From the IMG/VR virus record IMGVR_UViG_3300020470_001313, positions 86,608 through 150,607 of that record: a stretch of DNA of 64,000 nt; one strand, given 5' to 3'. The DNA is from a virus. A model generated the notes under the pieces. That model did not search any database and was not told the origin of the DNA. It saw only the letters and a program-made list of their open reading frames with translations. The translations under genes and the position numbers were made by a program. How positions within the stretch are numbered: position 1 is the first letter of the stretch; each line of letters opens with the position of its first letter. Shown here in pieces: positions 1-64,000 of the stretch.

Positions 1-1280
1 TCATCACGTAATTCAAGAACCTGATAGTTATAAGTTACGTTTGGACCTGTAAGTAATGGCCAACCATATACGTTAGTAACAAGAACTGACTGTGCAAGTT
101 CAAAAGGAATAATTGTGTTTTGAACTGCCTTAGTATCTCTTGCTTTTGGAATATCAACATAATTTGGTGCAAGAGTATGAAGTCTATAACCTCTTACATA
201 CGCTTTACCTGGAGCAATCTCAGCAGCAAGATATTCATCTGATGCTGCTAGTCCAGCATCAGAACTTTCATCCTGTTGATACACACCATTATTAAATCCA
301 TCATCCTTATGCTCACGCATAGTGATTTCAAAACTATCAAGAGCATAATCTCCAGACTCTTCGTAAGTACGAATCGCCATTGATCTTTCAAGTTCTGAGT
401 ATGCAGTCTTTTCAACAAACTCTTGTACCTTAGAGTTCTTAAGACGCAACAATTCTATAAAGTTCTTATCAGAGTCATCGTCTATAGCTTTCTTAACCAG
501 AGAAGTTCTAATTCTAAATCTATGACCACCTGGAGCAGAATAGTTTGACGTACCTGCTGCGTTATCATTTAGAGATGGATCATCCTCAGAGGTAATAATA
601 GATTCTGATACCTCAAGTCCTACTCTGTATGATGGAGTATTTGTGTACTGATCTAGAATAATATAACCAGTAGGAACATCTACAAAATATCCACGAATGA
701 AATATACACCTTCGTTAATATATGCTGCTGAAGCAACTGCTGTAGCATTATCTGGTAACATCTGAGCGAAAGGTGAACCCATCTCAATCAATGTAGTACC
801 AAAAGTGATGTCAGCATCTGCCATCAATTGCTCATTATTTTTAAATTCCTTAACATCTGTATCAGAAGTAGAGTCAGCACTATCAATATACTTAACGTAT
901 AGTGTAATGTATCCTTTATCTGATGTACTTGATGATATAGAATATAATACCTTTGCCTTAATACCTGTCGTAACACCAGTAATTAACTTACCTGTCAACT
1001 GTTCTCTATACAACTCAACGTCAGCCCCTAAGAAGTTTTGTTGTAAAAGAATAGCAGAAACATTTAAGTCATAACCAATTTGACCAGGTATAACCATCGC
1101 ACCTTCTTTAAAGAAGTGCGTTCCCATGTTCTCAATCTGATTCTGCATGATTGATTGCATGGTCGTGAGTTCACGAGCCTGGATTGGAAACCCTGGTCGG
1201 AACAGCACCTTGTAAAAATTTTTATCCTTGTCAAAGTCGTCGTAATACGGCGTGACATTCAGGTTAGTATTCTGTGGCAT
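1..1280 (-). CDS. Virion structural protein, DUF4815-like (partial, C-terminus outside window)
   Basis: The frame opens at the ATG at 1280, 14 bp after the gp8 stop, and stays open to the window edge, so 426 codons are visible and the C-terminus is missing. The translation begins MPQNTNLNVTPYYDDFD and continues with FRPGFPIQARELTTMQSI and a QNQIE segment. This signature is familiar from large structural proteins of marine T4-like phages (DUF4815-like). The rest is beta-rich with no membrane segment. It follows gp8 in the baseplate operon, so a baseplate or tail-periphery role is likely. There is no obvious promoter in the 14-bp gap, so it is probably co-transcribed with gp8. The family name is from recognition of the motif; the exact virion position is inferred. 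Confidence 0.8.
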   Translation of the reverse strand, partial: MPQNTNLNVTPYYDDFDKDKNFYKVLFRPGFPIQARELTTMQSIMQNQIENMGTHFFKEGAMVIPGQIGYDLNVSAILLQQNFLGADVELYREQLTGKLITGVTTGIKAKVLYSISSSTSDKGYITLYVKYIDSADSTSDTDVKEFKNNEQLMADADITFGTTLIEMGSPFAQMLPDNATAVASAAYINEGVYFIRGYFVDVPTGYIILDQYTNTPSYRVGLEVSESIITSEDDPSLNDNAAGTSNYSAPGGHRFRIRTSLVKKAIDDDSDKNFIELLRLKNSKVQEFVEKTAYSELERSMAIRTYEESGDYALDSFEITMREHKDDGFNNGVYQQDESSDAGLAASDEYLAAEIAPGKAYVRGYRLHTLAPNYVDIPKARDTKAVQNTIIPFELAQSVLVTNVYGWPLLTGPNVTYNYQVLELRD

Positions 1281-1294
1281 CTTAGGGACTTATA

Positions 1295-2827
1295 TTAGAA
1301 TTCAATAACAACTTTAATGTCTTCAATCTGGTCGTTAGCACGAGAAATCGTACGTCTATTATCTATGTAGATAAGGTTACCAGAGTTAGACTCTATCTCA
1401 GGTTTTGCATAACCAGAGGTAAATCTCATACCTAGGTCATATTCGGTATTGTTAATAACACGAGAAGAAGTGTTAGGAACAGCAGGGAAGTTCACATCTG
1501 GGTCGCCAGAAGCACCAGAAGAAGAACCTTGAATGGCATTAGAACCATCAAACTCGTTCAGAGAACCAGTAACAGCAGGGAAAATACCATCAACTCTATT
1601 TTGATAATACTTAAGAACCTTAGTTGTTGAGTTCCATGAAATAACCTTACCAGTTGCAGTAACAGACTGACCACCTACAATACGAGTTTGAGTAATTGTT
1701 TCGTCAGGAATAAAGTTACCTTGGAAGGTTGTTGGGAAGATAACTGCTCTTGCAGCAGATAATGTTAGGTCAGAAAGAAGTTCGGTAGTACCATACTTCT
1801 TAGGATTAGTGCAAAGACCAATACGACGATAATCGTTATCAATCGGGAAGTCTCCAGCACCTTCATCATATGATAGCTTTGCGTTTACCATAACACGGTA
1901 AGCACCCACTTCCACTACAGGGTCTTTACCATGACCACCAGGAGGTGGAATGATAACATCAATTTGTCCACCTGTTCCAGTACCAATACCAGAAACAGCG
2001 TTAACAGTTACTTTACCAAAGGAATATCCAGTACCACCAGATGTCACAGTAGCAGAAATAACACGTCCACCATCAACTACGATAGAAACACGACCACCAG
2101 TTCCGTCTCCAGCAATTGCTACGTTATCGTATGTACCATTGTTATAACCTGAACCAGATGAAGTAATGACAACAGTGTCAATTTCACCAGCAACAGCATT
2201 AGAACTTACTGAAGCATCACTGAATACAGGCATGTAATCAGCAGAGAAGAACTTCAGAACCTGTGCGACAGGAATAGTATACATATACTTCCAACGATAC
2301 CCGTCAGAAGTAGTGATGATGGATGTAGAAGTACCAGTAGGTTCAATGGTAGAAGGCTTACCATTAGGGTCAGCAGGACTAGTACCGTTATAGATGCACT
2401 TATAAACTTGGTAATTGGAGTTAACGACATAGAAGTCAGAGTCATACAACTTGGTAGCACCAGATGATGCTGTGTTAGTTGGTGAATAGTCATGACGATA
2501 CATGTCATAAGTATAACCCAAACCACCAGTAGTTTGCTCTGGGGGAATCCAGTCAATACGACGTACAACTTGAATCGTGTCGGCAGCAAGAACACGCTTC
2601 AATGACATCATATCATCGTAAGCATCAGAGAACTCATCAAATGAGTCAACCGCCTGGGGTGGGGAATTTTCGTTGTCCCATTCTTGGGGACGACCAATAA
2701 AGATGTAAAGACGATCCCTATCGTCACCAGCAACTGTGTCACTTGCCAGAGGATCTGGTCCTTCCAGTGACTTAATAAATTTTTGTGCTGTAAATATTCT
2801 GAATTGATCAGTAAGTAGTGCTGCCAT
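1295..2827 (-). CDS. 8: Baseplate wedge protein gp8-like
   Basis: 510 residues. The N-terminal half carries the T4 gp8 family landmarks in order: YIFIGRPQEW near residue 42 (T4: YITFGRSEPW), a VLAADTIQVVRRIDW segment (T4: VLPSMLDAVIPRRDW), TYDMYRHDYS, STIEPTG, and DGYRWKYMYTIP near residue 180 (T4: DGYVWEYLFEIP). It is longer than T4 gp8 (334 residues) because a glycine-rich segment with GSGY and GGTGYSFGK motifs is inserted at about 210-300. In T4, gp8 is a dimeric component of each baseplate wedge next to gp7 and gp10. A strong Shine-Dalgarno (GGAGG) precedes the ATG at 2827, and a late promoter lies at 2851-2858. Confidence 0.88.
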   Translation of the reverse strand: MAALLTDQFRIFTAQKFIKSLEGPDPLASDTVAGDDRDRLYIFIGRPQEWDNENSPPQAVDSFDEFSDAYDDMMSLKRVLAADTIQVVRRIDWIPPEQTTGGLGYTYDMYRHDYSPTNTASSGATKLYDSDFYVVNSNYQVYKCIYNGTSPADPNGKPSTIEPTGTSTSIITTSDGYRWKYMYTIPVAQVLKFFSADYMPVFSDASVSSNAVAGEIDTVVITSSGSGYNNGTYDNVAIAGDGTGGRVSIVVDGGRVISATVTSGGTGYSFGKVTVNAVSGIGTGTGGQIDVIIPPPGGHGKDPVVEVGAYRVMVNAKLSYDEGAGDFPIDNDYRRIGLCTNPKKYGTTELLSDLTLSAARAVIFPTTFQGNFIPDETITQTRIVGGQSVTATGKVISWNSTTKVLKYYQNRVDGIFPAVTGSLNEFDGSNAIQGSSSGASGDPDVNFPAVPNTSSRVINNTEYDLGMRFTSGYAKPEIESNSGNLIYIDNRRTISRANDQIEDIKVVIEF

Positions 2828-2850
2828 GGCCTATGGGGTTTCCTCCGTTT

Positions 2851-2858
2851 TATTTATA
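2851..2858 (-). promoter_or_regulatory. T4-type late promoter TATAAATA before gp8
   Basis: A perfect TATAAATA on the minus strand, 24 bp upstream of the gp8 start and just after the stop of the preceding gene (2860-2862). T4-superfamily late genes use this single-box promoter with the phage sigma factor gp55. GGAGG follows between the box and the ATG. Confidence 0.75.
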
Positions 2859-2859
2859 C

Positions 2860-5800
2860 TCAGTCGTTGCGGATACTTGTATCATAGCTTATACTCTTTA
2901 TTCTCCAAGAAGCACCACCCGCACCAACGAGCTTCTCACCACCGAGGATAACCTCAGCAACTGCACCGCTTCCTGTAGTATCAATACCTGCATTTGTAAA
3001 GGTCACAGTAGGGTGCAAAGTACCTGCTGTAACTACTTTCTTATATCCGTAACCACCATTAGTCACAGTTAAAGAACCAACCTGGTCACCGTCAGATGTC
3101 ATATTAACAACTGCTTGTGCTTGTATCTCACCAGAATTTTCAATTACAACTGTTGGAGTTGCAGTATAATCAAGTCCTGGTTCCAGTACCCTAACCTCTG
3201 TCACAGTAGAATCATCAGAGAACTCATAGAAATAACCATTAGTTCCGAGGTTTAGATTATTAGTAAAGTATGGAAGTGGGTTGATAAGAACGAGAGTTCT
3301 AGTTGCTTGTTCCCATGATTCCACGGTTGCTTGAATATTAGAACTTTGTCCTGTTACAGTCTCACCTACAACAAATGCTACACTATTAGTATCTGTTGAT
3401 GCTAATTTTACTCTTATTCTAGCAGTATGCTCAACACCATCTCTTAATGCTCCAGCAGATTCAACCGTGGAATATTTAAATGGTATAGAAGCATCTTTTA
3501 CTTGGTCACCTATGGCAAAGATAGTAGTGTTTTGTCCACCAACGGTTTCTTCAATACCATATAATGAACTATGTATTCCACCATCAAGGTTAATTTGGTC
3601 AGCATAATCTGTACCAGTATTAACAACATCAGGAATACCGTCACCAGCACCTGATGCCTCATCATCATCTTCAAACTTTTTATCAGTTAAAATTAACTGA
3701 TAAACTACAATTTGATCACCAATAGAATCAACTATAACATGTGGTAGTTGTGTGTTAGATGATGCATTAGGAGTACCACCATCAAAAGCAACTGTTCTAT
3801 CTGATGTTGATGGGATACCAGCATCAATGAATGCCAACTCATCAACTTCAAATACAATTAACAGTTCTCTACTTACTGGGTTCCAGTCATAAACTTTAGC
3901 AATCTTATTACTTGCACTCTCAACCCTACGAACTAATCTATCTCCAACATTAAATTCGTATGTTGATACACCATCAACGTTCTGAATACCATCAACTATA
4001 ACTCTCTGGTCATATCTGAAGTTAGTACCTCTAGTACATCCTAAAAATTTCTTTTCATTTTTACTAGTATATTCAATAATCTCCTTACCGATCATGAATT
4101 TACCAGAGCCAGGATAGGCATCAGTATTATGTACGACTACTTCATCATCGTTAGTATCAAGAGATTTTTGAAGACCAGTAATAAAGAAACTAGCAGCATT
4201 AAAAGACTGACGATTTCTAACCTTTCTTTTTACATTAACTAGTTTAGTGAATATAATATTAGGTGCTGAAGTATATCCTCTACCTGGATCAGTAACATCA
4301 ATACCTACAACTTCACCTTGTTCAATTCTTGCAGTTGCTCTAGCACCGACTCCACCACCACCTTGAATATAAACATATGGTGGTTCTTGATAGAACCTAC
4401 CTGGATTAGTAACAGCAATATTAGTAATAATACCACTATAATCAATGTTAGCAACACCCTCAGCATCTTGTCCACCACCACCTTGGAAGAAGAGAGTCGG
4501 AGGAGTTATATAACCAGAACCAGGATTATCTAATGATAGACCACTTATAGACTGTGTTACGGGAGTAGCAGCTGCACCAGTACCTTCACCACCAAGTATA
4601 TCTGCTCTTGCTTCACCAAAATATCCATCACCACCAGCAATCATCCTAACATATTCTACCTGACCTGCATTAGTTTCACTAAGAACAACTTCTGCTCTAG
4701 CACCGCTAGGTACTTCAGCAGCTTGTACAGGAGGATCTTCACCCTTTCTAACCACTCCACCATAATAAGTGTTACCAATAGCATAAGGATACTCAGGAGT
4801 ACTATCAGATGCTGTTGTCATAAAGTATGCATAAGTTCCATTTGGATACTCAGGAGTTACACAATACCTACCATTATGTTCATCAAGATCACCTTCAGTA
4901 GCATCCCAAATATAGTCTTGAATAAATGTACCAGCAGGATAATTTAGAATATTAGTCTTATTACCCATGTTAGGATGCATGTAACAGAAGTAATGTAAAT
5001 TAGCAGGTGCAAACCAAGGAACTGTAATTACAAGTTTTCTTGTTGTAGCAGAATTATAATTACTAACATACTGGGCATATGTTACTGCATTACCATTAAT
5101 ATAATACGTAACACCACGTTCGTAAAGAACATCTTGATCATATAAAGTCTGACTATCTGCATGCCAACCTTGCTTACCTTCTTCACCAGCAAAATCTGTT
5201 AGTAGTAATGTATGATCATCATTACTTGAATCATCTAAATTAAATGTAACTGTATCACCACGATTGATAAGTTCAATAGGTGCTTCAACTCCATTAAGGA
5301 GGAACTTACCATTAGCAGCAGTTACAGTATAAGTTGTATTAGTAGGTGTATTGATCCCTACTCTATTACCATCAATCTCAACACCTGTTTTTAATCTATA
5401 ACCTGTATCAATTCTCTTAATAGCAGACTGATCATCTAATGGTGTAGTATAACCAAATGGTCCATATATTGGATAACCATCATAGGATATACCTAAAATC
5501 TTACTGTGACCATTAGCATGACGTGACTTATCTCCACCAAAATTAGATTCACTATAATAAGTCTTAATTGTAAATAAACTATTACTAGCAGAGAATGAAT
5601 CAACTACTTTAGCATCTTGAAACAAATATAAGTGACTACTATTAGGATAACCATGATAAGCATCATGATCTCTATAATTTATCTTAATCTGATCAAAATT
5701 AAATCCAACAGGAGGAGTACCATCTGATCCTGCATCTGGAGATATTAATGGTGAACCATTGGCAAGTAATCCAACCTGTTCTGGAAGACGATTTGGATTA

Positions 5801-6297
5801 TCTTCAATAGGAACATCTTTACCACCACGATATACTATCGTATGTGAATAATCTTGAGCAAATATATTATTGTTATTAAATGTACTAGGAAATACTCCTG
5901 TTCTAGCAGGGTCTGGAAGATTGTTTGATACAAGTGTTAACCTGTCTCCAGCAAATGCTCCAGTAGTAATAGATGCTGTGGTACTACTTAAAATACTTCT
6001 AATATCAAAAGAATCATTAGTTAAGTTATCATCCTGCTTGGCTGATATAACAACACGAAGAGGGTCATAACCTTTACCACCATCTAATACTCTTACATGA
6101 ACAATTTTACCTGCTTCTATTATTGGATATAATATTGCTTCAACCTCTGGTGTGCCACAATTAGTCACATCCAACTTAGGAGGATCGGTAGCAACATAGT
6201 CTTTACCACCGTCTTTAACGACAACAGCATCTACACCAAAGTCTTTATTAAAGATTGGTGTAATAACTGCTCCAGATCCAGGTATTGTTCTCGTCAT
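2860..6297 (-). CDS. Virion structural protein: YHYH-type domain with nested cupredoxin, plus glycine-rich repeats
   Basis: 1145 residues. Residues 1-70 contain KDGGKDY and DGGKGYDP repeats. About 130-510 is a YHYH-family domain: LPDPARTG, GHSKILGISYDGYPIYGPFG, then, after an interruption, YPAGTFIQDYIW and DLDEHNGRYCVTPEYPNG. The interruption (about 323-445) is a cupredoxin-like domain ending YFCYMHPNMGN, with an upstream His in DDHTLLL. The YHYH motif itself is degenerate here. Residues 540-690 hold GSGYITPP/GGGGQDAEG-type repeats, also seen in the giant protein and gp8. The C-terminal half is beta-rich with further GYGYK repeats. It lies between the fibre-like cupredoxin protein and gp8 in the baseplate operon, so it is probably baseplate-associated. 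Its precise function is unknown. Confidence 0.8.
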   Translation of the reverse strand: MTRTIPGSGAVITPIFNKDFGVDAVVVKDGGKDYVATDPPKLDVTNCGTPEVEAILYPIIEAGKIVHVRVLDGGKGYDPLRVVISAKQDDNLTNDSFDIRSILSSTTASITTGAFAGDRLTLVSNNLPDPARTGVFPSTFNNNNIFAQDYSHTIVYRGGKDVPIEDNPNRLPEQVGLLANGSPLISPDAGSDGTPPVGFNFDQIKINYRDHDAYHGYPNSSHLYLFQDAKVVDSFSASNSLFTIKTYYSESNFGGDKSRHANGHSKILGISYDGYPIYGPFGYTTPLDDQSAIKRIDTGYRLKTGVEIDGNRVGINTPTNTTYTVTAANGKFLLNGVEAPIELINRGDTVTFNLDDSSNDDHTLLLTDFAGEEGKQGWHADSQTLYDQDVLYERGVTYYINGNAVTYAQYVSNYNSATTRKLVITVPWFAPANLHYFCYMHPNMGNKTNILNYPAGTFIQDYIWDATEGDLDEHNGRYCVTPEYPNGTYAYFMTTASDSTPEYPYAIGNTYYGGVVRKGEDPPVQAAEVPSGARAEVVLSETNAGQVEYVRMIAGGDGYFGEARADILGGEGTGAAATPVTQSISGLSLDNPGSGYITPPTLFFQGGGGQDAEGVANIDYSGIITNIAVTNPGRFYQEPPYVYIQGGGGVGARATARIEQGEVVGIDVTDPGRGYTSAPNIIFTKLVNVKRKVRNRQSFNAASFFITGLQKSLDTNDDEVVVHNTDAYPGSGKFMIGKEIIEYTSKNEKKFLGCTRGTNFRYDQRVIVDGIQNVDGVSTYEFNVGDRLVRRVESASNKIAKVYDWNPVSRELLIVFEVDELAFIDAGIPSTSDRTVAFDGGTPNASSNTQLPHVIVDSIGDQIVVYQLILTDKKFEDDDEASGAGDGIPDVVNTGTDYADQINLDGGIHSSLYGIEETVGGQNTTIFAIGDQVKDASIPFKYSTVESAGALRDGVEHTARIRVKLASTDTNSVAFVVGETVTGQSSNIQATVESWEQATRTLVLINPLPYFTNNLNLGTNGYFYEFSDDSTVTEVRVLEPGLDYTATPTVVIENSGEIQAQAVVNMTSDGDQVGSLTVTNGGYGYKKVVTAGTLHPTVTFTNAGIDTTGSGAVAEVILGGEKLVGAGGASWRIKSISYDTSIRND

Positions 6298-6300
6298 TTA

Positions 6301-7485
6301 TTAAGTTACGATTACGATTTGGTTGCCCATATTGGGATGCATGGTACACTGATAATATAATGTTGCTGGTGCATCCATAGGTACTACGAATGTAGTTGTA
6401 CCAGAACCATCATTAGTCACTCCAGCAGTATAAGCATTACCACCATTTGATTGTCTTATTTCAAATGGATGAACAACATACTGAGAATCATTCTTAAATC
6501 TGTAAACTTGTCCTCTCGTCAAATAAAGAATAGGATCATTAGTAGCACTTACAAATCCTGAACCAGTAAATGTATAGTGAGAGTTAGTTCCATCTTCACC
6601 TAAAGTCCATGTTATTGTTGGACCTGAAACTGGAATCCAGTCAAATCCATCATACATCAACATGTCTCCTTCAGATACACCTGTACCTGAATATGAGAAT
6701 CCACCAGAACCAGTATAGTTAATGGTTAAGGTGTCACCAGTAATACTGGTTGTTATAGATGTACCACCAGTAACAGTTAATGTATCAGTTGCTCCAAGAG
6801 CAGTTGTTGTACCAGTGTCAGCATTGATTGTAGCAAATATATTTCCACCACCAGCCCCGCCACCAGTTCCAGGTCTAAACTCACCGTTTGCTGCATTCCA
6901 GGTAGGAACTTCCCCGTCTGCATAGGTTGTACTTTGAACATTACCAATACTCTGTAATGTTGAAGTTGTGGTATCTAATATCTCACGCCATCCAGCAGAT
7001 GCAGAATAATATGCTTTTGCTACGTCATTAACGTATGCAAACATTCCAGTATATGTTCCATGAGGAGGAAGATTAGCAGAAGCAACATAAGGAGCATTCC
7101 ACTTTAAAAATCCATCAGCACCATCAATAATAGTATCGGTAGCATTAGTACCATTTCTTAAAGCAATATCTCCAGTACCATCAGACTGTATTAGAATATT
7201 ACCATTATTAGATGATACAATGTTATATCCATTAACGTTTAAATTCTGTTCTAAAATTGCCTTATTAGTACCTTGCCCTGGAGCAAAAGCAGTACCATTC
7301 CAAGTCAAAGAATCTCCTAAGTTAGGAGATGCAGTACTTACTAGAAGGTTGGTTGCACCAGAAGATCCACCTAATGAATCGTAGAGTTCAGTGAAATTAT
7401 CATTGACTTTCGTACCACCAGCACGTAGTGAATCACCAGTGCCATCATTAGCGGTAGTACCAAGTGCTAGTAGTTGTTTTGCCAT
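6301..7485 (-). CDS. Fibre-like virion protein with C-terminal cupredoxin domain
   Basis: 394 residues. The N-terminus (LLALGTTANDGTGDSLRAG followed by KVNDNFTELY) is the type found at the head of many phage fibre and collar proteins. The middle (about 60-280) is low-complexity, Gly/Thr/Asn-rich beta sequence. Residues 289-394 form a cupredoxin-like domain: TITWTLGEDG, YRFKNDSQYVVHPFEI with a candidate copper-binding His near 339, and YYQCTMHPNMGNQ at the end, giving Cys-x2-His-x2-Met near 382-388. That is the spacing of the amicyanin type-1 copper site. The stop is 3 bp before the next gene. A CATAAATA late box lies 18 bp upstream of the ATG. The ligand set is visible; copper binding itself is inferred. 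Confidence 0.78.
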   Translation of the reverse strand: MAKQLLALGTTANDGTGDSLRAGGTKVNDNFTELYDSLGGSSGATNLLVSTASPNLGDSLTWNGTAFAPGQGTNKAILEQNLNVNGYNIVSSNNGNILIQSDGTGDIALRNGTNATDTIIDGADGFLKWNAPYVASANLPPHGTYTGMFAYVNDVAKAYYSASAGWREILDTTTSTLQSIGNVQSTTYADGEVPTWNAANGEFRPGTGGGAGGGNIFATINADTGTTTALGATDTLTVTGGTSITTSITGDTLTINYTGSGGFSYSGTGVSEGDMLMYDGFDWIPVSGPTITWTLGEDGTNSHYTFTGSGFVSATNDPILYLTRGQVYRFKNDSQYVVHPFEIRQSNGGNAYTAGVTNDGSGTTTFVVPMDAPATLYYQCTMHPNMGNQIVIVT

Positions 7486-7502
7486 TAGACTAAGTTTTTA
7501 AG

Positions 7503-7510
7503 TATTTATG
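7503..7510 (-). promoter_or_regulatory. Late promoter variant CATAAATA
   Basis: CATAAATA on the minus strand, 18 bp upstream of the ATG at 7485 and overlapping the stop of the YHYH gene (7506). One base differs from TATAAATA. The position relative to a structural-gene start matches the boxes at 8378 and 38829. Confidence 0.6.
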
Positions 7511-8360
7511 AAGGTCTCTGTTCTTTAGTACTAGGACCAAAGATATATGGGTATACTGGCTTGTTATCCTCATCTAATGTGAGATAATAAGCAAATGTAC
7601 CACTAGGAAATTCAGGAGTAACTGCGTATCTACCATTATAAACGTCCAAGTCTCCTAAACCGTTAACGTATTCATAATCTTGAATAAAAGTTCCAGCATT
7701 ATATTGACTGTAACTATATGTTCTATTCGCAGGTGGAGTAGTCAATACTCTATATGAACTAGTGAGTCTTTTAGTTCCTTGTGAATTATCAGTTGAAACT
7801 TTATACCCAAATGGTCCATATATGGGATACCCATCAAAACATATACCAACGATCTTTGAATGACCATCAGGATGTCTAAAGAAGTTACCTTCATAGTTAG
7901 AGTTTGAGAAGTATCCATTAGATTGAATTACTCCATTTGCCCAACAGTTAGTGAGAAAACTTCCTGAATGATAATGGTATGATCCATTCTGCTCTGGGTG
8001 CCCCCCACAAGGGTCTACACCGTACGCTGCTTCATTATATACTGCATTCCATTGAAAATTATCAGGTAGAGGATTAGTATCCCCAGGTAGAGGACCACCA
8101 GCCGCAGAGGGGTTGGTAATCAAAACACCATTAAGTGCAATACCTATACCACCAAGACCAGTTGCTTGAGGGTTAGAAGTATTAGTTCCACCTCTATATG
8201 TAATATCAAAACTATAAGTCTGAGCAGAGATATTATTAGGATTATTGGGGAAATTCCCAGAACCTAAAGGATCTCCAGCTAGAGCAGGATCGGGAAGACC
8301 ATTACTTGTTACAGTAAGAGTATTCCCATCAATAGTAGCAGTAGTATTTGAAGCTGGCAT
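7506..8360 (-). CDS. YHYH-domain virion protein
   Basis: 284 residues, essentially a single YHYH domain. GSYHYHSG is at about 127-134, followed by HPDGHSKIVGICFDGYPIYGP, then AGTFIQDYEY and DLDVYNGRYAVTPEFPSG, ending YPYIFGPS. Unlike the copies in the 1145-residue protein and the giant protein, this one keeps the literal YHYH motif and is uninterrupted. It has no signal peptide. The ATG at 8360 is preceded by a CATAAATA late box. YHYH domains occur in secreted bacterial and phage tail proteins and their biochemical role is not established. Between the giant baseplate protein and gp8, it is presumably displayed on the baseplate or a fibre. Confidence 0.8.
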   Translation of the reverse strand: MPASNTTATIDGNTLTVTSNGLPDPALAGDPLGSGNFPNNPNNISAQTYSFDITYRGGTNTSNPQATGLGGIGIALNGVLITNPSAAGGPLPGDTNPLPDNFQWNAVYNEAAYGVDPCGGHPEQNGSYHYHSGSFLTNCWANGVIQSNGYFSNSNYEGNFFRHPDGHSKIVGICFDGYPIYGPFGYKVSTDNSQGTKRLTSSYRVLTTPPANRTYSYSQYNAGTFIQDYEYVNGLGDLDVYNGRYAVTPEFPSGTFAYYLTLDEDNKPVYPYIFGPSTKEQRPS

Positions 8361-8377
8361 TGTTCAGAACTTTTTAA

Positions 8378-8385
8378 TATTTATG
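8378..8385 (-). promoter_or_regulatory. Late promoter variant CATAAATA
   Basis: CATAAATA on the minus strand, 18 bp upstream of the ATG at 8360 and overlapping the stop codon of the 9242-codon gene (8381-8383). It would let the downstream genes be made independently of the 27.7-kb transcript. Confidence 0.6.
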
Positions 8386-11300
8386 GTGTACTTGACCATA
8401 TGCTTGTTACAGCGAAGACTCCAAGTGTAGTACCTGTACCCGCTGGAGATGATCCTTGTCCAGGAATGTCTCCACTGTCCACATTAGCAAGATTTTCAGG
8501 TGTTACATTAATAACATCACTATCAACAATCTCTTCTTTATAAAGAGCTTCTTCACCGTATGCACTTAAATCTGGAGCAGTCCAATCATCAGCAACCACT
8601 TGCGTGATAGTAACACCAGGATAATTGTAACCAGAACCAGGGGCGGTTGTATCTACACGAGAAACACCAACCAGTGCCTTAACTGCGCCATCAAAACCAG
8701 ATGCACTGTCAACACGGATAACTGGACGTGCGCTAAATCCAGATCCAGGATTGGTTACCTGAACAGAATCAATTCTATTTTTAACGATAGTAGCATTACC
8801 TTGAGCATCACGACCAAATACAGATCCGATATACTCAAATGTTACTAGTGTGTTAGAAGATTCAATAACAGCAACTTCTCTATCCTCAGTTTCACCTTGG
8901 ATGTCTAGAAGGTCACCTGCCTCAATTGGAGGAACAACCTCAGACTGCGTAACGTCAGCGTCAGAACCAATATACGCGAAACCAACAAATGTAGATCCTA
9001 CACGAGGAGTTTCTTTGAAGACGACACGAGAACCAACAAGTTCAAAACCGATTCCAGGTTGCTGAATAACACCGTTAAGTGATATAATGATGTTGTTGTC
9101 TGCGATAATAGACTCAGTTGCCTGTACACCTTCAGTAAGTGCGATAGAGTAGAATGTACCATCACGCTTGAGGTTGAAGGATGATCTCAATGAGTCAAAC
9201 TCAAATGATATATCATCCAACTGTCTCATCTTACCTACGTAGAAACCAGTGAAGGAAGATCCAATAGTAGGTGCTTCGTTAAACTGTATGATATCAGAGA
9301 ATGCTGTGTATGAACCAGCTGCGCCTGGAGGTTGTAGAATACCATTCACAAAGATCATCATATGACCTTCAGGATCTGGGAAGTATGGAGTACCGTTTTG
9401 CTCAGTTAGTTTGAACTGTGTTTGTGTACCATCAAATCCAACGAACCAGCGAGATGTACGTCCTACGACATCTATTTTCTCACTAGATGCTGCTTTATAT
9501 CCATCATCAGAAATGATAGTATCATTTCCAGTAAATGTTCCAACAACATCGCTTAGATAAACACGATTTGTTAATCCAATTTCATCAATTCTACTTACTG
9601 TACCGTAAGCAGTTGTAGTTGCGTTAACTGTAGTAGATACCTGACCATAAATTATTGGACTTGAAGTTTCACCTAATTGATATTGACCAATATATTGACC
9701 ATTAGCGAATGCGGAAGATCCTATTGGTGACACGTACAAGTAATTATTTGAATCATCCCATCCAGTAACAATACCATATGCACCACCTTCAATTATTGAC
9801 TGGTTGTTATTTGCCTGATAAACATACTGACCAACTGTAAAGTCAAGAGTTGCGTTAGGACCTGTGAGAGTAACACCTAAGCGTGTATATCCAGTAGCAA
9901 CAACCTTATCACCTGTAGCAATATTCGCTGCTATGGAAGGATGCTTAGTAACATCTAAGTAAATTCTAGTAGCATCTGGATAAACAATTGAATTCTCTTC
10001 AAATGAACCTATAACACTTTCAGTATCAAGTGTAAGTTTACCACCTGTATTATCAAGAACAGCACCTTCATTCTTATTGAATGATACGATATCTGCCTTA
10101 GCACCACTACTATAACCCTTGAATGAATATCCAGGTTTCATCTCATTAACAAGATTAATAACTTGGAATCTATCAACGATAGTCTGAATACCAGCGTTAG
10201 TTAAAGTACCAACTTCAAATGTGATATTTGGAGCACCACCATTACCTAATAGTGCGTCAGGAAGTGTTAATACATCACTAACACCATATCCAGTACCACC
10301 ATTAGCAATTGTAATGTTAGCAGCACCTTGATCATCAACAGTTACGTTGAATGTTGCGTTAGAACCATTACCACCTGTAGCAGCTATACCATCGTAAGAA
10401 CCTTGAGTTCTATTTGCATTAGCACCAGCATTTGTTAGATTAGTGATAGATCCAACAAGGTTAGTACCACCTGCGAGAGCAGCACCAGAAGTTTGACCTG
10501 TAATTCCTAAGTATTGTGTGAATGTACCCGCACTGATTACAACATCCATATAACGGAAGTTATCATCAGATGATGTAGCATAAACAACACCTGTTATAGC
10601 AGCGTTACCAGTGATCTGTACAATTTCACCTAAAGCGAAGTCTGCATTACCACTACCTAGAGTAACCTGATCTGCCTTGAAACTAAATCTCTTAAAGATC
10701 TTAGCAATTCTTGCTTCGTTACTTGTAACTTTTTCAATTTCAGCATAACTGTCAGATCCAATACCATAGAAATGATCAGAACCAACTAACTTCTGTCCCA
10801 ATCCAACTGGAATATTTCTAGAACCACCTGCAACATATGTTACTACTGGTAGAGTTACACCAACAAAACCAGTTTGCTGTTCATAGAAACTATCATCTAC
10901 AAGTTGTGACTTATAAAGTCTGATAGTATTCTTGATACGGAACATTACTTCAGGAGTATCATAGTATATGTTCAGTTCTGGTTTATATGCAGGTATTGTT
11001 CCAGAATCAGGAGCAGGATTAGTTAAATTATTATTGAGTTGTTCCTCAACAAAGTCCTCAAATTTATCAAGAATGTAGTTCTTAATATTAAATTCATCAG
11101 AGATGTAGAACTTCTCACCAGCCTCAGACTGATAGATGTCTAGGAATCCCTTATTAAGTTTAGCACCCCAGATAAATGATCCAGAAGTACCATCACCCTG
11201 AGAACCACCACCAGCTAAAGTACCAGTATTATTGAGCATATATTCCTTCATAGTAATAGAAGAAATACCGAATGGAACACGAATTGTGATGAATGGGCGG

Positions 11301-14300
11301 AACCAACCAAATCCATATGGTTTAACACCCCAGAATGTTCCCTTCATATCATTTGAAGGTGAACCATCACCAACAACTACGTTACCGTTAATGAATAGTG
11401 AAGGACCAATCGCACCTGTTACAGCATCCCATGTAAATTCTGCCTGATCTGTAGCACTCCATGAAATGCTATGACGGAACTTGTAATACTCATCCTGCTT
11501 AACAAAGCAACTGAATGTATATTCTTGATAAGATAGTGAAGAACCTTCGTCAAAGTTGTTATTAGTATCATCAAATGTGAGTGTAGCAGAGTCAAATGTA
11601 TCAAATGTTGGTAGATTGAATGTTCTTTCAATTACTTTTGGATCAGTATTAACACCAGGAATATACTTGTCAGCAGTTGAAGTACCGTCTGGTGCAACAC
11701 CTATATCATTAGAAATAGTACCACCACTTACAGTCCAACCACCAGCATCAAAAGTCTCTCTCTGTCCACTTGGCCAGATATTATCTGATTGAGTCTCAGA
11801 TGAGACAGGTGATGTAATTAAACGTATATTCTGTAATGCTGCGGTATTATTGAGGTTTGCAGTGCTTACTGGACCTTCAATGCAACCTTCATCCGCACTA
11901 GTAAATGTATGAGTAAAGTCACCACCAGTTTGTATTGCATTAATGGCAGCTGCTTGTCCAGCAACGAATGTATGTGGATACTGGTCAGCAGAAGCTGCAA
12001 CACCAACATTAATTATTATAGTTCCATCTTGCTTCTTAATACCATTAGGTTTACATGTTACGTAAGTATGTGTTGATGTATCAGGTGAAGCACCAATATT
12101 AATACTAAACGAATCGTTATTAATAATTGTAGGTTCCAACCACTTCTGACTCTTAGGATCAGTTGCTCTTGGATATGCATGAACACTAATCTCATTATCT
12201 AAAGCACACTTAAAGGTGATTGCACCATCATCAAGTTTAATTAAATCACCAGCAGAAATACCATGATTATTAATATTAAGTGTTAATATACCATTATTAG
12301 GATTATATGTAGCATCATCAGGATCATCTACATTATCTGTACCTACTGATTTAATGTTAATTGACTTATTATAATATGGGTCAGTTGTACGTGGGTATGT
12401 TTGATTACCAGCACCCTGAGTACATGTAAATGTCAAACTATTAGGTGCAAGTCTAATGCTAGTACCAGCAAGCAATCTATGACCAGTCATAACTGCTCCA
12501 GGTAGACTGGAAGCATATGTATGTGCGACTGGTACACTAATAGCACCGCCATTTGGATCATTAACATTAACTGTTATAGTTGTAGAACTAGTTGCTGTAA
12601 TAGCAAGTCTATTCTTAGCAGCATAATCTATACCACCTACTGCACGAGAACCAGTTAATCTAGGATATGCAGATTGAGTTTGAGTTGATTGACCAACATC
12701 AATAGTAACAGTTGTTGCGGTTACAGCATCAATTGGTAAAGTTTGACCTGAAGCAGGGTCAGAAGAACGAGGATAAGGGTGCTGTGTAGCATGGTTATCA
12801 GCGTCACAAGTAAAGATAACTGCTTGATCAGCAATCTCAACAGTATCACTAGTAGTATAACTATGAGATCCAATCTCAACTACTAGAAGTCCAGTTGCAG
12901 GATCATATGTTGTACCAGCAGCAGCAGTCTTTTGACTTAAAGTTCCACCAACATCAAATGTTAATCCATTAGTTGTACCAGTAACAAATGTATGAGTACC
13001 TGTTGCAGCAGCACAAGTGAAGGTAATAGATTCTGGTTTAAGACCAATAGTATCATCAGTAGTCAATCCATGATTATTACCAACAGTTAACTCCATATCA
13101 CCCGAAGTTGGGTTGTATGTTGCGTTACTTACATCAAGTGATCCAACTGTCAATTCCATATCACCAGTAATATGGTTGTAATCAGCAGCAGTAGGGGTAT
13201 AAGTTCCAGCAGTTGATTTACCAACATCAACAGTAACAGTGTTAGTAGTTACTGCCTCAACAGCAATATCTTTCTTATAGAATGGGTCAGTAGGTCTTGG
13301 ATATGAATGGTAACTACTATCATCATCCATTGCACAAGTAAATGTCAATGAATTAGGTTTGATTTGAATTACATCATTCTGTTTCTGGAGACAATCACTA
13401 AGTGCTGTCTGGAAAGTATGAGCACTAGTGTTAGAAGATATTCCTACATTAACCTCAAAAGTATTTGTAGTTACTGCGGCAATAGTCAACCATCTACCAC
13501 TAGCAGGATCAGATGATCTTGGATAAGTCTTAGTTACACTATTATCTAAAGCACACTTGAATGTTAATGAATTATCATCTATTTTAATCTTATCACCATT
13601 CTTAAATCCATGACCACTTAAAGTAATCACCATTGCACCTGTAGCAGGTGTAAAGGCAGCACCAGTTGGTGTATGCTTAGTATATGGTGTCATTCCATGA
13701 CCAGGAATGGTTAATACCAACTTACCTGTTGAAGGTGTATATGATACAGCAGTTGGAGTATAAGGAGTACCAATTAAATCAGATGTAGAAAGTAAATCAT
13801 AAATTGCATCATCTTTAACCTGTTTTAGGAAAGCAGTTTCTTCTGCTTCTTCCCAAACTCCACCCCAGTCAGCGATGGTAGAAGATCTAATCTCTTCTTC
13901 AAAGTACTCATCACCAACAAGTATTTGTAATGCTGCTTCACGACCTTGCTTACCAGCAGGTACAAGGATCTCAATTATAGTTTCAATTAAAGTATCAATA
14001 GCAGATTGAACATTAGCACAATCTTGAGCAGTATAATCAGTATTATAACCATCATCCTGAGAATCAGTTATAGTTAAATCTGTAACAGCAGGATTGATGT
14101 TTTGATCACTAAATCTACCAACATAATGTTCTGGAGTTAATTGACCAGCACCAGTACTCTGAAGTAAGTTATTAACTGCTTTCTTACAAAGGAATCCTGT
14201 TCTCTGAATTGCTTCAGCAGTTTGAGCAAGTTGATCTTCAACCTGTACAATATTATTAGATGTGTCAAGGAACTTCTTAGCAGCCTCTACAGAACTGTAG

Positions 14301-17300
14301 TTACCACCAACAAGAAGGTCAGAAGCAATAGAGTCAACGATAAGAGTCATATCTCTGATACACTTATTCTTACCGTCAGTATCACCACCTGGGTAGTCAA
14401 ATACTCTTATAGTGTTGCTACCAGCATCAATATAACTGAACTTCTCTTGCATCAGTCCAACTGCTTCAATAGCAATGTATTCTTTGTTAAAGATCATCAA
14501 ATCGGCAGCATCAGCAAATCTGTCACCAGTTGGTGAAAGAGTACTATTCATCAAATTAACAAGAGTGTCAATAGATGCCTTGACGTTTGCACATCCACCA
14601 CCATCAACAGTAATTCCAGCAGGAGGAATAATAACATTAGTAGAGTAATTAGCAACTAGAGTTCCGTCAATTGCTGCCTTAGCATAGAATGCTAGACGCT
14701 CATGAGCATATAGTGACTGTAGAAGTTGTAGTCTAATATGAAGTATCTCACCGTCAGAACCAAGATAGTATCTAAAGGCAGTAACAGTATTTGCATTACC
14801 ACCAAACTCTAAGTCTTCTGCAATAGCATCAAGAATTAAACCAAGGTCAGTCTTACAACGTATTGTACCAAGACCAGAAGCACCACCTGCGTTTCTTGGC
14901 ATATCCTGTACAAGATCAGGATAACGAGCAAGCATATCACCAGCAGTTTCATCAACAATAACAGTTGCATTAGCACGAATTAAATTCGCAGCATCCTTAT
15001 ATCTGTTGAGTGCATCTGGATTTAATTGATTACTTACAAATAAATCATCATCTGGGAATTCTTTATCACAAGTCCATTCGCTAGTAACATAAGCATCAAC
15101 TACACCACCACCAGTTTCACTGGTAGGAGCAGTTCTAGTTACAGTACCAAGATGGTCAGATGGTGTTAATGAATTTGCCTTATCAATAGTGTCAGATATA
15201 ATACCTGTATAAGTTGTAATTGCAGAAGCAACATCCTGACAATAAGGATTAGCAGTATCTCTAGTGATTGTAGTATCAATTACCTGTTCATATCCATGAT
15301 CTCCAGTTATTGAGATTGCGTCTCCACGCATAACATTGATCATGAAATCACGAACCTTAGCAATTGCCCATACAGTCTCACCCTCTTCACCAGAAATATG
15401 GTTTATAGTAATATTATTAGTGTCTGAACGATCAACATAGTATAGAGCAGTATCCCAAGACTTACTATTTCCTTCATTACGTAAGTCATAGCATATTGCC
15501 TTAACCCATTCTTTAGCATCTCTAACACACTTAGAGAATGATGGATGAGTTCTTTGAATAAAGTTAACCGAACTTGGATATTCAAGAGTTCTATTAGCAC
15601 CAGGATCAGATAAAGTATCTGTTACAATCTTCATCAAAGCATCAAGACGTGCATTTGCTTCAGGATATCCACCATAAACGAATGGAATATTTGAATTAGT
15701 TTGCTGAATTTCACCGTGAGAAGTAATTGCATTATCTTCAGAACTTACAAATGTATGTGCATAACCACCACCAGTCTTAACAGCACCAGCAGTAGCACTC
15801 TGGAATGTATGAGTGTAGTTACCACCAGCAATTACAGCACCAGCAGTAGCACCAATAAATGTATGGGCAGTAGGTGAACCTACAGAAGTAATTGGTTTTA
15901 CATCAACTGTAATAGTTCCAGTTTGTGTCTCAAGACCATTAGATGTAGCACTTATAAAGATATGCTCAAAATCTCCAATAGTAGTTTGACCAACCTGAAC
16001 ATCAAATGTATTGTCAGTTATATTACTGATTGCCATCCACTTATTACTAATAGGATCATTTCCTCTAGGATAAGTATGAAGTGTCTGATGTAAATCCTTA
16101 TTACATGTAAATGTTAATGAATTATCTAATATTCTAACCTTATCTTGATCAGTAAATCCATGATTAGCAATAGTTAGTTTTAATATACCAGTAGAAGCAG
16201 TATATGTAGCACCTGTTACTGTATGCTGATTCTTACCAACAGCAGTAATAGGAAGTGCTCTCTGCCAAGCATAGTCAGCACCAGCAGGTGTACCACCAAC
16301 ATAACCAGAACCAGTTCCACGAGGATAAGCAACCTGTACAGGTGAACCACCATAAGTACACTGGAATGTTAATGAACTATCTGCTAGTTTAATACTTTGT
16401 GCTTCAATTAAATCATGAGCACCAATATTAAGTACTAAATCACCAGAAGTGAAGTTATAAGTTGCACCAGCAACATCATATAGAACTTGAGGTGATGCAC
16501 CAACATTAACTGTAATTTCACCAGTCTGCTTCTTAAGAGCATTACCTACACAACTGTTAAAGGTATGAATAGAAGTATCTGGAGACTTACCAATTTGTAT
16601 ATCAAATGTATGTGTTGTTAAGTTCTCAATTGGAATCCACTGAGATGCAGAAGGATCTTTTGGTCTTGGATATGAATGATATGTTGTATCATTATCTAAC
16701 TTACAAGTAAACTTCAATGCATCATTATCAAGTTTGACTTGATCTCCAGCAACCTTAATACCATTAGCAGCAGCACTCTGGAATGTATGAGTGTAATTAC
16801 CACCAGTTCTAACAACAGAAGTTAAAATACTGTTATTAACAGCATTAACGAAGGTATGTGTATAATTACCACCACTTTGAACAGCATTAGAGGAAGTACC
16901 ACCAACCCATGTGTGTGCTGATACGTTAGAAGAAATACCAACGTTAATAGTAATGGTTGTACGACTTACATCATCAACATAGATTGTTCTATCATAGTAT
17001 GGGTCTCTCTGAATTGAAATACCATTATTAGTAGCAGACTCAAATATATGAGTATCTGGGTTTGTAGAAGGTGCAAGATCTAGAACTTGAACTTTAAAGG
17101 TAGTTGAAGTTACATCAAAGATTGGTAACCATCTACCACTAGCATAATCACTTCCACGAGGATATGAGTGGTTAGTAGCATTACCATCCTTAGCACACTT
17201 GAATGTTAATGAATTATCTGCAATCTTAATCTTCTCACCATACTTGTAACCATGAAGAGGTACAGTCAATGTCAAATGTCCTGTAGCAGGATCATATGAT

Positions 17301-20300
17301 GCAGTATTAACTGTAGAAGTATCAATTGTATTTCTTGGATAGGTGTGAGTTGTTACACCATCTGGTTCTTGTGCAGTAGCATCTTGCTGACACTTGAATG
17401 ATAATGAGTTAGCAGCAATCTTAATACCTTGTCCTTTCTTAATTCCGTGGTTATGACCAACAGTAAGAACCATCTCACCTGTATTTGGTGTATAGACTGC
17501 ATTAGTTACATCATGGTTAACTATAGGTGTCTGACCAACAGGAACTGTAATTGTATTAGCATCTACAACAGTTACATCTAACCACTTGTTAGCAACTGGA
17601 TCTGTTGAACGAGGATATGAATGAACAGTTTCATGATGATCCATGTCACATGTAAACTGAAGTGCATCCTCAGCAATCTTAATTCTACCAGTGGACTCAA
17701 GACCATGACCATTAATAGTCATCTGAAGAGTACCATTACCAGGATTGTAAGTTGCAGCACTAGGTGTTAATCCTACAGCAGGAACAAACTTGTGAGCAAA
17801 CTGATTACCAGAAGATCCTACATTTACATTAATAGTAATAGTAGTTGCAGTAACTCCCTTAATATTCAATGCTGCATTATAAGCAGGATCAGTTGTTCTT
17901 GGATACTTATGAGTAGTAGCATAACCATCATTAGAACAAGTGAATACTAAAGATTCTTTTGCTAGTTTAATAGCAGTTCCAACCTTAAGATCGTGGTTAC
18001 CAATCTCAAGTACCAAATCACCAGTTAGATGATCATAATCTGCATGAGCAACATGGAAGTCCTTAAGAGGTGACTTACCAACATTAACTTTGAATACTGT
18101 AGTACTGTCAACATCAACATCTAACCACTCACCGAAGGTAGGATCACTCTTACGTGGATAGGTCTTATTACCAGAACCCATTGCACAACTGAATGTAAAT
18201 GCACCTTCTTCAAATCTTACACGAGCACCATTAGCAAGACCATGAACAGCAGTTGTAGTAACTGACAATTCACCAGTTGCAGGATCATATGTTGTACCAG
18301 AAGCACCAGTTAGATTAGTTGGTCCACTCCAACCATGATTCTGTATATCAAGAGTTAGAACACCTGTTTCAGGATTGTATCTAGTACCAGCAGTACCGAT
18401 ACCAACATTCATTGTAATATCGTTTCCAGACTTAGTAATTGGAATTACTCTACTCCAAGTAGCATCTGCTGTACCAGTTCCTAATGTAGTAAAGATTGGG
18501 TCAGTTGCTCTTGGATAAGCATGGTTTGTAGCATTATTGTCAAGGTCACAAGTCATTGTTAGTGAACTGACCTTCATTTGAACTTCATCACTAGCAGCAA
18601 GTGAATCTGTACCATCAGCACCAACAGTAAGAACTAAGTTACCAGTTTCAGCAGTATAAACTGCACCAGTTACAGTGTAAGTATTACCAGTAGCACTAGC
18701 ATCTCTAATACCACCACTAAGAGCAGATACAAATGCATGGTTACCAGCAACTACTGTATGCTGAGTTTGACCAACAGCAGTAATAGGAATGGTAGTATTA
18801 TGAACTGGATCAGTTGCACGAGGATAAGTCTTGTTAGTATTCTGACTATCCATGTTACACTGGAATGTCAAAGAATCAGTATCAATCTTAATACCATTAC
18901 CAACATTCATGTTGTGCTTACCAATATTAAGCACTAAGTTACCATCAGCAGGAGTATAGGTAGCAGCAGATACATCATGTCCAACTTCAGGAGAAGAACC
19001 AACATTAAATGTAATATTACCATCTTGTCCTAAGAGTCCATGTGGAGCATGGGACTTGAATACATGATTATAAGCACCACCATTGTAAACAACTGCTCTT
19101 GTTAAACAATTGAATACAGCAGAAACGAATGTATGAACTGTATTATTAGAAGTAGGACCAACATTAATAGCAAATGTATCTGTAGTGACCTTACCAATCT
19201 TCATCCACTTACCGCTAAATGGATCAGTCTCTCTTGGATAAGAATGCTGTGTCTTATTATCGTCAGTAGCACATGTGAATACTAAACCAGCATCAGCAAC
19301 CTTAATATATTCACCACTTGCAAATGTATGATCAGCAAGAGTTAGAGTCATCCAACCTGTAGCAGGATCATAATCAGCATCAGTTGGAGTATACTGGTTG
19401 TTAGCATTAACAAATTGATGAGTACTTGTATTGGTTGGAGTAGTACCCTGTAATGCATTAACCTGAATAGTACCACTCTGATACTGAATACCGTTAGCAA
19501 CAGCACTGTCAAATGAGTGAGTTGTAGTGTTAGAAGAAACTCCTACATTACACTTAAAGGTATCAGCATCTACTACCGTTACTGTAATCCACTTACCACT
19601 TATAGGGTCAGTAGATCTTGGATATGCATGAGTACCACCACCAGCAAGACATGTGAATACTATTGAACTGTCTACTATTTTAATTCTTTGACCAGAAACA
19701 AATCCATGAGCAGCAGATGTAATTGTTAATAAACCTGTAGTAGGTTCGTAAGTTGCACCAGTTGCTGTCTTAGAATTAGTTCCAATATCAGTAATCTTAA
19801 GGAACTTATTATATGCAGGATCAGTTGTTCTTGGATATGACTTATTAGTGATGTAATTATCACTATTATGGTTACAAACAAAGTTTAGAGAATTGTTTGC
19901 AATCTTAACATACTCACCAACAGAGAAGTCATGATCTCCAATAGTAAGTTCTAGAACTCCAGATGCAGGTGTATAAGATGCACCACTAACACTGAATCCT
20001 TCAACATTTTCACCAGTACCAGTTTCAATACAGTTATTATCAGCACGAACAAATGTATGTGCAGATGTGTTAGAGGATACTCCAACATTAACAGTAATCT
20101 TACTATCTCTTCTTATAATACCATTTGTAGCAACAGCAGTACAGTTATGATTTGAGGTATCTGAAGACTTACCTATCTGAACATCAAAACTATTTGTAGC
20201 AACAGCATTAATACGTAACCACTGACCACTAGCAGGATCAGTTGGACGTGGATATAGATGATTACTACCGTAACTATCAGTATTACACTGGAAGGTTAAG

Positions 20301-23300
20301 GACTCATCAACAATCTTAACGTATTCACCGACAGTGAAATTATGACCTGTTTGACCAATTGTTAGGACACCTGTTGTAGGTTCATAGTCGGTATCTGACT
20401 GAGCAGCAGTATATGGTGTACCTTCATACTTAATAGGAATTGAAGTATCATATACTTTGTCACGTTTCTGTTTAATACCATTAGCAGTACCAGAAACGAA
20501 TGTATGAGTGTAGTTACCACCAGTCTCTACAGCACCAGCAGAAGCAGAAACGAATCTATGCTCTGTCTGATCTGTTGAAGGAGCAGATGGAAGAACCTGC
20601 ATACTAATGGTCATGTCCTTACCAGTGACACATCCAGCAGTACAAGATACAAATGTATGAGCAGTTGTGTTAGTAGAAGGAACAGCAGGTAGAATCTGAA
20701 CAGTTACAGTATCAGGTGTTCTATTAAATACACTTAACCACTTACCACTTGCTTCATCAGTTGCTCTTGGATAAGAATGAACTGTGTCATGGTTATCATG
20801 ATCACATGTAAAGCTAAGAGCATTGTTTGCAATCTTGATCTTATCACCATTCTGTATAGGATGATCCTTAATAGTTAAGGTCATATGACCTGTAGTAGGA
20901 TTATAATCAGCAAATGTAGGTGTTAAAACAGCATCGCCAACAGCAGTGATAGCAATGGAAGTGTTGTATGTAACACTGTCATTACCATTACTTCTAGGAT
21001 AAGTCTTAGTTGTTGAGTGATTATCGTTGTTATAATCACAAGTAAAGGTTAATGAATCTTGAGCAAGTTTAATTGCATCACCAACAACCATTCCATGAGT
21101 ACCAATGGTAAGTTCCATGATACCTGTAGTTGGGTTGTAAGAAGCATCAGTTGGTGTATAATTTACAGCAGGAGACTTACCTACATTAACAGTAAATCTT
21201 GTAGTACTAGGAATACTCTCAACTTGTAACCACTTATCATATGTTGGGTCAGTCTGACGTGGATATGCCTTATTAGAACTACCACCATCCATTGTGCAAT
21301 TAAATGTGATTGCACCTTCATCAAACTTGATCCAATCACCTACTTGCATACCATGTGTAGCAGCAGTAGTAACATCTAAAACACCAGTTAAAGGAGCATA
21401 GGTTGAACCAGATGCTGCCTGATGAGTGTCAATAGCTGTACGAGGATAAGTATGCTCAGTAGCATTACTATCTAAAGCACAAGTCCAAACTAATGAATTA
21501 GGTTGAATCTTAATTGTCTGACCCGCAGCAAGACTATGTGTACCAATATCAAGTACCATATCTCCTGTAGTAGGATCATATGTACCATCAGTAGGAGTGA
21601 ATGTGTAAGATAGACTCTTACCTACATTAACTTCAAAACTGTCTGGATTTGAATTAGAAATCTTTAACCAACGACCATTCCAAGGATCAGTTGTTCTTGG
21701 ATAATTATGATCAGTATGATGATCATCTTGATCACATGTGAATACTAATGACTTACCAAGAATCTGAACACTATTACCATCTACAAATTTATGTCCAGGA
21801 ACCCATAACTGAAGTATTCCAGTCTCAGGATCATAAGTTGCATTATCTATAGTATGAGATGTAATACCAACTTCTTTAACTGGATTCTTACGTAAATATG
21901 CTTGATCTTCAAGACGAGGATATGTGTGCTCAGACTTATTACCGTCCATTGCACAAGTAAACTTCAATGAGTTAGCAGTAACACATGCACTACCATTAGA
22001 ACGAGTAGAGTTAACTATAAAGTTGTGTGATTTACCAATATCTACTGTAAGATCACCAGATACAGGTTCATAAGTTGCATCAGATGCCTTGAATCCATTA
22101 TATTGAAGAACTGGAGAGTTGTTAATTACTCTCTTGGTAATGTCTCTGGCTTCGTTAAAGACACGAATTGAGAAACTTTCCTTGCCTTTAAGGTGGTCAA
22201 GTTTAGCATTATTGACATATAACTTAGCAGCATCATATGTTTTATTGTTGTAACCATATGTTAGGTTGTAAGAAATATTTCTGATAATATCTTTTACGTC
22301 ATCCTTACAATCTATAGGACCAGTTCCTGGAGGTGGTTCTGGTGAAATACGATCATATGCTTCAGCAGCAATGAAATCTAAGTTACTTTGGATGACATTA
22401 TAGAATTCCTTACCGTAAGTAATAGGTACTTCAGTATCAGGATGAGGAATGTGTAATTTAACAAACTCTTTGTCAGTCTGATAGATTGCTTCATTAGCAA
22501 TCAATTCAACGTTGTTTAATATCTCAGTTGAAGCATCAAAGAATCTGAAGGTAGTATCACCAGTTAAGAACTGATCACCTTCGTTCCATGTAGGTACTCC
22601 AGACCAATCTTGGAAAGTAGTAGATAGGTTAGCACCATCAAAGTGTACTAGGAGAAGAGTGTTAGCATCTCCTTGATGCATATACGTTGCAACAGTAAAG
22701 TTAGTAGTATAACGCTTATTATTAGATACCCTTAATTCATCAACATATCCTTGGAACTGGTTGGCAGCAGCATGATCTGCACCAATCTTAATTGGTTTTG
22801 TAGTACCATAATCAGTAGCATTAGTCCAAGTAGAACCTACCTGAGTTCCATCTAAGAACATTCTATGATTGTTTCCGTCTCTAGAAACTGCTACATGATG
22901 CCATGTATTTTGAGTTACAGTACCACCAGTAATTACGTCAGCACCACTAACATGGAATTCTAATCCAGTACCATCAAGTCTTATACAAGGTGATGCTTCT
23001 GAAGCTTGAGTTCTAAAGTCAATTAAATGCTGAGTACCAGTAACACTAGCAGCATAGAACCAACACTCAACTGTCCATTCACCATTTCCAAAACCAAATT
23101 CAGTTGAAGTTGGAACTGAAACATAAGCAGAACCATTCAAATATAGAGATGCACTACCAAATTTCTTTTGTAGAGTTGCATTAATAGCACCACTTTGAGC
23201 AACAGGAACGTGTAAATCTGTACTACGACGTGCTACCTTACCAAGATAAAGATATTTACGTGCATAGTTAGTACCAATTACTTGAGCAGTACCATTCTCA

Positions 23301-26300
23301 CTACGGATAATATCACCAGATAGGATTAAACCATCTGGAGTAACTTTAGGTTCATCATATGCAAGTTTGTATAGACGAACTGTTTCTCCATCAATTAAAT
23401 CACCTGAGATATTAGAGTAGTTAACAATATGGTTACGAATATCTTCATCAACTGTAAATGTACCAGCAGCATTATTATATTCTAGAATTAGGTTACTTAC
23501 AACCTCAGAATTAGGGAACTTACTGTTAAATTCTGCATTAACATCATTGATATCAGTTAGTTGTAACTGAGTCTGTGAAATATTATCAAGAACAACGTTT
23601 TGGAAGTTAATATTAGTAATTCTGTTGAACACTAATCCTTGGAAAGTAGATCCTTCAGAAATAATAACTTGGTTGTTTGGTTCATTAGTTACTGGGTCTC
23701 TATATGCAGAAATACCAACAACTTCAGCAACAATAGCACTCTGCTGACCTATGATTATATCACCAATGACAATATCAAATAAACCAGCAGTAGACTGATA
23801 AGTACCAGCAGTCTTACTTAATAATACTGTATCTCCAATCTCAATAGTTGTTCCAAAGACATTACTATCAGTTTGGTGACCTACAACAGTAGTTCCATCA
23901 ACACCTCTGTTAGCAGTAACAGTGTTACCAATAATACTTGATACTTCAAATCTCTCAGAATCAATCTGATAAACTCCACCAGCATTAGCAACAATAGTAA
24001 CAGTAGCATCTTGGTTACCACCACCACTAATTGTGACTACATCTCCAAGAGAATATCCTGTGCCACGTTCCTTAATCTTAACAGAAGTTATAACTCCACT
24101 ACCATCTGCTTCAACTTCAACAGTCATTCCAGTACCAGATCCACCAGTTGTTGTTACACCATCAATATTATCAATATATCCAGTACCAGCAGTAGTTAAA
24201 GTTACCTTAGCAAGTGCATATCCAGAAGCAACATCAAATGTGTTACCAGATGCAGAAAGACCAGCAGGAACAGTAGTTAAAACCTGACCATTATCACCTT
24301 CTAGGTTAACTCTTTCAATCTTAGCATTGTCCCCTCTAAGGTTCTCAATGTCTTCTTTAAATTGGAATAGGTTAGTATTTGTAAGTGTAGTAATACTATC
24401 AACATTTGCAGTAAATCCTGTAGCACTAGAAGTGATTGCTTCACCTTCATATGTAAGAGTTGTAGAAGGATCATCAGTCTGGAAAGGTTGACCAGCAGTA
24501 GTCTTATAGTAGAAATCAACACTTGTTAAACCAGTAGCAACAACAATTGCCTCATAATCAGTTACAATACCTCTAATAGTACCACCGATAAGTGGGAAAA
24601 TACCAGAAATAGTACTTAAATTCGCTCTATGGATAGTCTTAAACTCTAATGTAGCATTTGAATACTGAACATTAGCAGGAGGTTGAGGTGGTGATGAGAA
24701 TACAATATTAGATCCCTGAACAGTAAATGCATCTCCAGGAGACTGTACAATACCATTCAAACTAATTAAGAGTTGATTAGCAGATGCAATAACAGGTTCT
24801 GTTACAACATTACCATCTTGGTTAATATTTTGAACAGTTAATGGGAATGAGATCTTCTCACCATCAAATTGATCTGAAATATCATTAATCTTCTGAACAG
24901 TAGAAGTTAGAATCTGCTCGGAAGAAGTCAAATTCTTCTGTCTGAAACGAACCTCAGTGTTATCAAATTCTGTATAAACTGGTTCAACTAAAGTAAAGTT
25001 CTGTAGATTTGGAACAATTGCAGATTCTGCTAAGTTAACTGACTTAGTAAGTTCAAATGCAGTCTCTTTATTCTCAATAGTTGATTTTTCAACTAATCCC
25101 AATTCACCAAATACCTTAAATCCAGCAGGGTGAACGTTAGTAATAAGGATGTCTCTCCAGTCAGATATTGAAACAGGAGCCTTAACACTATAGGAGAAGT
25201 CCTGATAGAAGTAAGAGTCTTGAATCTTCTGAATAATTTCACTAGGTTTACCTACATCATCAACGAATCTACCTGGAGTTGTTGTTATAGCACCAACTTC
25301 CAAAACACCCTTAGCAATACTAAAGTTGTCAATTGTACCAGATGCCTTAGAAATAGTACCAGTAACAATCTGATTCTTACTGAATGTACCAGTATAATCA
25401 ACAATCTTAAGGATTCTAGGTCCAATTTGCCAACCATCATTCTCTGAAACGTATCCAGTTGCAGTTGCAGTTTCTAATGAATCACCTTGATATAGTAATT
25501 CTCCAGCAAGGAAACGACCAGTAACAACGTTTGCAGTAGCAGCACCACCGAATGAATCGGTTAAAACAACCTGTCTACCAGTACCAGCATTAGTATATGA
25601 GATATAATCACCAATTGCAGCATTATCTTTAGTAATTGCTAAACGTAATTGATCATTTTCTAATGAATTAGTAATACCAGAAATAGCATAATATGTTGTA
25701 TTAGCATTCAATCTACCGAAAGATGAGATTGGTAGTTCTGGATCATCTCCACTACCATCATCATTAGCAGTTAATGTTACAGCAGAACCATTTACAATAC
25801 CATGTGGGAACGAGAATTGTAGTAAATTAAGGTCAAGGTTAACAACATAGTTGAAGGATGACTTCAAAGTTACATCAGGTTGAGAGGAGTAACCTGCACC
25901 TGGATCCTTAACTTCAATAGCATCAATACGTCCGTTCTTAATAGATGCCTCAGCAGTTGCACCAGTACCTCCACCACCAGCAATAATAACAGCAGGAGGT
26001 GTAGCATATCCAGAACCTGGGTCAGTAACGGTAATACTATCCAGTATGTTTGTACTAGTTAACTGAACGTTGACTGGGAATGTGATTTCAGGACGTAATG
26101 TATAGTCATGAGTATAATCAAAACCGAAGTTGTTGTTCTTAAGTTTCTTAATCTTACCGATCTTATCTGCTTTAACAAATACAGATGCACCAGATCCATT
26201 AGGAGGAATAACAACATCTAATTCTGCACCAGAACCAGTAAGTCCAGCACCTAAAATACCAGTGATAGACTCAATATCAATAGTTGCAGTAGTATAATTC

Positions 26301-29300
26301 TTACCTGGATCAGTAACGATTACCTCAGAAATCTGTCCTGGAATGTTGTTACCATCCTCATCCTCACCATCAGCAACAGTAATATTAACTTTACCACCTT
26401 CACCGTCACCAGCAATAGGTACTCCAGTGTATTCTCCTACAGCATATTCAGTACCTGGTTCAGTAATTGCAACTCTTTCAATCTTACGATTGGAAACAAT
26501 ATTTGAAATGACTGGTAACTTCTTGTAGAATCCACCACCATTTACTAGACGAATATCTCCAATTGGTCCAACTGCTTTCTCTGAGAATGTTGTATATTTA
26601 ACTAAACTTGCTTGAGCAGTACCTTCTGGTTCTGATGTTAATGGGAATTTAAAGATTGTATCACCAGTAGTAATAGTACCACCACTAGTAGAATAAATTA
26701 CAAAATTACCGTGATATGGAGTAGTTACAACGTCCATATAGGTACTATCATCAACTGGAGATGTATCACCAGTTCTTGATGGGTCAAAGTAATATGATAT
26801 ATTTGTTACATCATTATTAATAGAAATCTGAACATAAGGTTCTGGTTGGTTTCCAACCTGATAACCTGGAGTTCCAACACGAGTAATTGAGTTAAATGAA
26901 TATTCTAACTTAAATAGATTATCCTTAGAGAAGGACATGAAATATCCCTGTAAGGATTCATCACCAAGCATAAACTTATACTTGTGCTGATAGTACATCT
27001 TAAGTACAGGATGCTTGGCATATATGTCTATTAACGAAGCAGCAACAGGTAAACCAACAGCAGTTCCTCTTAATCCAACAATAAATGATCTAGTACTTAA
27101 AACATTAGTAACATTGAATGATCCATTAAATTCATCAAGATCATTACCAGAAATTAACAGATTATCTCCAACTGAATGACGATGTGCTTCAGCAGTAGTG
27201 AAGTAAATCTTATCAGTGTTTGCAGCATCATCAAGAACTATAATCTTCTCAAGATTAGTAATTAGAGTAATCTGAGTTACAGCAGTTAATTGATTAGGTG
27301 AAGCACCAATTGTTAACTCAGTCTTATCTGCATTCCAACTAACAGTATCAGAAGTTGGAGTAATAACACTTCCAACAATATATGGTGATCCAGCAGGTGC
27401 AGTAGCATCAATTCTTACAGTATAATCATTAATGTTATAATCTTTAAATCTAGCAGATAATCCACCAGGAATGTTGAATATGAATGTACCTTGTCCAGCA
27501 GTAGCATCAAAATCTTGGTTAGCAAAGGTTTGTGATGGAATTTCGTTAACTTCAGTTCCAGTAGATACAATTTCTCCAGTATCTTCCCAACCTACCCAAT
27601 CAGTAGCATTACCGTAACTTGCAACATATACACCAGTATCATCAGTCTCTACAATAGTAGCAGTTCCTATAACCTGTCCACCAGCATTCTTTTGTTGTAA
27701 TTGAGATCCAACATTAAAGGTTGCAGGTTGATTGAATGTAAATTTAAGAATGTTATCTGCTTGTATAGCATCAACAGTCTGAATATAGAACTTACCCCAA
27801 GTTTCTGGAGTTGCTTTAACTTTTCTACCACCAATAGCAGGTATAGTCGCAGTTCTAGTAGACCATACATCTGTAGTTGATGATATAGTTAAAGAATCAA
27901 GTACAAGAGTTGAGTTTACATCATTATAATCTAGAACCTGTAAACCTTCGCCAGCAAGTGTTAATGATCCTGAATTAATTACTTGATCAGTAACATTACT
28001 GTAAGTATATGCAGCAGTATTGAATTGCCACTTAGTATTAGTTCCAGTAAAGTCTCCTTGACGAGATGTATCAACATTCTTATCAGTCTTAAGTATTAAA
28101 CCACAATCAACAGCGTAAGTATATTTCTGAAGATAAGTGTTGAAATCAGCAGTTGTAGATGGAACAATAACCTGAATTACACGGTCAGTAATCTTAAATC
28201 CATCAACGTTAAATGATCCAGCAGTGGTAACAGCCACACCTGTTGCAGCACCAGTCCAGTTGGGTGAGTTACCCATGTAAATCTTAGCAGTAGTTGCAAT
28301 ATTACTGTTTCCTGGAAGAGTTCCTGTACCTACCTGAATTCCATTAGCATATAAGGTATAAACATTACCTGCTTTAGTTAATGCAACATGAACATAACCA
28401 ACGTTGTTAATTAAAACATTATCAACACTAGAAATAGCACCAGCAGTTCTTTGAGTAGTAGCAGAAGCAAACATCTCAAGTCTCTTATTACTACGGTTTA
28501 ACATGACCGTAATACCTGGTTCATTACCATGTCCTACACCAAATAGGATATGATGAGTAGATCCAACAGCACCTAATCTAGTATCTTGTTGATCATTAGT
28601 TTCATCAACTGAGTAGAATCCTTCTATTGTCCAGTCACCATTAATATCAAAGGAATCTCCAAATCCCCAAATACCTGTATTATTACCTGGTTCTAATTCT
28701 AGGTGGGTGTCTGACCATGCAGATCCATCCCAAGCATCAATCATTAAACCACCAGTACTACCCTTACCATTTGGAGCACCAGAAGTAATATTAGAACCTT
28801 TATAATAATCTCCAATGAGTTGTCTATTAGTAATGTTACCTGTTGTATCTACAGGTTCAGTTTCACTAGTTTGTTCAAAATTAAAGAGTCCAATGACTTC
28901 ATTACGGAATGCTTGTCCTACAACAACTGGATCACCAGAAGCATCTGAAATGAATGCGTTAATTTCAAATCCAGTGATATTTCTAGTAAACTTAATTACA
29001 TTGGTAGAAATCAGTGTTCCATCATACTTAATCTTACTTACTTCACTTTGTTTACGATATGAATCATATTCAGCAGTAGATTCGTTAACTTCATAGTTAC
29101 ATGCAACATTATACTGTCCAAATACGTCAATATTACCACCAATTGCTTTTAAGTTTCTCCAAGTGGTTCCTCCAGTAGGAGTCCAACGCTTACCCCAAAC
29201 AACATCATCATCAACAGTTACTTTAGTAACAATTATTGAATTTGAGTTAGATCCAGAGTATGCAGTACCAGAAACATAGAAATCTCCAAATTCATCAATA

Positions 29301-32300
29301 TCAAACCTAGGATCCCAAATATTATAACTGGTTGCAGTGAAGTTAGTAACTTTGTGTACAGCAAGTTGGAATTGCTGTGCTTCACAATGTGCAATAGCAA
29401 ATGTCTTTTGAGGACTGTTACTAGTAGGTGCAACTTCTAAAAGTGCATAGAATCTACCATTATCAGGATTATATTTGATATCTGTTACTTTTTCAGAAGA
29501 ATCGGTACTAGCGATCTTTCTCTTTTGTTGAATAATGAGGTTTTCATTAAATACAATCAAGAAAGCATCATAAGGATTAGAAGTGTTAGTATTGGTATAA
29601 CCACCTATACAGAACTTATTCTCACCAACCTTAGTGATTGCAGTTACTATGTCTGCACGAGTAGAACCTGAAATACCAGCAATTTCCTTTTGATATTGAA
29701 TTCCAACATTAGCACCACCTGAAGATTGATTGAACTTCATCAAAACAACATCAGGGTTGTAGTTAATATTAAGTGAATTTGGTTTTGTAGTACCAGTTAC
29801 GTATACATCTTGAGTGTCAGAAGTAATGTCAACATATATTGCAGAAAAATCACAATAAGTATCTTGACCACTTGGTTGTTCTGATCTAGCAGTCTTAGAC
29901 CAAATTAAGTCTCCAGACTGAGAATACTTGGCAGCAAAACCTACTCTGTTGTTAAATTCATCTAATGTATTACCACAAACATAGTAATCTTTAGTACTAT
30001 CATCTGTAAATATAGCATTAGAAACACTATTTTTTAAATTATTTGTATTATTGAGGAAATACTCTGCCTTCTTAAATGACTGAGGATGTGATATTACTAA
30101 TTTTGGAGCACTAGTAAACCCATTACCAGATCTAACAATATTAAATTCTGATACAGTACCATTACCAGTATCAATTATTGGAGTAATAGCAGCATGTTGT
30201 CCTACACCATCAATTTCAACTGAAATAGGAACATCATCATTATATCCAGTACCTACTTGAGTTACATTGATTTTTTCAATACCATCAACTACTTTAACCT
30301 TATAAGTCTCTAATTCACTTGCTGAGTTTGGAGTATAATCAATAAGAACTCTATCAGTAGCAAGAAGATCATGAGGTTCAGCACATTCTACAACACCATG
30401 AGGAACATCATCAATTAACTCATAACTATAAGAACTAACAGATTTACCTTCAATTGTTCTAACAACAGCAGATATACCATATCCTTCAGTATCAGTATTA
30501 TCAAAGACTAAACGGTCATTAACCTGATAACTATCACCTGGATTCTCTACAACAAATGATGAAACCGCAGCATCTTCAAATTTAGTTGTTGTTTCAACTT
30601 CAATATCAACTTTAGAGTCAAATCTAACTTTAGGGAAGTAATCAAAGAGTTCTAACTTGTTTTCTTCAAGTAAAGATCCAACATCTGTAAGTTCTTCAGC
30701 AGTTGTTTCAGTATTAGTGATTTCATAGGTAGCGCGGAAACCGACATACTCAATGTCAGTAATATTTGCACTTTGTGAAGTTCCATTATTATCATAAGTA
30801 AAATCTAAACCAATATATTGATCATAAGTGCCATCAAATGCCTTATGGAAATTTTCATTAGAAATTGCTCTTACTAAAGCAGTATTAACTCCAAGTCCGT
30901 TATGAAGAACTTGTACAGTAATTGCAGAAGTGCTAGGAGCAAATTGAGCATTATTGGTAACAAATGCAGGTACAACATACTGTTGACCTTCTGCCATTGC
31001 AATGGTAGACTGATCGTATGTTAACCTGAATACTCTATCATCTTGACGAGTTGCTAAACGATTTCCGTTTTGTTGGTAATTAGTATCAATTACTTGGTCA
31101 CCATCAGCATCTTCCCAAATTGGGTCAAATGTTAACTCTAAACCATCTTCTGTAGTTAAGAGATCAGCAGTTGCGTTAGGTGTACGTTCAACATCAATGT
31201 CAACATTCTCATATGGGTCTCTATAACGAATAACACCAGTAGGAATATTTTGCTGTACAGCAGTTGCAGCAAGGTTCCATTTATCTACACTGGAGTTAAA
31301 ACTAGGACCAATAATGTATGGGAATACTGGGTTACCATCTTCAGTAGCGTCAATAGTAATGAAATAACCATAAACACCTTCTGGGAACTCAGGAGTTTTA
31401 CCAAAACGACCATTATAACGGTCTAAATCACCAACACCGAAGTTATAAGTATAATCTTCTACAAAAGTACCAGCAGGGAATGTATTAGTAGGTGGAGTTC
31501 CATAATATGAATCTGGAATACCATCATCATCACTATCAGTTAAAATTACAGTTTCTCTACCAAATGCATCAATTGGAGGTAATAATGGACCACCAGTTCT
31601 AACTGGAATTGTATTAGTTACCTCATTATAAACTAATTCTGGTTTAAGACTATAACTAGGTTCTAGACGACGTACATTTGAAGATTGATCAGTAGGATCA
31701 GAATATCCATAAGGACCATAAATTGGGTTACCATCAAACGCCCATCCAAGGATAGGAGAGTGTGTAATATTAGAAGTTGCTTCAGTTAACTTACCATTAG
31801 CATCTTCAATTAAATTATCACCAAGAACGTATCTAAGTCTCTTAGGATTGCTTAAGTGAGCATATTCACCACCATATTGGTTGTTTAAACCAGAGAAAAC
31901 AGATCCTTGAGCATCATCAAGAACAGTAGTAGGAATATACCCACCTCTTGTCTCATTTCCAACTTGTAATGGTTTTTGCTCAGGACCAGCAAGGTTATAG
32001 TTCCAATCTTGAACAGAAGCAGTAAATTTAGCATCTTTACCAACTGAACTTAGAACAATAATTGTAGTTCCTGATTCGTAGTTAATACCACGGTTACTGA
32101 TAGTAATACTTGTAACACGACCAGCATTTTCTCCATCAGTATCAATAATTGCTTTTGCAACAGCACCAAATCCAGTACCATAGATTTCTACAGTAGGAGG
32201 TGTTGTATATCCATTACCAGCGTTAATAACAGCAATTGAGATAATTCGTCCATTATTTACAATTGCTTGTGCCTGGGCACCTTCACCAGAGCTTAGAGTA

Positions 32301-35300
32301 GCAGTTGGAGATGAAGTATACTCAGAACCAGCAGAAGTTATGTTAACAGTCTTAATTGGACCTCTAACAGATGCTTCTGCAAGTGCTCCTGATCCACCAC
32401 CACCTACAATAGTGATTTCTGGCTTAGATGTATATCCAGTACCACCATCGTTGATTAGAACTCTTGAAACTGCCTTATTAACAACAACAGCAGTTGCAGA
32501 TGCTCCAGATCCACCTCCACCAACAATAGAGACTAGAGGAGGTTCTGTATAACCAGATCCAGCAGCACTTAGATCAATTGCAGTAATAGAACCGTTAACA
32601 ACGACATTACCTGTTGCTCCTGTACCGCCACCACCAGAAAGTGTTAAATTTGGAGGTGCAGCAGCATCATATTCAGATCCAGCACTATCAATGCTAATAG
32701 CAGTAACTTTACCAAATATTTTCTTTAAATCTGACTTATAAGACCATACAGAAACACCATTTACCCAGGAACCAGTTGCACCTGGGTTAATTGCATCTTT
32801 TGTTGAAATTGTTTGAGAATTTCTTGGAAAACGAAGTAATTTACGCTGGTTTCCTGGAATAAGTGCCTGACCTTCAAATGGACCTACTTTATAGTTGGGA
32901 ATACCTGATGCAGCAACATAAACGTAGTCATCATTGAAGAATGTGTTCTGAATGTTAGTAGTATAGATGCTAATAACGTTGTTAACAGATTCAACGTCAG
33001 ATTTACCTCTATTAAGGTCAACAGAGATCAAAATGTTACCTTGAGGAATTGTAGAACCAGGTTGTGGTAATTGATACTTAAATACGGTTGCAGATTCCCT
33101 AGATTGAACCAAATAGGTTCCATTGTATACAATTGGGTTTGCACCATAGATGGTTACCTGATCTCCTACCAAAAGTCCATGTGGATTACCACAAGTAACA
33201 GTTGCAGTCTGATTATTCAGTCCACCGTACTCAATACTAGTAACAGAAACTAATTTCTTAACATTATAGTTCCAAGTATCAAGTAATTTGGCATCTTCAG
33301 AAGCACCTAACTTAGAAACTGTTAATTTATCTCCAGGAAGGTAATAACTACCATCATCGGTCAAAGTTGTGTTTTCTGCCTTAACAATACCAACTAATTT
33401 GATAGTAACTTGAGTTTCTTGTCCGTAGTTAACATAAACATAGAAATTAGACGTTACTTCAGTAGCAGAATCCCAATCTTCTACAACACTGTTAACTGAA
33501 CGAGTACATTCAATGAACTGGTTAAGTGATTTCTCTTTATAACGTATTAATTCATTTCCTACAAGGATTTCACCGTTTCTTTCTGGCCAACCAATAGTAG
33601 AGTCAACTGTAATAACACTATCAGTTGTACTAATACCTTCAGCAAGTTTTGTCTTATATGGAATTGTAAATTCACCAGTAATAGTCTCTTCTGACAATAC
33701 AATTTCAAATATTTCTAATTCTGAGGTCTTAATTGAGATAAAGTTCTCAATTAGAGCAGATGCATCCTTAATATTGGGATCTACATTGTCAGAAAACTGT
33801 TGAATTAGACCATCAGAAAGATTTGCAGCACTACCTTCAGTAATTACACAACGAAGGATAGTATCAACCTGCCAAGTAGCAGCAGATGGTTTAACAATCT
33901 GTTCTTTAGGGTAAGATACACTTACATCCTCACCATAAAGAATTTTGAACAAATATGCAATAGATTTTGGAGTTCCTTTCGCAGAATAGAACGTTCTAAT
34001 GTTCTTAATAACAGTATTGATGTTAATCGTATTAAGATCAATCTTAGGAATGTCTGGAAGATACTGTTCTGTAAATTTAGACAACATCTTCTCAATGAAG
34101 ACACCATCTAAACATTTAACGGTACTTGTAAGAACAGGATGAACTGCTGGATAGGTCTTATTCTCAAATATAGCATTTCCGTCTTTGTCATATCCTACAA
34201 GACCAGAAACACCACGAGCACAACCAATAAATTGTGCTTTAGTATAAGCAGAACCTGATTCTATAACTTTAAATCCAGTAACTTCACCAAATCCTACTTC
34301 AGCAGAGGCAGTAGCAGAAGGTGGTCTCTGAATAATGATTGTTGGAGGTTCAGTGATACTATAACCAGTACCAAAGTTGGTAATATTAATATCAGTGATT
34401 TGACCGTTGAATATTGAAGCAACAGCAGTTGCACCAGTACCACCTATAAATTGACCTGAATTATCCTTCCTATTATCTACAATGTAAATTGAAGGAATAT
34501 CAACATAACCAGAACCACCAGAAAGTAGTTCAATATCAACTACACGTCCAGTAGTGTCAACAGTAACATCAAGAATTTGAGCAGCACCTGGGTCAATTAT
34601 AGCGATTCTAGGAGGACTTGTATATCCTCTACCCCTGTTAACAACACTAAACCCACTTACAGCACCATCTGTTATTTCAGCAGTAATTTCTGCCTGTACA
34701 GGATCAGCACCAGTAGGAGGATCAACAAATACAGTAGGAGGAACAGTATAACCTACACCACCCGATAAAACGCTAATAGAAGCAGGATCTACACCATTAT
34801 TAGCATCAAGAGTACAAGAACTTAATTTACCTCCACCTGGATCCTTAAAGACGATTCTAGGAGTAAACGTATAGTTACTACCAGAGTTTGTTAATTCAAT
34901 TGCAGTAACAGCTCCATTCTTAACTGTTGCTTTTGCAAGAGCAGAAACACCACCCGCAGCAGTTGGAACCTGAATATCTACGATAGGTGGTTGTAAATCA
35001 CTATATCCTGCACCACCATCTAGTAGAGTTAAATTCTTAATACCATTTACAAGTGATTCAGCAGATGCACCACCACCAGAAGTAGTTGTAACTACAGTAA
35101 CAGCAGGAGGATTAGTTAACCTATAATCTCTACCACCATTCTTTACTTTAATACCAGAAAGCTTTCCAACATTATCAATTTGGGCAACAGCAGTTGCTCC
35201 AGTACCAAAACTGGTAATAGGTGCCTCAATTGATCCAATATACGCCCTTTCATCAGCAGTAGGGGCAGTTTTAAGTTTTAAAGTCTGTTTAAGTCCATCA

Positions 35301-36109
35301 CTAACAACAGAATAGTCAATATAAGGAATAAGCAGTTTATCACCAATAATAACGTTCAAATATACCGTTAAAACTGGAGTATAACTAACTTCTGACTTTT
35401 CTAGGTCAAATTCAGTCTTAGAACTGTTAAATTGACTAGAAATTGGGTCTAAAACCTGTACAGAATCCTGTAAAAATCCTTTTAAGTAGAAAATCGCAGT
35501 TTCTTCTACAGAGTCGGAAGGGTTAGGTGATCTTGGAGGATCTTGGAATACTATGTCTGTTCCACTAATAGTGAAATCTACTGTTGGAATTAGATACTTA
35601 CCAAATAATCTTACTACAATATGATCAGCACTTGGAGGTGCAATTGGAGCATTTTCTGAAGCTAACGGAAATGACCTCTGAACACCGTTAAAAGTCAAAT
35701 ATGGACTCTGTAACTCAATCCACTTTTCCCTGAACTCTGGATAGGATACACCGTCTGTTAAAGAGATTTCTGGTGATTTATCTGCCCTTTCATAGTAAAT
35801 AATCTCATCATTTACCAAGAGCGAACCATTACTCTCAGCAAAATCATCAACACTCTCTACAGTTATAACATCTGCCTTACTAGTAACCTCTTCAAGTAAA
35901 GATGTTTCACTTTGAATTAGGTTAAAGTCATACTCGTCTATATTCAGGTAATCCCTGAACTCATTTACAATATTTTGGGGTTGACCAGTCTTTTCCTGAC
36001 CCTTATAGTAATATTGTAAGAACTTCTCAAATGCTGGATAATCAGACCTGATAAAATCAGGCAACTGATTAAGGACATTCTGCGATACCTTATTAGTTGT
36101 ACTTGTCAT
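8381..36109 (-). CDS. Giant multidomain baseplate protein (9242 aa) in the gp7 position
   Basis: One uninterrupted frame, roughly 1 MDa. Residues 1-1100 look like the gp7-type wedge proteins of marine T4-like phages: QLPDFIRSDYPAFEKFLQYY at 15-34, and FTEQYLPDIPKIDLN then IRTFYSAKGTPKSIAYLF near 680. Then, in order: GSGYTEPP/GGGGSGA repeats (about 270-650, 1140-1345, 3195-3430); a YHYH-like module (1414-1610); a propeller-like stretch (2017-2404); LamG-like modules (2404-2654, 4294-4494); YPR repeats (4667-6797, 7447-8080) split by a helical block (6804-7444); a carbohydrate-binding-like stretch (8080-8327); and a beta-rich C-terminus. The stop of gp6 is 20 bp upstream. T4 gp7 has 1032 residues and six copies per baseplate. 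The wedge role of the N-terminus is inferred from position and motif; the adhesive role of the rest is inferred from its modules. Confidence 0.82.
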   Translation of the reverse strand: MTSTTNKVSQNVLNQLPDFIRSDYPAFEKFLQYYYKGQEKTGQPQNIVNEFRDYLNIDEYDFNLIQSETSLLEEVTSKADVITVESVDDFAESNGSLLVNDEIIYYERADKSPEISLTDGVSYPEFREKWIELQSPYLTFNGVQRSFPLASENAPIAPPSADHIVVRLFGKYLIPTVDFTISGTDIVFQDPPRSPNPSDSVEETAIFYLKGFLQDSVQVLDPISSQFNSSKTEFDLEKSEVSYTPVLTVYLNVIIGDKLLIPYIDYSVVSDGLKQTLKLKTAPTADERAYIGSIEAPITSFGTGATAVAQIDNVGKLSGIKVKNGGRDYRLTNPPAVTVVTTTSGGGASAESLVNGIKNLTLLDGGAGYSDLQPPIVDIQVPTAAGGVSALAKATVKNGAVTAIELTNSGSNYTFTPRIVFKDPGGGKLSSCTLDANNGVDPASISVLSGGVGYTVPPTVFVDPPTGADPVQAEITAEITDGAVSGFSVVNRGRGYTSPPRIAIIDPGAAQILDVTVDTTGRVVDIELLSGGSGYVDIPSIYIVDNRKDNSGQFIGGTGATAVASIFNGQITDINITNFGTGYSITEPPTIIIQRPPSATASAEVGFGEVTGFKVIESGSAYTKAQFIGCARGVSGLVGYDKDGNAIFENKTYPAVHPVLTSTVKCLDGVFIEKMLSKFTEQYLPDIPKIDLNTININTVIKNIRTFYSAKGTPKSIAYLFKILYGEDVSVSYPKEQIVKPSAATWQVDTILRCVITEGSAANLSDGLIQQFSDNVDPNIKDASALIENFISIKTSELEIFEIVLSEETITGEFTIPYKTKLAEGISTTDSVITVDSTIGWPERNGEILVGNELIRYKEKSLNQFIECTRSVNSVVEDWDSATEVTSNFYVYVNYGQETQVTIKLVGIVKAENTTLTDDGSYYLPGDKLTVSKLGASEDAKLLDTWNYNVKKLVSVTSIEYGGLNNQTATVTCGNPHGLLVGDQVTIYGANPIVYNGTYLVQSRESATVFKYQLPQPGSTIPQGNILISVDLNRGKSDVESVNNVISIYTTNIQNTFFNDDYVYVAASGIPNYKVGPFEGQALIPGNQRKLLRFPRNSQTISTKDAINPGATGSWVNGVSVWSYKSDLKKIFGKVTAISIDSAGSEYDAAAPPNLTLSGGGGTGATGNVVVNGSITAIDLSAAGSGYTEPPLVSIVGGGGSGASATAVVVNKAVSRVLINDGGTGYTSKPEITIVGGGGSGALAEASVRGPIKTVNITSAGSEYTSSPTATLSSGEGAQAQAIVNNGRIISIAVINAGNGYTTPPTVEIYGTGFGAVAKAIIDTDGENAGRVTSITISNRGINYESGTTIIVLSSVGKDAKFTASVQDWNYNLAGPEQKPLQVGNETRGGYIPTTVLDDAQGSVFSGLNNQYGGEYAHLSNPKRLRYVLGDNLIEDANGKLTEATSNITHSPILGWAFDGNPIYGPYGYSDPTDQSSNVRRLEPSYSLKPELVYNEVTNTIPVRTGGPLLPPIDAFGRETVILTDSDDDGIPDSYYGTPPTNTFPAGTFVEDYTYNFGVGDLDRYNGRFGKTPEFPEGVYGYFITIDATEDGNPVFPYIIGPSFNSSVDKWNLAATAVQQNIPTGVIRYRDPYENVDIDVERTPNATADLLTTEDGLELTFDPIWEDADGDQVIDTNYQQNGNRLATRQDDRVFRLTYDQSTIAMAEGQQYVVPAFVTNNAQFAPSTSAITVQVLHNGLGVNTALVRAISNENFHKAFDGTYDQYIGLDFTYDNNGTSQSANITDIEYVGFRATYEITNTETTAEELTDVGSLLEENKLELFDYFPKVRFDSKVDIEVETTTKFEDAAVSSFVVENPGDSYQVNDRLVFDNTDTEGYGISAVVRTIEGKSVSSYSYELIDDVPHGVVECAEPHDLLATDRVLIDYTPNSASELETYKVKVVDGIEKINVTQVGTGYNDDVPISVEIDGVGQHAAITPIIDTGNGTVSEFNIVRSGNGFTSAPKLVISHPQSFKKAEYFLNNTNNLKNSVSNAIFTDDSTKDYYVCGNTLDEFNNRVGFAAKYSQSGDLIWSKTARSEQPSGQDTYCDFSAIYVDITSDTQDVYVTGTTKPNSLNINYNPDVVLMKFNQSSGGANVGIQYQKEIAGISGSTRADIVTAITKVGENKFCIGGYTNTNTSNPYDAFLIVFNENLIIQQKRKIASTDSSEKVTDIKYNPDNGRFYALLEVAPTSNSPQKTFAIAHCEAQQFQLAVHKVTNFTATSYNIWDPRFDIDEFGDFYVSGTAYSGSNSNSIIVTKVTVDDDVVWGKRWTPTGGTTWRNLKAIGGNIDVFGQYNVACNYEVNESTAEYDSYRKQSEVSKIKYDGTLISTNVIKFTRNITGFEINAFISDASGDPVVVGQAFRNEVIGLFNFEQTSETEPVDTTGNITNRQLIGDYYKGSNITSGAPNGKGSTGGLMIDAWDGSAWSDTHLELEPGNNTGIWGFGDSFDINGDWTIEGFYSVDETNDQQDTRLGAVGSTHHILFGVGHGNEPGITVMLNRSNKRLEMFASATTQRTAGAISSVDNVLINNVGYVHVALTKAGNVYTLYANGIQVGTGTLPGNSNIATTAKIYMGNSPNWTGAATGVAVTTAGSFNVDGFKITDRVIQVIVPSTTADFNTYLQKYTYAVDCGLILKTDKNVDTSRQGDFTGTNTKWQFNTAAYTYSNVTDQVINSGSLTLAGEGLQVLDYNDVNSTLVLDSLTISSTTDVWSTRTATIPAIGGRKVKATPETWGKFYIQTVDAIQADNILKFTFNQPATFNVGSQLQQKNAGGQVIGTATIVETDDTGVYVASYGNATDWVGWEDTGEIVSTGTEVNEIPSQTFANQDFDATAGQGTFIFNIPGGLSARFKDYNINDYTVRIDATAPAGSPYIVGSVITPTSDTVSWNADKTELTIGASPNQLTAVTQITLITNLEKIIVLDDAANTDKIYFTTAEAHRHSVGDNLLISGNDLDEFNGSFNVTNVLSTRSFIVGLRGTAVGLPVAASLIDIYAKHPVLKMYYQHKYKFMLGDESLQGYFMSFSKDNLFKLEYSFNSITRVGTPGYQVGNQPEPYVQISINNDVTNISYYFDPSRTGDTSPVDDSTYMDVVTTPYHGNFVIYSTSGGTITTGDTIFKFPLTSEPEGTAQASLVKYTTFSEKAVGPIGDIRLVNGGGFYKKLPVISNIVSNRKIERVAITEPGTEYAVGEYTGVPIAGDGEGGKVNITVADGEDEDGNNIPGQISEVIVTDPGKNYTTATIDIESITGILGAGLTGSGAELDVVIPPNGSGASVFVKADKIGKIKKLKNNNFGFDYTHDYTLRPEITFPVNVQLTSTNILDSITVTDPGSGYATPPAVIIAGGGGTGATAEASIKNGRIDAIEVKDPGAGYSSQPDVTLKSSFNYVVNLDLNLLQFSFPHGIVNGSAVTLTANDDGSGDDPELPISSFGRLNANTTYYAISGITNSLENDQLRLAITKDNAAIGDYISYTNAGTGRQVVLTDSFGGAATANVVTGRFLAGELLYQGDSLETATATGYVSENDGWQIGPRILKIVDYTGTFSKNQIVTGTISKASGTIDNFSIAKGVLEVGAITTTPGRFVDDVGKPSEIIQKIQDSYFYQDFSYSVKAPVSISDWRDILITNVHPAGFKVFGELGLVEKSTIENKETAFELTKSVNLAESAIVPNLQNFTLVEPVYTEFDNTEVRFRQKNLTSSEQILTSTVQKINDISDQFDGEKISFPLTVQNINQDGNVVTEPVIASANQLLISLNGIVQSPGDAFTVQGSNIVFSSPPQPPANVQYSNATLEFKTIHRANLSTISGIFPLIGGTIRGIVTDYEAIVVATGLTSVDFYYKTTAGQPFQTDDPSTTLTYEGEAITSSATGFTANVDSITTLTNTNLFQFKEDIENLRGDNAKIERVNLEGDNGQVLTTVPAGLSASGNTFDVASGYALAKVTLTTAGTGYIDNIDGVTTTGGSGTGMTVEVEADGSGVITSVKIKERGTGYSLGDVVTISGGGNQDATVTIVANAGGVYQIDSERFEVSSIIGNTVTANRGVDGTTVVGHQTDSNVFGTTIEIGDTVLLSKTAGTYQSTAGLFDIVIGDIIIGQQSAIVAEVVGISAYRDPVTNEPNNQVIISEGSTFQGLVFNRITNINFQNVVLDNISQTQLQLTDINDVNAEFNSKFPNSEVVSNLILEYNNAAGTFTVDEDIRNHIVNYSNISGDLIDGETVRLYKLAYDEPKVTPDGLILSGDIIRSENGTAQVIGTNYARKYLYLGKVARRSTDLHVPVAQSGAINATLQKKFGSASLYLNGSAYVSVPTSTEFGFGNGEWTVECWFYAASVTGTQHLIDFRTQASEASPCIRLDGTGLEFHVSGADVITGGTVTQNTWHHVAVSRDGNNHRMFLDGTQVGSTWTNATDYGTTKPIKIGADHAAANQFQGYVDELRVSNNKRYTTNFTVATYMHQGDANTLLLVHFDGANLSTTFQDWSGVPTWNEGDQFLTGDTTFRFFDASTEILNNVELIANEAIYQTDKEFVKLHIPHPDTEVPITYGKEFYNVIQSNLDFIAAEAYDRISPEPPPGTGPIDCKDDVKDIIRNISYNLTYGYNNKTYDAAKLYVNNAKLDHLKGKESFSIRVFNEARDITKRVINNSPVLQYNGFKASDATYEPVSGDLTVDIGKSHNFIVNSTRSNGSACVTANSLKFTCAMDGNKSEHTYPRLEDQAYLRKNPVKEVGITSHTIDNATYDPETGILQLWVPGHKFVDGNSVQILGKSLVFTCDQDDHHTDHNYPRTTDPWNGRWLKISNSNPDSFEVNVGKSLSYTFTPTDGTYDPTTGDMVLDIGTHSLAAGQTIKIQPNSLVWTCALDSNATEHTYPRTAIDTHQAASGSTYAPLTGVLDVTTAATHGMQVGDWIKFDEGAITFNCTMDGGSSNKAYPRQTDPTYDKWLQVESIPSTTRFTVNVGKSPAVNYTPTDASYNPTTGIMELTIGTHGMVVGDAIKLAQDSLTFTCDYNNDNHSTTKTYPRSNGNDSVTYNTSIAITAVGDAVLTPTFADYNPTTGHMTLTIKDHPIQNGDKIKIANNALSFTCDHDNHDTVHSYPRATDEASGKWLSVFNRTPDTVTVQILPAVPSTNTTAHTFVSCTAGCVTGKDMTISMQVLPSAPSTDQTEHRFVSASAGAVETGGNYTHTFVSGTANGIKQKRDKVYDTSIPIKYEGTPYTAAQSDTDYEPTTGVLTIGQTGHNFTVGEYVKIVDESLTFQCNTDSYGSNHLYPRPTDPASGQWLRINAVATNSFDVQIGKSSDTSNHNCTAVATNGIIRRDSKITVNVGVSSNTSAHTFVRADNNCIETGTGENVEGFSVSGASYTPASGVLELTIGDHDFSVGEYVKIANNSLNFVCNHNSDNYITNKSYPRTTDPAYNKFLKITDIGTNSKTATGATYEPTTGLLTITSAAHGFVSGQRIKIVDSSIVFTCLAGGGTHAYPRSTDPISGKWITVTVVDADTFKCNVGVSSNTTTHSFDSAVANGIQYQSGTIQVNALQGTTPTNTSTHQFVNANNQYTPTDADYDPATGWMTLTLADHTFASGEYIKVADAGLVFTCATDDNKTQHSYPRETDPFSGKWMKIGKVTTDTFAINVGPTSNNTVHTFVSAVFNCLTRAVVYNGGAYNHVFKSHAPHGLLGQDGNITFNVGSSPEVGHDVSAATYTPADGNLVLNIGKHNMNVGNGIKIDTDSLTFQCNMDSQNTNKTYPRATDPVHNTTIPITAVGQTQHTVVAGNHAFVSALSGGIRDASATGNTYTVTGAVYTAETGNLVLTVGADGTDSLAASDEVQMKVSSLTMTCDLDNNATNHAYPRATDPIFTTLGTGTADATWSRVIPITKSGNDITMNVGIGTAGTRYNPETGVLTLDIQNHGWSGPTNLTGASGTTYDPATGELSVTTTAVHGLANGARVRFEEGAFTFSCAMGSGNKTYPRKSDPTFGEWLDVDVDSTTVFKVNVGKSPLKDFHVAHADYDHLTGDLVLEIGNHDLKVGTAIKLAKESLVFTCSNDGYATTHKYPRTTDPAYNAALNIKGVTATTITINVNVGSSGNQFAHKFVPAVGLTPSAATYNPGNGTLQMTINGHGLESTGRIKIAEDALQFTCDMDHHETVHSYPRSTDPVANKWLDVTVVDANTITVPVGQTPIVNHDVTNAVYTPNTGEMVLTVGHNHGIKKGQGIKIAANSLSFKCQQDATAQEPDGVTTHTYPRNTIDTSTVNTASYDPATGHLTLTVPLHGYKYGEKIKIADNSLTFKCAKDGNATNHSYPRGSDYASGRWLPIFDVTSTTFKVQVLDLAPSTNPDTHIFESATNNGISIQRDPYYDRTIYVDDVSRTTITINVGISSNVSAHTWVGGTSSNAVQSGGNYTHTFVNAVNNSILTSVVRTGGNYTHTFQSAAANGIKVAGDQVKLDNDALKFTCKLDNDTTYHSYPRPKDPSASQWIPIENLTTHTFDIQIGKSPDTSIHTFNSCVGNALKKQTGEITVNVGASPQVLYDVAGATYNFTSGDLVLNIGAHDLIEAQSIKLADSSLTFQCTYGGSPVQVAYPRGTGSGYVGGTPAGADYAWQRALPITAVGKNQHTVTGATYTASTGILKLTIANHGFTDQDKVRILDNSLTFTCNKDLHQTLHTYPRGNDPISNKWMAISNITDNTFDVQVGQTTIGDFEHIFISATSNGLETQTGTITVDVKPITSVGSPTAHTFIGATAGAVIAGGNYTHTFQSATAGAVKTGGGYAHTFVSSEDNAITSHGEIQQTNSNIPFVYGGYPEANARLDALMKIVTDTLSDPGANRTLEYPSSVNFIQRTHPSFSKCVRDAKEWVKAICYDLRNEGNSKSWDTALYYVDRSDTNNITINHISGEEGETVWAIAKVRDFMINVMRGDAISITGDHGYEQVIDTTITRDTANPYCQDVASAITTYTGIISDTIDKANSLTPSDHLGTVTRTAPTSETGGGVVDAYVTSEWTCDKEFPDDDLFVSNQLNPDALNRYKDAANLIRANATVIVDETAGDMLARYPDLVQDMPRNAGGASGLGTIRCKTDLGLILDAIAEDLEFGGNANTVTAFRYYLGSDGEILHIRLQLLQSLYAHERLAFYAKAAIDGTLVANYSTNVIIPPAGITVDGGGCANVKASIDTLVNLMNSTLSPTGDRFADAADLMIFNKEYIAIEAVGLMQEKFSYIDAGSNTIRVFDYPGGDTDGKNKCIRDMTLIVDSIASDLLVGGNYSSVEAAKKFLDTSNNIVQVEDQLAQTAEAIQRTGFLCKKAVNNLLQSTGAGQLTPEHYVGRFSDQNINPAVTDLTITDSQDDGYNTDYTAQDCANVQSAIDTLIETIIEILVPAGKQGREAALQILVGDEYFEEEIRSSTIADWGGVWEEAEETAFLKQVKDDAIYDLLSTSDLIGTPYTPTAVSYTPSTGKLVLTIPGHGMTPYTKHTPTGAAFTPATGAMVITLSGHGFKNGDKIKIDDNSLTFKCALDNSVTKTYPRSSDPASGRWLTIAAVTTNTFEVNVGISSNTSAHTFQTALSDCLQKQNDVIQIKPNSLTFTCAMDDDSSYHSYPRPTDPFYKKDIAVEAVTTNTVTVDVGKSTAGTYTPTAADYNHITGDMELTVGSLDVSNATYNPTSGDMELTVGNNHGLTTDDTIGLKPESITFTCAAATGTHTFVTGTTNGLTFDVGGTLSQKTAAAGTTYDPATGLLVVEIGSHSYTTSDTVEIADQAVIFTCDADNHATQHPYPRSSDPASGQTLPIDAVTATTVTIDVGQSTQTQSAYPRLTGSRAVGGIDYAAKNRLAITATSSTTITVNVNDPNGGAISVPVAHTYASSLPGAVMTGHRLLAGTSIRLAPNSLTFTCTQGAGNQTYPRTTDPYYNKSINIKSVGTDNVDDPDDATYNPNNGILTLNINNHGISAGDLIKLDDGAITFKCALDNEISVHAYPRATDPKSQKWLEPTIINNDSFSINIGASPDTSTHTYVTCKPNGIKKQDGTIIINVGVAASADQYPHTFVAGQAAAINAIQTGGDFTHTFTSADEGCIEGPVSTANLNNTAALQNIRLITSPVSSETQSDNIWPSGQRETFDAGGWTVSGGTISNDIGVAPDGTSTADKYIPGVNTDPKVIERTFNLPTFDTFDSATLTFDDTNNNFDEGSSLSYQEYTFSCFVKQDEYYKFRHSISWSATDQAEFTWDAVTGAIGPSLFINGNVVVGDGSPSNDMKGTFWGVKPYGFGWFRPFITIRVPFGISSITMKEYMLNNTGTLAGGGSQGDGTSGSFIWGAKLNKGFLDIYQSEAGEKFYISDEFNIKNYILDKFEDFVEEQLNNNLTNPAPDSGTIPAYKPELNIYYDTPEVMFRIKNTIRLYKSQLVDDSFYEQQTGFVGVTLPVVTYVAGGSRNIPVGLGQKLVGSDHFYGIGSDSYAEIEKVTSNEARIAKIFKRFSFKADQVTLGSGNADFALGEIVQITGNAAITGVVYATSSDDNFRYMDVVISAGTFTQYLGITGQTSGAALAGGTNLVGSITNLTNAGANANRTQGSYDGIAATGGNGSNATFNVTVDDQGAANITIANGGTGYGVSDVLTLPDALLGNGGAPNITFEVGTLTNAGIQTIVDRFQVINLVNEMKPGYSFKGYSSGAKADIVSFNKNEGAVLDNTGGKLTLDTESVIGSFEENSIVYPDATRIYLDVTKHPSIAANIATGDKVVATGYTRLGVTLTGPNATLDFTVGQYVYQANNNQSIIEGGAYGIVTGWDDSNNYLYVSPIGSSAFANGQYIGQYQLGETSSPIIYGQVSTTVNATTTAYGTVSRIDEIGLTNRVYLSDVVGTFTGNDTIISDDGYKAASSEKIDVVGRTSRWFVGFDGTQTQFKLTEQNGTPYFPDPEGHMMIFVNGILQPPGAAGSYTAFSDIIQFNEAPTIGSSFTGFYVGKMRQLDDISFEFDSLRSSFNLKRDGTFYSIALTEGVQATESIIADNNIIISLNGVIQQPGIGFELVGSRVVFKETPRVGSTFVGFAYIGSDADVTQSEVVPPIEAGDLLDIQGETEDREVAVIESSNTLVTFEYIGSVFGRDAQGNATIVKNRIDSVQVTNPGSGFSARPVIRVDSASGFDGAVKALVGVSRVDTTAPGSGYNYPGVTITQVVADDWTAPDLSAYGEEALYKEEIVDSDVINVTPENLANVDSGDIPGQGSSPAGTGTTLGVFAVTSIWSSTP
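11130..11870 (-). other. Giant-protein segment: carbohydrate-binding-module-like region
   Basis: Residues about 8080-8327. The stretch includes GGWTVSGGTISNDIGVAPDG followed by TADKYIPG, then YTFSCFVKQDE and a Trp/Phe-rich beta stretch (GVKPYGFGWFRPF). This resembles the beta-sandwich carbohydrate-binding folds found in phage tail proteins. It sits directly after the last YPR repeat. Resemblance is by motif only, so confidence is modest. Confidence 0.45.
11870..13770 (-). repeat. YPR protein-repeat block 2 (6 modules) within the giant gene
   Basis: Residues about 7447-8080. Six copies of the core are visible: YPRSSDPASGRW, YPRPTDPFYKK, YPRSSDPASGQ, YPRLTGSRAV, YPRTTDPYYNK and YPRATDPKSQKW. 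One further unit keeps TPTSGDMELTVGNNHGL and FTCA but has lost YPR. Each full unit runs [YN]P.[TS]G.[ML].[LI]T[IV]..HG, then IK...LTFTC, then YPR..DP, then F.[VI]N[VI]G.S. Copies are diverged at the DNA level. Confidence 0.85.
13780..15700 (-). other. Helical block interrupting the YPR repeats
   Basis: Residues about 6804-7444. Predicted largely alpha-helical from composition (Ala/Leu/Ile/Asp-rich, long runs without Gly/Pro), in contrast with the beta repeats on both sides. A submodule recurs: CVRDAKEWVKAICYDLRNEG, CKTDLGLILDAIAEDLEFGG and CIRDMTLIVDSIASDLLVGG. A fourth copy lies outside the block at 22120-22480. Confidence 0.6.
15720..22110 (-). repeat. YPR protein-repeat block 1 (20 modules) within the giant gene
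   Basis: Residues about 4667-6797. I count 20 YPR cores, from TYPRLEDQ to TYPRGNDPISNKW, about 107 residues apart on average. A unit reads: a YDP.TG.L.LTI..H opening; a G..IKI...SLTFTC.{1,3}D segment with one Cys; H.YPR..DP...KWL.I; T..TF.VNVG.S; and an optional HTF.SA..NGI tail that can itself be repeated two or three times. Spacing varies because the tails differ in number. Recurrent DNA stretches such as ggatcagttgttcttggata make the block a likely recombination substrate. Confidence 0.88.
22120..22480 (-). other. Isolated helical module of the giant protein
   Basis: Residues about 4544-4664, directly before the first YPR module. It contains CKDDVKDIIRNISYNLTYGY, the same Cys-x-x-Asp helix motif found three times in the block at 13780-15700. 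This suggests the helical and YPR modules belong together. Confidence 0.5.
22630..23230 (-). other. LamG/concanavalin-like module 2 of the giant protein
   Basis: Residues about 4294-4494. Hallmarks of a laminin-G-like jelly roll: FGSASLYLNGSAYVSVPTS, GEWTVECWFYAAS, NTWHHVAVSRDGNNHRMFLDG, and YVDELRVSNNKRYT. Such domains commonly bind glycans on phage tail proteins. Confidence 0.75.
28150..28900 (-). other. LamG/concanavalin-like module 1 of the giant protein
   Basis: Residues about 2404-2654. Contains GDWTIEGFYSVDE, GYVHVALTKAGNVYTLYANG and VDGFKITDRV, in the order expected for a LamG-like beta-sandwich. It follows directly after the propeller-like stretch. Confidence 0.68.
28900..30060 (-). 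other. Beta-propeller-like stretch of the giant protein
   Basis: Residues about 2017-2404. Recurrent blade-like units of the SBBP kind: DYYVCGNTLDEFNN.VGFAAKY, DVYVTGTTKP, KFCIGGYTNT and DFYVSGTAYSGS, each followed by a strand describing a K.[NTD] turn and a W. About five units are visible. A propeller fold is an inference. Confidence 0.5.
31280..31870 (-). other. YHYH-like module of the giant protein, degenerate motif, with acidic Ca-site-like insert
   Basis: Residues about 1414-1610. It retains HSPILGWAFDGNPIYGPYGY, FPAGTFVEDYTYN, DLDRYNGRFGKTPEFPEG and FPYIIGPSF, so it is homologous to the two downstream YHYH proteins, but it lacks YHYH. Between its halves lies an insert with DSDDDGIPD (about residue 1529), a thrombospondin type-3-like acidic loop. 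Confidence 0.7.
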
Positions 36110-36128
36110 TGATTATTTTGGTTCAGGC

Positions 36129-38102
36129 TCAGAAACACGCCATATTATTGAGGTCACCAGCGTTATCAATAGTAACTGGGGTAACCACAGCAGGGACTAC
36201 GGCATACTGCTCAGGGTTAAGATTATTTAGCGGAATTGTAGCAGGTGGAAGGGTTCCAATCGGTACAACCGTGATATCAGGTGTCGGAAGTGAAATAATA
36301 GTACCAGGGGTATCTGGTCTTACTTCCGATGGGTTTTGTGGAATAACTTGAACTGGTAATTTACCGCCACCAGGAGGATTATCTATAGCAACAGGTCCGA
36401 AACAAACCTTTCCTGTCAGATAATTAATGCTTCCAGCAGCATTATTGGTATAAATCTTGCTTGAACCACTATTATAGTAAGTTCTCAAATTACCAAATCC
36501 ATCATCTTCAAAATATTGAACTACAGTTGGTCTATCTGTAGTAATAAATTCTCCAGATCTAATGATTGGTTCTTTATAACAAGTAGAACCGCTACCACCA
36601 GTTCCATCACCACTATCATTAGAAGGATTTGAATCATACAATGGTTGTCCAAAGTCAATACAGTAAGTGTCAACTGCACTGGTATTGGCATTCATTATCA
36701 TATAACGCATCAATGTAGTTTGTACAGATGCTGAGTCAATAGAAGAATCTGCTAATCCGATTGCTTTATTGAATTTAGATAATGAGAATGAAGATTCAAA
36801 GTTGTTAATATTCTCCTGAGCAGCATATTGCTCAATAGCACCTAACACAAGAGACTGTAATTCTGAAATACTCTTACTGGTCTTAGTTGGGTCGTAGAGT
36901 ACAAATAAGTTATTGGAGACATAAAGGAATGATGGGTCAATAATGACTGGTTCAATGGATGCCATTGAATATGCCCTTAAATCCTTTGCAATTGACAATT
37001 TTGTCGCATTATTGAGTAAATTTCCCGTTTTTGTCTTAATTGCGACGTAAACTTTACCATAAACAGGTGGATCTAGCTCATCTCCACCAAAAGCAATGAC
37101 ACTTTCGGCATTTGAGTAAACTTTTTTGGTAATAATTGAATAATCTTGTGATGTTACCGCCCTAAGTTGGGTCGTATAGTCCCTAGGAGCAGTGTATTTG
37201 ATAGACTCAATGGATTCAACAGAATCACCAAATTGAGACCTCTCATTGACCGTTAGACCTGTTTCTACGATGCTATCAATTGTTCTACCATACTGGTCTT
37301 CAAGTTCTCCAACAAAATCAAAATCCTGAACGTCATTAGCAGCAGCTTCATGACTCTTGACATAGGAAATGTTAATAACTTCACCATCTTGGAGTTTTCT
37401 TCCAATGACTCCATCACCAAAAATGATCTCATACCTTTGATCTTCAGTTTCACTAAGGAAATAGACCCTAGAGTCTGCTTTAATGTTCGTTACGTCCTCA
37501 CCAAGCACATAAACGTCCTCTTGGGTGGACTGAGCATTAGGTTTAACAGTAATCCTAAGTGTAGAAGTATCAACTTTATCAGTTGGGATCAAATATTTCT
37601 GTTTTTTGAAGGATGACACCGTATATCTATAAGTTAAGATGCTTCCTTCGTAAATTACGGTCTTATTGAACGTTGCAACCCCATTAATGTCAGTAGTAGC
37701 ATTAACATCCTCAAGTACATTGAATGTATATGCTCCACCAGTTGCCGTAATACCTTTTTTTAGTGACACATACTGAGGATAGGCATCATTCAACAATTCT
37801 GTTTGTACAGTGAACGATACACACGCTTTTGCTGCCCTAGAAGACCTTGGAGTATAATTTAGTGTCTTTGCTAAACTTACAACGTTATCCCTGACTGTAG
37901 CGGATGAGAGAAAGGTCTCATTAACCGCCATGTTAGCATTAAATGCTGTATAGTAAGTATTATAAGCAAGAACATCAACCAAATACGACAGAGTAGACCC
38001 CTCAAAGTCATAATCCGTAAACTCATCACGAGTCCTTAGATAATCTTTGATTGAACTCTTAATAGAGTCAAAATCCATTGCTGTAAGGTTATTTGGAATC
38101 AT
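36129..38102 (-). CDS. 6: Baseplate wedge protein gp6-like
   Basis: 657 residues, close to T4 gp6 (660). The N-terminus (LRTRDEFTDYDFEGSTLSYL, VDVLAYNTYYTAFNANMAVN, ETFLSSATVRDNVVSLAKTL) is the strongly conserved gp6 signature of T4-like phages. The middle is the gpJ-like fold region with FGDGVIGRKL near 228 and YGKVYVAIKTK near 349. The C-terminus after about residue 560 is unusual, Pro/Val-rich and glycine-containing, possibly a lineage-specific tail. gp6 joins neighbouring wedges in the inner baseplate ring. The ATG overlaps the gp25 stop (TAATG), and the giant gene starts 20 bp downstream, consistent with co-translation of wedge components. Confidence 0.92.
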   Translation of the reverse strand: MIPNNLTAMDFDSIKSSIKDYLRTRDEFTDYDFEGSTLSYLVDVLAYNTYYTAFNANMAVNETFLSSATVRDNVVSLAKTLNYTPRSSRAAKACVSFTVQTELLNDAYPQYVSLKKGITATGGAYTFNVLEDVNATTDINGVATFNKTVIYEGSILTYRYTVSSFKKQKYLIPTDKVDTSTLRITVKPNAQSTQEDVYVLGEDVTNIKADSRVYFLSETEDQRYEIIFGDGVIGRKLQDGEVINISYVKSHEAAANDVQDFDFVGELEDQYGRTIDSIVETGLTVNERSQFGDSVESIESIKYTAPRDYTTQLRAVTSQDYSIITKKVYSNAESVIAFGGDELDPPVYGKVYVAIKTKTGNLLNNATKLSIAKDLRAYSMASIEPVIIDPSFLYVSNNLFVLYDPTKTSKSISELQSLVLGAIEQYAAQENINNFESSFSLSKFNKAIGLADSSIDSASVQTTLMRYMIMNANTSAVDTYCIDFGQPLYDSNPSNDSGDGTGGSGSTCYKEPIIRSGEFITTDRPTVVQYFEDDGFGNLRTYYNSGSSKIYTNNAAGSINYLTGKVCFGPVAIDNPPGGGKLPVQVIPQNPSEVRPDTPGTIISLPTPDITVVPIGTLPPATIPLNNLNPEQYAVVPAVVTPVTIDNAGDLNNMACF

Positions 38103-38521
38103 TATTCCGCCCGTTGTAAAATAAAGTCTATAGTCTGCGTTAGAGGTTGACCGACAATACGATATTCAACGTCTACTCGTAGTTCATGATAATCATCTAG
38201 TGCTGTTATCTCAACACTAATAACTTCTACCCTAGGTTCAAAGTTCCTAAGAGTATTGGTAATTTCATCTTGTAGTGTATCAACTGTAAATGCATCTAAA
38301 GGTTCAAACAATAATTGATATACTTTAGAACCAACCTCTGATTGAAATAATTTCTCTCCTGGTGATGTTAGAACTAAGTTTTTCATTGCTTGTTTAATGG
38401 CATTAGCATTCTTCAAAACAATAAGGTCTTTCGTAACTGGATTCTTTGCAAAAGAGTTTGCAAGATCCTGAAAACTACGAGAGACCTTAAGGTTCTTTGA
38501 TGTTATTGTCTTTAGTGCCAC
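38102..38521 (-). CDS. 25: Baseplate wedge protein gp25-like
   Basis: 139 residues (T4 gp25: 132). It shows the gp25/GpW family pattern: D.LIVLKNANAIKQAMKNL near 33, LTSPGEKLFQSEVGSKVYQL near 51, then LFEPLDAFT and EPRVEVISVEITA. gp25 is the wedge core component that templates sheath polymerisation. The start is GTG (38519-38521), overlapping the TAG stop of the SET-domain gene. I saw no in-frame ATG that would preserve the N-terminus. It is followed by gp6 with a TAATG overlap. Confidence 0.92.
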   Translation of the reverse strand: MALKTITSKNLKVSRSFQDLANSFAKNPVTKDLIVLKNANAIKQAMKNLVLTSPGEKLFQSEVGSKVYQLLFEPLDAFTVDTLQDEITNTLRNFEPRVEVISVEITALDDYHELRVDVEYRIVGQPLTQTIDFILQRAE

Positions 38522-38808
38522 TATACGCTATAAAATGTATACTTTAAAGTTAACTCCTCCATTGGACCTATCGGTTTTATTACTTGTATAAAGTATCTTC
38601 CATTCTCAAATTCATACTTTGCACAATTAGGATTATCACTGTGATTAATAAAACCACCTAACGGAGTGCGTATAATTTCATCATCTAATATAATGTGAGA
38701 TAAACCAAGATTGGTTCCAATTGCAAGGTCTTTTCTTGTGAAAATTCCTTGACCAGCAACAGGACTCTCCTTAACGAAGAGCCCATCTGGTAAAGCTTGA
38801 TATGTCAC
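38521..38808 (-). CDS. Minimal SET-domain protein (putative lysine methyltransferase)
   Basis: 95 residues, all SET domain. GQGIFTRKDLAIGTN at about 20-34 is the N-terminal SET turn. GGFINHSDNPNCA at about 51-63 is the SAM-binding NHxxxPNC motif. EELTLKYTFY at the end corresponds to the EELT.dY motif carrying the catalytic Tyr. Pre-SET and most of the SET-I insertion are absent. SET enzymes transfer methyl groups from SAM to lysines. The target here is unknown; its place between a small basic protein and gp25 in the baseplate operon suggests a late function or a virion substrate. A CATAAATA late box lies 21 bp upstream. Activity is not certain at this small size. Confidence 0.78.
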   Translation of the reverse strand: MTYQALPDGLFVKESPVAGQGIFTRKDLAIGTNLGLSHIILDDEIIRTPLGGFINHSDNPNCAKYEFENGRYFIQVIKPIGPMEELTLKYTFYSV

Positions 38809-38828
38809 TTTATCATTATATCTCTTTT

Positions 38829-38836
38829 TATTTATG
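38829..38836 (-). promoter_or_regulatory. Late promoter variant CATAAATA before the SET-gp25-gp6 operon
   Basis: CATAAATA on the minus strand, 21 bp upstream of the SET-gene ATG (38808) and overlapping the stop of the 44-residue gene (38832-38834). The spacing matches the other late boxes in the window. Confidence 0.62.
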
Positions 38837-38966
38837 CACCTTGCCCACGATACTTCTTTTTTGCATGATTTCTACTTGTTGCAGCAAGTTTAGTATTCTT
38901 AGATTTGCCCTGCCTAGTCTTTTTCGCTGGAGGTGCTGAATAAGTTGAATTGTTATAAAGTGCCAT
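38832..38966 (-). CDS. Small basic protein, 44 aa
   Basis: Starts ATG at 38966, 3 bp after the PAAR gene stop, and reads MALYNNSTYSAPPAKKTRQG, then a Lys/Arg/Asn-rich half ending AKKKYRGQGA. It is strongly basic, with about a third of residues Lys or Arg, and has no Cys and no hydrophobic segment. Position in the tail operon and composition suggest a small nucleic-acid- or partner-binding virion or assembly protein. Small proteins of this style next to tail genes are familiar in marine T4-like phages, but no function is assigned. Confidence 0.7.
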   Translation of the reverse strand: MALYNNSTYSAPPAKKTRQGKSKNTKLAATSRNHAKKKYRGQGA

Positions 38967-38969
38967 TAA

Positions 38970-39464
38970 TTAAGGACCGATCATTACGTTTGGACTACCC
39001 TGAGCAATAACAGAAAGGCATGGTGGACCTAATTGATCACCAACCTTACCCATTGCTAATTTATTAGCAAAAACTGTCTTTGTGGTGGCATGCATAACCC
39101 TTGTATGACCAATACCTTTCTTATCTTCAGAAGCAAGCATACTACAATTACATGTTTTAGGTCTAGGTGGTGTTTTACCACAAGGACCAACCATAATAAT
39201 GTTAGTACTAGATGCTCTATGCACTGTTAATACGTCCTTATCCAATATTGGTAAGATACCATTAACAAAAACATTTCTCACATAAGGGGCAAATGGTGCT
39301 AATACAGTAGGTGGCCAAAAACAAACAGCATTCTTAACCGCTACAGATTTAGTGCTACATGTTAAACAAGTAGTACCACAACCAAACCAACCATGAATGT
39401 GTCCACTAATGGCTACACCATGACCAGAACAGTTTCCTCTATAAATCGCCGCAGGGACTCCCAT
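38970..39464 (-). CDS. PAAR-motif tail-spike tip protein (gp5.4-like)
   Basis: 164 residues, rich in Gly, Cys and His. Short HGVAISGHIHG and HTRVMHATTKTVFAN segments, GCGTTCLTC, and the ending GDQLGPPCLSVIAQGSPNVMIG fit the PAAR family. These proteins form a small cone capping the central spike and coordinate a metal with His/Cys near the tip. T4 gp5.4 is 97 residues, so this one is longer, with an extra middle segment (FWPPTVLAPFAPYVRNVFVN). It lies downstream of the 955-residue protein and upstream of the SET-gp25-gp6 genes, as expected for a tip made together with the baseplate. Confidence 0.8.
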   Translation of the reverse strand: MGVPAAIYRGNCSGHGVAISGHIHGWFGCGTTCLTCSTKSVAVKNAVCFWPPTVLAPFAPYVRNVFVNGILPILDKDVLTVHRASSTNIIMVGPCGKTPPRPKTCNCSMLASEDKKGIGHTRVMHATTKTVFANKLAMGKVGDQLGPPCLSVIAQGSPNVMIGP

Positions 39465-39473
39465 ATTATACTC

Positions 39474-42341
39474 CTAGGTACACTTAAAGTCAAATGGATT
39501 ACCAGCTTTGTCACAAGCTTGTCCAAATAGATAAGCACTATTAGTCAAATCGTTATAGACTTTGATTGATCCTTCAACATTAAAAGCTTTACATCCTTCA
39601 CCAAATGGACCACTTATAGTTGAACTATATGTGGTATTTCCACTATTACCTGGTTGTCCAGATGTACCAAAACAATCACCCTGAGTATTATCACCACAAC
39701 CACGAGGATTTAATGGTTCCCATGCTAACTTGACGTTTATATTAGCAGTTACTCTGGAATCGGGTATATATTGCCTCAATAGGTATTTAGTATACGCAGA
39801 GGCACATGGAAGGTCATAGAAACTACCATGAACAGTACGTACTTCCTCTTTATCAAATTTGACTAATTTCTTGCCTGAAGACGTTACTTCGGGTGATTCT
39901 GAGTTTAATTCTATGAATTCATCCTTACGAATCTTGTCAGCATCAACAAAATCTTGCATTGTACTTGCTTGAGACGCAAATCCACCTGCTCTGAGTCCTT
40001 CTCCCATTCTTTCATCCAAAGTTCGCCATCTTAAATCTTCCATGTCCTCTCTATCAGGCAAAGCACGTCCTACTCGCTCAGTTCTGATCACATTTGGTAA
40101 GCGTTTTAGGTCTTTTACCTCATTTTGTTGGTATTGATGCGTAACATCAGTGTAAGGAGCTTGCGCCATACCCTTTCTAATGTCTTCCATCGTCAAATTT
40201 GTCTGAAAATACAGTCTGTCTAGTCCATCTGGCATATCATCTGCGGCACGTTGCATTATTCTCTTGTAATGCTCGTAATCATTGACCTCAACACCCTCAG
40301 TATTGTAATCTTTTGGTGATAATCCACTCGCAGTCACACTATCAACGAAGACTTTATCGCTAAAACGTGGTATTGACGTAATTTCTGGCCGTGCTAACGC
40401 TTCATTTAGCGGTTCATTAGCAGGATCTTCCTCATATGTGGTACTTGCTGAGTAAAGTTTCTGTTTTATCTCCTTATGAGTCATCGGAATTGCAATATCA
40501 ATCTGTTCACCTTGCGGATACATGGATCCACTGGATTTAACCTCTAAAGATGATAAAACTCCATTACTAAATTCATAGTCTATGACTGCATCTATCCCAG
40601 TTTCCTTTAAAGGAGTAGCAATTGTTACTATTGGTTTGCTATTTAACTTATTCCAACCCATACCACCATCAGCAATCTTCATAGATTTGATTTGTCCATT
40701 CACAATTTCTATATTAGTGATATCTGCTCTTGTTTTTATTGCTGGACCTGTGTTAGTTCCTGTACATGTACTGCTAACTGTGAAAGAAGTACCATTAACT
40801 GCGGTAATATATGAGTTTTCCGCAAAAAATGCTGCTCTAAAATTGTATCCTACCTTAATCCACTGCGTATCTCCACCATTGACTAGTGTAACTGTACTAC
40901 TTCCTTGAGTAACCATTACATCAACTGTCTTTTTACACGAAGGTTGGCGGTAATCATTGAAAGAATTAGGTTGTCTATTCAAGTCTGCGGTCATATATTG
41001 CATAGACTTGTTACGAAATTCAAAGAGACCACCTAAAAATGCGCGATCTGGAATGCCAAATCCCGCTAAAACCGTAATTTGATTGCCTCTTGAGGTCGTA
41101 TATGTGGTATCTTTCGCAAAATCACTACCATCTCCGCTTATTTCCGCAATATGATAGTTAAAATTGAGATCCATGTGCTTCACTTTCTCAATAATATGCC
41201 CATTTACGGTATCTGCTGCGTTTAAAAGCGCATAATTTGCGTAAGGATTACTTGTTTGTATGTCACCAATAGCAGTAACTGCGAAATTAAAGTCAATACT
41301 ACCAGCACCACCTATAGGTATAGACAAATTAAAGTTATCACCTACCTGATAATTAACACCAGCATTCATTAATTCGTCAATATAGATTGTACTACCAACT
41401 ATAGTTGCAGGATCACCAGTCGTTCTAGGCTCATAACGCATTTTAATACGCAATCCTGTACCAGTAGCACTATTCAGTTCATCAAATACTAGGATATATG
41501 ACGCACCAATGTCATCTGGATCACTCCAAGGGTTCTCTGGACAGTCTATAGGTATACCATTTGAGTTAGATGCCTCCCAACAATCCGTGGCACTACCTCC
41601 AGTAGGTGTTATAGAGAAATCTACTGGTCCTTGAGGTGTTGTAGTAGGTATTCCATCCTCATATCTAAAAGCAATAGCATTAGTACGTGTACCAGCAGTC
41701 CATATAGTAGGAAAAGGATCTCTACCCTCTACAAGACTACCTTCTTGTGTTGTATACTCTATAGTAGATGCTCCTGCTTCACAGGTAAAACTCTTACAAG
41801 GATGGCATGTTTGACCCCAATAAGATGTAGAACTAGTTGGATTACCATCTGGATCAGTACCACTAGTGGTTCCATCGGTATCTTCTAGGTAATAACAAGG
41901 ATATCCTGCAATAGGACGTGAAGTATCAAACAAATAATAGAACCATTGATCTCCCCATAGAGGTTCAAATGATATCCCAGAAGGATATCTACTCATAATA
42001 CCATATAATGCAGGGTTAGATCCACCCAAGGATATTATAATCTTCCCACAATCACCTGCTGTACCACAATTAAAGGGTGGTGGAGGGTTTTGTTGTTCAC
42101 ATACAGTGCCACAATACATTACAAGGTCTCGTTCCCACTCAGGTACGTTTACATCCTCATATTGTGTTTTATCTACTCCATCTATAGGATCATATCTTTC
42201 ATGCTGGAATGGAATGCCATTAGTTACCTCATCAGGTAAATTGGACATGTTAAGTTGACCCGTGTAGATATTACCACTGGGATCACATCTAGCACAGTGC
42301 TTAGGGTTTCTTTCTGCGTTCTTATTAGTATTACACCCCAC
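39474..42341 (-). CDS. Large Cys-rich virion structural protein
   Basis: 955 residues. The start is GTG at 42341, with GGAGG upstream and a short overlap with the preceding gene's stop. The N-terminus is Cys-rich (MGCNTNKNAERNPKHCARCD with CxxC, CGTVCEQQ, CHPCKSFTC). The middle has beta segments with ADGGMGWNKL- and SSGSMYPQG-like repeats. A charged helical stretch lies at about 665-830. The C-terminus is again Cys-rich (WEPLNPRGCGDNTQGDCFG, GPFGEGCKAFN). There is no signal peptide. It sits immediately upstream of the PAAR tip gene, so a baseplate-hub or spike role (the position of a gp5-like protein) is plausible, but I see no lysozyme domain and do not assign gp5. Confidence 0.75.
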   Translation of the reverse strand: MGCNTNKNAERNPKHCARCDPSGNIYTGQLNMSNLPDEVTNGIPFQHERYDPIDGVDKTQYEDVNVPEWERDLVMYCGTVCEQQNPPPPFNCGTAGDCGKIIISLGGSNPALYGIMSRYPSGISFEPLWGDQWFYYLFDTSRPIAGYPCYYLEDTDGTTSGTDPDGNPTSSTSYWGQTCHPCKSFTCEAGASTIEYTTQEGSLVEGRDPFPTIWTAGTRTNAIAFRYEDGIPTTTPQGPVDFSITPTGGSATDCWEASNSNGIPIDCPENPWSDPDDIGASYILVFDELNSATGTGLRIKMRYEPRTTGDPATIVGSTIYIDELMNAGVNYQVGDNFNLSIPIGGAGSIDFNFAVTAIGDIQTSNPYANYALLNAADTVNGHIIEKVKHMDLNFNYHIAEISGDGSDFAKDTTYTTSRGNQITVLAGFGIPDRAFLGGLFEFRNKSMQYMTADLNRQPNSFNDYRQPSCKKTVDVMVTQGSSTVTLVNGGDTQWIKVGYNFRAAFFAENSYITAVNGTSFTVSSTCTGTNTGPAIKTRADITNIEIVNGQIKSMKIADGGMGWNKLNSKPIVTIATPLKETGIDAVIDYEFSNGVLSSLEVKSSGSMYPQGEQIDIAIPMTHKEIKQKLYSASTTYEEDPANEPLNEALARPEITSIPRFSDKVFVDSVTASGLSPKDYNTEGVEVNDYEHYKRIMQRAADDMPDGLDRLYFQTNLTMEDIRKGMAQAPYTDVTHQYQQNEVKDLKRLPNVIRTERVGRALPDREDMEDLRWRTLDERMGEGLRAGGFASQASTMQDFVDADKIRKDEFIELNSESPEVTSSGKKLVKFDKEEVRTVHGSFYDLPCASAYTKYLLRQYIPDSRVTANINVKLAWEPLNPRGCGDNTQGDCFGTSGQPGNSGNTTYSSTISGPFGEGCKAFNVEGSIKVYNDLTNSAYLFGQACDKAGNPFDFKCT

Positions 42342-42717
42342 CTAGTTTGTCCTCCAAAGCAGTAAGTCTCTTTCCATGATCGGTACGAGGTGCAGGATGA
42401 GCCTGTTCCTCAAGTTCTTTTAATTTCTTGTAGATCAGTTCTAGGTTCTTACCAATATTTAGATGTTCTTCCTCATCTGGAGGTTTATACATGAATAGAT
42501 TTTGATCTATTTTGGGCATTTCATTCAAAGTTTTAACACATGCACTTATTAATTCCTCATCTTCACGTAATCTACCCAGTATATTCTCAAATGTTTTACA
42601 TATAGCATCATGTGCCATTGAGTTATCTAACCATAGACTAACACTTCTTTCTTGCATCCATGCTGGAATTGCACCCTCAATAGGATCTGTTAGATTAACG
42701 TCTTCTTTACTGAACAT
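42331..42717 (-). CDS. Hypothetical late protein with C-terminal coiled coil, 128 aa
   Basis: Starts MFSKEDVNLTDPIEGAIPAW. Residues 85-125 are heptad-like (LELIYKKLKELEEQA, then RLTALEDKLGG), suggesting a short coiled coil. No enzymatic motif is seen. It overlaps the oxygenase-like gene upstream by 11 bp and the 955-residue virion gene downstream by 11 bp, so the three are translationally coupled. A tail-assembly or chaperone role is possible but not shown. Confidence 0.72.
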   Translation of the reverse strand: MFSKEDVNLTDPIEGAIPAWMQERSVSLWLDNSMAHDAICKTFENILGRLREDEELISACVKTLNEMPKIDQNLFMYKPPDEEEHLNIGKNLELIYKKLKELEEQAHPAPRTDHGKRLTALEDKLGGV

Positions 42718-43255
42718 GATAAAATCGTTGTGGGTAGTCCTTATAGAGTTGGAATTGCCTAGGATCCGTGTAAACGTCCATTGCCATACTTATTCTAACA
42801 TTATTATATGGGTTTGGGGGTACGGAATGTACCAGTCTACTACTAAAGATTGCAATTTGCCCTACTTTATTAATTTCCTTCTTAGAATTATATATTGTAC
42901 CTACATCAGTCGGACCTTGTAAGAATATATTAAGTGAGGTGAACCCTATCTTATCATATTCATTGTTAGGGTCTACTCCGTGGGCATGAGGTTTAATTCC
43001 TTCACCATATCTAAAGGTATTTGCCCAACATTGTACTATGCATTCGCCAAATTCTTCTTTTACCTTGGGTACAAGTATCTTACCAGGGGTATCGTAAAGA
43101 TAATTATAACACCAATGTCTTCCCGATAGACTATTATCAGCAGTGCCTGTGTAGATGTCAGGACCTAATGCCTTAATATCGTCCTCGTATTTTAAGATAA
43201 ACTCTGAGATCTCTTTACATTCTTCAGAGGTTAAGAAAGTGTCAATTAGTTTCAT
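42707..43255 (-). CDS. 2-oxoglutarate/Fe(II) oxygenase-like protein, 182 aa
   Basis: Candidate iron-ligand region GIKPHAHGVDPNN near residue 94, then a double-stranded beta-helix pattern (SLNIFLQGP, VGQIAIFSS) and the distal His with the 2OG-binding Arg in LVHSVPPNPYNNVRIS near 141-156. This order fits the 2OG-Fe(II) dioxygenase superfamily, common in marine T4-like phages, whose members hydroxylate proteins, nucleic acids or small molecules. The substrate is unknown. It lies in the late region just before structural genes, which would suit modification of a virion protein, but that is inference. The stop overlaps the next gene by 11 bp. Confidence 0.75.
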   Translation of the reverse strand: MKLIDTFLTSEECKEISEFILKYEDDIKALGPDIYTGTADNSLSGRHWCYNYLYDTPGKILVPKVKEEFGECIVQCWANTFRYGEGIKPHAHGVDPNNEYDKIGFTSLNIFLQGPTDVGTIYNSKKEINKVGQIAIFSSRLVHSVPPNPYNNVRISMAMDVYTDPRQFQLYKDYPQRFYHVQ

Positions 43256-43288
43256 AATAATTGCAGAGATCGCGGGGATCGCGCCCCA

Positions 43289-43456
43289 CTATTTTTCGTC
43301 CAGAGACCTGTATATTAATAATGTCCCATCACCTTCGTCATCATATTCCAAATGGTCTCCAGGACGCCATGAGAGGTCTTCTGTTAAGTCTTCAGGTAGG
43401 TTGAGATACAAACGACCTTCATCGTCCTCTTGGAGTGTTAATTGAAATCTCTTCAT
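43289..43456 (-). CDS. Small AbrB/SpoVT-like protein, 55 aa
   Basis: Starts at ATG 43456 (MKRFQLTLQEDDEGRLYLNL) and ends GDGTLLIYRSLDEK. The SWRPGDHLEYDDEGDGTLLI segment resembles the W..GD.L.....GDG...I core of swapped-hairpin AbrB/SpoVT-type DNA-binding or antitoxin-like proteins, here as a single domain. Its ATG overlaps the upstream stop (ATGA). Small proteins of this kind are widespread in cyanophages and uncharacterised. A transcription-regulatory role is a guess from fold resemblance. Confidence 0.68.
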   Translation of the reverse strand: MKRFQLTLQEDDEGRLYLNLPEDLTEDLSWRPGDHLEYDDEGDGTLLIYRSLDEK

Positions 43457-43629
43457 ACTGGTTCATTCCATCCTTTTTCAATTTTTGCTTTCACATCTTC
43501 GGATGCATTCACCTTATGTAGCAGAGAACTACAGTAATCTCGTCTACCTTCTGCCATATCTAGCGTAGCGTGTCTGGAATCTACGATCTTTTCTGAGGGT
43601 GTCTGAAAAAATACTGTGTATTGTGCCAT
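43453..43629 (-). CDS. Hypothetical protein, 58 aa
   Basis: I place the start at the ATG at 43629 (MAQYTVFFQTPSEKIVDSRH) because it overlaps the upstream stop as TAATG; an upstream in-frame extension would run inside the preceding gene. The C-terminal half is helical and charged (KVNASEDVKAKIEKGWNEP). No domain is recognised. It sits in a three-gene overlapping set (43829-43289) behind a late promoter. Confidence 0.62.
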   Translation of the reverse strand: MAQYTVFFQTPSEKIVDSRHATLDMAEGRRDYCSSLLHKVNASEDVKAKIEKGWNEPV

Positions 43630-43829
43630 TAGAGAGGTGCAATTTGATAATTTTTTATCGTTTGTTTGTACTTTTCCCACCTTGCAATAACATTTTCATC
43701 TGCGACCACTCCCTGACTTACCATTTCATCGGCAAAAGAATACATCTGAGTTGCTAAGTGCTTCTCGTAATGTATCAGAGTCTCTAGAATGTGTGTTCTA
43801 GTATCTTGGCGTGTTTGGGAAAAATCCAT
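43629..43829 (-). CDS. Hypothetical helical protein, 66 aa
   Basis: First gene after the late promoter at 43900. Almost entirely predicted helix (HILETLIHYEKHLATQMYSF, ARWEKYKQTIKNYQI), without Cys or membrane segments. TAATG overlap with the next gene. Function unknown; late expression is inferred from the TATAAATA box about 70 bp upstream. Confidence 0.62.
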   Translation of the reverse strand: MDFSQTRQDTRTHILETLIHYEKHLATQMYSFADEMVSQGVVADENVIARWEKYKQTIKNYQIAPL

Positions 43830-43899
43830 GCAGATCCTGTGGGGGAATTTTTACTGGGCAAAAAAATTTTGGTCTACCCTGTACCACAAACGCAATTTT

Positions 43900-43907
43900 T
43901 ATTTATA
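43900..43907 (-). promoter_or_regulatory. T4-type late promoter TATAAATA
   Basis: Perfect TATAAATA on the minus strand, 70 bp upstream of the ATG at 43829, in the 215-bp gap (43830-44044) that separates the early accessory region from the late baseplate region. It marks the start of the late transcription block. Confidence 0.7.
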
Positions 43908-43968
43908 TCACTGGCGATTGGGAACCTTTGTAGGTTAGGGTAGTAAAGCTTTTTAATATAGAGGGCCG

Positions 43969-44009
43969 CCCCAAACGCCGAGATCCCTTAGTATGACTGC
44001 GATTTGGGG
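43969..44009. other. Intergenic hairpin
   Basis: CCCCAAACGC at 43969-43978 pairs with GCG-A-TTTGGGG at 43999-44009 (10 bp with one bulged A). It lies just downstream of the 104-residue early gene. No T-tract follows on the minus strand, so it is not a classical terminator; it may be a 3'-end-stabilising or weak attenuating structure. Confidence 0.4.
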
Positions 44010-44044
44010 TGCTTTCTTTATATTTAGTGAGGGTGATTACCTGC

Positions 44045-44359
44045 CTAGACTATCATCCCAGAGGTGAAATCTATGGCAGGTTCGTTGTTACCTTGGAAAT
44101 ACCATTCCCATTGCTTTTGAAATACTCTAGCACCGTAATTAAACTCGTCTAGGATTGCATTTAAGCGGGATTTTGTGGTATTTGATTGATAACCACCGTC
44201 AAACAATTGCACTGTGTTTGTTGTTACTGTTGCGATGTGATTGCCGTGTAGATATACTCTAGCATCGGAATTGTCGTCAATAGTAACACATGTATTGGAA
44301 GAATTGAATGGGGTTCTTGTTAAGATTGCCCTGTTCATTTGTCTTTCAATTTTTCTCAT
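44045..44359 (-). CDS. Hypothetical early protein, 104 aa
   Basis: MRKIERQMNRAILTR followed by a beta-rich middle (VYLHGNHIATVTTNTVQLFDGG) and an aromatic C-terminus (ARVFQKQWEWYFQG). Proteins with this MRKIERQM start are familiar in marine T4-like phages but have no assigned role. It has its own promoter at 44387-44443 carrying the shared upstream element, with GGAGC placed before the ATG. Early expression is likely. Confidence 0.7.
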   Translation of the reverse strand: MRKIERQMNRAILTRTPFNSSNTCVTIDDNSDARVYLHGNHIATVTTNTVQLFDGGYQSNTTKSRLNAILDEFNYGARVFQKQWEWYFQGNNEPAIDFTSGMIV

Positions 44360-44376
44360 TTAGTGCTCCTTGATTG

Positions 44377-44393
44377 GTATACTATAAGTATAC
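44377..44393. promoter_or_regulatory. Perfect dyad overlapping the -10 of the 44359 promoter
   Basis: GTATACT-ATA-AGTATAC, 7-bp arms with a 3-bp centre. The right arm contains the -10 hexamer TATACT read on the minus strand. Symmetry over a -10 box is typical of a repressor operator; no repressor is identified. Confidence 0.45.
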
Positions 44394-44443
44394 ACTCCCT
44401 AGAGGTACAGTTCAAGTTACTTTGTGCCACTTTGTGAACTGTC
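44387..44443 (-). promoter_or_regulatory. Early promoter with shared upstream element (P1)
   Basis: -10 TATACT (44387-44392), 17-bp spacer, -35 TTGAAC (44410-44415), then 8 bp, then AAAGTGGCAC (44424-44433) preceded by GACAGTT, forming a partial dyad. It overlaps the 3' end of the upstream 67-residue gene and drives the gene starting at 44359. Confidence 0.68.
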
Positions 44444-44620
44444 TATAATGTCAATAAACCAACCGATTGATTTGATATAATCAAGGGGCGAAAGTATCGG
44501 CGAATTGTGTCTATTTTCACCTCTACGGTTTCTAACATTATCCATATGCAATTCTAGGTCATTGAGTGAATCAAATGTCCCCTGGATTACCTCTTCTGAG
44601 TTATACAAACGGTATTGCAT
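44417..44620 (-). CDS. Hypothetical protein, 67 aa
   Basis: MQYRLYNSEEVIQGTFDSLN, then NRRGENRHNSPILSPLDYIK and a C-terminus ending DSSQSGTK. The last codons lie inside the shared promoter element of the next gene. No recognised domain. It lies 7 bp after the 66-residue gene in an operon driven by the strong promoter at 44863. Confidence 0.62.
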   Translation of the reverse strand: MQYRLYNSEEVIQGTFDSLNDLELHMDNVRNRRGENRHNSPILSPLDYIKSIGWFIDIIDSSQSGTK

Positions 44621-44627
44621 TTTTGGT

Positions 44628-44828
44628 CTAATTGTTTATAGGAACGTGGTACAAATACCCCTCTGATAGTAAATGTTGTGCTCTACGGTTTATGTTAAAG
44701 TTTTCCACATGTTGCTCAGTATCTAACAAGAACTGTAGCAAGTCTATCTCATCACTTAAGGGGAAATTTTGCTCGTTTCGTTGTAACCATCTGCTGTACA
44801 GTTCTTTATACTTAGTGGTCAAAAACAT
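44628..44828 (-). CDS. Hypothetical protein, 66 aa
   Basis: Helical, Leu/Glu/Asn-rich (MFLTTKYKELYSRWLQRNEQ, LLQFLLDTEQHVENFNINRR). First gene after the consensus promoter at 44863-44891; AGGAAG stands in the leader as a possible ribosome site. Its start codon lies inside a TGTGGAAAA (DnaA-box-like) sequence. Function unknown. Confidence 0.62.
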   Translation of the reverse strand: MFLTTKYKELYSRWLQRNEQNFPLSDEIDLLQFLLDTEQHVENFNINRRAQHLLSEGYLYHVPINN

Positions 44829-44862
44829 GTGGAAAACTTCCTATAAGTGTTTTGATATTAGT

Positions 44863-44891
44863 ATTATACCAGATATACTTAGGGATGTCAA
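44863..44891 (-). promoter_or_regulatory. Consensus sigma70-type early promoter
   Basis: TTGACA (44886-44891), 17-bp spacer, TATAAT (44863-44868) with an upstream TGG giving an extended -10. This is the best match to consensus in the window and lacks the AAASTG..CAC element, so it may be immediate-early and independent of a phage activator. It drives 44828-44417. Confidence 0.78.
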
Positions 44892-44980
44892 GTATTTAGT
44901 CTAATGTTACATTTTCCTACGAGAGATTGACAATTCTTAGTGAAGTCGCTAAGGCAACGATTGTTCTGGTTAATTAACAC

Positions 44981-45060
44981 TTTTCCACACACTTTCCACA
45001 GGGTTGTTGATAACTCTATCATATATTACGATTACTAACTAACAATTAATTATTACATAT
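44981..45060. other. DnaA-box-like pair with AT-rich tract (candidate origin or regulatory region)
   Basis: TTTTCCACA (44981-44989) and CTTTCCACA (44992-45000) stand in tandem, followed by GGGTTGTTGATAAC and about 50 bp of very AT-rich DNA. Further TTTTCCACA copies occur at 44701 (plus), 44828 (minus) and 46056 (plus). TTTTCCACA is a DnaA-box form known from cyanobacteria. The region also holds the upstream sequence of the only plus-strand gene. Confidence 0.4.
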
Positions 45061-45083
45061 ATAGTTCTAGTGAATAACACTTT

Positions 45084-46055
45084 ATGTCTAAAATCTACTC
45101 TATTACTAATAACATTAACTCCAAGAAATACATCGGTAAAACATCAAGAACTCTTAAAGAACGTATACAAGAACATAAGCAAATTGCATCTAGTAATAGT
45201 AACAATAAAGGTGCAATTCATCATGCTATTAATAAGTATGGTATTGAAAACTTTTCTATTAAATGTATAGAAGAGTGTGATACTAATAGAGAAAATGAGC
45301 GTGAAATGTATTGGATTAAAATGTTACAAACTCACGTGCAATATGGTAAAGGATATAATCTTACTAAAGGTGGAGATGGTGTTATATTAGAGCGTAAAGA
45401 TTGGGGCAAACATATACATTCAAAACCTGTAAGTAAGTATGATTTAAATGGTAATCACATGGAAGATTACGACTCTATGGGATTAGCATTAACTGCAATC
45501 CTTGGAAAAAGTAAAAGATTACATGGTAAATCTAGTATTAGAAAATGTTGTAATGGGGAACAATCTTTTGCTTGGGGATATAGATGGAGTTGGAAAGATT
45601 GTCCTCTGCCCGATGTTACTCACTTGCGAGATTATACCAAGGGTAAGATATACGGTATTAACAAAGATGGGCGTACTAAATGTTGGCAAACTCAAGACGA
45701 TTGCGTTAAAGAAATATCAAATAACCCCAAAGATAATAGTGGAATGAGTTTATCTTTAAATAGTCAATCGTCTTCTAAAGTATGTACTTTTGGATGGTAT
45801 TTGTTCTATGATAAGAAACTATGTTCATTTGATAAGTTTACACCAAGGGCAAGAACTGGGAGACCTAAAGGTACAAATAAGGTGAGATTTAAGGGCGTTA
45901 AGTATAACAATCCTGATGACGTTGTTTATTACGATTCATACCTAGATCTTAAAAAAGAGTATAAGTCATATGAGAATATTTACCGTAATATTCATAACAT
46001 AGAAATGGGTAAAAAGTGGTCTAAATGTTATGATCGTCAGTGGTATAAGGTTTAG
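45084..46055 (+). CDS. GIY-YIG homing endonuclease (SegA-like)
   Basis: 323 residues. The N-terminal GIY-YIG domain (about 4-95) has IYSITNNINSKKYIGKTSRT (the GIY half is reduced to IYSI, the YIG half is intact), LKERIQEHKQ with the conserved Arg, and REMYWIKML with the catalytic Glu. The C-terminal part has NUMOD-like DNA-binding repeats (KPVSKYDLNGNHMEDYDSMG; IYGINKDGRTKCWQTQDDC) and a basic stretch (ARTGRPKGTNKVRFKGVKYN). Such enzymes cut a specific site and copy themselves by repair. It is the only plus-strand gene I support, diverging from 44828 and converging on 46136, which fits insertion as a free-standing selfish element. No strong ribosome site is visible before the ATG. Confidence 0.85.
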   Translation: MSKIYSITNNINSKKYIGKTSRTLKERIQEHKQIASSNSNNKGAIHHAINKYGIENFSIKCIEECDTNRENEREMYWIKMLQTHVQYGKGYNLTKGGDGVILERKDWGKHIHSKPVSKYDLNGNHMEDYDSMGLALTAILGKSKRLHGKSSIRKCCNGEQSFAWGYRWSWKDCPLPDVTHLRDYTKGKIYGINKDGRTKCWQTQDDCVKEISNNPKDNSGMSLSLNSQSSSKVCTFGWYLFYDKKLCSFDKFTPRARTGRPKGTNKVRFKGVKYNNPDDVVYYDSYLDLKKEYKSYENIYRNIHNIEMGKKWSKCYDRQWYKV

Positions 46056-46078
46056 TTTTCCACAGATTACGCTCTCTA

Positions 46079-46099
46079 ATGTATTCCCAAATAATACAT
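46079..46099. other. Short hairpin between convergent genes
   Basis: ATGTATT-CCCAAAT-AATACAT, a 7-bp perfect stem in the 80-bp gap between the homing endonuclease and the convergent 67-residue gene. It could be a weak bidirectional terminator; the stem is AU-rich and lacks a long T-tract. Confidence 0.35.
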
Positions 46100-46135
46100 G
46101 TTATCTCTTTCATAGTAAGATAAGTGAGCGAATCT

Positions 46136-46339
46136 TTAGGCATCTTGTTTAATTAGTTTTCCCCAATCGTGAGGATAGATTAACACATTGCATTGAGAAT
46201 ATCCATGTAATTTATCAGGATCGTCCCATTGTCTAACAGTTAAAGTTATATATTGGGTGCCGATAAAGTTAACAACTCCGCATTCACTTCCATCCTTAAA
46301 ACATACTTTATCGCCACGATTAAAGGGGAATTTCTTCAT
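46136..46339 (-). CDS. Hypothetical small protein with SH3/KOW-like start, 67 aa
   Basis: FNRGDKVCFKDGSECGVVNF is typical of a small beta-barrel (SH3/KOW-like) domain, followed by YITLTVRQWDDPDKLHGYSQ and NVLIYPHDW. It ends an operon starting at 48692, sharing its first base with the last base of the oxygenase-like gene. Function unknown; related sequences are familiar in marine T4-like phages. Confidence 0.65.
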   Translation of the reverse strand: MKKFPFNRGDKVCFKDGSECGVVNFIGTQYITLTVRQWDDPDKLHGYSQCNVLIYPHDWGKLIKQDA

Positions 46340-47307
46340 TATTCCCAGAAGGATTTGGTCTGTTTCTTATGACCTATTCCTCCCATACTTCCATCAAATT
46401 GTTTTCTCCAAGGTGCAGGTTTTGGTTTGCTTCCTTTATACTCAGGCACAGATGATTTATCAGGTTGTTTATTAGTTTGATCCTTTAATTCTCTGTCCAT
46501 TGTTGATGCCATTGGTTCAAATCCTAACCAGTCAGGTGGTAAAGATTCTCTTCCAGGTAACTCACTTTCTAACATTTTAACCTCAAATCCGTATCTATGA
46601 CTAAACACAATACGAGGGATCATATTCACACTAAGTGATATTCTATTAGGTGATTTATTGTCACTATATCCATGTCTGAGGTGTGATTCCCATATTAAAA
46701 AGTCACCTACTTCGGGTTTAATTACTGCTCTAGGTTGTGAAAATACTGTTGCATTCTCTATATCTGGTGTAAATCCTATATGAGGTTCTATTGCAAAGTT
46801 AAACTTAGGAGATTGAAATTCAATAGGTGCAGCATCATCATCATGGTCTAAATACATGGTTCCAGATAAGAAACTATTTACATGTGCATGATAACTTTGT
46901 CCACCAGTTCCACGATTACAGTTAACCCAACTATCATTAATTAGATACTCTGATTGTATCATATACCCTAACACTTTAGTATGAAAATGATAGGCACATT
47001 CAGTCATCCATTTATGTAATTCAGGTGCATCAATATTATTAAAGAAATTGTTATTTAGTGTAACTCCTTGTGTTTCACCTGCATTGTTAACTTGCTCACC
47101 ACGTTGATAATAATGCTTGAGATCTTTATTACTCCAATTAACATTATGATTGCGTTCTTTCGTATCTTCTCTTACTTTATTGGTCAAATCTTCCAGATAT
47201 TGTTTATCTGGATAAGAGTAACATCCAACTGCTATTGGAAACAATGGGAGTATTTCTTTAGGTGTAATGTTGTTACTTTGCATGCTAAGTTTGTGGTTCA
47301 AGTCCAT
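46339..47307 (-). CDS. 2-oxoglutarate/Fe(II) oxygenase-like protein, 322 aa
   Basis: Central motif GGQSYHAHVNSFLSGTMYLD near residue 134, the H.H..S.LSG.YY pattern of a large 2OG-Fe(II) oxygenase-like family, followed by FLIWESHLRHGYSDN with the distal His and then the Arg in NRISLSVNMIPR. The C-terminal 60 residues are Lys/Pro/Gln-rich and probably disordered. The N-terminus (LPLFPIAVGCYSYPD) matches the usual start of this family. Substrate unknown. It overlaps the 212-residue oxygenase-like gene by 23 bp, so the two are probably made together. Confidence 0.76.
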   Translation of the reverse strand: MDLNHKLSMQSNNITPKEILPLFPIAVGCYSYPDKQYLEDLTNKVREDTKERNHNVNWSNKDLKHYYQRGEQVNNAGETQGVTLNNNFFNNIDAPELHKWMTECAYHFHTKVLGYMIQSEYLINDSWVNCNRGTGGQSYHAHVNSFLSGTMYLDHDDDAAPIEFQSPKFNFAIEPHIGFTPDIENATVFSQPRAVIKPEVGDFLIWESHLRHGYSDNKSPNRISLSVNMIPRIVFSHRYGFEVKMLESELPGRESLPPDWLGFEPMASTMDRELKDQTNKQPDKSSVPEYKGSKPKPAPWRKQFDGSMGGIGHKKQTKSFWE

Positions 47308-47923
47308 AGTATGTGCCTAAATCATGGTCAACATGTATCCAGAAGAAACGTGTTATTTGATATAAACCATTACCAGAATAGGGCATATCATTATCTATAA
47401 GCACAGGAGTTATACTATTAAGTAATGATGCAGGAAATAGAATTGCTTCGTTATTCTTTAACTCAACTTTGTAATCCTCATCATTAAATATCAAGTCACC
47501 ACCTGTAAATTGCTTTGGTTCTTTATACAAATTAACCAACAATACCCACGCTACACCATCAACATGCTCATTAATATAACACCCATTATTATAATAATTG
47601 ATAGTAGTTAATTGCGTACCACAATTACTAAATCCTCTAAATGCGGGATTAATACTTTCTAATGCGGAAACTGTCGCTTTTGAATATATTTTATCTACAC
47701 AATTTAATATATCTGATTGTCTAGCATCCTTAAATAACTCTTCAATAGTAATATAATGACGGTTACAAAATGGTTGCTCCGCATCATTACTCATTATCTG
47801 CGGATGTAAACGAGTGGGAGACGTTAAATATTTCAATTCAGGAAATATTTGATGCTCTAGTTCATACTCAGTAAAAAATTCCTCAATCAAAAGATGAGGA
47901 ATAGGAGAGGAAATTTGCTTCAT
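47285..47923 (-). CDS. 2-oxoglutarate/Fe(II) oxygenase-like protein with altered distal metal ligand, 212 aa
   Basis: NYYNNGCYINEHVDGVAWVL near residues 106-125 has the HxD pair; FTGGDLIFND is the conserved GG.L strand; GLYQITRFFWIH has the Arg expected to bind 2-oxoglutarate. The distal His, normally in an L-H-x-V-T-P-V context, appears as Asn in LFPASLLNSITPV. If that alignment is right the facial triad is incomplete, and the protein may be inactive, use another ligand, or bind without catalysis. It starts with an ATGA overlap on the 48-residue membrane protein. Confidence 0.74.
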   Translation of the reverse strand: MKQISSPIPHLLIEEFFTEYELEHQIFPELKYLTSPTRLHPQIMSNDAEQPFCNRHYITIEELFKDARQSDILNCVDKIYSKATVSALESINPAFRGFSNCGTQLTTINYYNNGCYINEHVDGVAWVLLVNLYKEPKQFTGGDLIFNDEDYKVELKNNEAILFPASLLNSITPVLIDNDMPYSGNGLYQITRFFWIHVDHDLGTYYGLEPQT

Positions 47924-48066
47924 TGATTTAACATTCTATCAATTTGTTGTTGTTTCTCAGTGTTAATATCCTTGAGATGATTACCAAATCCAATAACACT
48001 AAAGACTGCTTTTACACCATAGATTAAAAAGAATACTATGATAAAGATTGTGATTGATTGTTTCAT
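47920..48066 (-). CDS. Small single-span membrane protein, 48 aa
   Basis: MKQSITIFIIVFFLIYGVKA gives a transmembrane helix at about residues 4-26, followed by a polar tail (HLKDINTEKQQQIDRMLNQ). Both ends overlap neighbours as ATGA, so translation is coupled within the 48692-46136 operon. No holin signature beyond size; the early operon context argues against lysis. Function unknown. Confidence 0.65.
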   Translation of the reverse strand: MKQSITIFIIVFFLIYGVKAVFSVIGFGNHLKDINTEKQQQIDRMLNQ

Positions 48067-48191
48067 TGGCACATATCTTCAAAGCGTTGTTTAGCAATAA
48101 TCTCGCAATGTGCTTCGTCTAAATTAGGAAATTCTTCTAAAACTTCCTCATATAAAGTTTCAAGAATTGACTCGTGATGTAGAACTGACAT
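48063..48191 (-). CDS. Small acidic helical protein, 42 aa
   Basis: MSVLHHESILETLYEEVLEE then FPNLDEAHCEIIAKQRFEDM. Two amphipathic acidic helices. The MSVLHHE start is one I associate with small conserved cyanophage proteins. Its ATG shares one base with the stop of the 64-residue gene, and its own stop overlaps the membrane-protein start (ATGA). Function unknown. Confidence 0.66.
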   Translation of the reverse strand: MSVLHHESILETLYEEVLEEFPNLDEAHCEIIAKQRFEDMCQ

Positions 48192-48385
48192 TAGTATGCA
48201 CTCCTTAATAATGTGTACATTGCATCTCTAACTTGATGCGTATCTTCTACAATTCCCTCATACTTTTGGGTTTGTGCGTAACAATCAAGTGCTTGATCTA
48301 TTACATCCCATTGTTCTTGAGTGAAGAAATCGTACATAGTATTTAACTCTTTGTGAGAGTAATCTTTGTTGTTAACTGTAAACAT
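48191..48385 (-). CDS. Hypothetical helical protein, 64 aa
   Basis: MFTVNNKDYSHKELNTMYDF followed by TQEQWDVIDQALDCYAQTQK and an amphipathic helix. No recognised domain. Second gene of the operon driven by the promoter at 48734; spaced 4 bp from the first gene. Confidence 0.63.
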   Translation of the reverse strand: MFTVNNKDYSHKELNTMYDFFTQEQWDVIDQALDCYAQTQKYEGIVEDTHQVRDAMYTLLRSAY

Positions 48386-48389
48386 TAGA

Positions 48390-48692
48390 TTAAACTCCCA
48401 AGTCTAAGAGTAGATCTTTTAGATAATCTTCAGCACAGTCTTGTGCATCATATACATTATCAAAAGTACCGAGATCAATTTGATCTCCGATGATGCAACC
48501 TTTTGAATCATCGTAAACCATAGTACGGACTTCAAAACGGTCATTACCGTAGTGATAGATCGCTAGATTAGGATCTAGGTCATTCTCACGTCTGTAAGAG
48601 TCAAACATAGAGGTGACTACACCCCGTTGCCACTCAAGACCAAGATAATCATCACATAGATTGATGGATTGTGAAAAAAGAGATTTTGACAT
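48390..48692 (-). CDS. Hypothetical protein, 100 aa
   Basis: Alpha/beta composition with an acidic C-terminal helix (YDAQDCAEDYLKDLLLDLGV). Middle strands RFEVRTMVYDDSKG and CIIGDQIDLGTF. First gene of the operon that contains both early oxygenase-like genes; a good promoter lies 42 bp upstream, and AAGGAAC in the leader may be a ribosome site, though somewhat distant. No function assigned. Confidence 0.65.
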   Translation of the reverse strand: MSKSLFSQSINLCDDYLGLEWQRGVVTSMFDSYRRENDLDPNLAIYHYGNDRFEVRTMVYDDSKGCIIGDQIDLGTFDNVYDAQDCAEDYLKDLLLDLGV

Positions 48693-48733
48693 AATTGAAA
48701 AATTGAAAATTGGTGTTCCTTGATTATGTACTT

Positions 48734-48790
48734 ACTATAGCACACAATCGGGCAAAAATCAAGCGATCTTGTGCCACTTTATTGACTGTC
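48734..48790 (-). promoter_or_regulatory. Early promoter with shared upstream element (P2)
   Basis: -10 TATAGT (48734-48739), 17-bp spacer, -35 TTGATT (48757-48762), 8 bp, AAAGTGGCAC (48771-48780), with GACAGTC as the left half of the dyad. It overlaps the stop of the 54-residue gene and drives 48692-46136. Confidence 0.7.
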
Positions 48791-48943
48791 CATCAATGGT
48801 CTCAATACGTCATCCATGATGATACCATTGAAATTCTGAAAGATTCCTATCAATTCATCATCTAACGAGGTGCATGTATCAAGTATTTGTTTAACCTCAT
48901 TCAAATGGATTAACAGTTTCTGCTTATCAGTTAACTCATTCAT
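48779..48943 (-). CDS. Hypothetical protein, 54 aa
   Basis: MNELTDKQKLLIHLNEVKQI then LDDELIGIFQNFNG and RPLMDSQ. Mostly helical, slightly acidic. The ATG overlaps the upstream stop (ATGA), and the stop falls within the shared promoter element of the next operon. No recognised domain. Confidence 0.62.
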   Translation of the reverse strand: MNELTDKQKLLIHLNEVKQILDTCTSLDDELIGIFQNFNGIIMDDVLRPLMDSQ

Positions 48944-49170
48944 AATCCATCCTTAATTGTTATTGCACCAGCATGATTCCACTTAATGTTTAAGCATGCC
49001 ATGTGAATATCTAGCAGATTTGATAGATTAACTCCCTCTAAATCTGTCCAGTCTGAAACATAATCAGTCTGGTCAAAATCACCAGTTCCATCTATCTTCT
49101 GTGGGCATGATTTGAAATTTTGGTCATCATCTACCCAGAAGATTCTTCCAAATGATTTACTATGAAACAT
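48940..49170 (-). CDS. Hypothetical protein, 76 aa
   Basis: FGRIFWVDDDQNFKSCPQKI, WTDLEGVNLSNLLDIHMACL, NIKWNHAGAITIKDG. Mixed alpha/beta with several Asp. GGAGG (in AAAGGAGGTATT) stands 9-10 nt before the ATG, a strong ribosome site. Second gene of the operon starting at 49325. Function unknown. Confidence 0.65.
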   Translation of the reverse strand: MFHSKSFGRIFWVDDDQNFKSCPQKIDGTGDFDQTDYVSDWTDLEGVNLSNLLDIHMACLNIKWNHAGAITIKDGL

Positions 49171-49184
49171 TAGAAATACCTCCT

Positions 49185-49325
49185 TTAAGCATTATTAATT
49201 ATTTCTTCTTTCCAGTCAATATCAGCAAAGACCTCATAAAAGAGTTCACAACCGATATCAAAGTCATCATCAAGTTCACCTTGATAGACTTTAACAACCT
49301 CATCATAAGTCCTGGATTCTGACAT
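49185..49325 (-). CDS. Small acidic protein behind a structured leader, 46 aa
   Basis: I place the start at ATG 49325 (MSESRTYDEVVKVYQGELDD) because GGAG lies 9 nt upstream. The frame is open further upstream to 49442, but that part coincides with a stable hairpin leader right after the transcription start and encodes an unrelated-looking hydrophobic sequence. Very acidic, ending DIDWKEEIINNA. Function unknown. Confidence 0.66.
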   Translation of the reverse strand: MSESRTYDEVVKVYQGELDDDFDIGCELFYEVFADIDWKEEIINNA

Positions 49326-49357
49326 AATTAAAACTCCAAATAGGGTGAATAGTGAGA

Positions 49358-49434
49358 GGAACAAAATCGCAGATGTCTGACCATATCTTAGTAGGATAAC
49401 CCCACAAATGGTCTCAGGGATGCGATTTTGTTCC
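49358..49434 (-). ncRNA. Structured 5' leader (hairpin with 14-bp perfect stem)
   Basis: GGAACAAAATCGCA on the transcript pairs with TGCGATTTTGTTCC (49421-49434 with 49358-49371), 14 bp perfect, enclosing a second stem GACCAT/ATGGTC (49408-49413 with 49379-49384). The stem begins within about 5 nt of the predicted transcription start and ends 33 nt before the ATG at 49325, with TATTCACCCTAT and GGAG in between. It may protect the 5' end, control translation or bind a ligand. Confidence 0.55.
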
Positions 49435-49444
49435 CCATACATGT

Positions 49445-49500
49445 ATTATACACGATCAGGGGTATGTGTCATGTGATTTGGTGACACTTTGTAATCTGTC
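49445..49500 (-). promoter_or_regulatory. Early promoter with shared upstream element (P3)
   Basis: -10 TATAAT (49445-49450), 16-bp spacer, -35 ATGACA (49467-49472), 8 bp, AAAGTGTCAC (49481-49490), with GACAGAT as the left half. It overlaps the 3' end of the 74-residue gene and drives 49325-48779 through the structured leader. Confidence 0.72.
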
Positions 49501-49680
49501 CACTCCTCGGACTACATCAATCTCTCTTATGATACGCTCAATTCTGGGCGTATTGATCGGGCAACGATAACTAAATGTTGTCGCTTCCTTATTGAGACAT
49601 TGAATGATAAGATCTAACTCCTTATCTTCAAGTGTTATATTATAATATACACCTGAAGATGTGATGATAGGTTCACTCAT
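49456..49680 (-). CDS. Hypothetical protein, 74 aa
   Basis: MSEPIITSSGVYYNITLEDK, ELDLIIQCLNKEATTFSY, then RIERIIREIDVVRGVDRLQS. Helical centre with a basic face. The last 15 codons overlap the downstream promoter element. The ATG overlaps the upstream stop (ATGA). Function unknown; last gene of the operon from 50615. Confidence 0.64.
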   Translation of the reverse strand: MSEPIITSSGVYYNITLEDKELDLIIQCLNKEATTFSYRCPINTPRIERIIREIDVVRGVDRLQSVTKSHDTYP

Positions 49681-49844
49681 CTCTCTTTAATTAACTCAGC
49701 AATTTGTGCATCTTCCACCTGATATTGTCTCAGTTTGAGATAGATATCAGACCAGAATTCCTGAATTGGTTCATCATTAACAACATTCATTTCTTGCTTG
49801 ATGTTGTTAAGAACTGCTTCCCACTGATAGTTGCTTAATGGCAT
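49677..49844 (-). CDS. Hypothetical protein, 55 aa
   Basis: MPLSNYQWEAVLNNIKQEMN, then EPIQEFWSDIYLKLRQYQVE and DAQIAELIKER. Two helices and an acidic linker, no Cys. It overlaps the zinc-ribbon gene by 10 bp at its start and the 74-residue gene as ATGA at its end. No recognised domain. Confidence 0.64.
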   Translation of the reverse strand: MPLSNYQWEAVLNNIKQEMNVVNDEPIQEFWSDIYLKLRQYQVEDAQIAELIKER

Positions 49845-50005
49845 GGTAATCTCCATGAGGTTTTGTTTACTGAGGCATCACAATGTATGCAGTTTAATGC
49901 ACTCCAACTAAAGTGAAATACTCTAGCGTGACTGTTACATTCTGGGCAGATAATCAACTTGCCATGTTTACCTGCACGAGTGTATCTGTTAACTGTTTTG
50001 TGCAT
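49835..50005 (-). CDS. Small zinc-ribbon protein, 56 aa
   Basis: Starts MHKTVNRYTRAGKHGKLIIC. Two CxxC knuckles, CPEC at 20-23 and CIHC at 39-42, flank VFHFSWSAL, a classic zinc ribbon. The start at 50005 is chosen over an in-frame TTG at 50020. Closely similar small ribbons with the HFSWSAL core are familiar in marine T4-like phages. Nucleic-acid or RNA-polymerase binding is possible, but no function is known. It overlaps the upstream gene by 17 bp. Confidence 0.72.
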   Translation of the reverse strand: MHKTVNRYTRAGKHGKLIICPECNSHARVFHFSWSALNCIHCDASVNKTSWRLPCH

Positions 50006-50177
50006 AATCCCATAGTTCAATGAAATTTTTTAACCATGAATCATGCTCAGGTGAGTAATCCTGTTCATCAGCAGATACCATAGGTAAGTGATGCTTAACT
50101 ACATAATCTGCATAAACTTCTTGTAAGAAATCAATTTTATCCATAGGTTGTAGTTTGATTGCTTCAAGGTAACTCAT
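49989..50177 (-). CDS. Hypothetical acidic helical protein, 62 aa
   Basis: MSYLEAIKLQPMDKIDFLQE, VYADYVVKHHLPMVSADEQD, then HDSWLKNFIELWDYAQNS. Abuts the preceding gene and overlaps the zinc-ribbon gene. No domain recognised. Confidence 0.62.
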   Translation of the reverse strand: MSYLEAIKLQPMDKIDFLQEVYADYVVKHHLPMVSADEQDYSPEHDSWLKNFIELWDYAQNS

Positions 50178-50384
50178 TTAATAATCCTCCTGATATGTGA
50201 ATTGGGTGAATTTATCGTAATCAAATTTATATGATACAACTCTAGCATCTTGATAATCATCATTATCAGATTGACTATGCCATGAGTTCAAGTATGCTTG
50301 AATCTCTTCACATAGATGTACAGGATTGATGGAATCATTCTCATCATCAAACTGTATGCGAACTTGAAAAATTGCTGATTTCAT
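50178..50384 (-). CDS. Hypothetical small alpha/beta protein, 68 aa
   Basis: AIFQVRIQFDDENDSINPVH, LCEEIQAYLNSWHSQSDN, DARVVSYKFDYDKFTQFTY. A beta-alpha-beta pattern with an acidic loop. GGAGGATT just before the downstream start (50177) lies in its last codons. Function unknown; it abuts both neighbours, so it is translated as part of the 50615 operon. Confidence 0.63.
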   Translation of the reverse strand: MKSAIFQVRIQFDDENDSINPVHLCEEIQAYLNSWHSQSDNDDYQDARVVSYKFDYDKFTQFTYQEDY

Positions 50385-50615
50385 TTATACATCCTCAAAC
50401 CATGAATCGTTATCCTCATCATTACAAACTGAGGTTAATGTGAAATTAGGAATGAATAGAAACTTATAATCATTATCTTCAGGATCAACACCATCTACAA
50501 CAAACTCTGAGTAGATAGATGTAACATTCTTCAGGTTATTCTCCTGGAGATTCCGTTGTAATGCTTCCATGAGTGTATCACTCATATTTTCAATAGACGT
50601 TTGTTGTTCGTCCAT
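50385..50615 (-). CDS. Hypothetical acidic protein behind a structured leader, 76 aa
   Basis: Start at ATG 50615 (MDEQQTSIENMSDTLMEALQ) is fixed by GGAGG 5-6 nt upstream. The open frame extends to 50702, but that part is the hairpin leader. C-terminal half YKFLFIPNFTLTSVCNDEDN is beta with an acidic end. First gene of a six-gene operon (50615-49456). Function unknown. Confidence 0.66.
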   Translation of the reverse strand: MDEQQTSIENMSDTLMEALQRNLQENNLKNVTSIYSEFVVDGVDPEDNDYKFLFIPNFTLTSVCNDEDNDSWFEDV

Positions 50616-50637
50616 AGTTCCTCCGATAGGGTGAATA

Positions 50638-50705
50638 AGAGTGTGGAAGAGGTTCGTCTTAAAGAGCATTTTCCTCTGGGGTCGCTCACCCTTGCCTTCC
50701 ACTCT
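50638..50705 (-). ncRNA. Structured 5' leader, second instance
   Basis: AGAGTGGAAG at the transcript start (50696-50705) pairs with CTTCCACACTCT (50638-50649), 10 bp with a 2-nt bulge. Inside, AGGGTGA can alternatively pair with TCACCCT just upstream of the GGAGG ribosome site, giving two mutually competing folds. It shares TATTCACCCTAT directly before the ribosome site with the leader at 49358. Confidence 0.5.
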
Positions 50706-50765
50706 TTAATAATACACGATTTTGAGAGTAAATGGTGAAAATGTGGTCAGTTTGATAACTGTCAC
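50706..50765 (-). promoter_or_regulatory. Early promoter with shared upstream dyad (P4)
   Basis: -10 TATTAA (50706-50711; TATTAT is offset by 3), 17-bp spacer, hexamer CATTTA (50729-50734), 8 bp, then the dyad GTGACAGTT-ATC-AAACTGACCAC (50743-50765). The -35 is poor, so an activator is likely. The region is nearly duplicated at 51541-51598. Confidence 0.62.
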
Positions 50766-50814
50766 ATAATGGGGTTGACGAAACATGAAAAAACGTGCAT
50801 TTTAAAATGTAACG

Positions 50815-50836
50815 GTGGTATGAAACATCATACCAC
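50815..50836. terminator. Hairpin at the end of the HicA-like gene
   Basis: GTGGTATG-AAACAT-CATACCAC, 8-bp perfect stem. The stop codon of the HicA-like gene is inside it. Four T follow on the plus strand; on the minus strand the following sequence is only moderately T-rich, so termination there may be partial. Confidence 0.5.
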
Positions 50837-51025
50837 TTTTCCCATTATTCTCCTTATCTGGCGTGAACATTGAGCAACGGCATAATTATCACTAGGAGTT
50901 TTGCTCGTAGTGATAATCGTACCATTCTTATGTTGCCAAATAAAATGTTTAGTTTCTCTTACTAAATGAAAGTCATTCTTTTCCATTAAGAAACGAATCT
51001 CTTTCGTCAATGACTTCTTTGGCAT
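50828..51025 (-). CDS. HicA/YcfA-like small protein (orphan), 65 aa
   Basis: Start at ATG 51025 (MPKKSLTKEIRFLMEKNDFH), with GAGGTAA upstream. FHLVRETKHFIWQHKNGTII has the HicA pattern (F..VR..GSH..F.h.ng), with the candidate catalytic His at residue 27 in TKHF rather than GSH. It continues TSKTPSDNYAVAQCSRQIRR. HicA toxins are double-stranded-RNA-binding-fold mRNA interferases paired with HicB. No HicB-like gene adjoins, so it may be a host-directed RNase or a non-toxic RNA-binding relative. Confidence 0.68.
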   Translation of the reverse strand: MPKKSLTKEIRFLMEKNDFHLVRETKHFIWQHKNGTIITTSKTPSDNYAVAQCSRQIRRIMGKVV

Positions 51026-51030
51026 GATGA

Positions 51031-51348
51031 TTACCTCAGATAAAGATAACCACCTGCCCAATCTGCTCGTGCATAGCATTCACCACGTGAAACACTATCT
51101 AACAAATTGTAGCGAACATGCTTTGCAGGTTTTGCCCATGATGCAGGTTTGTAAACATCACCAGTCTTCTTATCTACAAAACAATGTACACTATTATTGG
51201 AATTGATTTTGTAATACTTACGACCCTCAACAATTTCAAATGTTTCACTTAAACTGTTGGGATACTTAGTATTAAAATCCTCTTGCAATCTTTGTGCTAA
51301 TTTATGAGTGTACTCATAAACTTCTGATACAAATAGAGTTTTAGTCAT
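51031..51348 (-). CDS. Conserved hypothetical phage protein, 105 aa
   Basis: YKINSNNSVHCFVDKKTGDV, KPASWAKPAKHVRYNLLDS and ECYARADWAGGYLYLR form a sequence familiar from many marine T4-like phages. The VHCFVDKKTGDVYKP strand-turn-strand and the ADWAGGYLY C-terminus are its hallmarks. No catalytic motif is evident. It ends 6 bp before the HicA-like start and follows the 53-residue gene by 3 bp. Confidence 0.7.
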   Translation of the reverse strand: MTKTLFVSEVYEYTHKLAQRLQEDFNTKYPNSLSETFEIVEGRKYYKINSNNSVHCFVDKKTGDVYKPASWAKPAKHVRYNLLDSVSRGECYARADWAGGYLYLR

Positions 51349-51351
51349 TGA

Positions 51352-51513
51352 TTAATTCCAGTAAGAGTTTAAAGAACGAGATGTGAATTGATACTCTACA
51401 GTATCATCTAGTGACCCTAATATGTCACCTACCCACTCATCTTCGTTGATTTGTGAATGATCTGATTCAAACACTTCACTTGGAACTTCAAGTGATTTTG
51501 GTTTCCTAGGCAT
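51352..51513 (-). CDS. Small hypothetical protein, 53 aa
   Basis: MPRKPKSLEVPSEVFESDHS, INEDEWVGDILGSLDDTVE, then YQFTSRSLNSYWN. Basic N-terminus and acidic middle, probably partly disordered. First gene of the three-gene operon ending with the HicA-like gene; promoter P5 is 24 bp upstream. Function unknown. Confidence 0.63.
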   Translation of the reverse strand: MPRKPKSLEVPSEVFESDHSQINEDEWVGDILGSLDDTVEYQFTSRSLNSYWN

Positions 51514-51536
51514 TTAATCCGTTGGTTGACTACTCT

Positions 51537-51596
51537 ATTATAATACACGAGATTCAAATCAAATGGTAAAAATGTGTGCAGTTTGATAACTGTCAC
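51537..51596 (-). promoter_or_regulatory. Early promoter with shared upstream dyad (P5)
   Basis: -10 TATAAT (51537-51542), 17-bp spacer, hexamer CATTTG (51560-51565), 8 bp, dyad GTGACAGTT-ATC-AAACTGCACAC (51574-51596). The dyad touches the stop codon of the nuclease-like gene. Confidence 0.65.
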
Positions 51597-52189
51597 ATGC
51601 TCATCAACTTCTCATATAATTTTGTTCTAATCTTAAAGTGTCCTTTAACATGATGCTCATCTATGTAATCTTTATCAAGATAGTGTACAATTAGATCAGG
51701 ATCATTGTACCATTGTTCATAAGTCCACGATGCACTTCTAACATATCGTTGACCTTTATTCTCACACAATTCTGTTACTTGAGCATCTAACTTATCTGCT
51801 ATTGTTTTAAACTTATACTCAACAACATACATCACTCTACCATAAACAAATAGTGATGATATGATAGGCAAATTAACAGCATAATCCTTTAAGTATCTCA
51901 AACGTGTATAATCATTAAAGCAACCTCCACCATTGGTTGTTGATTTATAATAATTTTTAGGTTTGATTTCTTTCTCTTCACCTGTTAATTTGCACTTACA
52001 ATCTCTACCAAGTTTACCAGCAATAGGATCACAATTAGCGAGATGGGCAGTAATATGCTCTCTGAGCGTAGAACTGTTGGGATCATTGACATAAATTTCA
52101 TAAAGTTCCTCAAATAAACTATCTAGTTTTTTGGATGATTTGCCTGTTGATCTATCAACAGCAAGTTGTAATAATTCAGGAGTAAACAT
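51593..52189 (-). CDS. Putative PD-(D/E)xK nuclease-like partner of the helicase, 198 aa
   Basis: I use the ATG at 52189 (MFTPELLQLAVDRSTGKSS) rather than the in-frame TTG at 52195. GKLGRDCKCKLTGEEKEIKP near residue 75 has the D...(9)...ExK arrangement of PD-(D/E)xK nucleases, followed by KNYYKSTTNGGGCFNDYT, a context I associate with restriction-endonuclease-like proteins. The C-terminus has basic-aromatic stretches (GQRYVRSASWTYEQWYNDPD). It overlaps the helicase gene, so the two are coupled. Nuclease activity is inferred from a short motif and context; confidence in the function is moderate. Confidence 0.6.
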   Translation of the reverse strand: MFTPELLQLAVDRSTGKSSKKLDSLFEELYEIYVNDPNSSTLREHITAHLANCDPIAGKLGRDCKCKLTGEEKEIKPKNYYKSTTNGGGCFNDYTRLRYLKDYAVNLPIISSLFVYGRVMYVVEYKFKTIADKLDAQVTELCENKGQRYVRSASWTYEQWYNDPDLIVHYLDKDYIDEHHVKGHFKIRTKLYEKLMSM

Positions 52190-53420
52190 TAGCAATAGCA
52201 GGGATACCTTGAGTAAAGATTAAATCAACTATTGCTTCTAATCTCTTCTGAGTTCTTGTACCTGCACCATACCCACTTGTTGTAGGTACTGTTACATAAC
52301 CACAAGGTTTTGTCCAGTTTGCATAACAAGTAGTAGAGATATTACCCTCTGCTAATTGTTTACGATCATCATCATGTACTCTAATAACTCTACCTATAGT
52401 TTGTGCCATTTCTATAGTTGGTAGGTTACGAAGTAGGATACAATGTGATAATCCTGGAACTGAAATACCCTCACTTAATATACTATAATGGAAGACAAGA
52501 AACTTTCTATCTCTCATTCTACCGAGAGCATTTAACACCTTAAAGAACATTTGTCTGTTGATCTTTTTCTTATTAAAGTAACAACCATGCTTAGAGGTTA
52601 TGTGTAAAATATCATAACCTAGTTCTTTACATCTATCAAGTACATCAGTTTGTGATAACATGTTCCACAATACTTTTGTTGATGGTGCAGCAACTAAAAT
52701 CTTTTGTGCTTGATCTGCATCTAATCCTTCAATGATTCCTAATATATTAGCAGCATCAAGATCAGGTGCATTTAACTTAGTTCTTACAATATCACACTCA
52801 TAAGTTGATAGTTTAGGTGGTAGAATCTTACCTGCTGCTATTAACTCAGGGGCAGGAGTATTCTCTAATATACCACCATAAACAGTTGAATTGTTCATCC
52901 CTCGTTTAGCACTACCTCTATCATGTTTCGGTGTAGCAGTAAAGAAGAATCTTCTATTTGCATGGGGAATCATATCAACAACTGCTAGATTAAAGTGTCT
53001 ACCAGTTGCGTTATGTGCTTCATCATAATATATCGTATCTACCTCAATTCCACTATCATATATTCTATTTAAAGAATGATATGTTGTAAAGATAAGACGA
53101 TGCTTATCCTTGTTACCTGATACCCAATTAAGGATTTCATGTGTTTTAGTGCTGTTAAATTCCTTGGTTTCGCCACTATGAACGTGCATTACTTCAGCAT
53201 CTAGTATATGCTCACTAAATTCTGAATGTAATTGATTGCTCAATAATATGCGAGGTGCAACCACAACAATAACCCTAGATTCATAAGAAGTTTTTAACCT
53301 TCTCTTGCAATCTGCGATCATAATGTAAGTTTTACCACCACCTGTAGGAATGATAATTTGACCACAATCTTTAGTGTTCATCTTATCATAAGCACGTTGT
53401 TGATGTGCTGATAGATTCAT
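52176..53420 (-). CDS. DEAH-box superfamily 2 helicase/translocase
   Basis: 414 residues. Q-like start LSAHQQRAYDKM, Walker A PTGGGKT at 25-31, motif Ia VVAPRILLSNQ, motif II YDEAHNATG near 134, motif III FFTATPKHD near 155, and in the second lobe EGISVPGLSHCILLRN (motif V) and QTIGRVIR (motif VI) near 341. This is a compact two-RecA-domain helicase of the restriction/UvsW-like kind. I do not call it UvsW because the flanking domains are absent and the neighbours are a methyltransferase and a nuclease-like protein, which better fits a restriction-type translocase. Promoter P6 lies 22 bp upstream. Confidence 0.8.
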   Translation of the reverse strand: MNLSAHQQRAYDKMNTKDCGQIIIPTGGGKTYIMIADCKRRLKTSYESRVIVVVAPRILLSNQLHSEFSEHILDAEVMHVHSGETKEFNSTKTHEILNWVSGNKDKHRLIFTTYHSLNRIYDSGIEVDTIYYDEAHNATGRHFNLAVVDMIPHANRRFFFTATPKHDRGSAKRGMNNSTVYGGILENTPAPELIAAGKILPPKLSTYECDIVRTKLNAPDLDAANILGIIEGLDADQAQKILVAAPSTKVLWNMLSQTDVLDRCKELGYDILHITSKHGCYFNKKKINRQMFFKVLNALGRMRDRKFLVFHYSILSEGISVPGLSHCILLRNLPTIEMAQTIGRVIRVHDDDRKQLAEGNISTTCYANWTKPCGYVTVPTTSGYGAGTRTQKRLEAIVDLIFTQGIPAIANVYS

Positions 53421-53441
53421 TAAAACCTCATTACTAAAATC

Positions 53442-53487
53442 ATTATAAATGAAAAAAGCACCCAGTGGTGGGTGCTTGTGACAGTTT
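53442..53487 (-). promoter_or_regulatory. Early promoter with shared element, overlapping a terminator (P6)
   Basis: -10 TATAAT (53442-53447), 16-bp spacer, hexamer ACCACT (53464-53469), 8 bp, AAACTGTCAC (53478-53487). The -35 region is the loop and stem of the terminator at 53452-53475, so one DNA stretch ends one transcript and starts the next. Confidence 0.6.
53452..53475 (-). terminator. Rho-independent terminator of the 33-aa gene
   Basis: GCACCCA-CCAC-TGGGTGC on the minus strand (53475 to 53458) followed by six T (53457-53452). A 7-bp GC-rich perfect stem with a 4-nt loop and a T-tract, lying 22 bp after the stop of the 33-residue gene. Confidence 0.82.
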
Positions 53488-53497
53488 GTAAGGTGGT

Positions 53498-53599
53498 CTA
53501 TGAGTTTGCGATGTAGTCCTCAATCACTTGTAGAACTTCGGCAGCAGTCTCAGCATCTTCTAGTAGAGCAAAGAGAGCAACTTCAGGATTGAATGCCAT
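53498..53599 (-). CDS. 33-residue acidic peptide in its own transcription unit
   Basis: MAFNPEVALFALLEDAETAA then EVLQVIEDYIANS. An almost continuous amphipathic acidic helix with no Cys or basic residues. It is bracketed by promoter P7 (10 bp beyond a 14-bp palindrome) and a strong terminator, so it forms a complete monocistronic unit of about 150 bp. Its helix could dock on a partner protein, as small T4-like early host-inhibitory peptides do, but this is speculation. Confidence 0.6.
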   Translation of the reverse strand: MAFNPEVALFALLEDAETAAEVLQVIEDYIANS

Positions 53600-53615
53600 G
53601 ATCGTTTGTGCGTTG

Positions 53616-53629
53616 AATACCTAGGTATT
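53616..53629. promoter_or_regulatory. 14-bp perfect palindrome overlapping -10/start of P7
   Basis: AATACCTAGGTATT, self-complementary, overlapping the end of the TATAAT box of P7 and the predicted transcription start. Typical operator position; the binding protein is unknown. Confidence 0.45.
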
Positions 53630-53672
53630 ATACATGACCCATAAGGTCTGTCAGTGGATTGTGTGACACTTC
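53627..53672 (-). promoter_or_regulatory. Early promoter with shared upstream element (P7)
   Basis: -10 TATAAT (53627-53632), 16-bp spacer, -35 CTGACA (53649-53654), 8 bp, GAAGTGTCAC (53663-53672). It lies within the last codons of the methyltransferase gene and drives the 33-residue gene. Confidence 0.68.
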
Positions 53673-54590
53673 CTCAGTTGGCACACGATTTTGGATCAAC
53701 TCCCCATAAGACTCGTGCAGTTCACATCCTAGGTAGAATCTGCCTAGTTGCTTTGCCACCATTGCAGTTGTGCCTGATCCCATGAACGGATCTAGAATGA
53801 CATCACCCTCTTCACTCCCTGCCTTTATACAGTCTGTAATTAGTTCAGGTGGAAATACTGCAAAGTGAGCACCTTTATAAGGTTTGGTTGCAACTTTCCA
53901 TACACTACGTTTGTTTCTCTTATCATATACCATTTTGCGTGGTCTAGTTAAACCTGAAAACTGTCCAGTTGTGTCTTTAGTGTTATTCATATTAATAGGT
54001 TTATTACCACCCCATCTCTCACCTACTGCCTTTTCCTTTATACTTTCATGGTCGTAATAGTATTTCTTATTCTTACTTAAGAGGAAGATGTACTCATGTG
54101 ATTTAGTACATCTATCCTTCACACTTTCAGGCATTGGATTAGGTTTATGCCATATAATATCTTGCCTTAAATACCATCCATCTGCTCTTAATGCAAATGC
54201 TAACATCCAAGGAATACCGATTAAATCTTTCTCTTTAAGTCCATCTAATTTATTACCTCGTCTTGCACATTTCTGTGGTAAATCTTGCTTACTCTTACTA
54301 ACAGTTTGTTTAACTAATGACTGACCTTTTCCAGGTCTATAGTTATAATAACTATCACCAATATTCACCCATAAAGTACCATCATCAGTAAGACAATCTC
54401 TGACTGATCTAAACACTTCAACTAGGTTTTGAATATACTCTTCTGGTGTTTCTTCTTGTCCTATTTGTAACTCTTCCCCACCATAATCTCTTAATCCGTA
54501 ATAAGGTGGGGATGTAACACACATTCGTGCCTTATCAATAAAGGCACACAATGTTTCACGACAATCACCAAATAAAATAGTGTCTTTCAC
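53628..54590 (-). CDS. Site-specific DNA methyltransferase, beta class (N6-adenine or N4-cytosine)
   Basis: 320 residues. Motif IV TSPPYYGLRDYG at 26-37 precedes motif I DPFMGSGTTAMVAKQLGR near 265, the order of class-beta amino-methyltransferases. DGTLWVNIGDSYYN (about 77) and RFYLGCELHESYGELIQNR (about 285) are further conserved strands. It transfers a methyl group from SAM to an exocyclic amine of a specific DNA site. The start is GTG at 54590, overlapping the stop of a 23-residue peptide (GTGA). Protection of phage DNA from host restriction is the usual role; here a helicase and a nuclease-like gene follow downstream. The target sequence cannot be read from the protein. Confidence 0.86.
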   Translation of the reverse strand: MKDTILFGDCRETLCAFIDKARMCVTSPPYYGLRDYGGEELQIGQEETPEEYIQNLVEVFRSVRDCLTDDGTLWVNIGDSYYNYRPGKGQSLVKQTVSKSKQDLPQKCARRGNKLDGLKEKDLIGIPWMLAFALRADGWYLRQDIIWHKPNPMPESVKDRCTKSHEYIFLLSKNKKYYYDHESIKEKAVGERWGGNKPINMNNTKDTTGQFSGLTRPRKMVYDKRNKRSVWKVATKPYKGAHFAVFPPELITDCIKAGSEEGDVILDPFMGSGTTAMVAKQLGRFYLGCELHESYGELIQNRVPTEEVSHNPLTDLMGHV

Positions 54591-54658
54591 TTCTTAAATG
54601 CACCTAACTTTATTAAGATGTAAATTGTAAGAGTTGTCCAGAAAATTACATAATACAT
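54587..54658 (-). CDS. Possible 23-residue membrane peptide coupled to the methyltransferase
   Basis: MYYVIFWTTLTIYILIKLG then AFKK: one hydrophobic helix followed by Lys residues. The TGA overlaps the GTG start of the methyltransferase (GTGA), suggesting translational coupling or a leader-peptide function. It lies just after a terminator and a TATAAT (54665 region). Too short for confident gene calling. Confidence 0.42.
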   Translation of the reverse strand: MYYVIFWTTLTIYILIKLGAFKK

Positions 54659-54674
54659 AGCGATATTATACCAT

Positions 54675-54700
54675 AAAAAAAGATGGGTGTAAACCCATCT
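54675..54700 (-). terminator. Rho-independent terminator after the 111-aa gene
   Basis: AGATGGGT-TTAC-ACCCATCT on the minus strand (54700 to 54681) followed by a run of T (54680-54675). 8-bp perfect stem, 4-nt loop, directly downstream of the 54709 stop. A TATAAT follows immediately, giving a stem-loop-plus-promoter cassette. Confidence 0.82.
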
Positions 54701-54708
54701 TTAGAATA

Positions 54709-55044
54709 TTAATTGAATGCTCTGTTATAAGAGTCCTTAACATAGTCAACAGATTTAATAACAAAGGGTTTAGCAATGTTATAACCTTTGACCACATCAT
54801 TCCAAAGTTCGTTTACTTCATAAGAATGAATTGACCAACGAACTTTAACATCATCACGATAATCTTCCCATGTTAGGTTAGGTTTTTCGGGACGAACTTG
54901 GGCAGGTTTAGTATCAGTCACTTGCTTAATCTCACGAGGTTGTGAGTATTTAGTAGCAGGACTCACACTCTTAACAGAACTTTTTCTTGCCTTCCTTGTC
55001 CGTGTCTTGCGAGGTGTGGACTTGGTTGCAGTTGCAGTTGGCAT
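54709..55044 (-). CDS. Basic-tailed hypothetical protein, 111 aa
   Basis: Residues 1-50 are Thr/Lys/Arg/Ser-rich and probably disordered (ATKSTPRKTRTRKARKSS), resembling histone-like tails. Residues 58-111 are folded (LTWEDYRDDVKVRWSIHSYE, LWNDVVKGYNIAKPFVIKS). Nucleic-acid binding is a reasonable guess for the tail. Monocistronic: promoter P8 upstream, terminator downstream. Confidence 0.68.
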   Translation of the reverse strand: MPTATATKSTPRKTRTRKARKSSVKSVSPATKYSQPREIKQVTDTKPAQVRPEKPNLTWEDYRDDVKVRWSIHSYEVNELWNDVVKGYNIAKPFVIKSVDYVKDSYNRAFN

Positions 55045-55069
55045 GAATGAAATTCGTTTGAACTCCCTT

Positions 55070-55115
55070 ATTATAAAGGATAATCAGAGAACAACACGCT
55101 GTCTTGTGACACTTT
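55070..55115 (-). promoter_or_regulatory. Early promoter with shared upstream element (P8)
   Basis: -10 TATAAT (55070-55075), 16-bp spacer, hexamer GTGTTG (55092-55097, poor), 8 bp, AAAGTGTCAC (55106-55115). It lies inside the last codons of the 81-residue gene and drives the 111-residue gene. Confidence 0.62.
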
Positions 55116-55329
55116 CTTCATTGGTTGTAATATTTACATCCTGAATGCCTAATTTCTCCACTATATCTTCTAATAGGGAAATCTTCTTGTCATAAGTTAC
55201 TTTATCTAGTATCTTTCTTTGAAAATACTTTTCTTGAATATCATGTAACTTCATTGATATCGCTTTCTTCAACATTTCCTTTTCAGGTACATTGAAAGGC
55301 ATGCAATGTGGGTAATGCGTTGAGGACAT
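55084..55329 (-). CDS. Hypothetical protein, 81 aa
   Basis: PFNVPEKEMLKKAISMKLHD, IQEKYFQRKILDKVTYDKK and SLLEDIVEKLGIQDVNITTN: a Lys/Glu-rich helical protein with coiled-coil potential. The final codons overlap the shared element of P8. Part of the 56197-55084 operon. No known domain. Confidence 0.64.
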   Translation of the reverse strand: MSSTHYPHCMPFNVPEKEMLKKAISMKLHDIQEKYFQRKILDKVTYDKKISLLEDIVEKLGIQDVNITTNEESVTRQRVVL

Positions 55330-55333
55330 TAAA

Positions 55334-55534
55334 CTAAATGTGTTTGCGTAATGTAGGTAATAGTGAGAGAACTTCTGCCTTAACTGTCATTAATTCGTTA
55401 AAACATTTTTGGTTATGAGCACATGCACGAAGAACATGATCTGGTTTATGTAATGATTCAGCGAGGAGATCTAACGCTCTGTTATACTTTTGTTCGTAAG
55501 TTTCCTCGTCATGAATTGCATTTTGGTCTTTCAT
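55334..55534 (-). CDS. Hypothetical protein, 66 aa
   Basis: MKDQNAIHDEETYEQKYNRA, then HKPDHVLRACAHNQKCFNEL and an amphipathic helix. Abuts the upstream acidic gene and lies 4 bp from the next. No recognised domain. Confidence 0.63.
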   Translation of the reverse strand: MKDQNAIHDEETYEQKYNRALDLLAESLHKPDHVLRACAHNQKCFNELMTVKAEVLSLLPTLRKHI

Positions 55535-55702
55535 TTATGACTGAGTTGTATAATCAATATCCAAAGATGAATACGACATATCATCATAATCTAAACCATC
55601 ATCTTCATCTTCATCCCACAAATGTTCGGGCATTAATCCTGGAGATTGTGTAACTTCAATTCCAGGTATATTTTGTGTCGCTTTTTCGTTAGGATCAGGC
55701 AT
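55535..55702 (-). CDS. Small acidic protein, 55 aa
   Basis: Start at ATG 55702 (MPDPNEKATQNIPGIEVTQS), favoured because GGAG lies 9 nt upstream; an in-frame extension to 55717 has no such site. The centre is very acidic (WDEDEDDGLDYDDMSY) and probably disordered. It overlaps neither neighbour by more than a codon. Function unknown; DNA mimicry is conceivable from charge alone. Confidence 0.63.
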   Translation of the reverse strand: MPDPNEKATQNIPGIEVTQSPGLMPEHLWDEDEDDGLDYDDMSYSSLDIDYTTQS

Positions 55703-55704
55703 AA

Positions 55705-55884
55705 TTAGAGACTCCAATCTTGAGGGTTATAGTCTATTTTATTAGACTTTTTACGCTTCTGTTTGTTATCTTCGTCCCATGAATTGTATCGTTTAGATTT
55801 ACCTTTTTGTCTTTTTTCTCTAAGAGATTTGCTGCCATATGAATGAGTGGATTCATCTCCACCTCGTCTATATGTACGTCCCAT
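55705..55884 (-). CDS. Small highly basic protein, 59 aa
   Basis: MGRTYRRGGDESTHSYGSKS, then LREKRQKGKSKRYNSWDEDN and KQKRKKSNKIDYNPQDW. About one third Lys/Arg, disordered, likely nucleic-acid-binding. Similar MGRT.RRG proteins are familiar in cyanophages. It precedes the acidic 55-residue gene, giving an oppositely charged neighbouring pair. Confidence 0.66.
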   Translation of the reverse strand: MGRTYRRGGDESTHSYGSKSLREKRQKGKSKRYNSWDEDNKQKRKKSNKIDYNPQDWSL

Positions 55885-55918
55885 TAGTTAATGAAATTGC
55901 GATGGTACTAATATATAT

Positions 55919-56197
55919 CTACTCAGTCTTGCTGAACTTAACTAAGTTATCAAAAGTATTTGTAGTGGTATCATCCCCTACAAATTCATCGGTTTGTAAC
56001 AATAAATTGGGATCTAATTCATCTGCTTCTTGTTCCCAAGGAGAAACATTTGCAGTTAAATCATCAAAAACAAATCCCACACCACGTAGGAAATCAGAGA
56101 TCTGATCTACAACGTCTGTGAGAGTCTCGGCGTTGAACTTCTTGACATCACGTGTGCCAGTGTCGTCGTCTGTTGCAACAATCTTAAACCGTGTCAT
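55919..56197 (-). CDS. Hypothetical acidic protein, 92 aa
   Basis: MTRFKIVATDDDTGTRDVKK, TLTDVVDQISDFLRGVGFVF and a strongly acidic C-terminus. First gene after the consensus promoter at 56209-56248. The FLRG.GFVFD turn is one I associate with conserved cyanophage proteins of unknown function. It is probably made immediately after infection. Confidence 0.68.
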   Translation of the reverse strand: MTRFKIVATDDDTGTRDVKKFNAETLTDVVDQISDFLRGVGFVFDDLTANVSPWEQEADELDPNLLLQTDEFVGDDTTTNTFDNLVKFSKTE

Positions 56198-56208
56198 TTT
56201 TCAATTTG

Positions 56209-56248
56209 AAGACCCCACCAGTATAATCTATATATGGGGTCTTGTCAA
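56209..56248 (-). promoter_or_regulatory. Consensus early promoter bracketed by an inverted repeat
   Basis: -35 TTGACA (56243-56248), 17-bp spacer, -10 TATACT (56220-56225). AAGACCCC/GGGGTCTT arms (56209-56216 and 56236-56243) enclose the -10 and reach the -35. The arms could be an operator for a dimer. It lacks the AAASTG..CAC element. Confidence 0.72.
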
Positions 56249-56256
56249 CCCCCTAC

Positions 56257-56733
56257 CTATATGTGGTTGCGTGTTGCCATGCCACTACCATAATTTCCAC
56301 CACCAATTATAGTCCACTCTGCTGACGCATCCATGTTTATCGTGTAACCATTTGATATAGTTACAGGTCCAATTGAAATTGAGTTAGCATTCTCTGGTGC
56401 GTTACTTGCAGCACCTAGTGTTAAATTCTCGTCTATCGTTGCAGCATTGGTTCTAATAATACTCTTATCACCTAGACCAGCACCACCTCCACCAACTGAA
56501 GTCCAACCTGGATTTCCTTGCTGTGCGTCAGCAACGTATATTTGGGCACTATCTTCAGCACTATCAAATACTATAGTACCATAAGCAGGTGATGGCAGTG
56601 CAGTTGATATAGCAGCAGCATTAGCATACTTAGGAATTTCTAGGTAAGAACCATTACCACTCAGTTGCAAGATCTTAATGAGTGCTTGCGTTGTGGTATC
56701 AATATTATTACCATTAATCTTGGTATGTGCCAT
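56257..56733 (-). CDS. Small structural/fibre-like protein, 158 aa
   Basis: MAHTKINGNNIDTTTQALIK, then LPSPAYGTIVFDSAEDSAQI and YVADAQQGNPGWTSVGGGG, a pattern typical of tail-fibre segments (a short interaction stretch followed by Gly-rich beta structure). It ends the structural block, just downstream of the 1253-residue protein. AGGAG precedes the ATG at 56733. The next gene downstream (56197) is in the early region with its own promoter. Confidence 0.7.
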   Translation of the reverse strand: MAHTKINGNNIDTTTQALIKILQLSGNGSYLEIPKYANAAAISTALPSPAYGTIVFDSAEDSAQIYVADAQQGNPGWTSVGGGGAGLGDKSIIRTNAATIDENLTLGAASNAPENANSISIGPVTISNGYTINMDASAEWTIIGGGNYGSGMATRNHI

Positions 56734-56761
56734 ATACTACTCCTGTTCTTGTATATATTTA

Positions 56762-59700
56762 TTAGATAGGCAACTCACGAATCTCTACATGATCTGAAGT
56801 TGTAGGTGCATCACCAGCACCAAACACTACGTTAGTACCGTTAGTGTCAACAGTATAGTTAACATCAGGGTGTTGTAATACACCATTAATAGTAACTATA
56901 ACTGACTTAGAGTTATGAACAACACCAGAGTATGAAGTAATTGGATACGTTAATGTTGTACCATCTCCCTGTGTACGTCTAGTGATATACTTATCAGGTG
57001 CAACACCACCTCTACCATCTACTCTTAAGTCACCAGTTAATCTAACTGATCCTTCAATCTCTGCACGATATGTTGCTGAGGTTGTTCTACCAATACCTAT
57101 ATGTTGTGTATTACCATAGGTATCAATGTTAATGAATCCAGTATTAGTTAGACCAAACTTAACCCATGCTGAATTGTAATACATCCAACCTAAGTTAGCA
57201 CCAGGTTCCCAATCAATATTATATACAATATCACCATCACTAGGTGCATTGTAGTTCTGTACATTAGTTAAATCTGGTACTCCTTGTGCTATACCACCAG
57301 TAACCAATTCAGGTGCTAGTAGTGTAGTTTTAAGAACAGTACCATCATTATTATTGTATGTTAATTTCTTCGCTAATATATTATTTGAAGCAGTAATAGT
57401 ACCTTGGAATGTAGCAGGACCAGAGAAGATTGATTCTAAGTTGTTAGATGCACCACCAATAACTGTTAGTTTATCAGTTATAACAACTTCAGAGAATGTT
57501 TCAATCGTAGTATTCTCTTCACCTAATACATTTAACTGTGCAATATCTTCTGAAGTTATCTGACCTGTAACTGGGTTAATAACTTGGTTACCAATGAATA
57601 GGTCACCATTAGAGTTAAGTCCAGAGTAGAATGCAACTCCTGCCTCCTCTTTTAATGACTGTGATAGTCTAATTTGAGCATCACTTAGTGTCTCAACTTG
57701 TGTCTGAGGGAATGCAGTTGAATAGTTACCTGGTCCGAAACCTGTGTATTCAAATGTATGGTTACCTGATCTTAGAATTGAATGTCGTCTTAACTCTACG
57801 TTAATAGGATTAAGATCACCATCTGCATCTTCTAGGATAGGAATCTTTCTTGTTTCTTCATCACCTAAACGAGAAGTTAATGGTATATTTGATAATGTAC
57901 TGTTAATACTATCCCAACCTGGATTACTACCAGCAACCCAACCTGAGTCTGCTAATAGAAACTTAATTGCTTCCTTAGTTATACTTCGCTGATCATCTTT
58001 ATTAGGTGTAGGTGATGCACCATCAGTACCATATACTAGACCTATTGTTTCATTATCTGCAATAGATACTGTCTCAGTTGGGTCATCGTTAGGATTATCT
58101 CTGTCAAATGCAGGATATACTTCATTAACATTCTGAGAGAATGCAAAATCATTAAAGTTTGATGTAGTTGGTGTTATTGAACCACACAATAGTGTCAGAT
58201 AATATACACCATCAGCAATACCTCTTTCAAATGGAGTTATAGTTTCAACATCGTACACATAATAACATTTAGATAGGTTATAATTTGTCTGGTCAGTATT
58301 ATATGGTTGTAGAACAAATCCAGTAATAGGTGCTCTTGGAAGAGGTGGATTCTGATCTTTAGGTATTACATAACGCACACGATATGTTCTGTCTTTCAAG
58401 TTACGTGCGTCAGGTATTCTCTTAATGAATGTTGTTGGTGTAAAGTTTAGACTATTATATATTGTATTGTTTACTAGAGTAGAGTATATCTCATTGTTAG
58501 TAGCATCTACTGATAGATACCAACCACCAACTTGGTTAGGAACACCATTTATAGTATAGGTAGCACTATCATATTGTAGTGGTGAACCTACTCCACCAGC
58601 ACTTGTACCTGATACAGCAGGACCATATGGATTAATCTTTGCTGATTGTACACTTGCTTGTGTTGCACCTGACGGTATCAACAAACAATATAATTTATCT
58701 GGTACTGTTAAAGTTTGTCTAGCACCTATAACGTAACCCTGTACCTTATTTTGTGGTGGTGCAGTCTCACTTGTATAACCGTATATATAGAGTCTTGTTC
58801 CTAGAGTACCACCCTGTGCTGCTAGTGCTGCGTTAATTGTTTTAGTTCTAGCAATGTCTAAGTTAGTCCAGTTAACTGATACTTCTGGTACATCACTCAA
58901 TGACTTAGGTGGTATGATGTGCGTTAATGTACCTGCCTTATCCTTAGTAAATGCTGCACGTTTAAATCCTTTAGATCTTAATGCTGTGTTACCAAAGTTA
59001 CTGTTACTGTTGGTAATTGACATGTCAGCACCACTGTATCCACTGAAGTGGTCAGCATATCCAACAGCGAACACAGAAACCACCTGAATGAATGCGTCAT
59101 TACTTGCCTTGATGTGCCCATGTCGCCATCCTTTCTTATATTCTGCGAAACCATCTAGGTGAGCACCTGCTCCTCCTTCATCATAGTTTCCAGTTGATGC
59201 GTTATATTTAACAAATGCTCTGTCATCTTTCTGTAGTGATAGTCCAGTGAACTGAGCAACAACCATAGATTTAAATCCAGTTGCCTTACTACCATCTGCA
59301 TGCATACCTTGTAGACCCCATGTAGATCTCAAGGAACAGTTAAAGACATAAGGTGATGCTGAGTCAACAGTATCAATCTCAACCTTAACTACCATGTTAG
59401 AACCAATAGCATTACCAGTAGGTTCTTCTGCTAATTGGTATGTAAATACGTTACCACTCGCAGATGTAACAGCGAATGATCCATTATATAATAGTGCATC
59501 AAGTTCTGACTGTGGACCTGTGGATCCTGTAACACCTGATATGTTGACGTTAACTCCAACAGAGAATCCGTGGTTCTTAGGATTACCATCAGCATCAACA
59601 GTAACAGCACTAGCAGTGTTACCATTACGTGTGATCTGTAGAACTCTGAACTCGTCAGAAATCGGACCAACAATTCTGTTCTCTTCAACTCTTGCCTGTA

Positions 59701-60523
59701 TCTGGTCTTGAGCAGGATCACCTGAAGTATCAGGAATAGTTGCAAATGCTCGTGATACCTTCTGATAATATATGTCTAGGTCAGTTCTTTCTAGTAGGTC
59801 AGGAATAGTAGACTGTGTAATCTCTGTACTATTCTCAACAGTTCCAGTAGTATTAATTAGATAGTTTAAACTATTATTACCATCAGCGAAGTTGAATGAT
59901 GTTAATTTATGGTGTGAATATGATGGTGGAATTGTTTCTGCACTATCTGGTTTGAAATATACACCAGTAGCATCTCCATCAAATAAACTAAACTGCCAGA
60001 AATAACAACCACCAGTTACCCTGAAGATTGCAGATTCACCTGGTACTTGCTCTTCAGTGTTAATACCTTTAGATGGATATGTTGTAGGATATGGTATATA
60101 TTTTGGAATAATCTTAGTACGTCTAAGATCCATACCAACAATAGAACAACCTCTAGGTACTATACATCCACCTTCAACTGAGTTATACTTATATAATACG
60201 TTGTTGGGTGATGTTATATCAAAGTTAGAGTTAGCATCAAGTGGTGGAATGTTTGTATATAATACTTCGCCTGGTCTGTTATCAATAATATACTCTGACG
60301 GATAGAGCATGATACTAAAAGCATCAAACTCGTCATTACTTAGTCCAACACGATATGAGAAACGTGCCACCTCTAGGAAAGCACGTTGCAAACTCTTAAA
60401 TGGACGCAAACTAGAGTTACCTCTGTTGTCTATTGCATCAGAAGCATCAAAGTCATCAGGGTTGACGTAGATAATACGTCCAGTTCTGGACGTAATTATA
60501 TTCTTGAGTCTAGTTAGTGCCAT
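56762..60523 (-). CDS. Large tail-fibre/virion structural protein, 1253 aa
   Basis: The N-terminus (LTRLKNIITSRTGRIIYVNP, DDFDASDAIDNRGNSSLRPF, KSLQRAFLEVARFSYRVG) is characteristic of a large structural protein in marine T4-like phages, with a right-handed beta-helix-like start. The middle contains GFSVGVNVNISGVTGSTG and Tyr/Asn-rich strands. The C-terminus has AEIEGSVRLTGDLRVDGRGG and a final VIVTINGVLQHPDVNYTVD domain that also occurs near the end of the giant protein (IIISLNGVIQQPGIGFELVG). It is probably a fibre or adhesin subunit. Confidence 0.8.
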   Translation of the reverse strand: MALTRLKNIITSRTGRIIYVNPDDFDASDAIDNRGNSSLRPFKSLQRAFLEVARFSYRVGLSNDEFDAFSIMLYPSEYIIDNRPGEVLYTNIPPLDANSNFDITSPNNVLYKYNSVEGGCIVPRGCSIVGMDLRRTKIIPKYIPYPTTYPSKGINTEEQVPGESAIFRVTGGCYFWQFSLFDGDATGVYFKPDSAETIPPSYSHHKLTSFNFADGNNSLNYLINTTGTVENSTEITQSTIPDLLERTDLDIYYQKVSRAFATIPDTSGDPAQDQIQARVEENRIVGPISDEFRVLQITRNGNTASAVTVDADGNPKNHGFSVGVNVNISGVTGSTGPQSELDALLYNGSFAVTSASGNVFTYQLAEEPTGNAIGSNMVVKVEIDTVDSASPYVFNCSLRSTWGLQGMHADGSKATGFKSMVVAQFTGLSLQKDDRAFVKYNASTGNYDEGGAGAHLDGFAEYKKGWRHGHIKASNDAFIQVVSVFAVGYADHFSGYSGADMSITNSNSNFGNTALRSKGFKRAAFTKDKAGTLTHIIPPKSLSDVPEVSVNWTNLDIARTKTINAALAAQGGTLGTRLYIYGYTSETAPPQNKVQGYVIGARQTLTVPDKLYCLLIPSGATQASVQSAKINPYGPAVSGTSAGGVGSPLQYDSATYTINGVPNQVGGWYLSVDATNNEIYSTLVNNTIYNSLNFTPTTFIKRIPDARNLKDRTYRVRYVIPKDQNPPLPRAPITGFVLQPYNTDQTNYNLSKCYYVYDVETITPFERGIADGVYYLTLLCGSITPTTSNFNDFAFSQNVNEVYPAFDRDNPNDDPTETVSIADNETIGLVYGTDGASPTPNKDDQRSITKEAIKFLLADSGWVAGSNPGWDSINSTLSNIPLTSRLGDEETRKIPILEDADGDLNPINVELRRHSILRSGNHTFEYTGFGPGNYSTAFPQTQVETLSDAQIRLSQSLKEEAGVAFYSGLNSNGDLFIGNQVINPVTGQITSEDIAQLNVLGEENTTIETFSEVVITDKLTVIGGASNNLESIFSGPATFQGTITASNNILAKKLTYNNNDGTVLKTTLLAPELVTGGIAQGVPDLTNVQNYNAPSDGDIVYNIDWEPGANLGWMYYNSAWVKFGLTNTGFINIDTYGNTQHIGIGRTTSATYRAEIEGSVRLTGDLRVDGRGGVAPDKYITRRTQGDGTTLTYPITSYSGVVHNSKSVIVTINGVLQHPDVNYTVDTNGTNVVFGAGDAPTTSDHVEIRELPI

Positions 60524-60561
60524 TTATTTAGAATCTATATATGAGTTGTAATCTATAGGGA

Positions 60562-62031
60562 TTAGTCTCCACCTTCCCCGCCTTCAGTTTGATAAGCATC
60601 TGAACGCTGATACAATGTAGTAGAGTACTCTGCTACTGTATCTTGGAATGCATCCAGTGAGAATGTCACATAACCATTAGTTGCTTTCACTTTAATTGAT
60701 TGTCCAGGTCCAAGTATGATACCTTTATTCAATTCACTTGTATTAGCAGAAATAGAATCCGCTTGGATGTATAAGTCTGCATCAGAATCATTACTTACAC
60801 TACTAATAGTAGCAGTATTTTTAGTTGCGGATACCTGTCTAGGTGCTTCAATAAAAGTATCAGATCCTACCCACAATGCAGAACCAGGTCCGTTTACTAC
60901 TGTGGTCTTTGTACCACTATGACTGAGGATAGTGCTATAACTATCACCAGCAATAGCATTGATAGTATAAGTTGCGTTACGATATAAGAACTGGTTAGTA
61001 GTAACCCAATCAGAGACAACACCGATACCATCCTCTTCCTCCTGTGAATATACCCAGATCTCATTATATACGAACTGGTTTGTCATGGTAAAGAATTGAT
61101 CACCATCTGCATAGTTAGCATCTGCTTGATCATGTGGATACCAGTTACTTACAGGTTCAGAAGTAGACAAGTCATACTGAACATAAGCACCTGCTTGTCC
61201 TGGTGTTCCTGAAACAGTTTTACCAGCAGTCCACTCAGTACCACCGTTGTTTGTACCACCAGCAGTAGTAGAGAACTGTAGTACCTTACCAGTCATTGAG
61301 TTATCAGCAACATCAAACTTATAAGTTCTATCAGTTAATAATTGTGGTTGTTCTTGTAAGTAATACTGATACACAGCACCACCAGCACCATCGTTGAATA
61401 CTAATTTACCCGCAGCAGCAGCAATACCACCAGTTGATACAGTACCAACAGTTGTTGATGATCCACCAGTTAATACGTTACCTTCAGCAAAAGATCCACC
61501 TGATACATCACCTATCCAAACAACACCAGCATCATCTTCACCTGGAACATATTCATAAACAACACCACTAACACCTGCACCATTAGTAACTGTCTCACCG
61601 TTTGCATAATCAGGTTCAGCAGAACTGGAACCATCAGATACGTTCTCAAGAGTAAATGCTATAAGATCCTTATACTTTGTAAGGTATGTTGTAACAGCAG
61701 GGTCAACAACGTCTAACAGATATGCACACTTCTCGCCATCAGTACTTGTAAATTTAGTACCAGGAAGAGCATCCTCTAATGGTATTGAAGCAGATAATGT
61801 CCACTTAACATTAGTAATTACATCACCTCGGTGCAGTTTATATGTTGCTGCATTAAGTGTAAGTTCTTGATCATACGGTCTTAAAGATACTTCGTAAGTA
61901 TCTGTACCTGTACCATCACAACTAGCGACAAGAGTGCCAGTAGTGCTACTCTTCACATCGTTCTTAAATATAGTTGTTTCGGTATTGGCAGCGGGTTTTG
62001 AGTTCGCCAGCACTCCTGTATTAGTTGCCAT
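60562..62031 (-). CDS. Virion structural protein, 489 aa
   Basis: MATNTGVLANSKPAANTETT, a beta-rich N-terminal domain (ATYKLHRGDVITNVKWTLSA), then Gly/Thr/Asn-rich strands (GAGVSGVVYEYVPGEDDAGV) and a C-terminus ending GEGGD. No enzymatic motif. It lies between the 438- and 1253-residue proteins with gaps of 3 and 38 bp, so it is probably part of the same virion sub-complex. Function unknown beyond structural. Confidence 0.76.
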   Translation of the reverse strand: MATNTGVLANSKPAANTETTIFKNDVKSSTTGTLVASCDGTGTDTYEVSLRPYDQELTLNAATYKLHRGDVITNVKWTLSASIPLEDALPGTKFTSTDGEKCAYLLDVVDPAVTTYLTKYKDLIAFTLENVSDGSSSAEPDYANGETVTNGAGVSGVVYEYVPGEDDAGVVWIGDVSGGSFAEGNVLTGGSSTTVGTVSTGGIAAAAGKLVFNDGAGGAVYQYYLQEQPQLLTDRTYKFDVADNSMTGKVLQFSTTAGGTNNGGTEWTAGKTVSGTPGQAGAYVQYDLSTSEPVSNWYPHDQADANYADGDQFFTMTNQFVYNEIWVYSQEEEDGIGVVSDWVTTNQFLYRNATYTINAIAGDSYSTILSHSGTKTTVVNGPGSALWVGSDTFIEAPRQVSATKNTATISSVSNDSDADLYIQADSISANTSELNKGIILGPGQSIKVKATNGYVTFSLDAFQDTVAEYSTTLYQRSDAYQTEGGEGGD

Positions 62032-62034
62032 TGC

Positions 62035-63351
62035 TTAAATTTGAGATAGATAAAGTTGTTGTTGACGGACTTTTGCTGTTAGTCTTTGAGCACCAATACC
62101 AGCACCAAAGTTAACATCATCTAGTGTTACGTTCTGAGTAGATAGTAGTGTAGCATCTGAGTCAGGGAACTTGATTGTTCTTTGCTCAGTGATATTTGTT
62201 AAATCTAAGAAAACCTTACGGTCTTCAGATTGATCATCTACAACTACTGGTCTATTTAGTTCCTTGTTAGATAACTTCTGAGTAGCATTAGTAGTAGCAA
62301 TTTCACTGGAACCAGTAGACTGGTTCATATTCTGGAATGGGAACTTAAACGAATAGTTTAAGTTTTCAAATTGATTACTAATATCAAAGTTGATACGTTT
62401 AGTAGGTGTAGTTATATCACCTAGAATCAATCCTGTAATCACCTTACTACTTAAAGTCTGAGTTGCCTCAGCATATACTACAGTACCAGACAAGTCAGGA
62501 TAAGTAGCAATACGATTAGATGTTAATGCAGAAGTATCATAGGTGACTGTTGGGTTATCAGTAGCAGTACTTGATGTAAACTTACAGTTAACAAAATTCT
62601 TTCCACTAGCAGTCTGATTTGATTGATCATCCAATAATTCAGAAGTAGTAACAGCAATACCTGGATCAGGTAATTGATATACTTTAGTACCTGTTACAGT
62701 ATTATCCCAGTCAAACGTAAACCTAGCATTCTTTTCAGTGTTACCAACACCATCACGGATAGTGAATCGTTGGTCTTCTACAAATATATCTTTATTAGTA
62801 ATAATCTGGTTGGTATCATCACCAATTAGAACTGTACCTCCACCAGAGGATATTTCAGGTAGTGTGAATACCCTAGTACCACCAGTGTTACCTATATTAC
62901 CAACTTCAAATCTCGCTTTACGAGTATTATCACTACTATCTTGGAGAACCAATAGGTTATCATTCAATAGTAATTGTCCAGTTACCTCTACACGACCTGC
63001 ACCTTTTGGTGAGATGATGATATTTGAGTTTGTAGCACCGTCATCAGCAACTGTCAATAGGTTCGTTGAAGAACCATCATTATTAGCAATCCTAGAAAGA
63101 TATAAACCACCCTCACCAAACGATATACCAATCTGATCATATGCGTTTTGGTAAATTCCTGAATTCCTATCCAAGTCAAAAGCCAGTCCTGGAGACGCTT
63201 TTGTACCTGCGGGAATTGTTTTGAAAAGTTGATTAACCTTTGCTTTCCTATTTGGAATTAGAGGATCAGATACGACAACAGGGAGAATTGCTTCTCCCGA
63301 CAGGTTAGCGTCATCTATTCCATCTAACTGTGATATCTTTTTGGTTGCCAC
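62035..63351 (-). CDS. Fibre-like structural protein, 438 aa
   Basis: MATKKISQLDGIDDANLSGE is a fibre-type start. LAFDLDRNSGIYQNAYDQIG and SPKGAGRVEVTGQLLLNDN are typical of phage tail-fibre shafts, with repeated short TL.N.-type motifs (ATQTLSSKVITG, ATQKLSNKELNRP). It ends QRLTAKVRQQQLYLSQI. A TATAAATA late box lies 25 bp upstream of the ATG, so it begins the late transcript of the fibre block. Confidence 0.78.
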   Translation of the reverse strand: MATKKISQLDGIDDANLSGEAILPVVVSDPLIPNRKAKVNQLFKTIPAGTKASPGLAFDLDRNSGIYQNAYDQIGISFGEGGLYLSRIANNDGSSTNLLTVADDGATNSNIIISPKGAGRVEVTGQLLLNDNLLVLQDSSDNTRKARFEVGNIGNTGGTRVFTLPEISSGGGTVLIGDDTNQIITNKDIFVEDQRFTIRDGVGNTEKNARFTFDWDNTVTGTKVYQLPDPGIAVTTSELLDDQSNQTASGKNFVNCKFTSSTATDNPTVTYDTSALTSNRIATYPDLSGTVVYAEATQTLSSKVITGLILGDITTPTKRINFDISNQFENLNYSFKFPFQNMNQSTGSSEIATTNATQKLSNKELNRPVVVDDQSEDRKVFLDLTNITEQRTIKFPDSDATLLSTQNVTLDDVNFGAGIGAQRLTAKVRQQQLYLSQI

Positions 63352-63375
63352 AGAAAATATGCTATGCTACAAGTT

Positions 63376-63383
63376 TATTTATA
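63376..63383 (-). promoter_or_regulatory. T4-type late promoter TATAAATA of the fibre block
   Basis: Perfect TATAAATA on the minus strand, 25 bp upstream of the ATG at 63351, overlapping the stop of the 67-residue gene (63379). It drives 63351-56257. Confidence 0.75.
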
Positions 63384-63582
63384 CAGAATCTTTCTGAAGT
63401 TCTAGACTCTTTTCGGCCTTGAGGTATTCTACAGTAGTGGCGACATCATTCATTGCATCTCTTACTTCTGGCCTCTGACCTGATTCTTGATGGTAGTCCT
63501 TCCCAGTAGGTGCATAATGACGTGTATATAGAGACCATCGCCATTGTTTCATGTCTTCAGAATACCAAAGTTGGATTCTCAT
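63379..63582 (-). CDS. Hypothetical protein, 67 aa
   Basis: MRIQLWYSEDMKQWRWSLYT, then RPEVRDAMNDVATTVEYLKA. A Trp-rich strand pair followed by a helix. No known domain; the W..S.DM..WRWSL start is familiar from cyanophage small proteins. Confidence 0.64.
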   Translation of the reverse strand: MRIQLWYSEDMKQWRWSLYTRHYAPTGKDYHQESGQRPEVRDAMNDVATTVEYLKAEKSLELQKDSV

Positions 63583-63627
63583 ATTTGGGGAATCGTTTGT
63601 TGTATTTAGGTTAGAGTGTACTATATT

Positions 63628-63846
63628 TTACCAATCATCACCGTCTTCCATTAATTCTTTTACCCATTCTTGTCTACTACAAAACCCATGAGCATCCTTC
63701 TCACCATCCATATGATATGAAGTATGCATGACTTCTATCATAAGAAATAAACCGATCAACATCATCGGTAGCATCCATAGTGGATGTCCAAAGACTTCAC
63801 AAAACTCTTCGTAATACTTACGAAAGGGAGTCTTCTCAGGTGACAT
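63628..63846 (-). CDS. Single-span membrane protein, 72 aa
   Basis: Residues about 22-42 (PLWMLPMMLIGLFLMIEVMH) form a transmembrane helix. The C-terminus is acidic with one Cys (AHGFCSRQEWVKELMEDG). It overlaps the preceding 46-residue gene by 11 bp. A holin-like or membrane-docking role is possible, but nothing in the sequence proves it. Confidence 0.64.
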   Translation of the reverse strand: MSPEKTPFRKYYEEFCEVFGHPLWMLPMMLIGLFLMIEVMHTSYHMDGEKDAHGFCSRQEWVKELMEDGDDW

Positions 63847-63976
63847 CTTTCTTTTGCTTTTCTATGAAGGCACGTAGTTCTGGTCCTTCTTCCCACTCCC
63901 AAGTCTCTTCACGACCTTTCTTATCAGTCTTTGTGAAGGATTTTTTTTCTATGCGATCTGGATTGAGTTTCATCAT
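63836..63976 (-). CDS. Small charged protein, 46 aa
   Basis: MMKLNPDRIEKKSFTKTDKK, then GREETWEWEEGPELRAFIEK. Highly charged, no hydrophobic segment. First gene at the upper window edge; the 24 bp beyond show no clear promoter. It overlaps the membrane-protein start by 11 bp. Confidence 0.58.
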   Translation of the reverse strand: MMKLNPDRIEKKSFTKTDKKGREETWEWEEGPELRAFIEKQKKDVT

Positions 63977-64000
63977 TTTAGATAGGGATGAATGACAAAG

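Follow-up and report, generated by a model that had tools for sequence, protein, structure and literature searches.

Gene content of the locus

The analysed window is a stretch of 64,000 nucleotides (bases 86,608-150,607 of a 150,607-base virus record), in which a single minus-strand gene accounts for 18% of the whole record. A psbA-type reaction-centre gene lies at the edge of the record, and the source virus is therefore very likely a cyanophage. Re-reading the frame from its ATG to its stop bore out the uninterrupted 27.7 kb and 9242 codons of the original prediction. The calculated mass of the encoded protein is 989.9 kDa. The genes of the locus and the parts of the giant protein are listed below by window position, with residue numbers referring to the giant protein.

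1295..2827, minus strand: gp8 (PF09215 over cut-off; phrog_438)
2860..6297, minus strand: 1145-aa YHYH wedge protein (PF14240; phrog_708)
6301..7485, minus strand: wedge-fibre connector of the gp9/gp10-N type (PF07880; phrog_677)
7506..8360, minus strand: 284-aa YHYH protein, downstream of the giant gene (PF14240)
8381..36109, minus strand: putative giant gp7 gene (9242 aa, ATG start, no internal stop)
8534..10201, minus strand: conserved C-terminal block, residues 8637-9192 (identity to Syn19 and syn9; self-match)
12041..22078, minus strand: array of 28 YPR units of about 90 aa each, residues 4678-8023, interspersed with other modules
22718..23137, minus strand: concanavalin/LamG-type domain 2, residues 4325-4464 (PF13385, 76.7 bits, over cut-off)
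24830..25669, minus strand: core block c, residues 3481-3760, with WRDILITNVHPAGF (strong conservation; intermediates)
25670..33484, minus strand: insert 2, residues 876-3480, modular, between gp7 blocks b and c (spacing comparison with phage OC)
28247..28642, minus strand: concanavalin/LamG-type domain 1, residues 2490-2621 (PF13385, 34.4 bits, over cut-off)
31346..31882, minus strand: YHYH domain, residues 1410-1588 (PF14240, E 2.6e-25, over cut-off)
33485..34126, minus strand: core block b, residues 662-875, with the gp7 signature FYSAKGTPKSIAYLFKILYGEDVSV at about 705-732 (hhalign, hmmsearch, PF23786)
34190..35782, minus strand: insert 1, residues 110-640, beta modules with repeated GG-x-G-x-GY units (AF2; self-paralogy)
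35906..36088, minus strand: putative core element a, predicted N-terminal helices, residues 8-68 (NQLPDFIR..YYYKGQEKTG; AF2 helices, order in the gp7 profile)
36129..38102, minus strand: gp6, adjacent to the giant gene on its upstream side and wedge partner of gp7 (PF21379 and PF21871, both over cut-off; phrog_219)
38102..38521, minus strand: gp25 (phrog_261/43, baseplate wedge subunit; same place in Syn19 and S-RIM8)

The giant gene starts 19 nt past the end of gp6, and the annotated isolates that we viewed have the same order. It lies in the slot between gp6 and the YHYH-gp8 genes, as had been proposed. Elsewhere in the window, a homing-endonuclease-like gene (45084-46055, plus strand) is opposite in strand to its neighbours and coincides with a local flip in GC skew. 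A tRNA-Val call at 62811-62901 (minus strand) falls within a conserved structural ORF (62035-63351, phrog_692) and is probably a false positive.

A split gp7 core, probably in three elements

A gp7 profile matched the giant protein at three ordered places, residues 15-68, 705-732 and 3639-3668, of which only 705-732 is significant alone; the other window proteins tested gave no match. The first place, aligned with profile positions 19-74, falls in element a, for which AF2 predicted helices at residues 8-15, 18-23 and 25-40 with low confidence (about 30-60). Packing of elements a and b together was not seen in the AF2 model.

Block b carries the clearest signal. Its hhalign comparison with a gp7 alignment reached 96.8% over the signature FYSAKGTPKSIAYLFKILYGEDVSV, whose T4 counterpart is FYSTKGIEASYKFLFKVLYNEEVEI (T4 residues 732-759), and PF23786 (Baseplate_wedge) scored over its cut-off. 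As anticipated in the original prediction, profile comparison linked this N-terminal block to gp7 chains of solved structures: searched with hmmsearch against the PDB, a profile of residues 651-870 returned only gp7 chains (5hx2_A, E 8e-4; 9f4a_AY, E 3e-4). A phmmer search of the PDB with the single N-terminal sequence found nothing, and profiles alone worked. Foldseek with residues 1-870 gave as its top match a gp7-sized chain (1031 residues) of the gp7-containing structure 9f4a (E 6e-3), which we dropped as proof on account of its TM score of 0.07.

Block c is strongly conserved, with 54-98% identity among the members compared, and aligns to the portion of the gp7 core that follows the signature and ends in HPVGF/HPAGF (T4 residues about 840-890). 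Its comparison with the gp7 profile gave 60% and a pairwise E of 8.6e-5, in the right order. Using tblastn with this block, we retrieved proteins labelled gp7 or wedge initiator in P-HM1, S-CAM9 and S-SZBM1, and wedge subunits in S-H34, phiM7 and phage OC. The direct match of block c to T4 gp7 is weak, but it becomes strong through the intermediates OC, phiM7 and P-HM1. Against the PDB, the sole match of block c was a capsid protein, which we judged spurious.

The most informative intermediate is a 631-aa protein of Ochrobactrum phage OC, annotated 'T4-like gp7'. Residues 4-310 of this protein align with the T4 gp7 C-terminal profile (i-E 1.7e-12, 38 bits), while block b of the giant matches the OC protein at 80-212 (5.9e-19, 59 bits) and block c at 232-285 (8e-15, 46 bits), these E-values being computed for a small sequence set. 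Segments adjacent to each other in a compact gp7 therefore lie some 2,900 residues apart in the giant protein: the distance from the signature in block b to element c is about 150-170 residues in OC and about 2,900-2,950 in the giant. In all, about 600 and about 2,600 extra residues separate the successive elements of the gp7 core, which follow the order of T4. The suspicion that the N-terminus is gp7-like hence stands as a gp7 assignment, borne by profiles, synteny and the OC bridge, but the confinement to the N-terminus does not, the third element lying at residues 3481-3760.

Pfam families PF21428, PF21427 and PF21456 (Gp7_helical, Gp7_5th and Gp7_6th) match T4 gp7 and have no match in the giant. 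We take them to mark close relatives of T4 and not the whole family; if they are taken as defining, the giant is to be called a 'gp7 homologue'. All matches in an NCBIfam scan of the giant were far below cut-off.

A small beta module flanks insert 1 on both sides, at residues 65-108 and about 815-860 (nt about 33530-35917). Positions 156-199 of the block b profile match again at residues 65-108, and also at 706-759 of the 1145-aa protein. The paired module could mark how the insert arose.

Inserted modules and the C-terminal part

Insert 1 is absent from the compact OC gp7. AF2 modelled most of this insert with a pLDDT of about 90 or higher, and it shows self-paralogy at residues 300-640. Beyond block c, about 5,500 residues comprise LamG-type domain 2, the YPR array and the conserved C-terminal block. 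The latter is 53-54% identical to its counterparts in Syn19 and syn9 and contains repeats related to residues 110-300 and 3720-3800; the last 359 aa of the protein have 586 relatives in IMG/VR. An earlier estimate that eight ninths of the protein consist of repeats and binding-type modules is too high as regards detectable repeats, with 54% of 120-aa tiles matching a paralogous stretch in another part of the protein.

A family of giant gp7 proteins in cyanophages

A tblastn search with the N-terminal 1000 residues found matches in 462 GenBank phage records, nearly all of them cyanophages. In the same slot, annotated copies have lengths of 7124 aa in P-SSM7 (PSSM7_090), 6932 aa in S-SSM4 (YP_007677248), 6817 aa in ACG-2014d (YP_009133414), 6619 aa in S-SZBM1 (S-SZBM1_208, UNH61325), 6483 aa in Syn19, 6395 aa in S-RIM8 (A.HR1) and 6076 aa in syn9. 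IMG/VR frames with both ends range from about 5,450 to 9,244 codons, and the 9242 aa found here are the longest among the family members compared, bar a 9243-aa sister. The protein is therefore not the isolated, exceptional case that it had seemed, since about 5,400-9,200 aa is usual in this cyanophage group.

The PHROG family phrog_701 ('virion structural protein', 6136 positions), filed by PHROGs under head and packaging, matches the giant along its length, and the homology is full-length and colinear, with conserved N-terminal, core and C-terminal blocks. GenBank labels vary: the S-RIM8 copy is named gp7, those of S-SZBM1 and P-HM1 baseplate wedge initiator, and those of S-SSM4 and ACG-2014d virion structural protein. 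The protein studied here is the longest-seen kind in an established, little-noticed family of giant gp7 proteins in T4-like cyanophages.

The S-SSM4 and ACG-2014d copies occupy the same slot, share the C-terminal block, and are colinear with the giant, at 69-70% identity, over roughly the first 4,700-4,900 residues; they differ in being about 2,300-2,400 residues shorter and in having five and three YPR motifs, respectively, against 26. S-SZBM1_208 agrees in gene order and core blocks, but is more diverged (54% in block c), has one YPR motif, and is known from virions by mass spectrometry. The S-RIM8 and P-SSM7 copies lie in the same gp6-gp9 slot and are shorter. By contrast, OC gp7, phiM7 gp92 (1006 aa), the Melnitz-2 protein (896 aa) and HTVC008M gp055 (1016 aa), all of which have blocks b and c in order and lie beside gp6, are compact, with few or no inserted modules and no YPR array. 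T4 gp7 itself (1032 aa; PDB 5HX2, 5IV5) shares with the giant its form of the signature, the HPVGF element in order and the gp6-gp7 adjacency, but has other N-terminal domains, an unsplit core and one ninth of the length.

Several records show unusual arrangements or names. S-SSM7 (GU071098) has two adjacent ORFs, one of 3007 aa and one of 3001 aa (L231:6888-15911 and 16977-25982), both labelled gp7; the second contains the best YPR match, with 12 tblastn places in the record, and this lineage seems to encode the giant as two pieces. In metaG-MbCM1 (JN371769.1), one part of the giant is named 'YadA domain structural protein' and a different part 'gp14 neck protein'; this is probably a split or misnamed copy. 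Finally, one contig, IMGVR_UViG_2974739009_000001, contains two gp7 copies (L088 and L089), each about 83% identical to T4 gp7, which is perhaps a mixed or duplicated assembly.

The YPR array and length variation

The 28 units of the array in the giant contain 26 YPR motifs, and syn9 has none. Across 19 copies, total length correlates with the number of motifs (r = 0.944), at 110 residues per motif. The positions of the core blocks hardly shift in copies of more than 5,400 aa (b at about 690-710, c at 3,390-3,660). Length differences from copy to copy stem mainly from the number of YPR modules. A tree built from blocks b and c places the window protein with S-SSM4, ACG-2014d and G004 (support 96) and YPR-rich copies on separate branches, the deep nodes being weak; the length of the array has therefore probably changed repeatedly.

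AF2 modelled two YPR units as all-beta with a pLDDT of 84. This fold had no match in the PDB at E <= 0.001. A profile of the pair matched an iota-carbonic anhydrase in the PDB (E 2.6e-4), with no stretch significant alone, which we judged a chance match.

Homologues in virions and possible cleavage

Homologues of the giant protein have been found in virions. S-SZBM1_208, with a mass of 724 kDa, was detected in CsCl-purified S-SZBM1 with 71 peptides and a coverage of 13.5% (PMC9146016). This coverage corresponds to about 894 residues, whereas at most 759 of the first 1100 residues are coverable with tryptic peptides of 6-35 aa and at most one missed cleavage (910 if peptides of up to 40 aa are allowed). 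The peptides therefore almost certainly reach beyond residue 1100, which in this homologue largely answers the refuting condition set earlier, peptides confined to the first ~1100 residues. Ninety-one virion peptides were reported for S-CREM2 ORF122 (1937 aa; PMC10665884), a match to the giant family in tblastn, and T4-GC969, the cluster of Syn19_088, was detected in S-SM1 virions (PMC3037559).

In virion mass spectrometry, an intact chain and co-retained fragments look alike. A single chain might be cleaved after synthesis, giving a piece with the gp7 core and separate adhesins, which could remain attached to the baseplate or be released; the modules appear self-contained, and the two S-SSM7 ORFs show that parts can be encoded apart. 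However, the homologue peptides almost certainly include some from past residue 1100, and the gp7 core appears to extend over residues 8-3760, so that cuts within the inserts would break it. Moreover, Pfam, PHROGs and NCBIfam recognised no protease domain in the giant, although an unknown or a host protease could act. We consider such a polyprotein unlikely.

Relationship to VrlC

T4 gp7 has been described as absent from pelagi- and cyanomyophages and apparently substituted by VrlC (PMC7029224). The giant would then be an accessory adhesin on the baseplate, with the functional role of gp7 passing to VrlC, a conserved protein encoded nearby that measures about 2,000-2,500 aa, and 2484 aa in this phage. 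Yet the giant matches the gp7 profile in order, whereas neither the 2484-aa VrlC-like protein of this phage nor the protein at the VrlC position of S-SSM4 matches it. In HTVC008M, phiM7 and P-HM1, furthermore, VrlC coexists with a protein that is labelled gp7 or matches the gp7 blocks. At the level of sequence, the statement that VrlC replaces gp7 is not supported, since VrlC has no gp7-profile match, the giant has one, and both occur together; a purely accessory giant seems very unlikely to us.

HTVC008M gp055 (L114:33435-36485) is annotated 'head closure Hc2', yet has gp7 blocks b and c. The name probably derives from shared beta repeats, which phrog_460 also matches.

Integrity of the reading frame

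We searched 25 related IMG/VR records with the N-terminal 1100 and the C-terminal 499 residues of the giant. IMGVR_UViG_3300026292_000004, a separate assembly of a different strain, encodes a single 9243-aa frame with both ends and 96-97% identity, and both ends are also present in a 9131-codon frame of a third record (G036). The codon alignment of the window gene with IMGVR_UViG_3300026292_000004 has 3 gap codons and no frameshifts (dS 0.18, dN 0.033), and dN/dS lies between 0.095 and 0.296 across all full 400-codon blocks. Purifying selection acts on the giant frame from end to end.

A single frame is thus kept in a different strain under purifying selection, and a join of separate genes by the assembler is therefore excluded for practical purposes: the metagenomic origin of the record and the extensive self-similarity of the protein would favour such an artefact, but the independent 9243-aa and 9131-codon frames, the even selection without frameshifts and the 6,000-7,100-aa copies of isolates leave it a negligible probability. 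The same codon alignment and the selection throughout led us to reject a chance open frame.

Proposed organization of the baseplate arms

In T4, gp7 nucleates the wedge together with a gp6 dimer, and six copies are present per virion. We think it probable that the gene described here encodes a greatly enlarged gp7, a wedge initiator with large putative receptor-binding arms. The scattered core elements would fold together and bind the gp6 dimer in the T4 manner, with one giant chain per wedge. Six copies would weigh 5.94 MDa, in agreement with the ~6 MDa predicted earlier, the number six itself being extrapolated from T4. The inserts would emerge from the core in the form of loops, and the C-terminal part would extend as a long arm, giving outward arms or a skirt.

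These arms would bear the YHYH, LamG-type and other binding-type modules and could make early contact with the cyanobacterial surface during adsorption, the YPR array serving as a length-adjustable part of the arm. Not every YHYH or LamG-type domain binds receptors; going by these domains in its sequence, it is plausible that the giant is an adhesin. S-SZBM1 has no visible long tail fibres, which leaves room for gp7 arms as receptor binders. Together with the YHYH and LamG-type modules, this suggests that the arms take part in host binding. For the most specific form of the proposal, we put the chances at about even: an uncut chain of ~0.99 MDa, in six copies per virion, would be both wedge core and receptor-binding apparatus, with a fold built from segments separated by over 3,600 residues and a reach set by gain and loss of YPR modules.

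The split core is a prediction that can be tested directly in any cultured cyanophage, for example Syn9, S-SSM4 or S-SZBM1. The YPR module represents a recurrent domain without a recognised solved fold, whose copy number is the chief source of length change. T4-like phages count among the common viruses that infect marine cyanobacteria. If the proposed reading is true, gp7 has been neither lost nor replaced by VrlC in them, and if the wedge initiator is at the same time a megadalton receptor-binding arm, host recognition would be built into the baseplate and not into the tail fibres only.

Follow-up and report, generated by a model that had tools for sequence, protein, structure and literature searches.

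A giant wedge protein at the gp7 position

The 64,000-nucleotide stretch of viral DNA analyzed here (the window) is part of a psbA-bearing cyanophage contig and carries, at positions 8381 to 36109, an open reading frame (ORF) coding for 9,242 amino acids (~1 MDa) at the gp7 place of a baseplate-wedge operon; this and all other features described below are on the minus strand. Upstream are genes for a gp6-like baseplate wedge protein (36129 to 38102; PF21379, E = 5.4e-19, and phrog_219) and a gp25-like baseplate wedge protein (38102 to 38521; PF04965, E = 1.4e-15), and Pfam and PHROGs matches of the neighboring genes support the wedge operon. The gene order gp25-gp6-giant-gp9-gp8 is common to P-SSM4, P-SSM3, P-RSM6, P-SSM7, S-TIM4, ACG-2014g, ACG-2014d, and S-SSM4, such that the giant ORF lies at the position matching that of T4 gp7, between gp6 and gp9/gp8. 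Its sequence also matches Baseplate_wedge (PF23786, E = 1.9e-7), and residues 1 to 1500 have no match at E ≤ 10 among PDB sequences. The window also codes for a phrog_708 wedge protein (2860 to 6297), which homologue comparison and PHROGs place in a family discussed below; this copy is without the repeated module.

The PF23786 match falls in the conserved N-terminal part of the giant protein (residues 1 to 4570; 22400 to 36109), which matches phrog_701 (E = 0) and is 69 to 70% identical over its full length to the S-SSM4 and ACG-2014d proteins. Within it are two LamG/ConA-like lectin-fold domains, at 28247 to 28642 (PF13385, E = 1.2e-7) and, just ahead of the repeat array, at 22718 to 23137 (PF13385, E = 2.4e-22), together with two generic HGL..GD modules at residues 965 to 1022 (33044 to 33217) and 2964 to 3021 (27047 to 27220), the former being the seed of the YPR-free profile used below. 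The C-terminal part (residues 8091 to 9242; 8384 to 11839) is likewise conserved, with 56 to 61% identity to ACG-2014d and S-SSM4 over 99% of its length. In S-PM2, the protein that follows gp6 (S-PM2d081) is similar to the N-terminal part of the giant protein and is described as mutated in a chemostat coevolution experiment (PMC9910659); it has no YPR unit, and the mutation is therefore uninformative on the array.

The YPR module array

Twenty-six YPR motifs lie between window positions 21922 and 12175, compared with 0.44 on average, and never more than 3, in 1,000 shuffles of the giant protein, and the longer F.C-to-YPR motif occurs 23 times versus 0.001 in shuffles. The repeat is therefore real, and the 26 repeated beta modules of the initial annotation are borne out by count. 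They are split into array 1 (residues 4677 to 6810; 15680 to 22081), with 20 YPR motifs, and array 2 (residues 7451 to 8090; 11840 to 13759), with six, both delimited by motif and profile searches. Between these is a segment (residues 6811 to 7450; 13760 to 15679) that appears from its sequence to be mostly helical, matches phrog_701 and phrog_18802, and breaks the YPR spacing by 849 residues. A weak Phycobilisome match in this segment (E = 0.0043) is below the Pfam cut-off.

A profile built from the window units finds 32 complete or partial stretches between residues 4677 and 8016, and one built from many phages finds 27 units, 22 of them near full length, where a unit covering under 75% of the profile is counted as partial. 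Residues 5576 to 5661 (19127 to 19384; E = 3.6e-37) exemplify a complete unit, which is also the second module of the two-module structure model described below. A Cys precedes 25 of the 26 YPR motifs, the exception being the YPR at residue 7815, within a degenerate half-unit (12557 to 12685; E = 2e-5); conversely, one FTC, at residue 7697, lacks its YPR (degenerate unit at 12989 to 13126; E = 1e-12). Hence the proposed single invariant Cys per unit holds at all but one motif. Its proposed recurrence every ~107 residues agrees with the length of a complete domain, ~105 to 110 residues as seen from single-copy insertions (113-residue gaps between flanks), but not with the YPR-to-YPR steps, which are irregular (36 to 176 residues) even apart from the helical interruption. 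Similarly, the H.YPR attributed to each unit describes 17 of 26 motifs; the residue two before YPR is Lys in six and another residue in three.

The array copies are strongly diverged. Identity between a window unit and its best sibling has a median of 48% and a maximum of 59%, for which reason recent tandem duplication of units is rejected, and Tandem Repeats Finder reports no repeat in the array DNA.

Predicted fold of the YPR module

AlphaFold2 models of three and two consecutive modules (mean pLDDT 89.2 and 87.2, respectively) contain repeated small barrels, providing the repeated fold that the initial annotation had proposed to look for by structure prediction. A right-handed beta-helix of a trimeric fiber was considered and rejected, as the monomer models show separate small barrels. 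On structural re-alignment of the two-module model, endosialidase beta-barrels and FCCH domains of E1 enzymes make up 23 of the 24 highest-ranked structures, after which Z values fall to 5.3; the three-module model agrees. The E1 FCCH domains account for 18 of these 24 (Z 5.7 to 7.1, the highest being Uba1), and the End_beta_barrel structures of K1F EndoNF and phi92 (PF12195) align at Z 6.4 to 7.4 with rmsd of 2.0 to 2.9 Å over 69 to 94 residues (phi92: Z 7.4, 2.0 Å over 79 residues), although all structural matches are below Z 8 and graded middling by the alignment tool. Foldseek searches of the PDB with both models give no match at E ≤ 0.001; assorted beta proteins occupy the highest ranks, and fibronectin-type beta repeats rank at insignificant E. 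Ig or LamG domains are not seen among the high rows of either re-alignment list, an observation that excludes nothing.

Sub-threshold Pfam matches (E ≤ 1) of 84 two-module sequences point the same way, with End_beta_barrel (14 sequences; best E 2.9e-4) and E1_FCCH (PF16190; 12 sequences; best E 3.6e-4) the two commonest and no Ig family among the 25 families listed. Neither reaches its gathering cut-off (15.6 versus 29.5 bits for E1_FCCH), and among 14 single units there is one End_beta_barrel match (best E 0.0046). With a YPR-free HGL..GD profile, 249 of 449 non-redundant units score at E < 0.01, against none of 4,490 shuffled units, a comparison by which the YPR units are homologous to generic HGL..GD modules of cyanophage proteins. 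Because of the re-alignments, the Pfam tally, and this profile test, the assignment of the modeled module to the endosialidase beta-barrel/E1-FCCH type, with an inserted FTC...YPR hairpin, is well supported as a prediction.

There are differences from both relatives. The endosialidase barrel is a single insertion beside a propeller, whereas YPR modules form tandem arrays and have the extra FTC..YPR hairpin, and the Pfam search recognizes no sialidase domain in the giant protein. Relative to E1 FCCH domains and generic HGL..GD modules, the YPR module is longer by ~30 residues, which include the Cys and YPR, and it has no E1 context. The E1-enzyme version of the barrel binds no sugar, and a T1 tail-tube protein is also among the strong structural matches of the two-module model (Z 7.2), and thus fold alone gives no function.

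Distribution, mobility, and selection

The module occurs in 289 of 50,697 phage records, all labeled cyanophage or marine virus, in keeping with the mention in the initial annotation of similar sequences in marine phage proteins. That the family is unnamed is true in that no Pfam or NCBIfam family scores above cut-off, array residues match no PDB sequence, and no description of the module was found in a search that covered open-access literature. It does, however, have the fold relatives described above, and the units and giant protein are contained in or match phrog_1276 (unknown function), phrog_5342 ("tail fiber protein"), and phrog_701 and phrog_18802 (both "virion structural protein," which for the giant protein is a database annotation); these cluster entire proteins, define no domain, and assign no function. 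A sister family found here, the FTC...IFPDP module of cyanophage tail fibers (hhalign E = 5.9e-24), shares the HG..GD, FTC, and closing H.F strand but has no D...H.YPR, and its best rows are mostly annotated as tail fiber proteins.

Mobility of the module is well supported by sequence comparisons, from which it appears to be gained, lost, shuffled, and transplanted singly or in arrays. Among 34 phrog_708 wedge-protein homologues, 11 have a single YPR module between constant flanks and the remaining 23 have 3 to 17 residues at that site; in this latter count, L051 and ACG-2014d are apparently copies of one genome. Single modules are also present in two fiber proteins, in L060 and L098. In one fiber framework with flanks ~48 to 56% identical, one relative has a YPR module in the slot, a second has a LamG domain (E = 1.1e-18), and a third has an HGL/FCCH-like module (E = 5.3e-11) plus LamG (E = 7.6e-20); another single-module fiber has five CBM_5_12 stretches. 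Array size varies from 3 to 32 units across phages, with 3 to 4 units in ACG-2014d and S-SSM4, whose N- and C-terminal parts are 56 to 70% identical to those of the window, 11 in P-SSM4 with the later profile used here (12 with an earlier profile), and many in P-RSM6.

Unit order is not conserved beyond the closest relatives. With the closest relatives (L021 to L023) left out, the best match lies in another protein for 22 of 23 window units, on which ground concerted evolution within one protein is rejected. In array 1, dN/dS is 0.19 to 0.36, near the value for the N-terminal part, and gives no sign of positive selection; by this measure the array is under purifying selection.

Alternative roles of the module

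The initial annotation offered two roles for the conserved residues, and neither is sustained. The proposal that the C..D....H.YPR segment holds a metal stiffening each module draws on the conservation of Cys (1006 of 1006 unique units), Asp (89%), and His (73%), clustered in one predicted hairpin. These invariance figures are biased upward, and units without YPR are undercounted, because the profile was seeded on YPR-anchored units; the counted units stem in part from near-identical contigs, with only exact duplicates removed. Metal binding by C.xDxxxTxHxYPR is not supported because the motif His (His45; 729 of 1006) is Lys in 227 (23%) with Asp kept (D-H in 691 and D-K in 174), a pattern more readily explained by a charge pair than by a metal site. 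Moreover, Cys is present in 89 of 89 units of the sister family, which has GITT.IFPDP in place of the D...H.YPR part, and the Cys may point inward, as its FxC strand pattern suggests; we consider metal-binding beads very unlikely. Disulfides or crosslinks between modules that stiffen a fiber could account for exactly one Cys in 912 of 1023 unique units, and a bond to another domain is conceivable, since proteins hosting single-copy insertions contain a few other Cys residues. Crosslinks between modules are nonetheless not supported as an explanation of the Cys, because it is equally kept in single-copy insertions without a neighboring YPR module and in the YPR-less sister family, and we regard this role as highly improbable.

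Two further readings concern the array as a whole. The modules could be structural beads of a long fiber, without binding, whose number sets the reach of an adhesive tip, and the wide variation in array length between conserved ends, the divergence of modules that keep their core, and purifying selection without excess amino acid change are all in keeping with this. However, lone modules sit in loops of other proteins, a setting in which a bead would not extend the reach, the module occupies a slot filled by lectin-fold domains in relatives, and irregular spacing with interspersed half-units suits a ruler poorly; a pure spacer is thus a possible but doubtful account. Alternatively, the array could expand and contract by recombination between similar modules and have scant consequence for fitness, as the lack of conserved unit order and the best matches outside the same protein would allow. 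Such ballast is improbable given that the array is about as constrained as the N-terminal part and given the near-invariant core residues across 1023 unique units, and a 27-unit open frame retained in a 150-kb genome.

A candidate host-surface adhesin

The reading we favor, at about even chances, is that YPR units are promiscuous display modules, specific to cyanophages, that bind host-surface glycans weakly and multivalently. Each unit would be a small all-beta barrel of the endosialidase/E1-FCCH type with an inserted FTC...H.YPR hairpin and a closing HTFVSA strand, and ~26 of these may project from the wedge protein at the gp7 place, beside its two LamG lectin-fold domains. The module would make many weak contacts to polysaccharide or LPS of the picocyanobacterial surface, and we propose that cyanophages gain, lose, shuffle, and transplant it, singly or arrayed, because such contacts result. 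The sequence comparisons show modularity, arrays that change in copy number while their ends are conserved, precise insertion, a slot used in common with lectin-fold domains, and purifying selection. Exposure on the virion, glycan binding, and reversible multivalent adsorption are inferred, the function by analogy. The K1F endosialidase barrel has a phage adhesin context and is described as one of three polysialic acid-binding sites and as a hotspot of host discrimination (PMC12632334). Phage Ig-like domains, as in Hoc (Fraser et al. 2006, as cited in PMC10385173), are described as variable strings of beta-domains that project from the virion, insert promiscuously, and are believed to bind weakly to the surfaces of cells (PMC10385173). 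The YPR module resembles them in being an optional single insertion in structural proteins of several kinds but is assigned from its models to the barrel rather than the Ig fold, and the array is on a wedge protein with ~26 modules, whereas Hoc is on the capsid with up to ~10 domains per protein (PMC10385173).

A broader and more tentative reading is that marine T4-like cyanophages share a pool of glycan-binding barrels, of a fold class known chiefly from one phage endosialidase barrel and eukaryotic E1 enzymes, which would shuffle between phages and between baseplate, fiber, and wedge proteins, with the window array a combinatorial host-surface adhesin tracking host surface chemistry. To our knowledge, little is understood of how myoviruses recognize Prochlorococcus and Synechococcus, and we know of no annotation of their giant tail proteins beyond "virion structural protein." The module defined here, at ~107 residues, is small enough for expression, structure solution, and binding tests, and the adsorption hypothesis can be put to a direct test with naturally occurring pairs (one inserted module present or absent, or 3 versus 27 units flanked by conserved ends).

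Genomic setting of the giant gene

The window is the final 64 kb of a 150,607-base IMG/VR virus record, which carries a partial psbA-type gene at its opposite end (PF00124, E = 2e-62). The YPR repeat array is confined to a single 9,242-codon open reading frame (8381-36109, minus strand), and the neighbors of this giant ORF are typical of marine T4-like cyanophages: gp25 and gp6 upstream, and a YHYH protein, a gp9/10-type protein, the phrog_708 wedge protein (2860-6297, minus strand), and gp8 downstream. This gene order recurs, again with a giant gene following gp6, in P-SSM4 (in which that gene is annotated as gp7), P-SSM3, P-RSM6, P-SSM7, S-TIM4, ACG-2014g, ACG-2014d, and S-SSM4. These neighbors and the common order thus identify a baseplate-wedge operon, in which the giant gene holds the place occupied by gp7 in T4. 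Units are also found in genes annotated as tail fiber or short tail fiber in P-HM1, Sf-CH1b, and S-WAM2.

YHYH domains (PF14240) occur three times in these neighboring baseplate genes (7506-8360, 2860-6297, and giant ORF residues ~1410-1588), with the short gene at 7506-8360 resembling a stand-alone version of the domain that the other two carry. Elsewhere in the window, a 323-aa ORF (45084-46055) is on the plus strand in a region otherwise coding on the minus strand, and we take its start to resemble GIY-YIG homing endonucleases; the tRNA-Val called by ARAGORN at 62811-62901 lies inside an ORF (62035-63351) and is probably a false positive. We note that S-PM2d081, the S-PM2 protein after gp6 (L102, 1531-10677), is related to the N-terminal part of the giant protein and has no YPR units; PMC9910659 reports it among the proteins mutated in all-replicate coevolution sets.

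The repeat and its distribution

YPR occurs 26 times in the giant ORF, compared to 0.44 expected in shuffled sequence, and all 23 matches to the unit query in the window's own record fall inside it. The initial annotation described the skeleton of the unit correctly, but the regular period and single cysteine per copy that it proposed do not hold: successive YPR motifs are 36 to 176 residues apart, half-units are also present, and a cysteine precedes the motif in 25 of the 26 cases. The array is interrupted at residues 6811-7450 (13760-15679) by repeated segments that look helical and contain a C..D motif, and similar segments match S-PM2d088, a protein mutated in a coevolution experiment. A different repeat, of the GG.GY..PP.V.I.GGGG.GA.A.A type, is at residues ~300-620 and 1140-1330 (~32120-35212), and also occurs in phrog_460 and phrog_708 proteins.

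Of 50,697 phage records, 289 are hit by a three-unit query, and every one of these carries the label Synechococcus, Prochlorococcus, cyanophage, or marine. A one-unit query identifies 78 IMG/VR loci and, among 154 candidate stretches from bacterial and archaeal genomes, a single one, on a Tara Red Sea contig that had been assigned to a Euryarchaeota bin and is presumably a phage contig.

Module mobility and array evolution

The module is mobile. In the phrog_708 wedge protein, one module is inserted between ...APGGG and LVD.R.F.Q in 11 of 34 homologues, and the other 23 have 3 to 17 residues at the same site; the window copy, compared pairwise and outside those 34, is without it. In a fiber framework with flanks ~48-56% identical, the corresponding site is occupied by a YPR module in one gene of locus L098 and by a LamG domain in the gene that follows it; in P-HM1, this framework carries both an HGL/FCCH-like module and LamG. 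A fiber-like protein (L060, 9068-13834) combines a single YPR module with five CBM_5_12 carbohydrate-binding stretches, and four loci (L064, L046, L080, and L082) encode a compact ~750-aa protein made largely of six modules. The gene after this protein in L064 (10528-13275) has long GHQGHQGxQG runs of collagen-like triplets.

Copy number ranges from 3 to 32 units, with several loci truncated by contig ends. ACG-2014d and S-SSM4, which have three and four units, are 69-70% identical to the window over the N-terminal 4,570 residues and 56-61% over the C-terminal part. Unit order and spacing are as in the window in the close relatives L022 and L023, and no common order was found with farther relatives. 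Sibling units are no more alike than units from different phages, and 22 of 23 near-complete window units are closer to another phage's unit than to any sibling (L021-L023 excluded). The dN/dS ratios for array 1 (residues 4677-6810) are 0.19 (L022) and 0.36 (L023), compared to 0.19 and 0.29 for the aligned N-terminal part; the modules are thus kept by purifying selection, with no overall sign of positive selection in these comparisons.

Predicted fold and conserved residues

AlphaFold2 models of three and two modules (48 and 84 aligned sequences; mean pLDDT 89.2 and 87.2; pTM 0.65 and 0.56) are all-beta, with strands over the LTI, IKI, FTC, YPR, KWL, TF.VNVG, and HTFVSA segments, so that FTC and YPR would form two arms of one hairpin. 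Foldseek gave no PDB match at E <= 0.001 for either model. When the 1000 best Foldseek chains are structurally re-aligned, endosialidase barrels and E1 FCCH domains rank at the top for both models, although at middling Z values; for the two-module model they fill 23 of the first 24 rows (Z 5.7-7.4), a T1 tail-tube protein at Z 7.2 takes the remaining row, and another fold follows at Z 5.3. Two independent lines agree with this assignment. End_beta_barrel (14/84) and E1_FCCH (12/84) are the sub-cut-off Pfam families listed most often for 84 sequences, and a profile built from the generic HGL..GD modules that these giant proteins also contain, with all YPR sequences removed, recovers 249 of the 449 non-redundant units at E < 0.01 but not one of 4,490 shuffled units (hhalign between the two profiles, 4.2e-8 over 24 columns). 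In our reading, the YPR unit is probably an HGL..GD barrel that acquired a ~30-residue insertion bearing the FTC..YPR hairpin.

Among 1,023 unique units (per-column totals vary slightly), Cys (1006/1006), Pro (1005/1005), Tyr (999/1006), and Arg (996/1005) are nearly invariant, although these figures are biased upward by a profile seeded on YPR units. The first and later Asp are kept in 890/1002 and 942/972, and the histidine, initially thought invariant, is His in 729 and Lys in 227 of 1,006. A metal site, as initially suggested, is disfavored by this replacement in 23% of units with Asp usually retained, and an Asp-His/Lys charge pair adjoining the hairpin turn is a simpler reading. Likewise, cysteine is retained in single modules and in the FTC...IFPDP sister family (89/89), which has most of the YPR profile in common (hhalign 5.9e-24), arguing for a role within the module rather than in the proposed inter-module disulfides; from the strand pattern, the cysteine would most likely pack in the core next to the Phe two positions upstream.

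Proposed function

According to PMC12632334, the barrel of K1F endosialidase, which has the fold predicted here, forms a polysialic-acid binding site, with barrel loops deciding between hosts; positions 460, 468, and 504, named there for the barrel, fall within the model-aligned stretch 425-508. Together with the slot shared with lectin-fold domains, the co-occurrence with CBM and LamG domains, and promiscuous insertion, this makes a displayed, weakly glycan-binding module used in number the most plausible reading. The sequences show the repeat, its distribution, its mobility, changes in copy number, and purifying selection; the fold is predicted, and sugar binding, exposure, and avidity are inferred. 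We have good confidence in the fold class and display-module nature taken jointly, and consider the full mechanism, including glycan binding, an even prospect. The sequences are already represented in PHROGs and in proteins annotated as 'structural', and in the open-access literature searched we found no description of the module, its fold class, insertion behavior, or copy-number range. We place the YPR module as a new branch within a known type of barrel fold, with behavior resembling that of the Ig-like domains of phages.
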